The position numbers and the translations under genes were made by a program. Under the pieces are notes generated by a model. The model saw nothing but the letters and a program-made list of their open reading frames with translations, was not told the DNA's origin and searched no databases. Shown here one piece after another: positions 1-37,672 of a DNA stretch of 37,672 nt (position 1 is the first letter of the stretch; each line of letters opens with the position of its first letter). The DNA is taken from assembly GCA_003225075.1 (NCBI GenBank), contig QIAP01000034.1:1-37672 (forward strand), given 5' to 3'. The stretch is from Acidobacteriota bacterium (GTDB lineage Bacteria; Acidobacteriota; Terriglobia; Terriglobales; Acidobacteriaceae).

Positions 1-352
1 AAGTCCAAAACCCGACTTTCCCACCTCGCTTGGAAATCCCGCAAAAGGCGCTGGATTCCCACTTTCCCACAGCCCCGACTGCTGCTGGTCATTTAACTCA
101 AACCGGACAAGTCACGTGCTAAGAAAACCGGACATTTTAACTTGCTAACAACACAAGAAGTTAAGTTTTGTGTCAGCCGGGGGTTTGACATGACTAGATT
201 GAAAAAGTCGTATGTAAGATCAACGCGGGCCTGTGGACAGGTAACAGCCAATCGCAATCGAACGTACGCCGTCGCTCTCTCAGGCGCGAAACCGAAAAGA
301 ATGGAGCTCCGCTGATAAGTCCTGCAACCAACGACGCACATGGCAACGACAA
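1..352. other. Gene-free left edge
   Basis: No convincing coding region was found here. The only long open frame (minus strand, 93-341) has no recognisable domain, and its composition (many Cys, Arg and Ser, no start context) looks like chance. The stretch does hold two imperfect tandem copies of a 25-bp unit (100-150) and a short inverted repeat with arms ACACAA at 151-156 and TTGTGT at 168-173. It could be the eroded end of a mobile element that lies mostly outside the window. Confidence 0.5.
100..150. repeat. Two imperfect tandem 25-bp units with AAACCGGACA core
   Basis: Copy 1 is at 100-124 and copy 2 at 125-150. Both begin with AAACCGGACA and end with a TGCTAA-type block (GTGCTAAGA versus TTGCTAACA). 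Closely spaced repeats of this kind are typical of insertion-sequence ends such as the IS21 family, where several copies serve as transposase binding sites. No transposase is present inside the window, so this assignment is only a guess. Confidence 0.35.
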
Positions 353-703
353 TTACGCACTCAGATCGCGGCGGATGAGTGCTGAGTCGAGGAAGAAGCC
401 GATGCCGACCGCCAAGGGGATGATGCCGAAGGCGGCGGCGATCCAGGCATCGTGCTCGATGCGAGCGATAACGGCGAAGGTGGCGATGTAGCCCAGTGCC
501 CCGGTCACGAGAAGGATCCCGTTACGGCGGGAACGAGCGTCCTCGGAAAGTTCGGGCTGCATGGGAACGTTCACACCACGCGCGATGGCGGCAAGGCGCT
601 CTTCCGTGCGCAGCTTACGAATGCGGTAGAAGGTGTACATCGCTGCAAGGGGAATCCCGAAGATCATAATCACAGCTACCAAGCCAGTAATGTCGTCGCC
701 CAT
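353..703 (-). CDS. DUF6249-type small membrane protein
   Basis: A 116-residue protein read from the ATG at 703. The frame stays open further upstream, but a purine-rich AAAGGG lies just ahead of this ATG and the hydrophobic start fits. An N-terminal membrane segment (about residues 5-23) is followed by a basic, polar stretch containing the RTEERLAAIARGV block, then a pro-rich linker and two more hydrophobic segments (about 65-82 and 89-108). The ERLAAI..GV element after the first helix is what I associate with the DUF6249 family, whose function is unknown. It lies downstream of the CoA ligase on the same strand with a 106-bp gap, so shared transcription is possible. The domain name rests on recalled family pattern, not on a search. 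Confidence 0.6.
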   Translation of the reverse strand: MGDDITGLVAVIMIFGIPLAAMYTFYRIRKLRTEERLAAIARGVNVPMQPELSEDARSRRNGILLVTGALGYIATFAVIARIEHDAWIAAAFGIIPLAVGIGFFLDSALIRRDLSA

Positions 704-809
704 AAAGTTATCCCTTTCTGAACGCTGATTTTGATGCGTTGCGGCTGGGCCGCTCCTAATCTGAGGTACGCAACAGAGAGGAAAAAGTTCCGGGGCGCGG
801 AGAATTCTG

Positions 810-2420
810 TTAGGCAAAGGACTTTCGTAGTTCTCTGCGGAGAATCTTTCCGGAGGGAGTTTTGGGGATTGCCTCCACGAAGCGAACTTCTCGGGGCTGT
901 TTGTATTGGGTGAGGCGCTGGGCTACGAAGTCACAGAGTTCCGCCCCCAGTTTCTGGTTGGCGATTTGAGCTTGCCGCAAGACGACGAAGGCGACGGGAA
1001 CTTCTCCAGCGGCTGAGTCGGGACGTCCGACCACGCCACAGTCGGCGACCGCGGAGTGCTCCAACAGGACAGCTTCGATTTCGGCCGGGGCGACGGGAAA
1101 GCCTTTGTACTTGATCATTTCTTTGCGGCGGTCGAGGACATAATAGAAGTTATCCTGATCGCGGGTCACGATGTCACCCGACCAATACCATCCATCGCGC
1201 AATACAGCGGCGGTCGCCTGAGGCTCTTTCCAGTAGCCCAGCATGATTTGGGGGCCGCGCATGACCAGTTCGCCGGGTTCACCGGGCGCGGCTTCAGTTT
1301 CACTCGCGACAGCTTCGTTCGCATTGGCGATTGGGCTGACGAGGTCGTTTGAATCCACAATTCGACACTCGGTTTGGGCCAGTGACCAGCCAATTGATTC
1401 CGGGCGATAGAGATCGGGTCGGAGAAATCCGCAATGGGTGACGGGCGAGGCTTCCGTCATGCCGTAACCTTGCAGGACACGAATTCCAGTCAGCGAAGTG
1501 AAGCGGCGAGCCAGTTCGGGAGACAGCGGGGCCGCACCGGATTTTACCCAGCGTACGTGATGATCGCGAGGGAAGAGTCCTTCCTCCGCGGCCTGGCAGA
1601 AGGCATTCAGGGCGGGTGGGACGGTGGGCATCATGGTCACGCGCTCGTCGATGAGCAGGCTGGTGATGGGCGGAAGGTTGAAGCGTGGGACCAGGACCAC
1701 GGTCGCGCCCAGCGCCAGCAGCGGGTTTAGCACCACGTTGAGACCGTAAATGTGGTAGAGCGGGAGGAAGCAGAGGACGACGTCGTCGGGATGGAAGCAG
1801 CAGGTGCCTGGGCCAAGAAGTTGGTAGACATTGGCGACCAAGTTGTAGTGGGAGAGCATCACGCCTTTGGGCAGGCCGGTAGTGCCGCTGGAGTAGGGAA
1901 GAGCGGCGAGCATTTGATCCGACGGGTGATCGGGCATGGGCAGAGAGGCAGATGATGGCTTCAGCAACTCGGCAAATTCTCGTGTGCCGGGAGAGAGCTG
2001 GCGAGTGGTATAGATGGCGCGCAGGGGGAGTCCGGCGAGATTCATGTCTTTTACTAAGGGGCTATCGGTGATGAGCATAGTGGCGCCGGAATTTTCTAAC
2101 TGGTAACGGACTTCGCGCTCGCGGTAGCTGGGATTCAGCAGGGTGGGCAAGGCTCCGGCAAGAGTGGCGGCGTGATAGGCCGCGCAGAATTCCCAAGAGT
2201 TGGGCAGGAAGATGGCGATAACTTCGCCGGGCTTCAGTCCGGCGGCAATGAAGGCGCGAGCCAGGGTTTCTACGATATCGCCATATTCCGCGTAGGAGAT
2301 GCGGCGATTGCAGGAGGCATCGAGGAGGGCGGTTTTTTGAGGGAATTGGCGGCAACTTTCGAGAATCAGTTCGTGTACAAAGCGGCCATGAGGGTTGGCG
2401 TAGAGCTGGGTCCGAAGCAT
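810..2420 (-). CDS. AMP-dependent acyl/aryl-CoA ligase (4-coumarate-CoA ligase-like)
   Basis: Adenylate-forming enzyme that would activate a carboxylic acid to its CoA thioester through an acyl-AMP intermediate. From the ATG at 2420 it has 536 residues, normal for the family; a TTG at 2441 would add seven residues. Diagnostic motifs are in the expected order: SSGTTGLPKGV (phosphate loop, about residues 177-187), QGYGMTEASP, YWSGD, DRRKEMIKYKGFPVAP (hinge), and near the C-terminus PSGKILRREL, whose Lys (about residue 525) is the catalytic lysine of the adenylation step. The layout resembles 4-coumarate/long-chain acyl-CoA ligases; the substrate cannot be read from the motifs. A glutaredoxin-like gene lies 43 bp upstream on the same strand. 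It is the only CoA ligase in the window, about 20 kb from the aromatic-CoA cluster, so it may or may not feed that pathway. Confidence 0.88.
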   Translation of the reverse strand: MLRTQLYANPHGRFVHELILESCRQFPQKTALLDASCNRRISYAEYGDIVETLARAFIAAGLKPGEVIAIFLPNSWEFCAAYHAATLAGALPTLLNPSYREREVRYQLENSGATMLITDSPLVKDMNLAGLPLRAIYTTRQLSPGTREFAELLKPSSASLPMPDHPSDQMLAALPYSSGTTGLPKGVMLSHYNLVANVYQLLGPGTCCFHPDDVVLCFLPLYHIYGLNVVLNPLLALGATVVLVPRFNLPPITSLLIDERVTMMPTVPPALNAFCQAAEEGLFPRDHHVRWVKSGAAPLSPELARRFTSLTGIRVLQGYGMTEASPVTHCGFLRPDLYRPESIGWSLAQTECRIVDSNDLVSPIANANEAVASETEAAPGEPGELVMRGPQIMLGYWKEPQATAAVLRDGWYWSGDIVTRDQDNFYYVLDRRKEMIKYKGFPVAPAEIEAVLLEHSAVADCGVVGRPDSAAGEVPVAFVVLRQAQIANQKLGAELCDFVAQRLTQYKQPREVRFVEAIPKTPSGKILRRELRKSFA

Positions 2421-2463
2421 TGCGGTTGATTTTAGCGGCAAAAGGTTAATTCGTGCCCGCGAA

Positions 2464-2709
2464 TCAGTTGGCCAGTTTCCGGAGGAAGTCCTGCTCGTTC
2501 ATGCGGTACTTGAAGGCTTTGCGGCCGTTGATGAAGACAACCGGGACTTCATCGGTGAACTGGCGGCGCAAGTCTTCGTTGGAATCGACGTCTATTTCGC
2601 GCCAGGTAAAGCCGCCGCGGCGCTCGAGCTTGACCAGACCTTCCTTGACGATTTCGCAAAGATGGCAGCCTTTTCGGGAATAAACCACGACCTCGCGGTG
2701 CTCCGCCAT
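2464..2709 (-). CDS. Glutaredoxin-like thiol-disulfide protein
   Basis: An 81-residue single thioredoxin-fold protein of glutaredoxin size. The active site C15-H-L-C18 follows the first strand (VVVYSRKGC), and the cis-proline loop is EVPVVFING (about residues 54-62). It would exchange thiols or reduce disulfides in the cytoplasm; glutathione, bacillithiol or thioredoxin reductase as partner cannot be judged from sequence. It is followed after a short gap by the CoA-ligase gene on the same strand, suggesting co-transcription. The 158-bp region upstream is shared with the divergently read response-regulator gene. It resembles the short DUF836/YruB-type glutaredoxins rather than classical Grx with CPYC. 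Confidence 0.85.
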   Translation of the reverse strand: MAEHREVVVYSRKGCHLCEIVKEGLVKLERRGGFTWREIDVDSNEDLRRQFTDEVPVVFINGRKAFKYRMNEQDFLRKLAN

Positions 2710-2796
2710 GGCAGGGAGTTTATCAGGTTTTTTGTAAGTGTTTGATTAAGTTCGATGGCGAACATATGGCAAACAAAAGTAACGGCCTCTGCCATT

Positions 2797-2825
2797 ACCC
2801 CCGTAATTTCAGGAATATCGGGGGT
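2797..2825. repeat. Inverted repeat in divergent promoter region
   Basis: Perfect 7-bp arms ACCCCCG (2797-2803) and CGGGGGT (2819-2825) are separated by 15 A/T-rich bases. It sits between the glutaredoxin gene (minus) and the HD-GYP regulator (plus), about 45 bp before the latter's start, a good place for an operator or for an RNA hairpin in the leader. No regulator can be named. Confidence 0.5.
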
Positions 2826-2867
2826 TGAAGGACAATCAAGCGGTCGGGGCGAGAGGCTCCCCCACCG

Positions 2868-3857
2868 TTGGCCGAAACGATCCTTATCGCGGATGACCAC
2901 GAATCCAGCCTGGCCGGCCTGCAAGGGCTGCTTTTGCTGGAGGGCTTCTCTGTATTTACGGCACGCGATGGGGAAAGCGCGTGGGCGGAATTTCAACGTG
3001 TAAAACCAGACATGCTTCTGCTGGACGTGCAAATGCCCTTCTTAAGCGGCATGGACCTATGCCGACGGCTGAAAAGCCATCCGGACACGCGGTTGGTGCC
3101 GGTAGTATTGATTACCGGCTTAAGCGCAACGCAAGATCGCGTGCAAGGCATCGAGGCGGGGGCCGATGATTTCCTGACCAAGCCAGTGGAACGCGAGCAG
3201 CTTCTGGCGCGGGTTCGATCACTGCTGAAGCAAAAGCATTACACCGATGAACTGGAACGGGCCGAGGTCGTACTATTCGCGCTGGCACGCAGTATCGAGG
3301 GAAAGGATCCCTACACAGAGGGCCACTGCGAGCGCCTGGCGAAATACTCTGCACGGTTGGGAAAGCATTTAGGGCTTTCGCCGCAAGAAGTGATCGCGTT
3401 GCGCCAGGCTGGGGTTGTACATGATATCGGCAAAGTTGCAGTGCCGGATTCGATCCTGCTCAAGCCTGGTCCGCTTAGTCCAGAAGAGCGGCAAATTATG
3501 CAGCGTCACCCAGTCGTGGGCGAAGGCATTTGCGCGCCACTCAAGTCGTTTCAATTGGTGCTGCCCATCATTCGACATCACCATGAAAAGTTGGATGGAT
3601 CGGGATATCCCGATGGCCTACAGGGCGAGCAAATTCCGTTGACGGCGCGTGTGTTGCAGGTTGCGGATGTCTACGATGCACTCACCACTTTGCGTCCCTA
3701 CAAAAGCGCGCTAAAGCCAGCCGATGCGCTTGCCCTTATGAAACAAGGAGTGGAAAGGGGCTGGTGGGATCCGGTGGTGTTTGCCGAATTCGCACGCCTG
3801 GTTATGGCTAAGCGAAGGAAGCCGCGGCTGCTGGCAAAGGGTGCGGCAGCGGGCTAG
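2868..3857 (+). CDS. Response regulator with HD-GYP phosphodiesterase output domain (RpfG-type)
   Basis: A 329-residue two-domain signalling protein. Residues 3-118 form a receiver domain: acidic pair D9/D10, phospho-acceptor D53 in LLLDVQMP, and the conserved Lys K105 in LTKPVE. Residues about 130-320 form an HD-GYP domain with the metal-binding pair H185-D186 (VVHDIGK), the later RHHHEKLDGSGYPDGL block carrying the GYP signature (246-248), and VADVYDALTT. It would hydrolyse cyclic di-GMP when phosphorylated by a partner kinase, which is not in the window. The start is TTG at 2868, chosen because the receiver fold begins directly after it and GAGAGG lies about 11 bases upstream. It is divergent from the glutaredoxin/ligase pair. 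All key metal and phosphorylation residues are present, so it is likely active. Confidence 0.93.
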   Translation: MAETILIADDHESSLAGLQGLLLLEGFSVFTARDGESAWAEFQRVKPDMLLLDVQMPFLSGMDLCRRLKSHPDTRLVPVVLITGLSATQDRVQGIEAGADDFLTKPVEREQLLARVRSLLKQKHYTDELERAEVVLFALARSIEGKDPYTEGHCERLAKYSARLGKHLGLSPQEVIALRQAGVVHDIGKVAVPDSILLKPGPLSPEERQIMQRHPVVGEGICAPLKSFQLVLPIIRHHHEKLDGSGYPDGLQGEQIPLTARVLQVADVYDALTTLRPYKSALKPADALALMKQGVERGWWDPVVFAEFARLVMAKRRKPRLLAKGAAAG

Positions 3858-3921
3858 GCAAGCAACGGGCGAGGGCGTCCGTCACCGGTGGTTCTGGTTC
3901 TCTGCATTTCCGTTCTCTGAA

Positions 3922-3958
3922 CGTGCATCCTGCACGCTCACGATACAATCCAGCAGTG
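3922..3958 (+). promoter_or_regulatory. Putative leaderless promoter with palindrome for the SDR gene
   Basis: A consensus-like -10 box TACAAT (3944-3949) is followed after six bases by the GTG at 3956, so transcription would begin at or within a base or two of the start codon. Directly upstream lies a 15-bp inverted repeat, CGTGCA-TCC-TGCACG (3922-3936), in the spacer/-35 zone. No clear -35 box is seen, which would fit an activator-dependent promoter or one blocked by a repressor on the palindrome. Confidence 0.4.
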
Positions 3959-4702
3959 CTGAAGTTGAACGACAAGCCTCTGCGAGGGAAAGCCGTGCTC
4001 ATTACGGGAGCCGCTCGAAGACTGGGGCGAGCCGCCGCGCTGAGCATGGCCGAAGCGGGTGCGGATGTTGCCATTACTTTTTTGAGTTCGGCACGTGAGG
4101 CTCAGAGAACAGTTTCTGATCTGAGCAGTTCAGGAGTTCGGGCCCTTTCTGTGCGTTGCGATGTGAGGGATGAGAAGAGCGTGAAGGGAACCGTGAAGGA
4201 AGTGGTGAGCAAGCTAGGCGGGCTCGATATTCTGGTAAATAACGCAGCGAATTACGAAACCGTGGAGTTCGAGAAAATCACGCTCCAACAGTGGGACGCG
4301 ATGTACGAGGCGAACACCCGCGGGCCATTCCTGGTTTCTCGGGAGGCGCTGAAGTGGCTGCGACAGCGTAAGGGCCGGATCGTCAATATGGGATCGCTGG
4401 GCGGGATGCGTCCGTGGGCGGATCATGCGCACTACTGCTCGTCAAAGGCGGCGCTGCATATGCTGACACAAGTCATGGCAAAAGCCCTGGCGCCTGAGAT
4501 CGCAGTGAATTGCGTGGCCCCTGGGATGATCGATTTGGGCGAGAAAGCCGCATCGAAGTTTATGAAGCGCATGGCCACTAAGACGCCTATGCGACGCAAC
4601 GGAATCGCAGATGACGTAGCGGCGGCAGTGTTGTTTTTTGCCATGGCGCCGCATTTCATTACCGGGCAGATTATGGTGGTGGATGGCGGATTCGGGCTGT
4701 AG
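3956..4702 (+). CDS. Short-chain dehydrogenase/reductase, pteridine-reductase-like
   Basis: NAD(P)H-dependent oxidoreductase of the classical SDR fold, 248 residues from the GTG at 3956 (an upstream GTG at 3923 would add 11 residues but overlaps the putative promoter). The cofactor loop is TGAARRLG (about residues 17-24), i.e. TGx3RxG rather than the usual TGx3GxG; arginine at that position is the mark of pteridine reductases (PTR1/FolM type) and indicates NADPH preference. NNAA follows the central strand, and the catalytic pair is Y160 and K164 in HYCSSKAAL. The C-terminus GQIMVVDGGFGL is standard. A role in reducing dihydropterins or dihydrofolate is plausible but other SDR substrates cannot be excluded. 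Confidence 0.82.
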   Translation: MLKLNDKPLRGKAVLITGAARRLGRAAALSMAEAGADVAITFLSSAREAQRTVSDLSSSGVRALSVRCDVRDEKSVKGTVKEVVSKLGGLDILVNNAANYETVEFEKITLQQWDAMYEANTRGPFLVSREALKWLRQRKGRIVNMGSLGGMRPWADHAHYCSSKAALHMLTQVMAKALAPEIAVNCVAPGMIDLGEKAASKFMKRMATKTPMRRNGIADDVAAAVLFFAMAPHFITGQIMVVDGGFGL

Positions 4703-4779
4703 GGTTAGGCTTGAAAGTGGCGTCCCTGCGAGCAGTTCGGTTATTGCGCGTCTATTTGTCAGGCTCTGAGAGTTCCTGT

Positions 4780-5412
4780 ATGGTGGCGAGTCCTCGTCGT
4801 CTTAGCGCATTGAAAAAAAGATTCCACGTCGAACGGCTCTGTGCCGTGTTGTTACTGCTTTCGTCGCTTGCCTGGGCACAGGCGCGTCCGGAGGACGGTG
4901 CACACGAATGGCAACTATGGACGGGCGGCGGGCACGGCGTGAGCGGCAGAACTTCGCACACAGGTGTTTGGAACGTCGGGCTGCGATATGGATGGGTTCT
5001 CACGCGTCCGCATGGCCCGGGCTGGCTGTGTGGTCGATTTGAGTATGCGGTGGATGCGCTGCCGGTTTTCCTGGTGTTTCAGCGGGCCAATACGGCGTAT
5101 GGAGTAGGAGTGAACCCGCTAGGCCTGAAATGGAATTTCGCGACGCGGGGACGAGTGGCGCCGTATGTCGAACTGGGCGGAGGAATGCTCTTCACCAATC
5201 ACGAAGTGCCAAGCAGAACGTCTTCAGTGAATTTTACGCCGGGAGGAGCGGTGGGGACGCATTTCCTGGGCAGCGATCACAACTGGAGCGTGGAGTTGCG
5301 TTACATGCACATATCGAACGCCGGGCTGGTGCACCCGAATCCCGGGATCAATACCATACAAGTGCGGGTTGGGGTGGGAGCGTTCCGGCTGGGGAAACGG
5401 GCTCACCGCTAA
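4780..5412 (+). CDS. Acyloxyacyl hydrolase / PagL-like outer-membrane lipid A deacylase
   Basis: Predicted exported protein of 210 residues starting at the ATG at 4780, which gives a basic N-region and a hydrophobic signal segment ending in SLAWAQA; a TTG at 4711 is possible but would put 23 extra residues ahead of it. The rest alternates like a small outer-membrane beta-barrel. Near the C-terminus is RYMHISNAGL followed by NPGIN, matching the PagL active-site block (HxSNA...N.G.N), with H177 and S179 as the catalytic pair. PagL enzymes remove the 3-O acyl chain of lipid A in the outer membrane and modulate its endotoxic and barrier properties. The neighbouring SDR ends 77 bases upstream. The family call rests on that motif and the barrel-like pattern. 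Confidence 0.75.
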   Translation: MVASPRRLSALKKRFHVERLCAVLLLLSSLAWAQARPEDGAHEWQLWTGGGHGVSGRTSHTGVWNVGLRYGWVLTRPHGPGWLCGRFEYAVDALPVFLVFQRANTAYGVGVNPLGLKWNFATRGRVAPYVELGGGMLFTNHEVPSRTSSVNFTPGGAVGTHFLGSDHNWSVELRYMHISNAGLVHPNPGINTIQVRVGVGAFRLGKRAHR

Positions 5413-5449
5413 TGAATGATGCGTGACGGCTTGTGATTTTTTCAGCAGG

Positions 5450-5725
5450 TCAGCCTTCCGCCGTCGTGGGATCGATCATGGTTTTAACTTCCGAGACTTT
5501 GTTGGCAGGGAAGCCTCCCTGTTTGGCGTGCTCTCTCACCATTTTCTCGTTGGGCGCGATGTACACACAGTAAATCTTGTCGTCCGTGACGTAGCTCTGT
5601 ACCCACTGGATCTGCGGGCCGAGATTCTGGAGTACGCCGCAAGATTTTTGCGAGATGGAGTGTAGTTCCTGCGAACTGAGTTTTCCTGCGTTAGGAATTT
5701 CGCGTTCGATGACATATTTGGGCAT
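5450..5725 (-). CDS. DUF4242 small protein (nickel-binding SCO4226-like)
   Basis: A 91-residue protein with ferredoxin-like alpha/beta pattern: MPKYVIEREIP, then a helix, VQSYVTDDKIYCVYIAPNE, and a closing GGFPANKVSEV. This order (Y-x-x-E-R start, W-x-x-S-Y-V-x-D-D-K, C-x-Y-x-A-x-x-E, G-x-P-A-x-x-x-x-E-V) is that of DUF4242, whose Streptomyces member SCO4226 binds nickel. Function otherwise unknown. The start has a strong ribosome-binding site (AAGGAG seven bases upstream). The methyltransferase gene ends 24 bp upstream on the same strand, so the two probably form an operon. Confidence 0.8.
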   Translation of the reverse strand: MPKYVIEREIPNAGKLSSQELHSISQKSCGVLQNLGPQIQWVQSYVTDDKIYCVYIAPNEKMVREHAKQGGFPANKVSEVKTMIDPTTAEG

Positions 5726-5749
5726 GCGACTGCTCCTTTCGGATGAATG

Positions 5750-6775
5750 CTAGCGGTGCGAGATCACGAGGCTCTCCGGAGTTGGCCGAAGAGGTAACAG
5801 TTCACTACGGGAGAAGCCGGCTTCGCGGAACATGAGATCAAGCTCCGAAAAAGTGAAGGCGTCGCCGGCGGGCGTCCCGCCAAGCATTTGCATGGCGAAC
5901 CGGGCCGCAACCTTGGGTGAAATCCTGTCCTCGTTGGGCACAAACTCGAGTGTAGCAGCGCGTCCTTTATCGGCCAAGGCGGCGTGTACTTTGCGTAATA
6001 AGTTCACGTTGGTGGCAAAGTCGAAGTGATGCAGAAAATTGGTGAGTAGCACCAAGTCATAACCGGTGCCCCAGTCGGCTTTGAAGGCGTCCCCGGCAAT
6101 TGTAGAGTAACGGTCGGAGACGCCGGCGGCTTGCGCGTTCTGTTTGGCGACTTCAAGCACGCCACCCCAATCCACCGCGATGACCCGGGCATTGGGATTT
6201 TGTTGAACGATGGTAATTCCGAACATGCCATGACCGGCGGCAATATCAAGCACCTTCCAAGGAGTCGCTTCGTGTGCCAGCAGGTGGTTTGCAATGAGGG
6301 TAGCGGGCAATTTCATAAACGACGCCATGGCACGAGCAAAATTCTGCCACATGGGGTGATCGGGCTGGAGGCTGCTGTTTTGCGGTGCGGCGCCACGGAC
6401 CGTATCAGCCAGACAGTTAAAGTTTTGCATTACGTGTGAAGAGTGGAGGAATTGCAGCGCGCTTCCAATGTAAGCGGGAGAGGTGCGTACGAGAAATTGC
6501 TCGGCGTCGGGGGCGAGCGAGTATGAGCTGTCGCGCTTTTCGAGCAAGCCGTCGGTCGCGAGGAAATCACAGAGGATGCGAACTCCGCGCTCTTTCCCGC
6601 CGATGCTGCGGGCGATGTCTTCAGCAGTCTTAGCGCCCTTATGAATGGCAGTAAAAAGGTCCAGTTCGACGGCAGCTCGTAAGGCCGTGGTTGACTGGTA
6701 TGCGTTTGCGAGTTCAAAGAAACGTTCTGGCGAGGGAGCAGCCTTGGTGAATGTTGGCACGTCGCGTAATGCCAC
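5750..6775 (-). CDS. SAM-dependent O-methyltransferase, plant-OMT/HIOMT-like
   Basis: A 341-residue methyltransferase with the two-part layout of the class I small-molecule OMTs: an N-terminal winged-helix dimerisation domain (about residues 15-100, with AVELDLFTAI and LCDFLATDGLLEK) and a Rossmann catalytic domain from about residue 165. The SAM-binding glycine motif is VLDIAAGHGMFG; VIAVDWGGVLEVA carries the acidic residue for the ribose, and TNFLHHF is in the position of the catalytic-region histidines. Its acceptor is unknown (a hydroxylated aromatic or polyketide is usual in this family). The GTG start at 6775 is fixed by AGGAG seven bases upstream. It precedes the DUF4242 gene and is divergent from the formiminotransferase gene across 132 bp. 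Confidence 0.85.
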   Translation of the reverse strand: MALRDVPTFTKAAPSPERFFELANAYQSTTALRAAVELDLFTAIHKGAKTAEDIARSIGGKERGVRILCDFLATDGLLEKRDSSYSLAPDAEQFLVRTSPAYIGSALQFLHSSHVMQNFNCLADTVRGAAPQNSSLQPDHPMWQNFARAMASFMKLPATLIANHLLAHEATPWKVLDIAAGHGMFGITIVQQNPNARVIAVDWGGVLEVAKQNAQAAGVSDRYSTIAGDAFKADWGTGYDLVLLTNFLHHFDFATNVNLLRKVHAALADKGRAATLEFVPNEDRISPKVAARFAMQMLGGTPAGDAFTFSELDLMFREAGFSRSELLPLRPTPESLVISHR

Positions 6776-6907
6776 GGGGATCTCCTAGGAATGCGGATTT
6801 CGACGCGGTTTGAGGCGAAACCGTAGCATTGTAGACCGTTCGTCGCAGGGATGCCAAACCAGCGGCGAGTTGCGGCGGAGCAACTTTGACGGATATGCTT
6901 CTGGCGT

Positions 6908-7861
6908 ATGTCTACGCTGGTGGAATGCGTTCCCAATTTTTCCGAAGGCCGCGACAAAGCTCGGGTGGATGCCATTGTTGCCGCGATGAAGATGGATGGC
7001 GTTTACCTGCTGGACCGCGAAATGGATGCGGACCACAACCGTTGCGTCATCACGCTGGTGGGCGATCGCGAAGCTATTCAGGAAGCGGCCATTCGCGGGG
7101 TAGGGAAGGCAGCGGAGCTTATTGACCTGACCAAGCACCGGGGGGCGCATCCACGCATGGGCGCAGCCGATGTGGTGCCATTCATTCCGATTGAAGGCGT
7201 GACGATTGAGGACTGTGTGGCGATGGCGCGGCATGTGGGGGCGGAAATCTGGAAGCGCCATCAGATTCCTGTCTACCTGTACGAGGCGGCTGCGACATCG
7301 CCGGAGCGACTGAATCTGGAGAACATCCGCCGCGGGCAATTTGAAGGAATACGTGAGGAGATCGGGACCAACCCAGCGCGAAAGCCCGACTTCGGGGAGG
7401 CACGGGTACATCCGACGGCGGGAGCTACCGCAGTCGGAGCGCGCAAAGCTCTCATCGCCTATAACGTTTTTCTTAACACGCCGGACGTGGACATCGCGAA
7501 GAAAGTTGCGAAGGCGGTGCGATTTTCAAGCGGCGGGCTGCGCTATGTGAAAGGCGCGGGATTCCTGGTGCGGGGGCTGGCGCAGGTATCCATGAACCTG
7601 ACGGATTTTGAGCAGACACCTATTCACCGCGTATTCGAGTTCGTGAAACGCGAGGCGGCGCGCTACGGCGTGGCTCCGGTGAGCAGCGAGATCGTGGGAT
7701 TAATTCCCAAGAAGGCATGGGAGATGGCTGCCGAATGGTTGCCACACCGGGCGGTGGCAGTGCGGCGGCGGCGAGCGGCGCCATGGCGGCGGGGCTGGCG
7801 ACGATGGTGGCATCCATGTCGCGTGGCAAGAAAGCTTATGGGCAGTATGAGCGAGAACTGA
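6908..7861 (+). CDS. ftcD: Glutamate formimidoyltransferase part of FtcD (frame broken at its 3' end)
   Basis: The first about 277 residues are a complete formiminotransferase domain: VECVPNFSEGRD at the N-terminus and KHRGAHPRMGAADVVPFIP, where H81 matches the catalytic His82 of mammalian FTCD. The enzyme moves the formimino group of N-formimino-glutamate (histidine degradation) to tetrahydrofolate. Homology runs to GLIPKKAWEMAAE (about 7735); after that the frame continues as an Arg/Trp-rich tail with no family resemblance, and the cyclodeaminase domain appears in another frame (7717-8247). In bifunctional relatives a linker of several dozen residues joins the two domains; here it is missing, so a deletion plus frameshift is the simplest reading. 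The ATG at 6908 is supported by the conserved N-terminus; a -10-like TATGCT at 6894-6899 lies eight bases before it. Whether both halves are made as separate proteins is uncertain. Confidence 0.85.
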   Translation: MSTLVECVPNFSEGRDKARVDAIVAAMKMDGVYLLDREMDADHNRCVITLVGDREAIQEAAIRGVGKAAELIDLTKHRGAHPRMGAADVVPFIPIEGVTIEDCVAMARHVGAEIWKRHQIPVYLYEAAATSPERLNLENIRRGQFEGIREEIGTNPARKPDFGEARVHPTAGATAVGARKALIAYNVFLNTPDVDIAKKVAKAVRFSSGGLRYVKGAGFLVRGLAQVSMNLTDFEQTPIHRVFEFVKREAARYGVAPVSSEIVGLIPKKAWEMAAEWLPHRAVAVRRRRAAPWRRGWRRWWHPCRVARKLMGSMSEN

Positions 7862-8247
7862 GTGACGCCATTGGCCGACTTACGCAACTGCGGGAGGAGT
7901 TGAAGGCGGCGATTGATGCGGATGCCGAGTCTTATAACGCGGTAATGAAGGCATACAAGCAAGCGAAGACGGCGGCGGATGGGGACGCAGTCATTACAGC
8001 GGCGCTGCGGCAAGCCACCGCAGTTCCGCTGAGTGTCGCCGAGAGGGCGAGGGAAGTAGCCGAGATCGCGAAGAAGCTTATTCCGATGACGAATCCCAAC
8101 ATGAAGTCGGACTTAACGACGTCTGTGGCGCTGGCGCGGGCAGCGGTTGAAGGCGCGATGGCGAATGTGGAGATCAATCTGGAATCGCTCAAGGACGAAG
8201 CGTTTGTGGCGGAAGTGCGGAATAAGACGGGGGCGCTGAGGGGATAA
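7717..8247 (+). CDS. ftcD: Formiminotetrahydrofolate cyclodeaminase part of FtcD (shifted frame)
   Basis: A cyclodeaminase (FTCD_C/FchA) domain of about 170 residues beginning with TPGGGSAAAASGAMAAGLATMV, the family's Gly-rich folate/active-site loop, followed by SRGKKAYGQYE, four helices, and SDLTTSVALARAAVEGAMANVEINL near the end. It would convert 5-formimino-THF to 5,10-methenyl-THF with release of ammonia. The domain lacks its usual first helix of some 20 residues: coding resemblance starts directly at the ATG at 7735 (or the ATG at 7717, with AAGAAGGC just before it). It overlaps the transferase frame by 145 bp. Independent translation from either ATG is possible but the truncated front makes a damaged fused gene more likely. 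Confidence 0.8.
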   Translation: MGDGCRMVATPGGGSAAAASGAMAAGLATMVASMSRGKKAYGQYERELSDAIGRLTQLREELKAAIDADAESYNAVMKAYKQAKTAADGDAVITAALRQATAVPLSVAERAREVAEIAKKLIPMTNPNMKSDLTTSVALARAAVEGAMANVEINLESLKDEAFVAEVRNKTGALRG

Positions 8248-8268
8248 GAGTTCCAACCGTTACGGTTT

Positions 8269-8300
8269 TGGCACACTGCCATTAAATGTCCAGTGTGCCA
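8269..8300. repeat. Perfect 10-bp inverted repeat (possible terminator/attenuator hairpin)
   Basis: Arms TGGCACACTG (8269-8278) and CAGTGTGCCA (8291-8300) are exactly complementary, with a 12-base loop. It lies 21 bp after the cyclodeaminase stop, so it could end that transcript, although no U-run follows. It could equally be a protein-binding dyad upstream of the secreted protein gene at 8421. Confidence 0.55.
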
Positions 8301-8420
8301 CGACTTCCGTAGAACTTTAGTGTTCCCATGATGGATGCGGCCTGGCATACAATTAATGCAGATGCAATTTACAAGGCTTCGCCGGTTTGCATCTAAGTGG
8401 GTATATCTCAAGAGGTTGAC

Positions 8421-9347
8421 ATGAAGATTTCTTATTTCGCCATCGTATTGCTTTTGGGCGCCGCAGCAGCTGCCATGCCGTTGGGCACGAACTCGCGCGC
8501 GGTTATTCCTTCCGACATTCAGCAGGTTATATCCGTGGATTACCGCGCGCTGAAGAATTCACCTACGGCGCAGGCGTTGAAGGACCAGGTGCTTCCGGCT
8601 GGCCTGAAGCAGTTCGAAGGCGCGTTAAAGGGTGTAGGGATCGATCCCGAGAAAGAACTGGAGCAGCTTACATTTGCGTCGTACCGCGCCGCTAAGGACA
8701 TCCGCGTGATCGGTATCGCCCAGGGGCAGTTTCCGACCAAAGCGGTGTTGAAGCGTATGCAGACGAAGAAAATCCGTCCCAAGAAGTACCACTCAACGGA
8801 CGTTTATTCGATGGGCAACGGAATGTCAATGACGTTCCTGGATGACTTCACGCTGGTATTCGGCAATGACGCAGCACTGAAAGGTGCGCTGGACGCGCGC
8901 GACGGTTTCACGTCCGGCCTGGATTCCAATTCGCAAATGGCGGACATGATGTCGGCGGTGGACGCGGCTTCAGTGTGGAGCATTCTCGACCAGCAGGGGA
9001 CGCAGAACATGTTGCGCTCGGCGATGGGCGATGCCGCCAAGCTGGCGGATTACGAGACCGTGAAGAAACGGCTTCTGGCGTCACGCTACACGATGAATTT
9101 CGCCAACGGCGTCAACTTTGACCTGAGTGTCCTGACATCGGATTCCATGACGGCTGCGACCCTGTCGTCGCTGGTGAAGGCGGGTATGTTGTATCGAAAG
9201 GTGAATGCCTCTCCGACGGAAAAGATGGCACTGGAGAGCGTGACAGTGGATTCAGACAGTTCTAATTTGCAGTTGCATTTCCGTACCGACGATCAGCGTT
9301 TCCAGTCGCTGCTGCACTCGGAGCTGTTTGCGGCGGTTTCGCGGTAG
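8421..9347 (+). CDS. Exported protein of unknown function
   Basis: A 308-residue protein with a clear signal peptide (MKISYFAIVLLLGAAAAAMP, cleavage likely near residue 20) and no membrane segment after it. I do not recognise a catalytic motif. The mature part is an alpha/beta protein with repeated phrases such as VISVDYRALKNSPTAQALK, LEQLTFASYRA..IRVIGIAQG and DVYSMGNGMSMTFLDDFTLVFGNDAALKGALDARDG; the last, an assessment of a value against a stored one, recalls secreted acidobacterial proteins of unknown role. The ATG at 8421 has AGAGG about seven bases upstream; a GTG at 8397 is less likely. A TACAAT box at 8348-8353 is a candidate -10. The gene is convergent with glmU. Confidence 0.65.
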   Translation: MKISYFAIVLLLGAAAAAMPLGTNSRAVIPSDIQQVISVDYRALKNSPTAQALKDQVLPAGLKQFEGALKGVGIDPEKELEQLTFASYRAAKDIRVIGIAQGQFPTKAVLKRMQTKKIRPKKYHSTDVYSMGNGMSMTFLDDFTLVFGNDAALKGALDARDGFTSGLDSNSQMADMMSAVDAASVWSILDQQGTQNMLRSAMGDAAKLADYETVKKRLLASRYTMNFANGVNFDLSVLTSDSMTAATLSSLVKAGMLYRKVNASPTEKMALESVTVDSDSSNLQLHFRTDDQRFQSLLHSELFAAVSR

Positions 9348-9367
9348 GAGGGCCAGGGACACAATTT

Positions 9368-9394
9368 GCCACGGCGACACCGAGACACAGAGAT
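9368..9394. repeat. CTCTGTGTCTC-type dispersed repeat fragment
   Basis: Read on the minus strand, the segment contains CTCTGTGTCTCGGTGTCGC followed by CGTGG, a phrase I know as a widely dispersed intergenic sequence in environmental bacterial genomes. It sits in the 99-bp gap between two convergent genes, where such repeats are common. The family recognition is from memory. Confidence 0.35.
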
Positions 9395-9446
9395 AACTTT
9401 TTTCTTAAGACCTCTTGGTGTGGAGTTATTCCGTCATTTCGGTTTT

Positions 9447-10877
9447 TTATTGTTTCTTTTGCTGTCGCTTCTGCTTTGCCCACCCTTCCTTCACAATTTG
9501 GCGGGAGCGTCCTAGCGCTAGCGCGTCGGCGGGGACGTCATCTGTAATAGAGGATGCTGCCGCGACATAGGCTCCTTTGCCGACGCGGACGGGCGCGATC
9601 AGGGTGGAATTGCTGCCGATAAATGCTCCATCTTCAATTACTGTTTTGTGCTTGTGCACACCGTCGTAATTGCAGGTGATGGTGCCAGCACCTACGTTTA
9701 CGCCCTCGCCAATTTCGGTGTCTCCGAGATAGGTCAGGTGGTTAGCCTTGGAGCCCTTGCCTAGTTTGAGCTTTTTCGTTTCCACGAAGTTTCCCACGTG
9801 CGCGCCTTCGCCGATTTCACTCCCTGGACGCAGATGCGAGTAGGGCCCCAAGACCGCACCGTCAGCTACGCGGGCTTCATCGAGGATGCAGCCGGGACGA
9901 ACCAGAACTCCATCGCCCAGAGCAGAGTTGTTAATCACCGTATAGGAGCGGATGCGGCAGTCTGCGCCGATGCGTGTGTTACCTAGAATTTGGACGAAGG
10001 GTTCGAGGACGGTGTCGGCGCCGATTTCGACGTCAGTGTCGATGATGCAGGTCTCGGGGGAAAAAATGGTGACTCCCGCCGCCATGAGTTGGCGGCGCTT
10101 GGCGGTTCTGATTTGCGCGTCGAGATCGGCCAGTTCGGAGCGGGTGTTGCTGCCCAGGACCTCGTTCGGATCGTCGGTTTTGTACGCCACGACTTTTTCT
10201 TTGGCCTTACCGAGAATTCCAGCCATATCGGTCAGGTAATACTCGCTATGTGGGTTGTCGGTGGAGAGTTCGTCGATGTGCTGGAAAAACGGTTTGGCAG
10301 CAAAAACGTAGAAACCGGAATTGATCTCGCGAATTTTACGCTGCGTAGCGCTGGCGGCTTTTTCTTCCACGATGGCTTGAACTTCATCGCTGTGAGATTT
10401 TGTTCGAATAACGCGACCGTAGCCGGTGGGGTTCTCCAGCTCAGCGGCCAGCAGGGTCATGGCAGCTTTTTTCGATAAGTGGAAATCGCGCAGACTTTCG
10501 ATGGTTTCCGGCGTGATGAGCGGTGCGTCTCCGGATAGCACGAGAACGTGGTCATAGGGTTGCAGGGCTTCGCGGGCGACGATCAGAGCGTGTCCGGTGC
10601 CGCGTTGCTCTTTCTGCAGCACGAAATTAATTCCGCTGCCCGCGAGCGCCGTACGCACGCGATCGGCTTCGTGGCCGATGATGGCATAGACGTCTTTCGC
10701 GGGGACAACACTTAACGCGGCGGCGATGACGTGGGCCAACAGCGGTTTTCCTCCCACTTCATGCAGAACTTTGGGATGTTTGGACTTGAGCCGAGTGCCT
10801 TTACCGGCTGCCATGATGGCGATGGCGAAACGAGGATTAGTCCTCGATTGAGAATCGCGTTTGCTGAGGCGGGGCAT
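9447..10877 (-). CDS. glmU: Bifunctional GlmU: glucosamine-1-phosphate acetyltransferase / UDP-GlcNAc pyrophosphorylase
   Basis: Makes UDP-N-acetylglucosamine, the precursor of peptidoglycan and lipid A, in two steps: acetylation of glucosamine-1-phosphate and uridylyl transfer. The 476-residue length is normal. The N-terminal uridyltransferase domain carries IMAAGKGTRLKSKHPKVLH (about residues 21-39), LVLSGDAPLI, and EINSGFYVF. The C-terminal half is a left-handed beta-helix made of hexapeptide repeats (from about residue 270), with NHLTYLGDTEIGEGVNVGAG and TITCNYDGVHKHKT, which hold the acetyl-CoA and substrate-binding residues. The C-terminus is Lys/Gln-rich. A basic extension of about 17 residues precedes the nucleotide-binding loop. 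On the minus strand the order is TPR protein, yvcK, GNAT, glmU, which may be one transcription unit. Confidence 0.96.
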   Translation of the reverse strand: MPRLSKRDSQSRTNPRFAIAIMAAGKGTRLKSKHPKVLHEVGGKPLLAHVIAAALSVVPAKDVYAIIGHEADRVRTALAGSGINFVLQKEQRGTGHALIVAREALQPYDHVLVLSGDAPLITPETIESLRDFHLSKKAAMTLLAAELENPTGYGRVIRTKSHSDEVQAIVEEKAASATQRKIREINSGFYVFAAKPFFQHIDELSTDNPHSEYYLTDMAGILGKAKEKVVAYKTDDPNEVLGSNTRSELADLDAQIRTAKRRQLMAAGVTIFSPETCIIDTDVEIGADTVLEPFVQILGNTRIGADCRIRSYTVINNSALGDGVLVRPGCILDEARVADGAVLGPYSHLRPGSEIGEGAHVGNFVETKKLKLGKGSKANHLTYLGDTEIGEGVNVGAGTITCNYDGVHKHKTVIEDGAFIGSNSTLIAPVRVGKGAYVAAASSITDDVPADALALGRSRQIVKEGWAKQKRQQKKQ

Positions 10878-10994
10878 TCAACTCACTATAACGCGACCTC
10901 GGCGAGTGGAGAACGTTGAAAGGTTAGGTTCAGGGAACCCCATGAGTTCTGTGTGCCTGTAAGTTCGTCGGCGTCTAGTTCTACACTCCACACA

Positions 10995-11483
10995 TCAACT
11001 GGCCGGTTCTTCAGAGGCGAACTGCTCGAAAGCGCTTCCCCTGAACATGACGGGCGTCCACTGGTTTTGTACTCTTGCGCCCAGCGCGCCATAAAAATCA
11101 ATCGCGGGCGTGTTCCAGTCGAGCACTTCCCAGCGCATACCAAAGCAGTTCTGCTCACGCGCGATAACCGCCATGCGCCGCAGCAGCGCCTTGCCGATGC
11201 CCTTGCCGCGGAACTGGGCTCGCACGAACAAATCCTCAACGAAAAGGCCGGAGCGACCGGCCCAGGTTGAATAGGTAAAGAAGTAGAGCGCGTAGGCAGC
11301 CGGGTGGCCGTCCCACTCCGCGATGAAGGCGTGGAAGAGTGGCTCGGCGCGGAAGCCGTCGCGCAGGAGGTCCTCAGGGGTGGCATCCACCTGATCCAGC
11401 TCGCGCTCAAACCGGGCGAGTTCACGAATCATTTCGACGATCAGGGGGGCGTCCGCTGCGGTGGCCTCGCGTATTACAAGCAT
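10995..11483 (-). CDS. GNAT-family N-acetyltransferase, spermidine/diamine acetyltransferase-like
   Basis: A 162-residue GNAT enzyme starting at the ATG at 11483, preceded by GGGAG at seven bases; a longer in-frame start at 11516 has no such site. The acetyl-CoA-binding motif A is LFVRAQFRGKGIGKALLRRMA, and the preceding WAGRSGLFVEDLFV and following WEVLDWNTPAIDFYGALGA are the pattern of the SSAT/diamine acetyltransferase branch, where the late Tyr acts as general acid. It would acetylate a small amine using acetyl-CoA in the cytoplasm; the real acceptor cannot be told. It lies between yvcK and glmU on the same strand, with gaps of 150 and 117 bp. Confidence 0.82.
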   Translation of the reverse strand: MLVIREATAADAPLIVEMIRELARFERELDQVDATPEDLLRDGFRAEPLFHAFIAEWDGHPAAYALYFFTYSTWAGRSGLFVEDLFVRAQFRGKGIGKALLRRMAVIAREQNCFGMRWEVLDWNTPAIDFYGALGARVQNQWTPVMFRGSAFEQFASEEPAS

Positions 11484-11633
11484 CGGTGATCTCCCAGGCT
11501 CAGGTTCGCCAGCCAAGGCGTTGGCGGTGATTATACGGGTGCGGAATTGAGGCGACTTATTTCAAGGGTGCTGAGCGTGCGGTAGGATAGGTCAAATCGC
11601 GTGTCAACCGGATCCGCTTTGATAGTGAACTTG

Positions 11634-12740
11634 CTAAGTTCGAGCTCTAGCGCTCGGACGCGATAACCGGTTATCCCCATCCGGTGCTTGCATGACGACG
11701 TGAAGCAGATCCTGAGCGACGCGATCGGTAGCATGGCGGGCGACGCCGGCCTGTTCAAGATAGTCACCCATTACGGGACACACGCCGAGAGCTTCGACTT
11801 CTTCCAGGTCGGCGACGATCTGCGATGCTCCCTCCGACGCATACTTGGCTTTCAAGTCGTCCGACACGGGGGCGCGGTTAATCAGCGCATAATCGAAAAT
11901 CTGTGCCTGGGCATGGTTGTTGAGAGCGCGGATATGGTCGGATGCGCTCAGGTCAAGGCTTTCGTTAGCTTGTGTCATGAGGTTGCAGATGAATACCTTC
12001 ACCGCGGATGAATTAACTATTGCCTGGGAGATGCCCCGAACCAGCAAGTTAGGGATGAGACTGGTGAAGAGCGATCCTGGACCGATGGTGATGAGGTCGG
12101 CACGAGCGATGGCATCCAGCGTCTGAGGTAGCGGATCGACGTCAGGAGGCACCAGAAACAATTCCTTAATGCGCCCTTTGCTGGCGGTAATTTTGGTCTC
12201 GCCGCGGACGCGGGAGCCATCTTCCATCAGGGCTTCCAGCTCGATATTGGAACTGGTGGCGGGAAAAATGTGGCCGCGGGTAAGCAGGATCTCGGAAGAA
12301 AGTCTTACCGCTTCGGCGAAGTCGCCAGTAATAGAAGTTAGTGCGGCGAGGAACAGATTACCGAAGCTGTGTCCTTCAAGACCGGAGCCTTTTTGAAAAC
12401 GATGCTGAAACAGGCGGGAGAGGAGAGCCTCATCCTCTGACAACGCAACCACACAGTTGCGAATGTCGCCGGGGGGAAGCATGTTGAATTCCTTGCGCAG
12501 GCGGCCGCTGGAACCGCCGTCGTCGCTCACCGTAACAACCGCGCATAGTTCACTAATCACGGGGCCAGCCGCATCCGCCGTGCCTGCCGCCACTGCGAAA
12601 CGCTTCAGGCCTTTCAGCAGGGTTGACAGGCCGGTGCCGCCGCCGATTGCAACCACTCGCAAGGACCGGCCAGAGGGCAGATCGTCGCGCTGAGGCATTT
12701 TGTCCCGAGACGATGATTCGGGACCGGACTGGGGAGTCAT
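11634..12740 (-). CDS. yvcK: YvcK/GlmR (CofD-like, UPF0052) cell-wall/gluconeogenesis factor
   Basis: A 368-residue protein. After a polar leader of about 27 residues comes VVAIGGGTGLSTLLKGLKRF, the glycine-rich nucleotide-binding loop, then AVVTVSDDGGSSGRLRKEF and MLPPGDIRNCVVALS, the hallmark blocks of the YvcK family, and later DLITIGPGSLFTSLIPNLL. In Bacillus subtilis the homologue (GlmR) binds UDP-GlcNAc and stimulates GlmS, and is required for growth on gluconeogenic carbon sources; that role is known for the family, not shown here. The gene starts nine bases after the TPR gene's stop, so they are co-transcribed. Finding it close to glmU, which makes UDP-GlcNAc, fits that link. Confidence 0.92.
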   Translation of the reverse strand: MTPQSGPESSSRDKMPQRDDLPSGRSLRVVAIGGGTGLSTLLKGLKRFAVAAGTADAAGPVISELCAVVTVSDDGGSSGRLRKEFNMLPPGDIRNCVVALSEDEALLSRLFQHRFQKGSGLEGHSFGNLFLAALTSITGDFAEAVRLSSEILLTRGHIFPATSSNIELEALMEDGSRVRGETKITASKGRIKELFLVPPDVDPLPQTLDAIARADLITIGPGSLFTSLIPNLLVRGISQAIVNSSAVKVFICNLMTQANESLDLSASDHIRALNNHAQAQIFDYALINRAPVSDDLKAKYASEGASQIVADLEEVEALGVCPVMGDYLEQAGVARHATDRVAQDLLHVVMQAPDGDNRLSRPSARART

Positions 12741-12749
12741 GAAAACTTT

Positions 12750-13316
12750 CTAGCTCTCGGTTTCGGAGTCACTGGCTTCAGCAGCCAGGTCCATGCCGGG
12801 ATCGGGATAGAGCAATTCCGTGAAACGCGGATCTTCGGCCAGGTTCTGGAAATCAGAATCATTGCGTGCCTGGAAGCGCAGAGCAGGCTTCAAGCGGATG
12901 GCTTCGTCCAAATGACGCAAGGAATCTTCGACGTGTCCGGTCAAACAGTCGAGGGCTGCCAGACCGTAGAGAACGTAATCCGCTTTGGGCACCTGCTTGA
13001 GCAATTTCTCCAGGTGCTCGCGGGTGCCCACGTAATCACCGACATTCATCAGCGAGATGGCGTAGTCGAAATGCTCTTCCGGATCTTTAAACTGAGTAGT
13101 CGCGCGCTCGCTATGCTGATTGCAGCTATTGAGGTGAACGGCCGCCCGGTCAGCAAGTTCCTTGCTGGGGCTGGCTAGAACCTTCTGAAAATGTGATTTG
13201 GCCTTGTCGAATTTGTGCTCCTGCATGGAGCGGAGACCAGCTTCGTAGTTTTGCACAGCCTGTGCAAAACGAGGGTCATCGCCTAGAGACTTCTTTGCCG
13301 TCGGTTTTTGTGCCAT
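12750..13316 (-). CDS. Tetratricopeptide-repeat protein
   Basis: A 188-residue cytoplasmic protein with no signal peptide. Helical-pair repeats run through most of it: FAQAVQNYEAGLRSMQEHKFDKAKSHFQ, HFDYAISLMNVGDYVGTREHLEKLL and LYGLAALDCLTGHVEDSLRHLDEAIRLKP all carry the small/large residue spacing of TPRs. It ends with an acidic tail rich in Ser and Glu. TPRs usually mediate protein contacts. The ATG at 13316 is chosen over an in-frame TTG at 13322. It is the first gene of the yvcK transcript, and the 212-bp gap upstream (13317-13528) probably carries the promoter. Confidence 0.75.
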   Translation of the reverse strand: MAQKPTAKKSLGDDPRFAQAVQNYEAGLRSMQEHKFDKAKSHFQKVLASPSKELADRAAVHLNSCNQHSERATTQFKDPEEHFDYAISLMNVGDYVGTREHLEKLLKQVPKADYVLYGLAALDCLTGHVEDSLRHLDEAIRLKPALRFQARNDSDFQNLAEDPRFTELLYPDPGMDLAAEASDSETES

Positions 13317-13528
13317 CTGCAAAACTTTCCCGCTGCTCTTCGTAACTTCCCCTTTATCTTAAGCTTAAGTCTAAAAACTTTAACTTTTGCTGCCAGGGCG
13401 AAACCGCATTCATGGGGGTTTCGAAATCACATTCCAAGACCCACCATTTTCATCCTGTGGAAAACCACCTTTTTATACGCGCCCTTCACTGGGGCCGTCA
13501 ACTCACCCGGAAACGCTCCACCTCGCTA

Positions 13529-13984
13529 CTAATTCATGGAGGCGGCGGACTCCAGGTCTACCGACTTCCACTCACCCTTAATAATGCCCTGTCGAATCTG
13601 TGCAACCGTCTTGCCTTTGTGATGCATTGCGTAACTGTAGTACGTCTCTTTCAAGCAGGTGGCACATTGAGCTCCGTGAGTGCTTTCGAAACAACTGTGC
13701 AGGCTGTTGTGTCCCATGCGGTCACAATAGCAATAGCAAGGCTGTTGATGCAGCACCGCCGGGATCCTGGCCGCGAGTTCGTAGGCGTGTGTCTGATAGG
13801 GGAACTGCGCATTTTCTCCCCACAGTTGTTCTTTGGGAAGAATGGGAGGCAGCTTGGTTCCCTTGGGTGGAGGTCCCGGATTATAGGCTGGGATTTGCGC
13901 TTGATCCTGCGAACTCGACCACTGCGCCGTCGTCGCAATAGTGATTAGAAAAAGTGATGACAGAATTAATCCACGTTTAAACAT
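13529..13984 (-). CDS. PCYCGC-motif exported protein
   Basis: A 151-residue predicted exported protein. The ATG at 13984 is fixed by GAGGGG about eight bases upstream and opens a hydrophobic signal segment (FKRGLILSSLFLITIATTA). A Pro-rich linker follows, then a C-terminal domain with PCYCYCDRMGHNSLHSC, a second pair C-x2-C in GAQCATCLK, and HHKGKTVAQIRQGI, the sequence pattern of the PCYCGC domain (here PCYCYC). Members are small secreted or lipid-anchored proteins of unknown role; the paired Cys and His could hold a metal or a cofactor. No lipobox cysteine is seen directly after the signal, so it may be soluble in the periplasm. It is divergent from lepB across 138 bp. Confidence 0.75.
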   Translation of the reverse strand: MFKRGLILSSLFLITIATTAQWSSSQDQAQIPAYNPGPPPKGTKLPPILPKEQLWGENAQFPYQTHAYELAARIPAVLHQQPCYCYCDRMGHNSLHSCFESTHGAQCATCLKETYYSYAMHHKGKTVAQIRQGIIKGEWKSVDLESAASMN

Positions 13985-14122
13985 TCCGCAATCCCCTCGG
14001 TTGGGATATTGTAACCTGAATTGGCTGGGACTGGCAGTGGTGGCGCGGCACCACACGGATAGCCCGGGGCGAGGCGGGCAACCCGCCGCGGATATCATTG
14101 TATCCGTATACTATGAGGGATA

Positions 14123-14704
14123 ATGAACGAATTGGAGAGCCCGGTACAGGAAAGCCCGGTATTTGAAAAGCGAGTTGTACGCCTGCGGCGAAGCACGCCA
14201 GTATTGGCAGTGTGGCTGCGTGATTTGATCATTTCACTGGCTATCTCGGCGTTCATCATCATCTTCCTTTATCAGCCGGTGAAGGTGGAAGGCACCAGCA
14301 TGATGCCTTCGCTGGACGATCAGGAACGAATCTTCGTCAACAAATTCGTCTACCGGCTGGAATCGATTGAGCGCGGCGACATCGTGGTGTTCCACTATCC
14401 GCGCGATCCTTCGAAGAGCTATATCAAGCGGGTAGTGGGACTGGAGGGAGACCACATCCGCATTGACGGCGGCCGCGTCCTGGTGAATGGCAAGATGCTG
14501 GCGGAGGACTACGTGCCTAGCGAGTACGAGGATCAGCGCTCGTACTCTGAGATTGTGGTGCCTCCGCACTCTTACTTTGTGCTGGGCGATCATCGCAGCA
14601 TGTCGAACGATAGCCGGGATTTTGGTCCGGTGAACGAGAACTATATTTATGGGAAGGCCGTGTTTGGGTATTGGCCCGTGGATAAGGTGGGGAGACTACG
14701 GTAG
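14123..14704 (+). CDS. lepB: Signal peptidase I
   Basis: Membrane serine protease that removes signal peptides from exported proteins at the periplasmic face. It has 193 residues. A basic N-terminal tail is followed by a single membrane helix (about residues 33-51). The catalytic serine is S59 in GTSMMPSL (box B) and the catalytic lysine is K102 in YIKRVVGLEGD (box D); GDIVVF and VVPPHSYFVLGDHRSMSNDSRDFG (boxes C and E) complete the family set. The ATG at 14123 is preceded by GAGGGATA and a TATACT box eleven bases upstream. It is read away from the PCYCGC gene and lies ahead of carA, with a palindromic element in between. Confidence 0.95.
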   Translation: MNELESPVQESPVFEKRVVRLRRSTPVLAVWLRDLIISLAISAFIIIFLYQPVKVEGTSMMPSLDDQERIFVNKFVYRLESIERGDIVVFHYPRDPSKSYIKRVVGLEGDHIRIDGGRVLVNGKMLAEDYVPSEYEDQRSYSEIVVPPHSYFVLGDHRSMSNDSRDFGPVNENYIYGKAVFGYWPVDKVGRLR

Positions 14705-14721
14705 CGGACCGCTGACAAAGC

Positions 14722-14751
14722 CGCGGACAAGAGTGTCCGCGCCACACAATC
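14722..14751 (+). repeat. 30-bp palindromic REP-like element, copy 1
   Basis: An 8-bp stem (CGCGGACA / TGTCCGCG) closes a four-base loop AGAG and is followed by CCACACAATC. An element of the same architecture lies inside the coding sequence of the Mo subunit at 32811-32840. Located 18 bp after the lepB stop, it could serve as a terminator or RNA-stabilising hairpin, but no U-run follows. Confidence 0.7.
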
Positions 14752-14785
14752 TTTCGTTTTCTCGAGAACTTCACGCAGACAGTGC

Positions 14786-14814
14786 TTGGTGCTTTTCTGC
14801 TTCCTTGTTAGAAT
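14786..14814 (+). promoter_or_regulatory. Putative carAB promoter
   Basis: TTGGTG (14786-14791) and TAGAAT (14809-14814) are spaced by 17 bases, a good sigma-70-type arrangement, 27 bases before the carA start. It lies downstream of the palindromic element that follows lepB, so carA probably has its own promoter. No pyrimidine-attenuator structure was evident. Confidence 0.5.
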
Positions 14815-14841
14815 CGATAAAATCCACTCCCTGGAGCAGGA

Positions 14842-15972
14842 ATGCAGGCAATCCTTGCGCTGGAAGATGGGCGCATCTTCCGCGGCAAAGGCTACGGCGC
14901 AAAAGGCGAATGCTACGGCGAAGTCGTTTTTAATACTTCCATTACTGGCTACCAGGAAATCTTTACTGATCCTTCCTACGCGGGACAGATTGTAGTTCTA
15001 ACCAACCCCGAAATCGGAAATTACGGCACCAACCCTGAAGACAATGAAGCGGTTCGACCTTATATCGAGGGCCTGATCGTCCGCGAGTTTTCCAGAGTCA
15101 GTTCCAACTGGCGTTCGCAGCAGGTGACCGAAGAATATCTCGAGCAATTCAAGATTCCGGTGCTGGCTGATATTGATACTCGCGCGCTGGTGCGTCATCT
15201 TCGCGACAACGGCGTGATGCGCGGGGTGGTTTCGACGCTGGAGAGCGATGCGGAGAGACTGATCGCGAAAGCGCGTTCGATCCCCAAGATGGATGGCATG
15301 GATTTGGCCAAGGTGGTCAGCACGAACCGTCCTTATGTGTGGGAAGTGGGCGAGCGCTCACACGAGCCCGTTGAGGTAGTAGGCGTGAAAGACGAGCCCA
15401 CGCGGTTCAATGTTGTCGCCTACGATTATGGGATCAAACAGAACATTCTGCGCAAACTGCGCGGCGAGGGCTGCAAGGTTACGGTCGTTCCGGCGGAGAC
15501 TACTGCGGAAGACGTGCTGGCGCTGAAGCCCGATGGCGTGTTCCTGTCGAATGGGCCGGGTGATCCCGAGCCTTGTACCTATGCCGTGGACAACATCCGT
15601 CGGCTGATGGGCCGCCAGCCGATTTTCGGGATTTGCCTGGGACATCAGCTCACCGGCATTGCGCTGGGCGGGAAAACCTACAAGTTGAAATTCGGACATC
15701 ACGGCGGCAACCATCCAGTGAGGCAGTTGAATACCGGCAAAGTGGAGATCACGGCGCACAACCACAATTTTGCGGTTGACCCGGATTCACTGCCGCAAAG
15801 CGAAGTCGAACTGACCCACATAGACCTGAATGACAACACGCTCGAGGGCATGCGCCACCGGAATCTGCCGTTATTTACTGTGCAATATCATCCGGAGGCG
15901 TCGCCTGGGCCGCATGATTCGCATTATTTGTTCAAGGATTTTGTGAAGATGATGGAGGAGTGGAAAGGGTGA
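14842..15972 (+). CDS. carA: Carbamoyl-phosphate synthase small (glutaminase) subunit
   Basis: Hydrolyses glutamine and passes ammonia to CarB to make carbamoyl phosphate for pyrimidine and arginine synthesis. It has 376 residues, normal length. The N-terminal CPSase domain begins MQAILALEDGRIFRG and includes GECYGEVVFNTSITGYQEI. The C-terminal class I glutaminase domain holds the nucleophile C265 in FGICLGHQ and the dyad H350/E352 in QYHPEASPGP. The ATG at 14842 has CAGGA just ahead. carB follows after 50 bp, with a heptanucleotide repeat in the gap. All catalytic residues are present. Confidence 0.97.
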   Translation: MQAILALEDGRIFRGKGYGAKGECYGEVVFNTSITGYQEIFTDPSYAGQIVVLTNPEIGNYGTNPEDNEAVRPYIEGLIVREFSRVSSNWRSQQVTEEYLEQFKIPVLADIDTRALVRHLRDNGVMRGVVSTLESDAERLIAKARSIPKMDGMDLAKVVSTNRPYVWEVGERSHEPVEVVGVKDEPTRFNVVAYDYGIKQNILRKLRGEGCKVTVVPAETTAEDVLALKPDGVFLSNGPGDPEPCTYAVDNIRRLMGRQPIFGICLGHQLTGIALGGKTYKLKFGHHGGNHPVRQLNTGKVEITAHNHNFAVDPDSLPQSEVELTHIDLNDNTLEGMRHRNLPLFTVQYHPEASPGPHDSHYLFKDFVKMMEEWKG

Positions 15973-15980
15973 GTCCAGTC

Positions 15981-16001
15981 GCTAGTGATTAGTGGCCACT
16001 G
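15981..16001. repeat. Heptanucleotide tandem array between carA and carB
   Basis: Three consecutive 7-mers: GCTAGTG, ATTAGTG, GCCACTG. The same 7-base period recurs in three other gaps of this window (30144, 30547, 34684). Such short tandem heptads resemble the STRR repeats described in cyanobacteria. Function unknown. Confidence 0.55.
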
Positions 16002-16022
16002 AGCCGGTAACCAGTCAAATAA

Positions 16023-19000
16023 ATGCCACGTCGCACTGACATCTCGAAAATTCTGATCATCGGCTCTGGTCCCATCGTCATTGGCCAGTCCGCGGAGTTT
16101 GATTACTCCGGCACGCAGGCCTGCAAGGCGCTTAAGGCTGAAGGGTACGAAGTGGTGCTGGCTAATTCCAATCCCGCCACCATCATGACTGACCCCGAGA
16201 TTGCTGACCGGACCTACATTGAGCCGCTGACCCGCGAGTACCTGGAAGAGATTATTCGCATCGAGCGCGAGATGTCGCCGGGAGCTGGGTTTGCGGTCCT
16301 GCCGACCGTGGGCGGGCAGACGGCGCTTAACCTGGCCATGGAGCTTTCTGATGGTGGCGTGCTGGACAAGTACAACGTGCAGCTTATTGGCGCGAGTATT
16401 GGAGCGATCAAGAAGGCCGAAGACCGCCTGTTCTTCAAGGACGCTATGCAGCGGATCGGGCTTGACGTACCCAAGTCGGCGCTGGTCAGCAATCTTAAAG
16501 ATGGGCTGGAGTTCGCCGGCAAAATCGGCTTCCCGGTGATTGTGCGACCGTCGTTTACGCTGGGCGGCACCGGCGGCGGCATCGCCTTCAATCGCGAAGA
16601 ACTGATGGAGGTGTTGGCACGCGGGCTTGATCTTTCTCCGGTGCACGAGGCGCTGATTGAAGAATCGGTGCTGGGATGGAAAGAGTATGAGCTGGAGGTG
16701 ATGCGCGACACGAAAGATAACGTCATCGTGGTTTGCTCGATTGAGAACTTCGATCCCATGGGCGTGCATACCGGCGACTCGATTACTGTCGCGCCCATCC
16801 AGACACTTACGGATCGCGAGTACCAGGCCATGCGTGATGCGGCGATTGCGGTAATCCGCGAAGTTGGAGTGGAAACCGGCGGATCGAACATTCAGTTTGG
16901 CGTGCATCCCAATACCGGGCGGATGGTGGTGATTGAAATGAATCCGCGAGTGTCGCGATCGTCGGCGCTGGCTTCGAAAGCCACGGGGTTCCCGATCGCC
17001 AAGATTGCCGCCAAGCTGGCCGTCGGCTACGCGCTTGACGAGATTCCCAACGACATCACGCGCAAGACGCCGGCTTGCTTCGAGCCCACGCTCGATTATG
17101 TCGTGGTCAAGATTCCGAAGTGGCAGTTCGAGAAATTTCCCGGCGCCGACGAGAGCCTGGGTCCGCAGATGAAGTCGGTGGGCGAGGTGATGGCGATTGG
17201 CCGGACGTTTAAAGAAGCGCTGCTGAAGGGTGTCCGGGCATTGGATACCGGCAAGAAAGTTGGCTCGGAGAAGATTGAGCCACGCATCCTCACGCAGCGA
17301 CTAGTGACGCCGCATCCGGAGCGGCTGATGTATGTGCGCTACGCGCTGCGCCAGGGATATACGGTCAAGCAGATTGCGAAGATGACATCCATCGATCCAT
17401 GGTTCCTTTATCAGCTCAAAGAAATAAACGACATGCAGCTTGAGCTGGAGAAGCATCCCATGGAATCGATTCCCACCGAGGTGTTGCGCGACGCCAAGCG
17501 CATGGGCTTCTCCGACGGGCGTTTGGCGGCAGTATGGCGGCTCGAAAGTAGTAAGGGAGCGCAGGAGAAGATCCGTCACCTGCGGAAGAAACATGGCGTG
17601 ATGCCAGTCTACAAACGTGTGGACACATGCGCCGCGGAGTTTGAGAGTTACACGCCGTATCTTTATTCGACTTACGAAGAGGAAGATGAGGCAGCACCCA
17701 CTCAGAAAAAGAAAGTCATCATCCTGGGGAGTGGGCCGAATCGCATCGGGCAGGGAATTGAGTTCGATTACTGCTGCTGCCACGCTTCATTCGCGCTGCA
17801 CGAAGACGGCTATGAGACGGTGATGATTAACTGCAACCCCGAGACCGTCTCGACGGATTATGACACCAGCGACCGCCTGTATTTTGAGCCACTCACCCTG
17901 GAAGATGTGTTCGCGATTTACGAACACGAGGCTGCTTCGGGGGCCTCGGTCGGAGTGATTGTGCAGTTCGGGGGGCAGACGCCGCTTAATCTAGCTCTGC
18001 CGTTGAAAGCTGCGGGCGTGCCGATTATTGGAACCTCGCCTGAGTCTATTGATTTGGCTGAAGATCGCAAGCGATTCGGCAAACTGCTCGAAGAACTTGA
18101 TATCCCACAGGCGCCGGGGGCGATGGCGACTTCGATCGAAGAAGCGGTGGAAGGCGCCAAGCGGGTACAGTATCCGGTGCTGGTGCGTCCGTCGTATGTG
18201 CTGGGCGGGCGGGCCATGGTGATTGCCTACGACGAGGAGAGCGTAGTCCGCTACATGAAAGAGGCAGTCGAATATTCGCATGACCGGCCGGTGCTGATTG
18301 ATCACTTTCTCGAAGACGCGATTGAGGTGGATGTAGACGCGCTCTGCGACGGCGAAGACGTGGTCATCGGCGGTATTATGCAGCACATTGAGGAAGCGGG
18401 CATTCATTCAGGAGATTCTTCGTGTGTGCTGCCGGCGGTGGACATCCCTGATCGTCTGCTGAATCGTATGCGCGATTACACTTTCCGACTAGCGCGGGCT
18501 TTAAAAGTCATTGGGCTGATGAACATTCAGTTTGCCATTCCGCGCATTCCAAATGGAAGTTCGAAGGGCAATGGCTCGGAAGCGGACAAGGTCTATGTTC
18601 TCGAAGTAAACCCGCGAGCTTCGCGCACGGTGCCGTATGTCTCCAAGGCAACCGGCGTGCCGATGGCGAAGATCGCTGCGCGGCTGATGACGGGACGCAA
18701 GTTGCGTGAGTTTTTGCCGGAGCAGATCGAACGAGGTACTGATCTCGATACGGGCCGCTGTTTCTATGTGAAATCGCCCGTCTTCCCGTGGAACAAGTTT
18801 CCCGGCGTGGATACCGTGCTGGGCCCGGAGATGAAATCGACAGGCGAAGTAATGGGTGTGGCGGACAATTTCGGCGAGGCTTTTGCCAAGGCCCAGGTCG
18901 CCGCCGGCCAAAGATTACCGACGCAGGGAACGGTTTTCATCAGCGTCACCGATCATGACAAGCCGCAGGTCGCGGAGTTGGCGAAGCGTTTCGCCGATAT

Positions 19001-19346
19001 GGGATTCAAGCTGGTGGCGACCGCGGGCACTGCGGATGTGCTTGAGGGCGCGGGACTGACGACAGACCGAGTCTACAAGGTGAAAGAAGGCCGGCCGAAC
19101 GTGGTGGATCTGATCAAGGGGGAGCGCATTCAGTTGATCGTCAATACTCCGCATGGAGTCGAACCCTGGTTCGATGAAAAAGCCATCCGGCGGGCGGCGG
19201 TTACTGCGCATATTCCCACCATCACGACGATTTCGGCTGCGCGCGCCGCAGCCGAGGGCATAGCTGCTTTGCAACGCGGAGAAGTGCGGGTGCAAGCGTT
19301 GCAGCAACTGCACGCGGAGCGGGCGGCAGCCAAAATTTCTCCATAG
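16023..19346 (+). CDS. carB: Carbamoyl-phosphate synthase large subunit
   Basis: Ammonia- and ATP-dependent synthetic subunit, 1107 residues (slightly longer than the usual 1060-1080, with extra residues in the middle linker and at the C-terminus). It has the tandem repeat layout: [23 protein letters not shown] opens the first ATP-grasp half, which forms carboxyphosphate, and [20 protein letters not shown] opens the second at about residue 570, which phosphorylates carbamate. Each half has its ATP-grasp blocks ([29 protein letters not shown]) and [13 protein letters not shown]. The last 150 residues are an MGS-like allosteric domain ([17 protein letters not shown]). Paired with carA. Confidence 0.97.
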
Positions 19347-19357
19347 AGAGCACTCGC

Positions 19358-19837
19358 GTGGGCGGTTCCGTTTTGTTTCCCACCCAACCCAGGCCAAGAC
19401 CTGCGCCTGAACGACCCCTAAGGAAATGGCTCTTTGCCGGGGGTGGCATTCTCGCGCTATTGCTGGTTTGGACCTGCGGCCGCGGCGCTTACAGTTCTTA
19501 TCGTGTGGCGGACAGCGCTGTCGGCCATTTCCACGCGCTGCTTAATCAAAGCGAGTACGAAGAGCTTTATGGTGACGCGACGGACGAATTCCGGAGAATG
19601 GGCGAGCGGTCGGAACAGATTGCTTTCTTAGAGAAAGTTCATACCAGGATGGGAAACGCAGGTAAAACCAAACTTGCTGGCTTCCACATTAACGCCACAA
19701 ACAAAGGTACATTCGTAAACTTGGTCTACCAAACTGATTTTGAACAAGGCCAGGCCCGAGAAGGGTTTGTCTGGCGGGTGAGCGGGGAACAAGCCCGCCT
19801 GATCGGATATCATATTGATTCGCCCAATCTCCGATAG
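19358..19837 (+). CDS. Single-pass membrane protein with DUF4019-like domain
   Basis: A 159-residue protein that begins at the GTG at 19358, just 11 bp after carB. A Pro/Arg-rich tail is followed by one membrane helix (about residues 24-41, LFAGGGILALLLVWTCG) and an extracytoplasmic domain with HFHALLNQSEYEELYGDATDEFRR and FHINATNKGTFVNLVYQTDFEQGQAREGFVWRV, a helix-plus-sheet pattern reminiscent of DUF4019/SnoaL-like proteins. No catalytic residue is recognised. It may be co-transcribed with carB. The function is unknown. Confidence 0.6.
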   Translation: MGGSVLFPTQPRPRPAPERPLRKWLFAGGGILALLLVWTCGRGAYSSYRVADSAVGHFHALLNQSEYEELYGDATDEFRRMGERSEQIAFLEKVHTRMGNAGKTKLAGFHINATNKGTFVNLVYQTDFEQGQAREGFVWRVSGEQARLIGYHIDSPNLR

Positions 19838-19856
19838 CGCGAATCAGAGGAGTTCT

Positions 19857-20315
19857 ATGTCAACTGATAATGTTGCTCTCACTCATCGTTGGTTTGAGGA
19901 AGTGTGGAACCAAGGCCGCGTTGATGCGATTGATGAAATGGCGGCAAAGGATGCGGTAGGTCACGGCCAGGCGGAACATGGCGCAGACATCCACGGGTTA
20001 GAAGAATTCAAGCCATTTGTGCGTAGCCTGCGCGCGGCGTTTCCCGACATCAAGATCACCATCGACTTGAGCATCGCGGAAGGTGAACACGTGGCCGTCC
20101 ACTGGCACGCGACCATGACTCACAAAGGACAATTTCTTGATTTTGCCCCGACTGGCAAGGACGTCACAATTACCGGCACCAGCATTCAGCGCATCGTGAA
20201 CGGCAAAATTGTCGAAGGCTGGGACAACTGGGATCAATTGGCATTGCTGGTGCAGATTGGGGCGGTGCCAACGGCAAAGTTTCTACCACGGGAGCGGCAG
20301 CGTCGGTCAGCGTAG
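19857..20315 (+). CDS. SnoaL-like ester cyclase / NTF2-fold protein
   Basis: A 152-residue protein of the SnoaL-like (NTF2) fold. It begins at the ATG at 19857 with AGAGGAG six bases upstream; 14 residues of an earlier frame start are rejected. The family pattern is evident: HRWFEEVWNQGRVDAIDEM at the start, the hinge FRSLRAAFPDIKITIDLSIAEGEHVAVHWHATMTHKG, then TGKDVTITGTSIQRIVNGKIVEGWDNWDQLALLVQIG. Members include polyketide cyclases and hydrolases of small lipophilic ligands; many have unknown substrates. It lies between the carB-linked gene and the aldolase gene, with only 53 bp before the next. Confidence 0.8.
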   Translation: MSTDNVALTHRWFEEVWNQGRVDAIDEMAAKDAVGHGQAEHGADIHGLEEFKPFVRSLRAAFPDIKITIDLSIAEGEHVAVHWHATMTHKGQFLDFAPTGKDVTITGTSIQRIVNGKIVEGWDNWDQLALLVQIGAVPTAKFLPRERQRRSA

Positions 20316-20368
20316 GGAATTGAAGTTTCGCAGGATGAAGCTACAGACGAGAGCGTTCGGAGCTAAAA

Positions 20369-21487
20369 ATGTTACTCCACGGTATTTTTCCTCCCATTAC
20401 TACGCCGTTTTATCCTGACGGCGGTGTGTATTTCAAAAAACTTGAGCACAACGTTGAACGCTACTCGAAGACGCCGGTGGCTGGAATCGTTGTGCTGGGT
20501 TCGACCGGCGAAGCCATCATGCTGTCGGATGAGGAGCGACGTCAGGTTCTAAAGACAGCGCGGGACGCTACGGCAAATCACAAAGTGCTGGTCGCGGGAA
20601 CGGGAGTTGAGTCGGCCGTCGAAACATTGAAGCTGACGGAACATGCGGCGGCACTTGGCTACGACATCGCGATGGTGCGCACGCCGCATTACTACAAAGG
20701 GCAGATGAAGCCGGCAAATATGCTGGCATTTTATCGAATGGTGGCCGATCGTTCGCCGCTGTCGGTCATCATTTATAACTTCCCGCAAGCGACCGGGTAT
20801 GACATTCCGGCGGAAATAGTGATTGAGCTGGCCAAGCATCCGAACCTGATCGGCATAAAGGAATCTAGCGGTGATGTCGAGAAAGTGCGCACGATGGTGG
20901 AAGGCACGCGCCATGTGAAGCGCATGGCGACAGTGACTGAGACCTTCGACGCAGTTACGCCTCGCATGCTCAAGGCGACGGCTGAAAGTTCGGGACAGGG
21001 CGGGGAACTGGTGCCGGTGGCGTCGCTGACGGGAGCGTCGTCTGGGGGAGAGTCTTCTTTGGGGCGTTCAGGGAAACAGTCCGCTGCGAAGCCATCGTCG
21101 GCGGCGGCGATCTCCGTGATGGGCAGCCTCAAGACAAGACAGAAGGAGGTCGCCTTCCAAGTGCTGGTTGGAGCCGCACAGAAACTTGAACCGTCGCTGC
21201 AGGCGGGAGCGGTGGGAGCGATTCTCGCCTTTGCGGATGCAGCACCCACGGCCTGCTACGAAATTTTCGCGGCGTGGAAAGAGGGCGATGTCAAACTGGC
21301 ACTCCTGAAGCAGCAACGCATCGCGGCCGCCGCGCAGCGCGTGGTGGGCCAGTTGAGCATTCCGGGTGTCAAATATGCGATGGATCTCAATGGATATTTT
21401 GGAGGGCCCGCGCGCCTGCCGCTGTTGCCGCTGACCGCAGATCTGAAGGCCGAGATTGAGCGGTTGATGGGGGATATAAGGAATTAA
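20369..21487 (+). CDS. DapA-superfamily aldolase, 4-hydroxy-2-oxoglutarate-aldolase-like, with internal insert
   Basis: A 372-residue TIM-barrel lyase/aldolase; DapA relatives usually have about 290-310. Schiff-base lysine K164 sits in GIKESSGD and the catalytic tyrosine Y136 in IIYNFP; the loop GSTGEA and the C-terminal GVKYAMDLNGYFGGPAR are more like mitochondrial HOGA1 than DapA. Reactions in this family include aldol cleavage of 4-hydroxy-2-oxoglutarate to pyruvate and glyoxylate. About 75 extra residues (182-256) fall between VRTMVEGTR and RQKEVAFQVL, mostly Ser, Gly and Ala; the two ends abut in HOGA1. The frame is uninterrupted through the insert, so the protein is probably made. Substrate remains a guess. 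Confidence 0.82.
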   Translation: MLLHGIFPPITTPFYPDGGVYFKKLEHNVERYSKTPVAGIVVLGSTGEAIMLSDEERRQVLKTARDATANHKVLVAGTGVESAVETLKLTEHAAALGYDIAMVRTPHYYKGQMKPANMLAFYRMVADRSPLSVIIYNFPQATGYDIPAEIVIELAKHPNLIGIKESSGDVEKVRTMVEGTRHVKRMATVTETFDAVTPRMLKATAESSGQGGELVPVASLTGASSGGESSLGRSGKQSAAKPSSAAAISVMGSLKTRQKEVAFQVLVGAAQKLEPSLQAGAVGAILAFADAAPTACYEIFAAWKEGDVKLALLKQQRIAAAAQRVVGQLSIPGVKYAMDLNGYFGGPARLPLLPLTADLKAEIERLMGDIRN

Positions 21488-21538
21488 CTCTTGTTTTGAT
21501 TGAAGACGTTATTTTTATATGCTAAAACCTTGGCGCAA

Positions 21539-22259
21539 ATGAAGAAGTACTTCCTGCTGATCCTTCTTGTCTCCGCGGTGACTGTCCCTACAATCCGCGC
21601 GAACAGACCGGGACCAAGTGTAGTCATGCTGTGGCCGAACGCAGAAAAACCCACGTTGAAACTAACTTTCGGCAAGTTTCAGCAGGTTGGCGCTTACGCA
21701 GGTCAAATTAGTTTAATGTCCCAAGTAATGGTGGAAAACATGTCAGGAAAGCCAATCCCACGAGCGTCATTCACCGTCTACCTGTTAGATAAGGGCAAAG
21801 TCAGAATCGGGGATGGGGTGCTGAATGTGAGTGACTTGGGTGTTGGGCAACAGGCCAAGATCGCATTTCAGTTTAGATCGATAGGTGTTCCTGTATCGCT
21901 TAATTTGAGGGCCCGAAATAAAGTGCGGTAGATTTCACGGTGGGCACTCACACTCTTGAATTCAGAAAGGAGGGCTACGCGACTGGCAGCACACCGGTGG
22001 AGATCACACAAGACGAACTTCCGGGGGCAGTATCAGCTTCGAACTCGGAGGACTATCCCGGGACACCGTGGAGCTGCGAGATGGAACCGTGTTGCTCGGC
22101 GATGTGGTTTCCCTCTCCATGACTGCCGTGGTAGTACGTATGGACGGCAGTGGCCGAACTTACGATCGCAACCGCATCAAGAAGCTCATGCTGGTCGAGC
22201 GGGAGATTACGCAACGGCCGCCCCTTACCCAGCCCGTTCCTGCTCAACCGAAACAATGA
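21539..22259 (+). pseudogene. Exported PEGA-type protein broken in three frames
   Basis: The first frame (ATG 21539 to stop 21931) has a signal peptide (MKKYFLLILLVSAVTVP) and a beta-rich domain ending SIGVPVSLNLRARNKVR. The next frame reads VDFTVGTHTLEFRKEGYATGSTP from about 21927, the V-G-x-H-x-L-x-x-x-K-E-G-Y phrase of PEGA domains, and fails near 22020 at a run of five G. The third frame continues with SFELGGLSRDTVELRDGTVLLGDVV and ends at 22259. Reading frames step 2, 1, 0 modulo 3, consistent with loss of one base each time, and the first break probably also lost a stretch of the PEGA front. Degraded gene or sequencing error; function unknown. Confidence 0.6.
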
Positions 22260-22630
22260 GTCGAGAGAAGCGCCCACGTCCTAAGCTGCCCAAAATTTCA
22301 GAGGAGATGAAAGCGTGGTCGGCGGCTTTGGCTACTGAAGTAACAACCTGGCCGCACGTCCTAACCCGCCCGATGTTCGGAATGACCGCACTTTATAGAG
22401 GAAAGAGGATCTTTGCCGTGCTGCCCCGCAGTCGTTGCCTGGACCTTCCTAACTCTCTCGGCCTCAAATTGAAATCTCCCAGTCCTCGAATACGGAAGAT
22501 TGCGCAGCGCGACCCCCACATCAGCTTTGGTGATATGAAAGCGTGCTGGTGGAGCTTCGAAATGAACTCCAATGAGGACATCCGGCTCGCACTGGAGTGG
22601 CTGGGCCGCGCTTACGAAGCGGCTGGTTGA
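22256..22630 (+). CDS. Small protein with TfoX-N-like motif
   Basis: A 124-residue cytoplasmic protein. The ATG at 22256 overlaps the stop of the preceding frame (ATGA), suggesting coupling. The phrase RPMFGMTALYRGKRIFAVLP resembles the start of TfoX N-terminal domains (MFGG.GLY...IFA), and the rest forms an alpha/beta protein with DPHISFGDMKACWWSFEMNS. I cannot assign a role; a competence role is not implied by that motif alone. It ends 83 bp before the tetR gene and belongs to the previous block rather than the catabolic cluster. Confidence 0.65.
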   Translation: MSREKRPRPKLPKISEEMKAWSAALATEVTTWPHVLTRPMFGMTALYRGKRIFAVLPRSRCLDLPNSLGLKLKSPSPRIRKIAQRDPHISFGDMKACWWSFEMNSNEDIRLALEWLGRAYEAAG

Positions 22631-22661
22631 GCAGATTCCCAGTTTCTTGACAATTTAGGCC

Positions 22662-22706
22662 TTGTGGCATCGTGTCGGTCTACGCTAGTATTAGAACGAA
22701 CGTTCG
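22662..22706 (+). promoter_or_regulatory. Promoter and PaaR-type palindrome controlling the aromatic-CoA cluster
   Basis: A -35-like TTGTGG (22662-22667) and -10-like TAGTAT (22686-22691) are spaced by 18 bases. Overlapping the expected transcription start is AACG-AA-CGTT (22695-22704), part of a 14-base site that matches all but one fixed position of the CNAACGNNCGTTNG consensus I recall for the TetR regulator PaaR of Thermus thermophilus. The position next to the tetR gene suggests autorepression and control of the genes behind it. Consensus quoted from memory. Confidence 0.55.
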
Positions 22707-22713
22707 ATAAAGT

Positions 22714-23406
22714 ATGTCTGCTTCGGTTTCCAAGCCGGCTGCCGCTGCGGTCTTGCGCGGGGATAATGGCGCCTCACATCCCGAGACACGTTTCGACCGC
22801 CGCCTGGCTAAAATCCTGGGACACGCGACTGAAGTTTTCTACGAAAAAGGGTATGAGGGCGCGTCTATGCGCGACCTTTCACGCGCGGCTGGTATGTCGC
22901 TGGCCGGGCTTTACTACTATTTCGAATCCAAAGAGCGTCTGCTCTACCTGATCCAGAAACATAGCTTCAGCACTATTGTGGCGCGGTTGAAGGAAAGGTT
23001 GCGGGACGTCAGCGATCCTGAGCAGCGGGTGCGCGTTCTCATACTGAACCATCTCGATTATTTCCTGGCGAACCAGAAGGCAATGAAAGTGTTGTCGCAT
23101 GAAGACGACGCACTGAAGAACGGGTTTGGAGCCGAGATCGCCGCGATCAAGCGCGGGTATTACCGAATCTGCGTAGATTTGCTCGAAGCTCTGAAGGCGG
23201 CGAAAGGACTAGAATTCAAGAGTCGCACCGCAGTGCTCAGCTTGTTCGGCATGATGAACTGGATTTATACCTGGCACAATCCGCGAGTTGACGGTGATGC
23301 TGAAGAACTGGCCAGCCAGATGGCGGCCATTTTCCTGAGGGGAATTTGCGTATCAAGCTCCGGCAAAGCGGGACATAACAAGAAGAGGGCCGCGGTATCG
23401 AACTAA
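22714..23406 (+). CDS. TetR-family transcriptional regulator (PaaR-like candidate)
   Basis: A 230-residue repressor-type regulator. After a flexible leader of about 25 residues comes the TetR DNA-binding domain: ILGHATEVFYEKGYEGASMRDLSRAAGMSLAGLYYYFESKERLL, with the helix-turn-helix at about residues 50-75. The C-terminal part is the ligand-binding/dimerisation domain, with HLDYFLANQKAMKVLSHEDD, the pattern found in regulators of fatty acid and aromatic-acyl-CoA degradation, so the ligand is probably a CoA thioester. It heads the colinear cluster and its own promoter contains a palindrome. ECH1 follows after 42 bp with an AAGGAG site. No partner or ligand has been shown. Confidence 0.85.
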   Translation: MSASVSKPAAAAVLRGDNGASHPETRFDRRLAKILGHATEVFYEKGYEGASMRDLSRAAGMSLAGLYYYFESKERLLYLIQKHSFSTIVARLKERLRDVSDPEQRVRVLILNHLDYFLANQKAMKVLSHEDDALKNGFGAEIAAIKRGYYRICVDLLEALKAAKGLEFKSRTAVLSLFGMMNWIYTWHNPRVDGDAEELASQMAAIFLRGICVSSSGKAGHNKKRAAVSN

Positions 23407-23448
23407 ATTGTGAAAAAACTAGAGATCTAAATATAAGGAGTCTGAGAC

Positions 23449-24270
23449 ATGGCTACAACAGTGCAGCCGGCCGCCGGCGAGACTACCAAACAACTAGTCA
23501 ACTACCGTGCCGCGGGCGGGGTCGCGGTGATCGAGATGAACGATCCACCGGCCAACACCTACACCTATGAGATGAATCGGCAGCTCGACGAGGCGATCCT
23601 GAAAGCACGCATGGAGAATGACGTGTACGTGATCGTGTTGACTGGCGCAGGGGAGAAATTTTTCTCGGCCGGGGCAAATATCAAGATGCTCTCCAGCGTC
23701 GATCCCACGTTTAAGTACTACTTTTGTCTGCATGCCAACGAAATGCTGCTGCGCCTGGAGCACACCCCGAAGCTGGTGATCGCTGCCATCAATGGACATT
23801 GCGTGGGCGGAGGTCTGGAGATTGCCATGGCAGCCGATATCCGCATCGCGCGCCAGGATGCGGGGAAGATCGGACTGCCCGAAGTGAATCTGGGCGTACT
23901 GCCGGGCACGGGCGGAACGCAGAGGCTCTCACGGCTGGTCGGAAAGAGCAAGGCCATTGAGCTGATGGTAACGGGAAACACTTTCTCCTTCGAGGAGGCG
24001 AAAGAGTTTGGCATCATCAATGACATCTTCGATCGCGACGGCTTCATGGAAAACGTCTTGGAGTACGCGCGCCAGTTTTGTCCGCCGAACAAGGCCGCCA
24101 AAGCTGTGGGAAGAATCAAGCGCGCGGTGCAAACCGGCTGGGAGATTCCCATGGAGTCCGCACTGGCGGTGGAACGTGAGAATCAGCAACTGCTCTTCCA
24201 GAGCGAAGACGCGAAGGAAGGGCTGGCAGCGTATGTAGAGAAACGGCCCGCGGTGTTCAAGGCGAAGTAG
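23449..24270 (+). CDS. Enoyl-CoA hydratase/isomerase family protein (crotonase 1)
   Basis: A 273-residue crotonase-fold enzyme acting on acyl-CoA thioesters. The oxyanion-hole phrase AGANIKML, the loop INGHCVGGGLEIAMAAD with E124, and GLPEVNLGVLPGTGGTQRL with E145 carry both glutamates used for water addition in true enoyl-CoA hydratases. The C-terminal helices place EVERENQQLLFQSEDAKEGLAAYVEKRP, normal. AAGGAG lies eight bases before the ATG. Likely hydration of an enoyl-CoA or ring-opened aromatic intermediate. It is first after tetR and close to the aldehyde dehydrogenase; in the box pathway the enzyme at this point would be BoxC, but BoxC is about twice as long. Confidence 0.88.
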   Translation: MATTVQPAAGETTKQLVNYRAAGGVAVIEMNDPPANTYTYEMNRQLDEAILKARMENDVYVIVLTGAGEKFFSAGANIKMLSSVDPTFKYYFCLHANEMLLRLEHTPKLVIAAINGHCVGGGLEIAMAADIRIARQDAGKIGLPEVNLGVLPGTGGTQRLSRLVGKSKAIELMVTGNTFSFEEAKEFGIINDIFDRDGFMENVLEYARQFCPPNKAAKAVGRIKRAVQTGWEIPMESALAVERENQQLLFQSEDAKEGLAAYVEKRPAVFKAK

Positions 24271-24337
24271 TACGAGAAGTAGTAGGAAACAATGGATGCG
24301 AGGGCGTTTCGCCCATGCACCGTCTCACGAGTGACGA

Positions 24338-25804
24338 ATGATTGCAGCTACTAAAACGAAAGTCTTGCCGGGGCGATTGCTGATCGGCGGACAGTGGGTT
24401 GACGGCTCGAAGAAATTCGACATCGTCAATCCGGCGACCGGCGAGGTGCTTACTGAGATCGCGGAAGCGTCACGCGAAGATGTTGACCGCGCGGTGCAAG
24501 CGGCTCGTCGTGCTTTTGAGGATCGCGGCGGGGCATGGCGCAAGATGTCGGCCAGTGAGCGAGGGAAGCTGATCTGGCGGCTGGCGGATTTAGTCGACAC
24601 GAACATCGAGGAACTCGCCGAGCTAGAAACTCTGGATAACGGGAAACCGATTTTCGAGTCGCGTTACGTGGACATGCCGATGGTGATTGACGTCCTGCGC
24701 TACTACGCTGGCTGGGCGACGAAGATACACGGCGAGACAGTCAATACTTTCGAGACGGCTTTTACTTACACCCTGCGGGAGCCGGTAGGAGTTGTAGGGC
24801 TGATCATCCCGTGGAATTTTCCATTGTTGTTGGCTTCGTGGAAGCTCGGTCCGGCGCTGGCCTGCGGCTGCACCATAGTTTTGAAACCTGCCGAGCAGAC
24901 GCCGCTCACCACACTGCGGTTCGGAGAACTCGCGGTTGAGGCGGGATTGCCTGCGGGGGTACTGAATATCGTCACCGGCGGGCCGGAGACCGGGAAGGCA
25001 ATCGTCAGTCATGCGGGGATCGACAAGATCGCGTTCACCGGTTCGACCGCGGTCGGCAAAGAGATCATGCGGGGCGCGGCGGATACATTGAAGCGCCTCA
25101 CGCTGGAACTGGGCGGCAAATCTCCCAACATCGTTTTTGCGGATTCCAACATTGATAACGCCGTGAAGGGCGCGATCAATGGCATTTTCTATGGCAAGGG
25201 CGAAGTGTGTAATGCCGGATCGCGCTTGTTCGTCGAAAATAAAGTACGCGATGAATTTCTCGAAAAGCTGGTTGGACGGGCCAAGAAGATGCAGCCCGCC
25301 GATCCGCTCGATCCGAAGACGCGCCTGGGAGCGATCGTCAGCCAGGAACAGATGCAGACTGTGCTCAGCTATGTGGAGGCCGGGAAAAAAGAGGGGGCGA
25401 AGCTGATTGCCGGAGGAAACCGCGTCAGCGTGGATGGGGGCAAAGGATTCTTTCTGGAACCAACTATTTTTGGCGAGGTGACCAACGACATGAAGATCGC
25501 ACAGGAAGAAATCTTCGGGCCGGTGCTGGCCACGCTGAGTTTTGACGACGTTGATCAAGTGATCGATCTGGCCAATCGCAATCAGTACGGTCTGGCGGCG
25601 GCAGTATGGACACGCGATATCAAGAAGGCGCACAACGTTTCCCGCCAGCTCAGGGCCGGCACAGTCTGGATAAACACGTATGGATTGATGGATGCGGCGT
25701 TACCTTTTGGAGGCTACAAGAGTTCCGGATTCGGCCGTGAGTTGAGCAAGCATGCGATTGAACACTACACGGAAGTAAAAACGGTTTGGTTGAACATGGG
25801 GTAG
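24338..25804 (+). CDS. NAD(P)-dependent aldehyde dehydrogenase
   Basis: A 488-residue ALDH of the soluble betaine-aldehyde type. Landmarks: PWNFPLLLASWKLGPALACG (substrate/oxyanion Asn), KPAEQTPL, FTGSTAVGK, ELGGKSPN with general base E257, and the nucleophile C291 in GEVCNAGSR. It would oxidise an aldehyde to its acid, or a semialdehyde in a CoA-thioester. In the box pathway BoxD oxidises 3,4-didehydroadipyl-CoA semialdehyde; being next to a BoxB homologue makes a BoxD-like role attractive, although BoxD itself belongs to a different ALDH branch as far as I recall. A short hairpin (GGGCG-TTT-CGCCC, 24302-24314) precedes the ATG. Confidence 0.92.
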   Translation: MIAATKTKVLPGRLLIGGQWVDGSKKFDIVNPATGEVLTEIAEASREDVDRAVQAARRAFEDRGGAWRKMSASERGKLIWRLADLVDTNIEELAELETLDNGKPIFESRYVDMPMVIDVLRYYAGWATKIHGETVNTFETAFTYTLREPVGVVGLIIPWNFPLLLASWKLGPALACGCTIVLKPAEQTPLTTLRFGELAVEAGLPAGVLNIVTGGPETGKAIVSHAGIDKIAFTGSTAVGKEIMRGAADTLKRLTLELGGKSPNIVFADSNIDNAVKGAINGIFYGKGEVCNAGSRLFVENKVRDEFLEKLVGRAKKMQPADPLDPKTRLGAIVSQEQMQTVLSYVEAGKKEGAKLIAGGNRVSVDGGKGFFLEPTIFGEVTNDMKIAQEEIFGPVLATLSFDDVDQVIDLANRNQYGLAAAVWTRDIKKAHNVSRQLRAGTVWINTYGLMDAALPFGGYKSSGFGRELSKHAIEHYTEVKTVWLNMG

Positions 25805-25860
25805 GGAAGTCGCTCCGGAGCGTGCGATCTTTAGCATTGCGTCGCTCGGACTTTCGCGCG

Positions 25861-25910
25861 ACTCTCCTATCTTCGGCGCCAAGTGAAGGCGCCTCAGGAT
25901 GACAATTCAT
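25861..25910. repeat. GGCGCC-palindrome intergenic repeat, degraded
   Basis: Between the aldehyde dehydrogenase and the BoxB-like gene. On the minus strand it reads TTGTCATCCTGAGGCGCC..., a phrase that matches dispersed repeats I recall from acidobacterial genomes. The palindrome is GGCGCC-7 bases-GGCGCC (25875-25880 and 25888-25893). No gene role. Confidence 0.4.
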
Positions 25911-25922
25911 TAACGAGGGCAT

Positions 25923-27098
25923 ATGCCAGGAAAAGTTGCAAGGATCGGGACATTTAGTGATTGGGTAGGTTTATTCGACGATTGGCGCAAGGAAATTGGC
26001 GTCAATCGCGACGAGATCGCCAGCTTCAAGTTCGACACGCTCTACGGGGCCATTGAGACCGAAGAAATCCAGTTTGGCGCCTTTAAAGGACGTCGCAAGT
26101 GGGAGAACCTGCGCCAGGTGCCGACACAGCAAATGCGTGACGCGCTGATGAATCTGATTATCTATCAGGGAGACACTGAGTTTGCCAGCGTTGAGCAGCA
26201 GCGCAACCTGTTTGAATCCGCGCCCACGGACTGGGACCGCAAGGCAATTATGCGGGTGATGATTGAAGAAATGCGCCACGGTTGGCAGATGTGCGCCTTG
26301 CTGGTGGATCATTTTGGCTACTCTGGCAAAGTGGAGGCGCAGAAGATGCTGGAGCGCCGGGCGTTTGACAATAAACGTCTGCTTGGGGCCTTCAATGTCG
26401 ATGTGGACAACTGGATGGATTTCTTCACATATACGGACTTCGTCGACCGGGACGGAAAATTTCAATTGCAGATGCTGAAGTATTCGGCTTTCGCGCCGCT
26501 GGGACGGTCTATGTCATACATGCTGCGGGAAGAAGCCTTTCACATGGGCACCGGCAACGACGGCCTGCGCCGCATTGTGGAAGCTGGAATGATTCCGGCG
26601 TGGCTGATCCAGAAATATCTTAATAAGTGGATTTCCAGCTCCTACGATTTGTTCGGAACCGACAATTCGTCATCTGCGCATTGGGCCTATGTTTGGGGAA
26701 TTAAGGGGCGATACGACGAGCCGAGGAACGCGCAGGATGCGAAGCTGGATGAACTCAACGACTACAACCGTATTTTGTATCACGATGAAGTCGCTGGACT
26801 AATCGAACGTTTCAACACCGCGCTGAAACCGGGCGAGCCGAAGCTCTACGCGCCCAATATCAAGTTCAATCGCGCAATCGGCCGTTATGCCGGGCAAAAG
26901 TTCCATGCCCAAACCGGCGAGCCGCTCGACTATAAGGCCTACGAGCAGCACCTGAAAGATTACATGCCGAGTGCAGAAGACAGAAAGCTGCTGCTCGAAA
27001 TCATCGCCAATGAAAAGAAATGGATTGCACCCAAGCAGGGAGCTCGCGATCCGCTGATGACCATCGCGGAGCCGCGCAAGTCGGCGATTAACCTTTAG
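25923..27098 (+). CDS. BoxB-like diiron benzoyl-CoA epoxidase homologue (short)
   Basis: A 391-residue protein of the ferritin-like diiron fold. Blocks shared with BoxB, the oxygenase component of benzoyl-CoA 2,3-epoxidase: YQGDTEFASVEQQRNL (E86), VMIEEMRHGWQM (E116, H119), FFTYTDFVDRDGKFQLQ (acidic residue near 175-177) and MLREEAFHMGTG (E204, H207), i.e. all the expected iron ligands. BoxB is about 470 residues; the difference is in the N-terminus and a C-terminal middle segment. PaaA (phenylacetyl-CoA epoxidase) is a more distant relative. It would use O2 and external electrons to epoxidise the ring of an aroyl-CoA in the cytoplasm. No BoxA reductase is seen in the window. The ATG is preceded by GAGGGCAT. 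Confidence 0.82.
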   Translation: MPGKVARIGTFSDWVGLFDDWRKEIGVNRDEIASFKFDTLYGAIETEEIQFGAFKGRRKWENLRQVPTQQMRDALMNLIIYQGDTEFASVEQQRNLFESAPTDWDRKAIMRVMIEEMRHGWQMCALLVDHFGYSGKVEAQKMLERRAFDNKRLLGAFNVDVDNWMDFFTYTDFVDRDGKFQLQMLKYSAFAPLGRSMSYMLREEAFHMGTGNDGLRRIVEAGMIPAWLIQKYLNKWISSSYDLFGTDNSSSAHWAYVWGIKGRYDEPRNAQDAKLDELNDYNRILYHDEVAGLIERFNTALKPGEPKLYAPNIKFNRAIGRYAGQKFHAQTGEPLDYKAYEQHLKDYMPSAEDRKLLLEIIANEKKWIAPKQGARDPLMTIAEPRKSAINL

Positions 27099-27149
27099 CG
27101 GACGCAGGAAGGGCATCTATGCCGCTAAGTTTCTTCGACCAAAGGCAAC

Positions 27150-27959
27150 GTGACCACCACTCCGGCGGTTGACATCTCGAAAAAGACTCCGCCAACCAGC
27201 GAATCCCGTGGATACACTCTCGGCGAGCTGATGGTGGCTAGCGCTGCGCGCGAAATCCATGACGGAGAGATCGCGTTTGTCGGGATGCGGCTGCCACTGC
27301 TCGCCTTTGTAGTGGCCAAGAAGACTCACGCGCCAAATGCAGTTGGGCTATTTGAAAACGGCGTGATTCGCGCGACACCCGCTTCCGAGCTGATTTACAC
27401 CATGGCTGATCCAGCCAACATTCTGGGCGCAACGCAGTGCCTTGACATGATGGGAGTCATGAGCTTGCTGCAATCAGGACGCGTGCATTTAGGGTTCCTC
27501 GGTGCGGCTGAGGTAGACCGCTTCGGAAACTTGAACTCGACTGAAGTACGCGGGCCAAAGGGCGTGGTACGTCTGCCCGGCTCCGGTGGAGCTTGTGATA
27601 TCGCCTCTCTGGCGCAGCGTTTCGTTGTACTGCTCGAACACCGGAAGCAGCGCTTACCGGAGCGCGTTTCGTACATCACCAGTCCGGGAAATGGTGACGG
27701 CCGCGGCTGGCGAAAGCGGGTGAGACTGCCGCGGGGCGGGCCATCAGCGGTGATTACCACTAAAGCCGTTTTGCGTTTTGCAGACGACGGCGAGGCGTAC
27801 CTGGCTTCGCTTCATCCCGGTGTCGAGTTGGATGACGTGCTGGCCGATACCGGTTGGAGGCTGCGCGTTGGAGACAGCATGGTCTCTACTGCTGAGCCAA
27901 CTGCCGCGGAACTGAAAGCGATTCGGGATTACGATAAAGATGGTTTTTGGACGAAGTAG
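27150..27959 (+). CDS. Class I CoA-transferase subunit B (glutaconate CoA-transferase-like)
   Basis: A 269-residue subunit resembling GctB of Acidaminococcus. HAPNAVGLFENG aligns with GctB's APDCHIIVESG; E69 is then the catalytic glutamate that forms the CoA thioester, and RLPGSGGACDIA..., YITSPG and VITTKAVLRF are in the matching positions. GTG start at 27150 (AAAGG just ahead). With the A subunit (29231) it would swap CoA between two carboxylates, or hydrolyse a CoA ester like the steroid-ring enzymes IpdAB; the presence of the ENG-type Glu favours a true transferase. The A subunit is separated by a crotonase and a membrane-protein gene, an unusual order. Confidence 0.85.
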   Translation: MTTTPAVDISKKTPPTSESRGYTLGELMVASAAREIHDGEIAFVGMRLPLLAFVVAKKTHAPNAVGLFENGVIRATPASELIYTMADPANILGATQCLDMMGVMSLLQSGRVHLGFLGAAEVDRFGNLNSTEVRGPKGVVRLPGSGGACDIASLAQRFVVLLEHRKQRLPERVSYITSPGNGDGRGWRKRVRLPRGGPSAVITTKAVLRFADDGEAYLASLHPGVELDDVLADTGWRLRVGDSMVSTAEPTAAELKAIRDYDKDGFWTK

Positions 27960-28009
27960 ATAAATATCATGCCGAAGCCCGCTGGCGAGTGTATCCAGGC
28001 CATACGAAC

Positions 28010-28795
28010 ATGGCGACGCAAGCATTAACTAAATATTCGCGGCTCACCCTTGACCTTCAGACGCCGGTCGCGCGCATCTCTTTGCAGAATCCTCCTCTGA
28101 ACGTCATCGACATCCCCATGATGGAAGAACTGGGGCAGGCGATGGCGGAGATCGAGTCGCGTCACGACATATCCGTTATCGTCCTCAAGGGCATGGGCAA
28201 GACTTTTTCGGCTGGAGTTGACGTCGCTGCCCACACTCCGGATAAAGTGCAAAGCATGCTGGCGAAATTCCATGCCGTGATAAATGTTCTGGTGACTACT
28301 AGAAAAGTGACGATCGCCAGTGTGCATGGCCATTGTTTAGGCGGAGGCGCGGAACTGGCGATGGTCTGTGATCTGGTGTACACCGCCGAGTCCGCGCAAT
28401 GGGGATTCCCCGAGATCAAACTGGGATGCTATCCGCCAGTGGCCTGCACTGCATTGGCGGCACTGATTGGTCAAAAGAACGCGGCGGACTTAATCCTAAC
28501 CGGACGCAGCATCTCCGGCAAAGAGGCAGCCAGCATGGGTTTGGCGAACGGCGCGGTGGCCGAGGATCAAGTGGACGGGGTTGTCGAAGAATCGGTCAAT
28601 AATCTGCTGAAATTGAGTCCTGCGGCTTTGGCGGTAACGAAGAAAGCTTTCTATGTCTGGGATTCGATTCACTTTGATAAAGGCCTGGCGCGCGCAGAGA
28701 AAGTTTATTTCGAAGAACTGATGCAGACCCAAGATGCGCACGAGGGCATCAACGCGTTCCTCGAGAAGCGGGAGCCGAAGTGGAAGGGCAAATAG
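28010..28795 (+). CDS. Crotonase-family dienoyl-CoA hydratase (Dch-like, cyclohexa-1,5-diene-carbonyl-CoA hydratase type)
   Basis: A 261-residue crotonase; I start it at the ATG at 28010, rejecting an upstream start that overlaps the previous gene. Catalytic glutamates E115 (GGGAELAMVCD) and E135 (FPEIKLGCYPP) are present. Several phrases match Dch of anaerobic benzoyl-CoA degraders: PPLNVIDIPMMEEL, FSAGVDVAAHTPDKVQSML, GCYPPVA in place of GTPG, LILTGRSI and the C-terminal EELMQTQDAHEGINAFLEKREPKW. Dch adds water to cyclohexa-1,5-diene-1-carbonyl-CoA. That match is from recalled sequence. Its ring-reduced substrate would require a benzoyl-CoA reductase, which is not in the window. Confidence 0.8.
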   Translation: MATQALTKYSRLTLDLQTPVARISLQNPPLNVIDIPMMEELGQAMAEIESRHDISVIVLKGMGKTFSAGVDVAAHTPDKVQSMLAKFHAVINVLVTTRKVTIASVHGHCLGGGAELAMVCDLVYTAESAQWGFPEIKLGCYPPVACTALAALIGQKNAADLILTGRSISGKEAASMGLANGAVAEDQVDGVVEESVNNLLKLSPAALAVTKKAFYVWDSIHFDKGLARAEKVYFEELMQTQDAHEGINAFLEKREPKWKGK

Positions 28796-29238
28796 CGCCG
28801 CCACCGGCGGACAAGCAGCTTGCAAAGACGCGTCGCCCCAGACCTGCTCATTTGATGTGCGGGACGCCTTTCTGGGGATTCGCCGGGTTGCTGGCTTGTT
28901 CCTATTTAGCCTACATATCTTTTGCCCGGGTGCGTCGAGGCGATTTTGATTGGCCGCGCGATGTCTGGTCCTTGGTTACTTATGCAATCTGGGTGCTGCT
29001 CATGGCCGGATTGATAGGCGAGACCCGATGCTGGCGAGAACGTATTTTCTTCACACTGATCCTGGTGAACTTCACGCTGGGGTTCGTGTTTGCCGCATGG
29101 GGCAATATTCCCGATGCGTGGGCTCGTAACGCCAGAGAAATTGCTGCGGGATTGTGGGCACTAGCTGCGGTGGTCAGCGGAGTGTTGATGTTTTCCTCGG
29201 GACGAGGATTGAAACGGGGAGCAGGTAGACATGTCTAA
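28780..29238 (+). CDS. Four-helix membrane protein of unknown function
   Basis: A 152-residue protein (GTG start at 28780, 16 bp inside the crotonase end; the ATG at 28855 is an alternative). After a basic tail, four hydrophobic segments are predicted (about residues 28-48, 62-81, 87-107, 121-141), with Arg and Asp between. It shares no domain I can name. Placement between CoA-transferase subunits, with an overlap at both ends, means it is transcribed and probably translated with them. A transporter or sensor role cannot be inferred. Confidence 0.6.
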   Translation: MEGQIAPPPADKQLAKTRRPRPAHLMCGTPFWGFAGLLACSYLAYISFARVRRGDFDWPRDVWSLVTYAIWVLLMAGLIGETRCWRERIFFTLILVNFTLGFVFAAWGNIPDAWARNAREIAAGLWALAAVVSGVLMFSSGRGLKRGAGRHV

Positions 29239-30139
29239 GCTGCTCACCATGCGCGCCGCCATCGCGGAACTCGTGCAAGACGGCGCAAATGTCGCTCTCG
29301 GCCTGCAATTGGAGCAGATGATCCCATTCGCGGCGGGACACGAAATCATCCGGCAGAAGAAGCGCGACCTCACGCTTATTGGTCCAATTTCTGACATTCT
29401 CTTTGATCAATTGATTGGGGCGGGATGCGCTAAAGAAATCGTCGCGGCCTGGGTCGGCAATGTGATGATGGGCTCAGCCTACAACTTCCGTCGCGCGGTG
29501 GAACAGGATGGAATGAAAGTTTTCACCCTGACAAATTTCACCGTAGCGCTGGCCTTGCAAGCAGGAGCGATGGGTGTGCCGTTCCTGCCGACGCGCACCG
29601 CGCTGGGCAGCGATATCACGAGAGGGAACCATTTCTTTCACCATATATTGTCGCCTTTCGAGGCGAAAGAACCACTTTGGGCGGTGCGCGCGCTAAACCC
29701 TGATGTCACGATTGTTCACGTGCAGCGCGCCGACCGCGAAGGTAACGCGCACTGCTGGGGGAATTTCGGGGTGATGGTGGAAGGGGTTCGCGCGGGGAAA
29801 CGAGTTATCGTGGTGGCGGAGCAGATCGTCGAACCAGAGGTCATCACAAGCGATCCTAATCGGACGGTGATTCCAGGCTTTCTGGTGAACGCGGTGGTCG
29901 AGTGCCCTTACGGAGCGCATCCCTCGCCGGTACAGGGATATTACAAGCGCGACGACGCGGCCTTCCGTCAGTATCACGAACACACCAAAACCAAGGCAGA
30001 CAGTGACGCTTGGCTGGAGCGTTGGGTGAATGGAGTGGAGGATCGCCGCGCGTACATGAATCAATTGGGTGGCTGTCGCGTGGAGGAATTGGGCGTGAAG
30101 CGGCATGCCTATGCGGCGCAGACGGATTATGGGTACTGA
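29231..30139 (+). CDS. Class I CoA-transferase subunit A (glutaconate CoA-transferase-like)
   Basis: A 302-residue subunit related to GctA/IpdA: MSKLLTMRAAIAELVQDGANVALGLQLEQMIPFAA at the front, GVPFLPTRTALGSDI in the middle, DVTIVHVQRADREGNAHCWG and the C-terminal VECPYGAHPSPVQGYY, all at the same places as in GctA. It pairs with the B subunit at 27150. In CoA-transferases the A subunit helps hold CoA. The start is the ATG at 29231 that overlaps the membrane-protein stop by eight bases. Substrate unknown: aroyl, ring-opened or dicarboxylic acids are all possible. Confidence 0.85.
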   Translation: MSKLLTMRAAIAELVQDGANVALGLQLEQMIPFAAGHEIIRQKKRDLTLIGPISDILFDQLIGAGCAKEIVAAWVGNVMMGSAYNFRRAVEQDGMKVFTLTNFTVALALQAGAMGVPFLPTRTALGSDITRGNHFFHHILSPFEAKEPLWAVRALNPDVTIVHVQRADREGNAHCWGNFGVMVEGVRAGKRVIVVAEQIVEPEVITSDPNRTVIPGFLVNAVVECPYGAHPSPVQGYYKRDDAAFRQYHEHTKTKADSDAWLERWVNGVEDRRAYMNQLGGCRVEELGVKRHAYAAQTDYGY

Positions 30140-30143
30140 ACCA

Positions 30144-30171
30144 GCGACTGGCACTTAGCAATTCGCAACTC
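30144..30171. repeat. Heptanucleotide tandem array between CoA-transferase A and rhodanese
   Basis: Four 7-mers in a row: GCGACTG, GCACTTA, GCAATTC, GCAACTC. Same period as the arrays at 15981, 30547 and 34684. Confidence 0.55.
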
Positions 30172-30222
30172 ATAGTAGGCCAGATACAGACCAAATGCCG
30201 AGTGGTGTCCGAAGCAGCAAAC

Positions 30223-30546
30223 ATGGACTTCGAAATCGGTGCCGGACAGGTCAAAGCCATGCTAAAGCGTGGCGAGAAGTTCACTCTGCTTGACGTGCGT
30301 GAGCCGTGGGAATGGGAGAAGTCCAGCATCGCGGGATGCAAGCAGATGCCCATGGGCGACGTGCCAGCGCGGGCGCGTCAGGAATTGAATCCGCAGGATC
30401 ACATTGTGGTGCTATGCCATCACGGCGTGCGCTCTTTGAGCGTGACCAACTGGCTGCGGCAACAGGGATTCGAGAAAGTACAGTCTGTACGCGGCGGCAT
30501 CGATGGGTGGGCGCGGACGGTGGATCCGAAGGTGCCGCTGTATTGA
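30223..30546 (+). CDS. Single-domain rhodanese (sulfurtransferase)
   Basis: A 107-residue rhodanese-fold protein starting at the ATG at 30223 (a GTG at 30202 would add seven residues; the frame stays open further up but without homology). LLDVREPWEWEKSSIAGCKQMPMGDV is the CH2A-type front, and the active-site loop is C65-HHGVRS (VVLCHHGVRS), followed by VRGGIDGWA. It carries sulfur as a persulfide. Its position directly before the molybdenum-enzyme genes suggests it might supply sulfur to the molybdenum cofactor; this is inference, as no dedicated Moco sulfurase or XdhC chaperone is seen nearby. Confidence 0.88.
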   Translation: MDFEIGAGQVKAMLKRGEKFTLLDVREPWEWEKSSIAGCKQMPMGDVPARARQELNPQDHIVVLCHHGVRSLSVTNWLRQQGFEKVQSVRGGIDGWARTVDPKVPLY

Positions 30547-30574
30547 GCATTCAGCACTCAGTTGTTAGTGGCGA
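30547..30574. repeat. Heptanucleotide tandem array upstream of the Mo-enzyme genes
   Basis: 7-mers GCATTCA, GCACTCA, GTTGTTA, GTGGCGA follow the rhodanese stop (30544-30546) directly and end 21 bp before the ATG of the iron-sulfur subunit. Confidence 0.5.
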
Positions 30575-30595
30575 AGCTGGATACTTGAAAAAACC

Positions 30596-31087
30596 ATGAA
30601 GAAAGAACTAATCGAGCTTCGCGTTAACGGCCGGACCCACGAGTTGGCGCTCGAGCCCAGCAAACTGCTCTTGGATACGCTGCGCGAAGATCTTCAACTC
30701 ACAGGATCGAAGCGCGGCTGCGACGACTCTTCCTGCGGTGCTTGCACGGTCCAGGTGGACGGCATTCCCGTGCTCTCCTGCACCTTGCTGGCCGCAAGTT
30801 GTGAAGGCCAGGAGATCACCACAGTTGAAGGAGTGAGTGAGCACGGCAGCCTGGCTGCCATTCAGAAGGCTTATGGCGACTGGGGAGGCGCGCAGTGCGG
30901 TTTCTGCACGCCCGGCTTCATGATGACGGTGAAGCACCTCATGGCCGAGAATCCCGACCCAACTGAACAGGAAGTTCGCGCCGCGCTGAGCGGGAATTTG
31001 TGCCGCTGTACGGGATACAGCCAGATGTATGAGGCGATCAAGGCTGCGATTGAGGCCGAGCAGAAGGGAATGGCGGCTGCGAAATGA
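30596..31087 (+). CDS. Molybdenum hydroxylase 2Fe-2S subunit (HcrC-like)
   Basis: A 163-residue electron-transfer subunit of xanthine-oxidase-family enzymes. The first 2Fe-2S cluster (plant ferredoxin type) is bound by C42, C47, C50 and C62; the second by C101, C104, C136 and C138 in CGFC...CRC. Both sets are complete. It would carry electrons between the FAD/4Fe-4S subunit and the Mo subunit. Overlaps the large subunit by four bases (ATGA), so the two are translationally coupled. In 4-hydroxybenzoyl-CoA reductase this is subunit gamma (HcrC). Confidence 0.93.
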   Translation: MKKELIELRVNGRTHELALEPSKLLLDTLREDLQLTGSKRGCDDSSCGACTVQVDGIPVLSCTLLAASCEGQEITTVEGVSEHGSLAAIQKAYGDWGGAQCGFCTPGFMMTVKHLMAENPDPTEQEVRAALSGNLCRCTGYSQMYEAIKAAIEAEQKGMAAAK

Positions 31088-33660
31088 ATGAATTCAGCGT
31101 AATCGGAAAACGCATCGCCATGGTAGACGCGGCCGGCAAGACAACCGGCGCCGGCAAATATACCGACGACCTGTCCGTCCCCGGCATGTTGGTTGGCAAG
31201 ATTCTGCATTCACCGTATCCGCACGCGCGCATCAAGCGCATTGCTACCAGCCGGGCAGCGAAACTCGATGGCGTGGTCGCGGTGGTTACGGGAAAAGATG
31301 CGCGTAATCCCTACGGCATTCTGCCAGTCGGCCATGACGAACACGCTCTAGCGCTCGACAAGGTGCGCTATGTGGGCGATAACGTGGCCTGCGTCGCAGC
31401 TGTTTCGGAAACGATTGCCGAGAAAGCGCTCGAATTAATCGACGTCGAATACGAACTTCTTCCCGGCTATTTTGATCCCGAAGAATCGATGAAGGCCCAG
31501 ACTGACCTCATCCACGACAACAAGCCGCACAACATTGAAAAGGACTACCACCACGTTTTCGGTGATCCCGACAAAGCGCTGGCCGAAGCTGACTGCGTGA
31601 TGGAAGGGCGCTTCATCGCCAACGAGGTTACGCACGCTGCGATGGAGCCGCACTCGACGCTGGCAGCGTTCGAGATTGATTCGCAAACCGGCAAACCGGG
31701 GCGTCTAACGGTGTGGTCGTCTACCCAGGTCCCCTATTATTTGCAGCACAAATTATCGCTGGTGCTGGAGATGCCAATGGCGCAGATTCGCGTCATCAAG
31801 CCGTTGGTCGGCGGTGGCTTTGGGGGCAAGAGTGAAGTCATCCCGCTGGAGATCATTGCGGCGATTGCGGCCCGTGCGGCTCGTGCCCCAGTCAAGATTA
31901 CCTACACGCGTGAAGAAGTTTTCTGGGCGCATCGTGGACGACCACGCACCATCATTGATCTGAAAACTGGAGTGAAGAAAGACGGAACCATTACCGCGGT
32001 CAAGGCGCGGGTGGTACAAGACGGCGGCGGATACTGCTCCTACGGCGTAGTGACGATTCTTTACTCCGGAGCATTGCTGGGCGCGCTTTACGACATCCCC
32101 AATATCGGCTACGACGGTTACCGTGTGCTCACCAATAAGCCCGCCTGTGGCGCCATGCGCGGGCATGGCACGGTGAACGTGCGCTTCGCTTTCGAATCCC
32201 AACTGGACGAGATTGCCCTGAAGCTCAATCTGGATCCTGCGGAAATCCGTCGCCGCAATCTCCTGAAGCCGCCTTGCGTCACGGTCAACAATCTGCGGGT
32301 GCAGAGTTATGGCCTGCCCGAATGCATCGAGCAAGTAGTTGAACGATCGAAATGGAGAGAGCGCAAAGGTAAGCTGTCTCGCGGACGTGGCCTGGGAATC
32401 GCGTGCAGCCATTATGTGAGCGGCGCGGCCAACTCCATTATCCGTTCCGATATGCCCCACTCGACCGTCAACATCAAGATTGATCGGGATGGCGGTGTGG
32501 TGGTTTACACCGGGACGTCGGAAATTGGTCAGGGATCGGACACGATGACCGCGCAAGTCGCAGCCGAAGTGCTGGGATGCTCGCTGGGACGGGTAAAGAT
32601 CGTCGCTGCCGACACCGATTTGACTCCGATTGATATTGGTTCCTATTCCAGCCGTGTGACTTTCATGGCGGGAAATGCGACTTTGCGCGCTGCAGAAGAA
32701 GTGAAGAAGCAGATTGCTCTAGCGGCTGCGCGCAAGATGGATTGCGCGCCTGAGGAGTTGGTGTTCCGAGACGATTTGATCGTCCGCGGAGATGACTTCG
32801 GGAAAGGTTTCGCGGGCGAGGGCGCCCGCGCCACACAATCAGAGGCGTCTGTTAGTGGACACGTGGAAGGTCAGATCCTGCGCGGCTCTTTGCAGCAAAA
32901 GCGTAAAGATGAAGGTCCAAAAGATCAGATGACATTTGAGGAGGCGGTAGTGGCGGCCATTGATTCTCACGGCGCACTGACCGGGACCGGTTCCTACGCT
33001 CCGCCCTTGGAAGCCCGAGGCGGCAAACATAAAGGTGCGGGTGTCGGTCCATCTCCTGCATATTCGTATTCGGCGCAAGTGGCAGAAGTGACTGTGGACG
33101 AGGAGACAGGCGAAGTCACAGTTCACAAAGTCTGGGCAGCGCACGATTGCGGGCGCGCGTTGAACCCTGTTTCTGTCGAAGGTCAGATCATCGGCTCCGT
33201 CTGGATGGGCATGGGCCAGGCGCTCACCGAAGAAATGGTCTGGAAAGATGGAATGCTGATGAATCCCGGCATGCTCGAATACCGTAGCCCGTCGTCGGTA
33301 GAATCGCCGGAAGTCGAACCAATTATCGTCGAGAGCATTGATCCCGAAGGACCGTTCGGCGCCAAGGAATGCAGCGAGGGTTCTCTCGCCGCGACGATTC
33401 CCGCGATTTCCAATGCGATTTATGATGCCGTCGGAATCCGCTTGCATGAATGTCCATTCACTCCAGAGCGGGTGCTGGCAGCCTTGCGAGCGCTAAAAAA
33501 GTCAAAACATATCAATCTGACCGAGGGAGTCGACCCGGCTGCGCCAACCCGCTTTCGCGAACATGGCGGCGCATTGTGTTTCCGTGGCAAAGGACCTGAA
33601 CGGCATGCGCTCGATCCTGGCCGGCGGGAAGCGACGGTTGAAGCCGGAGGTGATGATTGA
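31084..33660 (+). CDS. Molybdenum-cofactor-binding catalytic subunit, 4-hydroxybenzoyl-CoA reductase-like (HcrA-like)
   Basis: An 858-residue xanthine-oxidase-family catalytic subunit; HcrA of Thauera has about 770. Moco contact regions are present: VGGGFGGKSE, PACGAMRGHGTVNVRFA, GSYSSRVTFMAGNA and, near the C-terminus, GPFGAKECSEGS, where E765 is in the place of the catalytic glutamate (the usual VGEG reads CSEG here). The extra length is in a segment from about residue 573 to 650, which includes an in-frame REP-type palindrome (32811-32840, residues 576-586), and a C-terminal tail of about 45 residues. It would reductively remove the para-hydroxyl of 4-hydroxybenzoyl-CoA to give benzoyl-CoA. 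An oxidative hydroxylase role is the alternative. Confidence 0.85.
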   Translation: MNEFSVIGKRIAMVDAAGKTTGAGKYTDDLSVPGMLVGKILHSPYPHARIKRIATSRAAKLDGVVAVVTGKDARNPYGILPVGHDEHALALDKVRYVGDNVACVAAVSETIAEKALELIDVEYELLPGYFDPEESMKAQTDLIHDNKPHNIEKDYHHVFGDPDKALAEADCVMEGRFIANEVTHAAMEPHSTLAAFEIDSQTGKPGRLTVWSSTQVPYYLQHKLSLVLEMPMAQIRVIKPLVGGGFGGKSEVIPLEIIAAIAARAARAPVKITYTREEVFWAHRGRPRTIIDLKTGVKKDGTITAVKARVVQDGGGYCSYGVVTILYSGALLGALYDIPNIGYDGYRVLTNKPACGAMRGHGTVNVRFAFESQLDEIALKLNLDPAEIRRRNLLKPPCVTVNNLRVQSYGLPECIEQVVERSKWRERKGKLSRGRGLGIACSHYVSGAANSIIRSDMPHSTVNIKIDRDGGVVVYTGTSEIGQGSDTMTAQVAAEVLGCSLGRVKIVAADTDLTPIDIGSYSSRVTFMAGNATLRAAEEVKKQIALAAARKMDCAPEELVFRDDLIVRGDDFGKGFAGEGARATQSEASVSGHVEGQILRGSLQQKRKDEGPKDQMTFEEAVVAAIDSHGALTGTGSYAPPLEARGGKHKGAGVGPSPAYSYSAQVAEVTVDEETGEVTVHKVWAAHDCGRALNPVSVEGQIIGSVWMGMGQALTEEMVWKDGMLMNPGMLEYRSPSSVESPEVEPIIVESIDPEGPFGAKECSEGSLAATIPAISNAIYDAVGIRLHECPFTPERVLAALRALKKSKHINLTEGVDPAAPTRFREHGGALCFRGKGPERHALDPGRREATVEAGGDD
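32811..32840 (+). repeat. 30-bp palindromic REP-like element, copy 2, inside the Mo-subunit coding region
   Basis: Stem CGCGGGCG / CGCCCGCG, loop AGGG, then CCACACAATC, the same 8-4-8-10 design as at 14722-14751. The five differences are all transitions, and four of them are paired so that the stem is kept. It is translated as part of a FAGEGARATQS stretch and does not break the frame. Confidence 0.75.
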
Positions 33661-34640
33661 GCCTCCCGGAATTCAAACTGCTGCGGCCTCGCACGGTAGA
33701 CGAAGCGACCGGCTATCTCGCAAAGTACGCCAGCAATGTTCGTGTGCTTGCCGGAGGGACTGACCTGATTCCATCCATGCGGCAGAAGCTGTTTGAGCCT
33801 CGGTACGTGCTCGACATACGACATATTCCTGAGTTGAAGGGAATCCTTCGCCGAATCGAAGCAGGCGTTGAAATCGGCGCATTGACCACGCTCACTGCCG
33901 TGGAGCGTTCCGATTTTCTGCGCCAGCATTATCCAGTGCTCACGGAGGCTGCGCGCACAGTGGCTTCGCCACTTCTCCGCAACATGGGCACGATCGGCGG
34001 CAACATCTGTCTGGACACACGCTGCTTGTGGTACAACCAGTCACTCACCTGGCGAAAAGGATGCGGCTTCTGCATCAAGAAAGACGGCGACTTATGTCAC
34101 GTTGCTCCTGGCGGCAGCAAATGCTGGGCCGTGTTTTCCGGGGATACGCCGCCAGCACTACTTTGCCTGAATGCCGAAATTGAGATTGCCAGCCCTGCGG
34201 GAAGACGCCGAGTGCCGTTGCGCGAGTTCTACACCGGCCTTGGGGATGAGTACCGCAAGCTGAACCCGAATGAATTGCTCACGCGGGTTTTCCTGCCGGA
34301 ATCGAGTGCGGATTATATCGGGATATATCGCAAACTGCGAGTTCGCGGTTCGATTGATTATCCGCTGGCTGGAGTTGCCGTCGTGCTAAAGCGTTCGAAC
34401 GGGCACGTGGCCGATGCGCAGTTGGCAATTACCGCTGTGAATCCAGCCCCGCTGCTGGTCAAAGGAGTGTTGCGGTTGCTGGAGGGAAGGCCGATTGACG
34501 AGTCCGCGGCAGAGGCGGTCGGTGATCTCGCTGCGAGGACGGCGAAGCCGCTGACAACGTCGGCGCTGACCCCCGAGTATCGGCGGGAGATGATTCGGGT
34601 GTTCACGAAACGGGCGGTTCTAGCTGCCGCGACCAACTAG
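33657..34640 (+). CDS. FAD- and 4Fe-4S-binding subunit, 4-hydroxybenzoyl-CoA reductase-like (HcrB-like)
   Basis: A 327-residue FAD-binding subunit. The FAD motif is VLAGGTDLIPSMRQ with GTIGGNICLDTRC. Between the two FAD halves is the insert that only HcrB-type proteins are known to carry: C123, C139, C147 and C156, with spacings of 16, 8 and 9, identical to those of C122, C138, C146, C155 of Thauera HcrB that ligate a [4Fe-4S] cluster. That cluster couples low-potential ferredoxin to the reductive dehydroxylation. The start is a TTG overlapping the stop of the Mo subunit (TTGA). The most specific marker that this is an HBCR-type enzyme, not a plain hydroxylase. Confidence 0.9.
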   Translation: MSLPEFKLLRPRTVDEATGYLAKYASNVRVLAGGTDLIPSMRQKLFEPRYVLDIRHIPELKGILRRIEAGVEIGALTTLTAVERSDFLRQHYPVLTEAARTVASPLLRNMGTIGGNICLDTRCLWYNQSLTWRKGCGFCIKKDGDLCHVAPGGSKCWAVFSGDTPPALLCLNAEIEIASPAGRRRVPLREFYTGLGDEYRKLNPNELLTRVFLPESSADYIGIYRKLRVRGSIDYPLAGVAVVLKRSNGHVADAQLAITAVNPAPLLVKGVLRLLEGRPIDESAAEAVGDLAARTAKPLTTSALTPEYRREMIRVFTKRAVLAAATN

Positions 34641-34683
34641 CTGCAAATACCCAATGCCGTAATTGTGACCGCAGGCGACTAGC

Positions 34684-34711
34684 AACTGAGAACCGAGAAC
34701 TGACAACTGAA
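34684..34711. repeat. Heptanucleotide tandem array before the amidohydrolase gene
   Basis: Four 7-mers: AACTGAG, AACCGAG, AACTGAC, AACTGAA. The clearest of the four arrays; it ends 20 bp before the start codon of the next gene. Confidence 0.65.
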
Positions 34712-34731
34712 GCGATAAGTCACAATCCACC

Positions 34732-35574
34732 TTGATCACCGACTGCCACATCCACATCCAGCCGATTGAGATGTTCAAGCCCCAGGCGCTGGAGCTGATG
34801 AAAAAGAAGCGGACGAACTTCGACGACGTGGCCGAATTCTGCCGCTCGCCTAAAGCTTTCCTAAAGCATCTGGACGCCTCGGGGATTGACCGGGCAGTGT
34901 TGATCAACTACGTGGCCCCAGAAGTAATCGGGTTTACGTCCGGCGTAAATCAATTCGTTGCTGATTACGTTAAAGAGAATCCCAAGCGGCTGATCTCCTG
35001 TGGCAGCCTGCATCCGCGGCACACCACCAATGTTCTCGCCGATGTTGAGCAATTACTGCGGCTAGGAATTCGCATGATCAAGATTCATCCTCCGCACCAA
35101 TTGCTGTTTCCTAACGATTATCTGACCGGTGTTAAGGAACTTGAGATGATCTACCGCGCAGCCGAAGCCAATGCTATTCCGGTGATGTTTCACACCGGAA
35201 CATCGATTTTTCCCGGCGCGCGCAACAAGTACGGGGACCCGATTTATATAGACGATGTCGCGGTAGATTTTCCCAAGATGAAAATATTGCTGGCGCATGG
35301 CGGGCGTCCATTGTGGATGCACACCGCGTTCTTTCTAGTGCGACGCCATCCCAATGTTTATCTCGATATCAGCGGGATTCCGCCCAAGACTCTGCTTAAC
35401 TACTTTCCGCGCCTGGACGAGATCGCGCACAAGACACTTTTTGGAACCGATTGGCCCGGACCGGGCGTGCCGGACATCAAGAAGAACGTCGATGACTTCA
35501 TGGCTTTGCCGCTCAGCCCCGAAACCCGAGAGCAAATCCTTAGCCATACGGCTCTTAATATATGGCCTGCATAG
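34732..35574 (+). CDS. Amidohydrolase-2/ACMSD-type metal-dependent hydrolase or decarboxylase
   Basis: A 280-residue TIM-barrel metalloenzyme of the amidohydrolase_2 family. Metal-binding HxH near the start (DCHIH), then KIHPPHQ, VMFHTGT, LLAHGGRP and FGTDWPG with the final Asp, all in family order. Members include aromatic-acid decarboxylases (ACMSD, resorcylate type) and lactone hydrolases. The TTG at 34732 is the start, since the HxH strand must begin there; a CACAAT box lies about six bases upstream and may be a leaderless promoter. It is at the end of the aromatic cluster, but the heptad array and this box mean it may have its own promoter. Confidence 0.82.
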   Translation: MITDCHIHIQPIEMFKPQALELMKKKRTNFDDVAEFCRSPKAFLKHLDASGIDRAVLINYVAPEVIGFTSGVNQFVADYVKENPKRLISCGSLHPRHTTNVLADVEQLLRLGIRMIKIHPPHQLLFPNDYLTGVKELEMIYRAAEANAIPVMFHTGTSIFPGARNKYGDPIYIDDVAVDFPKMKILLAHGGRPLWMHTAFFLVRRHPNVYLDISGIPPKTLLNYFPRLDEIAHKTLFGTDWPGPGVPDIKKNVDDFMALPLSPETREQILSHTALNIWPA

Positions 35575-35617
35575 ACCGAATAGCGGTGAGGAGAGCGGCG
35601 TTCCAGATGTTTTTGGC

Positions 35618-36533
35618 TTATTTCAGGTGTTGCACCAGGAACAAATCAGATAGGTTTCGGATGTAGCCAAAAACATAGTGCTGTTCATCACCCGAAATGC
35701 GTGGACACGCGACCCCAACTACACCGGCCACGTCCGACGGGCTGAACGTCTTCCATGCTGTCCGGCTGCCGGTATGAACGTCCAGGCGCGAGACTGCACA
35801 GGCGGTCTCGCCGCGGTTTCCGATAAACATCACGTTCCCTTCCTTGTCCCAGCGCAGAGGCACGCCGCCGGATTGCGAACCGCGCAGCGCTTGCAGTTCA
35901 CCGCCGTCTACCGGAAGCAGAGCAATGCCATCGCCGGTAATGCTGGCTATCCGCTTGCCGTCAGGAGAAACCGAGTGCGTATATGGCCCCAAACGAAATC
36001 CCTTGGGAGTTATGGGGCGAGGCTGCCCACCATCGAGGTTCTTAACATACACCCGCGACGCGTGACCTGGTTCGTGACCGCTAAACAGCCCACGTTTGGA
36101 ATCCGGGAAGAACTGGCCAGTGTTCGGAATAACATTCCCAGTCGGCACCTTCCGCTCTTGTCCCACGCCAGTGGGGAGCAATGCGGAATCTGGCGGAGAC
36201 ATATTCTGCCGCAGGACTAGGGCCCACTTGCCATCGGGCGAGAGCGCAATCGGTGATCCCTCGCCCCAAACGTACGGCAGACACACCATTGGTTTCCCGG
36301 GAAAACGCTGCGTAATCGCCGCCTCACGCCTCTCCTGGCTCGACGAACAGAACGAGCTTTCCATCTTCGGAGATGTCGTTCGGAACCGTCCAGTCTTGCC
36401 AGCTCAAGTCGCGCTCTTTGTTCTCCCCGGGCGCCAGGCCGATCGCGCCGGCGCGCATCGCATCACGCGAAATCAGGGCGCGACCGTCAGCGCCCACGTC
36501 ATGCAGGGTGAGCGTACCGGGGGCGCTTAGCAA
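35618..36533 (-). pseudogene. Remnant of TolB/WD40-like propeller of acidobacterial kinase type
   Basis: On the minus strand, two frames in series resemble the C-terminal beta-propeller of acidobacterial serine/threonine-kinase/TolB proteins. Frame one (about 36533-36324) has LSAPGTLTLHDVGADGRALI and APGENKERDLSWQDWTVPNDISEDGKLVLF. Frame two (about 36340-35618) continues with GEGSPIALSPDGKWALVL, FFPDSKRGLFSGHEPGHASRVYVKNLDGG, HSVSPDGKRI and VPLRWDKEGNVMF, ending LSDLFLVQHLK. The shift lies near 36330. Further upstream (to about 36610) resemblance fades. No kinase domain is present. A decayed gene, convergent with the amidohydrolase. Confidence 0.7.
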
Positions 36534-37190
36534 TTCACGGAGCCTCCTTTCAGGTTCAGAAGTCGGAAAGGCGGGCCGGAGTCTAACCGCACGGAAGTCT
36601 GCGCTTAGGAAAGTGTCAAGTCAAGACGTCACCGCTCTCCACAGGGAAACCACGGACGCTACAACATTTGACCGCATGGGTTCCTCCCTCTCGCGCTTCG
36701 GTGAGAAATTATAGACCTCTGTTATCCGGGTTCAACCTCCGTGGAAAGCATTCCGTTTACCCACACTTCGATTGCAACAGGAAGGCGCTTAGGCCAACCA
36801 CTAAAAAACCGCAAATTCCGCACTGGAATTGGCAAACCTCACTGCAAACAAGTGCAAGCCTTCGGCTTGATACCTACGGCCTCTATCCGAAGCACGCTCA
36901 GGCAATAAGGAAGTGGCGAGAGAGGAAGGCAGAAGACTGAGTAATGGTGTTCTTTCTGGCGGAATGAATAACATTCGCAATGCTCGTCACCTGCCAGGCA
37001 TTGCAACACAGCAACTTAGCAGAAGAGTTTTCAGCAAGGTTTTGGAACAGGGCGTATAAGCGAATATCCTTGCTTTTGTACCCCAGGAGCCTAGACTAAA
37101 GAAGTCCCTTACGCATCTCTCCGTCGCCCTCTAGGCGTTCCCACCTTTTGCGACGGGCCCCTGCGCAACTGATAGAAAGAGGGTTCATCA
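36534..37190. other. Gene-poor region
   Basis: About 650 bp with no convincing gene. Its left edge (to about 36610) holds the faint start of the propeller remnant on the minus strand. A plus-strand frame at 36668-36940 has no recognisable domain or ribosome-binding site. No tRNA cloverleaf, CRISPR repeat or clear terminator was recognised. Confidence 0.5.
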
Positions 37191-37538
37191 ATGGAACCCA
37201 TTTTCCGTCCGTTCTATTCTCGTTTTCGTACACTGCCGGCCTTCGTGACCCGTTCATTGAGGCACTTCAACATATCAGGGCGCTTTATAAGGTTGAAACC
37301 ACAGATCGCTGGTTTCGGGTCACAAAGGAACAAGAATGTAATCGTCATGCGGATAATGGTCGCACTTCTGATCTTGTACGCGATCTTTGTCCTTACGAGG
37401 AAAACCCTCTCCGCCCCCGTGTTGCGGCACGGTGGCGGTACACATCAGGCAGCCATCGCGCTGGATCCGCCGCAGATATTTCTCGGATCGTCGAACGAAC
37501 CCCTCACCCGAATGCGAAAAGAGGAGACGAAACCATGA
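37191..37538 (+). CDS. Small one-helix membrane protein, unknown
   Basis: A 115-residue frame beginning at an ATG preceded by AGAGGG at about seven bases. One hydrophobic segment is clear (VMRIMVALLILYAIFVL, about residues 51-68), with a basic N-terminal half and a polar C-terminal tail. A later ATG inside the frame would give a shorter protein with the helix at its N-terminus. The stop codon overlaps the ATG of the next gene (ATGA), which supports it as a real gene. Not recognised. Confidence 0.45.
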   Translation: MEPIFRPFYSRFRTLPAFVTRSLRHFNISGRFIRLKPQIAGFGSQRNKNVIVMRIMVALLILYAIFVLTRKTLSAPVLRHGGGTHQAAIALDPPQIFLGSSNEPLTRMRKEETKP

Positions 37539-37672
37539 CTACTGCTATTTCCAAATCTCTGGACCGCAGATATTGGCGGGAGCTGTACAAAGCTGCACTC
37601 TCTGAGGTTGATCAGAGCAAACTACCGCAGCGCATTGCAGACGCCGAGAAGGCGGTTGTGCTACGAGCACGG
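37535..37672 (+). CDS. Small protein, 5' part only (cut by window end)
   Basis: Forty-six codons are visible: MTTAISKSLDRRYWRELYKA at the start, then a Glu/Lys/Arg-rich helical stretch ending KAVVLRAR at the window edge. GAGGAG lies eight bases before the ATG. The WRELYKAAL...LPQRIADAEKAVVLRAR pattern matches small proteins I recall from Acidobacteriota, of unknown function. Translation is probably coupled to the upstream gene. Confidence 0.6.
   Translation, partial: MTTAISKSLDRRYWRELYKAALSEVDQSKLPQRIADAEKAVVLRAR

Follow-up and report, generated by a model that had tools for sequence, protein, structure and literature searches.

A conserved Acidobacteriota gene cluster that combines a short BoxB-type diiron protein with a putative 4-hydroxybenzoyl-CoA reductase

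Gene content and layout

The window analyzed here is the whole stretch of 37,672 nucleotides of contig QIAP01000034.1 (positions 1-37,672; assembly GCA_003225075.1, Acidobacteriota bacterium), and its genome, labeled G000, is 97.6% complete, with its nearest named kin in the Terriglobales. Positions 22714-35574 hold a set of 13 genes, all on the + strand.

22714..23406, + strand: TetR-family regulator, 230 aa (PF00440, PF17932); 53 of 59 loci long enough to include the gene
23449..24270, + strand: ech1, single-domain crotonase (PF00378); 66 of 66 loci
24338..25804, + strand: aldehyde dehydrogenase (ALDH), proposed BoxD-like role (PF00171); 31 of 66 cluster loci
25923..27098, + strand: short BoxB, diiron protein, 391 aa (TIGR03225, 227.8 bits, cut-off 499.1)
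27150..27959, + strand: CoA-transferase B-type subunit, GctB-like (PF01144; best PDB match 1POI_B, 117.2 bits)
28010..28795, + strand: Dch-type crotonase of the dienoyl-CoA hydratase family, in a clade with Dch beside BCR-type genes; 59 of 66 loci
28780..29238, + strand: small ORF of 152 aa, hydrophobic on visual inspection; some loci carry a counterpart with 39-60% identity
29231..30139, + strand: CoA-transferase A-type subunit, GctA-like (PF01144; best PDB match 1POI_A, 149.7 bits)
30223..30546 (approximate), + strand: rhodanese-like protein, about 107 aa (PF00581; start from a codon-usage gene call); 46 of 59 loci
30596..31087, + strand: HcrC-like [2Fe-2S] subunit (PF01799, PF00111; TIGR03193, 182.5 bits, cut-off 257.8)
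31084..33660, + strand: HcrA-like molybdopterin subunit, 858 aa (TIGR03194, 1017.4 bits, cut-off 994.55)
33657..34640, + strand: HcrB-like FAD subunit with 4Fe-4S insert (TIGR03195, 323.6 bits, cut-off 404.55)
34732..35574, + strand: Amidohydrolase_2 protein (PF04909); 42 of 50 loci long enough to include the gene

A preliminary description of this DNA had named a colinear set of gene types, and all of these types are present on the + strand of the interval. It had counted a Dch-like hydratase plus two further crotonases; there are in fact two crotonases in total, ech1 and the Dch-type enzyme, the latter with a possible alternative TTG start at 27947. The CoA-transferase is of the GctAB type, as described, but its two subunits are not adjacent and flank the Dch-type gene, and the HcrABC-like reductase is present with its genes in the order C-A-B. 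The rhodanese-like gene and the 152-aa ORF were absent from that earlier list. A Pfam search with the small ORF gave no match, nor did an NCBIfam search at 1e-40 with the amidohydrolase.

Conservation of the cluster

Conservation of gene order in other genomes had been set beforehand as a test, and the outcome was favorable: in 80 fetched loci, many of them on short contigs, the order and strand of the genes found were always those of the window. A locus contains between 3 and 13 of the cluster genes, with a median of 9. Partial copies also occur in another family of the same order and in more distant genomes. Loci without enough flank were dropped from each per-gene count, which gives the denominators of 66, 59, and 50, and the gene maps come from a codon-usage caller that missed or shortened some genes, such as the BoxC of L172, which was detected in another search. 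The core of the cluster is ech1, short BoxB, and the Dch-type crotonase. The ALDH (missing from 35 of 66 loci), the CoA-transferase, and HcrCAB vary between loci; where the ALDH or the CoA-transferase is missing, no replacement gene stands in its place and the gaps are closed (medians of 108 and 57 bases). Hcr is not found within 10 kb in 17 of 50 loci, some of which (e.g., that of G002) belong to genomes that carry it elsewhere, and the loci without Hcr still retain ech1-BoxB and mostly Dch too. The CoA-transferase B subunit is restricted to loci with Hcr (12/33 versus 0/17; Fisher p 0.004, kinship ignored). We found no earlier account of such a cluster in the open-access PMC literature, subscription papers being mostly outside the search.

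A short form of BoxB

Judged by its sequence, the BoxB of the window is a short form set apart from canonical BoxB. Against its TIGR03225 score of 227.8 bits, three other short BoxB proteins reach 231.8-248.2 and three canonical ones 726.9-757.2; three genes of each kind from other genomes were scored with this model, and the remaining short and canonical labels derive from BLAST, in which short forms match the window protein at 384 bits or more, canonical forms at 135-184, and a third BoxB-like group, excluded from the analysis, at 108-128. A short BoxB in relatives was called at 50% identity or more if the match started in the N-terminal part or the sequence was a contig-end fragment, and those of G001, G024, G036, and G045 are partial. 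Across relatives the short form measures about 370-395 aa, about 80 residues less than canonical BoxB. One canonical BoxB is 50% identical to short BoxB over part of the core.

Residues E86, E116, H119, D175, E204, and H207 align with positions 120, 150, 153, 211, 240, and 243 of BoxB in structure 3PER, which we take to be its diiron ligands, and all six are invariant in 43 sequences. The predicted model (pLDDT 90.8) has BoxB chains as all of its 11 best PDB matches in Foldseek, with TM scores (query) of 0.84-0.86, including 3PM5 with benzoyl-CoA. The preliminary assignment to a BoxB-like diiron protein is thus upheld by the aligned ligands and the predicted fold, for a short form that lies below the family cut-off. 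The ligand helices carry fixed changes (P>F87, Q>R111, N>M113, G>M117, L>G120, A>Q122, F>G209, and V>T210, in an alignment of short BoxB proteins of at least 340 aa and canonical ones of at least 440 aa), and these changes beside the iron ligands, with a score so far under the cut-off, suggest that the substrate may differ from benzoyl-CoA. In a quick tree search supported by SH-aLRT values only, canonical BoxB is set off by a branch with a length of 2.45 changes per site, and the short proteins are not resolved as one clade (two changes), so canonical BoxB may arise among them.

The HcrCAB reductase

HcrCAB appears to be a true 4-hydroxybenzoyl-CoA reductase, an enzyme known from anaerobic metabolism; the assignment draws on family scores, on relatives with solved structures, and on the 4Fe-4S insert. 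HcrA passes the curated equivalog cut-off of TIGR03194, and its best PDB match, 1RM6_A, scores 794.6 bits, the next one 274.9. HcrB, which falls below its cut-off, matches 1RM6_B at 232 bits; the 4Fe-4S insert earlier claimed for this FAD subunit is real, its four Cys aligning with 1RM6 chain B. Among the HcrB-like proteins of 240-420 aa compared from loci L101 onward, the four-Cys insert is missing from three other Mo enzymes (L200, L213, and L214). HcrC also falls below its cut-off and scores slightly higher, at 188.1 bits, on another family's model. The HcrA proteins of two further genomes, G058 (826.0 bits) and G023 (990.2 bits), both lie under the cut-off of 994.55. Compared with HcrABC of Thauera aromatica (1RM6), the cluster enzyme is alike in an HcrA over the cut-off and in the four-Cys insert of HcrB; it differs in HcrB and HcrC scores under the cut-offs, in about 40 extra internal residues and about 50 at the C-terminus of HcrA, and in its location beside a BoxB-type gene rather than benzoyl-CoA reductase (BCR) genes.

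Crotonases, aldehyde dehydrogenase, and CoA-transferase

Among the crotonases compared, ech1 is the nearest to the N-terminal domain of BoxC. It scores 101.6 bits on the BoxC profile, about three times the median of 21 other crotonases (33.5, maximum 73.8), and 87 Dch-type proteins have a median of 25.8. It retains both ECH Glu motifs and has the block F-x-AGANI-x-ML...FK-x-x-FC...NE in common with BoxC. In 10 of 44 canonical BoxB loci, a relative of ech1 (59-70% identity) is encoded no more than three genes from BoxB, and in 7 of these it is adjacent. A relative of the ALDH (59-63% identity to that of the window) is encoded no more than two genes away in 5 of the 44, as expected for an aldehyde step; the remaining canonical loci have no ech1 (34/44) or ALDH (39/44) nearby, and 43 of 44 have no Hcr. 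The family-model matches listed for the ALDH include no BoxD model. Since ech1 and the Dch-type gene are also found in genomes with canonical BoxBC, neither simply substitutes for BoxC, which weakens the candidacy of ech1 as a plain BoxC substitute.

The Dch-type proteins of the loci are 54-74% identical to that of the window. In a quick tree (SH-aLRT 99, no bootstrap), the Dch-type crotonase belongs to a 17-member clade that includes Dch encoded beside BCR-type genes, such as that of L166, and has a one-residue deletion in common with them. Its score of 161.7 bits lies under the TIGR03189 cut-off of 292.5, and the plain enoyl-CoA hydratase model gives 173.2; three Dch proteins beside BCR-type genes in the phylum are also under that cut-off (178.4, 186.2, and 243.6 bits), as is the Dch of L166. 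The earlier label of a Dch-like hydratase agrees with clade and deletion but not with the family score. In contrast to the Dch encoded beside BCR genes, the enzyme of the window belongs to a genome with no detected BCR to make the Dch substrate.

The CoA-transferase pair matches GctAB (1POI) at 149.7 and 117.2 bits. An IpdAB-type ring hydrolase was considered for these genes and rejected, structure 6CO6, which we take to be IpdAB, scoring 70.1 and 22.3 bits. In the B-type subunit, the Glu of 1POI chain B, presumably catalytic, aligns with the ENG motif.

Distribution of BoxC, benzoyl-CoA reductases, and Hcr

The preliminary description had noted the lack of a full-length BoxC and of a benzoyl-CoA reductase in the cluster, and both absences extend to the whole of G000: genome-wide searches found no BoxC (E 1e-40), no class I BCR (HGD-D), and no class II BCR (AFOR_C/BamB), so no other known enzyme that attacks benzoyl-CoA is seen there. 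BoxC and short BoxB are mutually exclusive in our samples; of 396 sampled Acidobacteriota genomes, 65 have canonical BoxB and 20 short BoxB, and BoxC occurs in 64 of the former and 0 of the latter. The search for BoxA matched nothing in G000 and gave no score above the cut-off in any of 61 genomes, the four with canonical BoxBC included, or in 14 control genomes, so it has no positive control. No reductase partner for short BoxB lies in the cluster.

HGD-D is missing from 22 of 28 relatives with short BoxB, in addition to the window genome. In the phylum sample, 12 of the 20 genomes with short BoxB do have HGD-D, so this form of BoxB is not limited to genomes without BCR; among 30 further genomes that neither the search for BoxB nor that for Hcr had listed, 9 have HGD-D. 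In L138, a class I BcrCBAD set (65-71% identical to the Bcr proteins of L166), a GNAT gene, and a hemerythrin gene precede short BoxB on one strand. NuoF-like and CCG proteins occur near some distant short BoxB genes (L133, L134, L137, and L139), hinting at a class II BCR, and CCG alone near those of L136, L142, L271, and L273; AFOR_C was detected in none of 61 relatives, a set in which only G052 and G056 represent the genomes with NuoF-like or CCG genes.

Of 34 relatives that have BoxB or HGD-D, 26 carry HcrA, compared with 0 of the 27 that have neither (Fisher 1.6e-10, kinship ignored); within the window's own family the figures are 16 of 21 genomes with BoxB and 0 of 16 without. In the phylum sample, 85 genomes have a short or canonical BoxB, and 49 of them carry Hcr, compared with 37 of the other 311 (odds ratio 10, kinship again ignored); of 28 Hcr-bearing genomes there without a BoxB-like match, 17 have HGD-D and 11 do not, one of the latter (G268) having BoxC.

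Hcr and canonical BoxBC occur together in G023, G055, and G058. The cluster of G023 reads ech1-ctB-dch-ctA-rhod-hcrCAB-amh and lacks short BoxB and ALDH; this genome has BoxC-BoxB on a separate contig and no HGD-D. G055 keeps TetR-ech1-ALDH-dch-rhod-hcrCAB-amh without short BoxB, again with BoxC-BoxB on another contig, and G058 carries BoxC-BoxB-HcrC-HcrA-x-HcrB in one run, with BoxB and BoxC over their cut-offs. HGD-D is present in both G055 and G058, so Hcr there could feed BCR. The HcrA counts, the exchange in G023 and G055, and the run in G058 support the earlier idea that Hcr is linked with BoxB-type ring attack.

Proposed route and alternatives

On balance, we lean towards the view that the cluster encodes an O2-dependent, box-type benzoyl-CoA route fed by 4-hydroxybenzoate through HcrCAB. 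This proposal builds on gene content and its conservation, the diiron ligands and predicted fold, the 4-hydroxybenzoyl-CoA reductase features, the absence of detectable BoxC and BCR from this genome, the exclusion between BoxC and short BoxB in the samples, and the swap genomes. In the order of steps that we infer, 4-hydroxybenzoyl-CoA would be made by the GctAB-like CoA-transferase where present, to which we assign this substrate provisionally, or elsewhere, and HcrCAB would reductively dehydroxylate it to benzoyl-CoA. Short BoxB, presumed to use O2 and to accept benzoyl-CoA, would place one O atom across the ring. As BoxC is absent, ech1 and/or the Dch-type crotonase are proposed to take over its hydration and ring opening, after which the ALDH would oxidize the semialdehyde and the final product would enter beta-oxidation. 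The preliminary description had drawn a similar line from 4-hydroxybenzoyl-CoA through benzoyl-CoA, epoxide, and ring opening to aldehyde oxidation; it is supported in part, namely in the link between Hcr and BoxB and in the ALDH relatives near canonical BoxB. No aryl-CoA ligase for the cluster was identified, and a benzoate-CoA-ligase-family match (G000:C6, 618.6 bits) was not counted as a pathway feeder because its neighbor is another Mo enzyme, one that lacks the 4Fe-4S insert.

A further-reaching version, which we advance as a tentative possibility somewhat short of an even chance, is a second, BoxC-free box pathway in which a compact BoxB works with two single-domain crotonases, ech1 and a Dch taken over from anaerobic metabolism, instead of the two-domain BoxC, and is linked to a reductive dehydroxylase. 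If so, benzoyl-CoA would be made by an anaerobic-type enzyme and then opened with O2.

Short BoxB could also be an O2-dependent monooxygenase of another CoA ester, such as a hydroxylated benzoyl-CoA or a dienoyl-CoA handled by the Dch-type enzyme, in which case the route would be no box variant. The fixed changes next to the iron ligands, the long branch to canonical BoxB, the lack of any co-occurrence with BoxC in the samples, and the 17 of 50 loci with no Hcr nearby would all fit such a role, which we nevertheless regard as rather unlikely: clusters without short BoxB belong to genomes with canonical BoxBC in G023 and G055, and relatives of ech1 and the ALDH accompany some of the canonical BoxB genes.

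Two readings that leave the pathway reductive, or once reductive, seem improbable to us in equal measure. Short BoxB might mainly consume O2 and so shield oxygen-sensitive Hcr or BCR, as its position behind BcrCBAD, GNAT, and hemerythrin in L138 and the frequency of HGD-D in short-BoxB genomes (12/20 versus 9/30) would allow; HGD-D is, however, missing from the window genome and most short-BoxB relatives, ech1-BoxB persists where Hcr is lacking, and crotonase and ALDH partners would be needless for a scavenger. Alternatively, Hcr, Dch, and the CoA-transferase might be remnants or components of a BCR pathway since lost, next to an oxygenase operon unrelated to it. The clade of the Dch-type gene and the many loci without Hcr and CoA-transferase agree with this, yet that gene is more regular in the loci than the ALDH or Hcr, with proteins 54-74% identical to that of the window, and G002 holds a Dch-type gene beside BCR genes plus a separate, Hcr-linked one.

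Relation to known systems

With the box pathway (BoxABCD), the cluster has in common the predicted BoxB fold with its six ligands, presumably the CoA-thioester intermediates, and the relatives of ech1 and the ALDH near canonical BoxB in the phylum; it differs in a shorter BoxB, two single-domain crotonases, and an adjacent Hcr, with no BoxC and no BoxA over the cut-off. The hybrid phenylacetyl-CoA (paa) pathway uses diiron epoxidation of an aryl-CoA followed by crotonase-type enzymes (PMC4498308), a sequence that our proposal would share. PaaA chains match short BoxB at 29-32 bits only, and the family matches of the cluster include no PaaB, PaaC, PaaD, PaaE, or PaaZ.

To our knowledge, little is known of the breakdown of lignin-type aromatics by soil and peat Acidobacteriota. 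The cluster offers a marker, namely short BoxB and ech1 where BoxC is missing, and suggests a testable hybrid pathway that would pair a 4-hydroxybenzoyl-CoA reductase with an oxygenase. Hcr together with box genes in one genome is already reported, with a different reading: in the accessible portion of a study of SAR324, BoxB, BoxC, and 4-hydroxybenzoyl-CoA reductase occur in the same group of bins, with Hcr not placed in the box cluster and read as a side path to 4-hydroxybenzoate (PMC4782131). The SAR324 bins thus resemble the present genomes in having Hcr and box genes, but there BoxB is accompanied by BoxC.

Composition and conservation of the gene cluster

The window spans the entire contig C69; the draft genome to which it belongs totals 4.79 Mb (259 contigs) and is 97.6% complete. 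The cluster is arranged as follows:

22714-35574, + strand: whole cluster, in the order TetR, ech1, ALDH, BoxB-like protein, CoA-transferase B, Dch-like crotonase, small ORF, CoA-transferase A, rhodanese-like protein, HcrC, HcrA, HcrB, Amidohydrolase_2
23449-24270, + strand: ech1, a single-domain crotonase
25923-27098, + strand: compact BoxB-like protein (short BoxB)
28010-28795, + strand: second crotonase, Dch-type
31084-33660, + strand: HcrA, of the putative 4-hydroxybenzoyl-CoA reductase (HBCR) HcrCAB

The BoxB-like protein was scanned against named genome contigs, and the best 80 of 272 confirmed places were kept, all of them Acidobacteriota by name (e.g., Terriglobales, Acidobacteriaceae, and Candidatus Sulfotelmatobacter). 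The cluster of the preliminary description proved to be real and conserved, as no detected cluster gene was out of order or on the opposite strand in these best 80 of 272 loci. Counting only those among the 80 with sufficient contig reach, ech1 was present in 66/66 loci, the Dch-type crotonase in 59/66, TetR in 53/59, the amidohydrolase in 42/50, the rhodanese in 46/59, HcrA in 33/50, ALDH in 31/66, CoA-transferase B in 18/66, and CoA-transferase A in 17/62. Loci without ALDH or CoA-transferase B show a closed gap (medians of 108 and 57 bases, respectively). Twelve of 33 Hcr-bearing loci encode CoA-transferase B, versus none of 17 Hcr-less loci (p 0.004), and this confinement suggests that it is part of the hydroxybenzoate branch. 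Another family of the order carries the run TetR-ech1-ALDH-BoxB-Dch-TPR-HcrCAB at 41-71% identity (L144), together with partial copies lacking Dch (L145) or Hcr (L179).

In the same window, a DHDPS-family ORF (20369-21487) matches its Pfam model in two stretches, with a Ser/Gly/Ala-rich stretch after the first.

The short BoxB, a putative oxygenase

The window protein fails the score test for BoxB proper. Short BoxB proteins span 369-396 aa (107 proteins) versus 465-484 aa for the canonical benzoyl-CoA epoxidase (44 proteins; 5th-95th percentiles), and in the phylum search they score at least 384 bits versus at most 184 for the rest. Nevertheless, the metal site is BoxB-like by ligand alignment, with all six diiron ligand positions invariant across 43 sequences of both forms, and so is the predicted fold (pLDDT 90.8), whose best matches are BoxB chains. 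Of 155 columns near-invariant in 43 canonical proteins, 87 are retained in 108 short ones; the altered columns include fixed changes within the ligand helices. A phylogeny of 62 proteins groups the canonical BoxB proteins in a single clade (SH-aLRT 100), whose branch measures 2.45 changes per site; the short proteins were not recovered as one clade, so that the canonical form may stem from beside, or from among, the short ones.

Near distant short BoxB proteins, L137 and L139 encode a NuoF-like protein and a small protein of iron-sulphur type (matching PF01257 in L137; assigned from sequence in L139, which gave no Pfam match). NuoF-like proteins also lie near ech1 and short BoxB in L133 and L134. 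These NuoF-like proteins could be the short BoxB reductase, in L137 and L139 with the small iron-sulphur-type protein.

A third BoxB-like group comprises 15 loci (L256-L270) with proteins of about 411-456 aa and 27-35% identity to that of the window. A GNAT-like neighbour occurs in 8/15, and L256, the single member scanned, also has proline dehydrogenase and gave no NCBIfam match at 1e-20.

Proposed ring opening without BoxC

Among 61 relatives, BoxC was found only in the four canonical-BoxB genomes (G023, G051, G055, and G058) and in none of the 28 short-BoxB genomes. The phylum sample of 396 genomes agrees: 64/65 canonical-BoxB genomes have BoxC, compared with 0/20 short-BoxB and 0/15 third-group genomes, and two genomes have BoxC without any BoxB match. 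The absence of BoxA carries little weight here, since it exceeded its cut-off in none of the 61 relatives, including the four with canonical BoxB.

An excerpt of PMC4498308 describes BoxC as having two crotonase domains and freeing BoxB from inhibition by its product. Against a profile of 42 BoxC proteins, ech1 scores 101.6 bits (median of 102 ech1 proteins, 100.6), whereas 21 other crotonases have a median of 33.5 (maximum 73.8) and 87 Dch-type proteins one of 25.8. The match covers the N-terminal BoxC domain, with a sequence block common to both. A 59-row tree puts the window's Dch-type protein in a clade of 17 (SH-aLRT 99) that includes Dch proteins beside BCR-type genes, L166 among them; all Dch-type rows displayed have a one-residue deletion, in most alongside PPV-A. 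We infer that ech1, the Dch-type protein, or both would take BoxC's part for short BoxB. A simple replacement is spoken against by ech1 relatives near canonical BoxBC (within three genes in 10 of 44 canonical BoxB loci, adjacent in 7) and by Dch-type genes that persist in G023 and G055.

The putative HcrCAB reductase and its proposed link to box-type ring attack

HcrA exceeds the TIGR03194 equivalog cut-off, and its best solved relative is the Thauera HBCR by a lead of 520 bits; HcrB and HcrC both fall below their cut-offs. HcrA aligns to the Thauera enzyme (1RM6_A) in two stretches, separated by about 40 additional residues, and its C-terminus is about 50 residues longer. The 4Fe-4S insert initially noted in the reductase was confirmed by alignment in the window HcrB and is present in 19/22 HcrB-like proteins (counting that of the window, with overlapping L167 and L168 counted separately); the three without it all adjoin a ligase instead.

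On another contig of the window genome (L200:8047-13919, C6), a benzoate-CoA-ligase-family protein adjoins a xanthine-oxidase-family Mo enzyme without the insert, a pair shared with L213 and L214 that might belong to a furoate-type pathway.

Hcr was found in 26/34 relatives with BoxB or HGD-D, the class I benzoyl-CoA reductase (BCR) marker, versus 0/27 with neither. In the phylum sample, it is present in 17/20 short-BoxB, 32/65 canonical, and 37/311 other genomes, the latter comprising 9/15 of the third group and 28/296 without a BoxB-like match. Among those 28, 17 have HGD-D and 11 do not; HGD-D also occurs in 9/30 further genomes listed for neither BoxB nor Hcr. This sample contains 13 HcrA proteins at 58% identity or more, 8 with short BoxB, 2 with canonical BoxB, and 3 with neither, two of which have HGD-D.

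In G023, which belongs to the same family as the window genome, and in G055, the Hcr cluster persists but lacks short BoxB, and canonical BoxC-BoxB lies on another contig; HGD-D is present in G055 and absent in G023. In G058, a single run joins canonical BoxC-BoxB to HcrC-HcrA-x-HcrB (L175:3848-12461, C6), the only one of 44 canonical loci with Hcr nearby, although its HcrA is below cut-off (826.0) and the genome also holds BCR genes (L166). ALDH relatives lie within two genes of canonical BoxB in 5/44 loci. It is mainly because of the Hcr co-occurrence, these three genomes, and the proximity of ech1 and ALDH to canonical BoxB that we assign the cluster to a box-type route. Of the route proposed at the outset, from Hcr through benzoyl-CoA to epoxidation, ring opening, and aldehyde oxidation, the link between HBCR and BoxB-type attack is thereby supported, and the remainder is plausible.

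Among the papers listed in searches of the open-access (PMC) literature, we found none on such a cluster. A passage in PMC4782131 reports Hcr together with BoxB and BoxC in SAR324 bins, and passages in PMC9765128 and PMC10803450 describe Betaproteobacteria in which an aerobic benzoyl-CoA route accompanies an anaerobic one. What is new here is a short BoxB without BoxC, accompanied by two small crotonases and coupled to HBCR.

Relationship with benzoyl-CoA reductase

The lack of BCR, first noted for the cluster, extends to the 97.6% complete window genome, in which neither HGD-D nor AFOR, the class II marker, was found. Short BoxB is not restricted to BCR-free genomes, since HGD-D occurs in 6/28 short-BoxB genomes among the relatives and 12/20 in the phylum sample. 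Genomes with both may represent facultative organisms having both routes, or short BoxB may protect BCR. Besides these counts, either reading draws on L138:8823-15845 (G187:C100), where class I BcrCBAD is followed on one strand by GNAT, hemerythrin, and short BoxB; BcrB, BcrC, and BcrD exceed their cut-offs, and BcrA (562.2) is below 578. The Bcr proteins of L166 are 65-71% identical to these, and that locus also carries ADH and a second crotonase.

A divergent BCR-like set occurs in L143 and L160-L163 and combines Amidohydrolase_2, a BadH-like SDR, BcrC- and BcrB-like proteins, and short activases; in L143, the only one of these loci scanned, the scores fall short of the BCR cut-offs.
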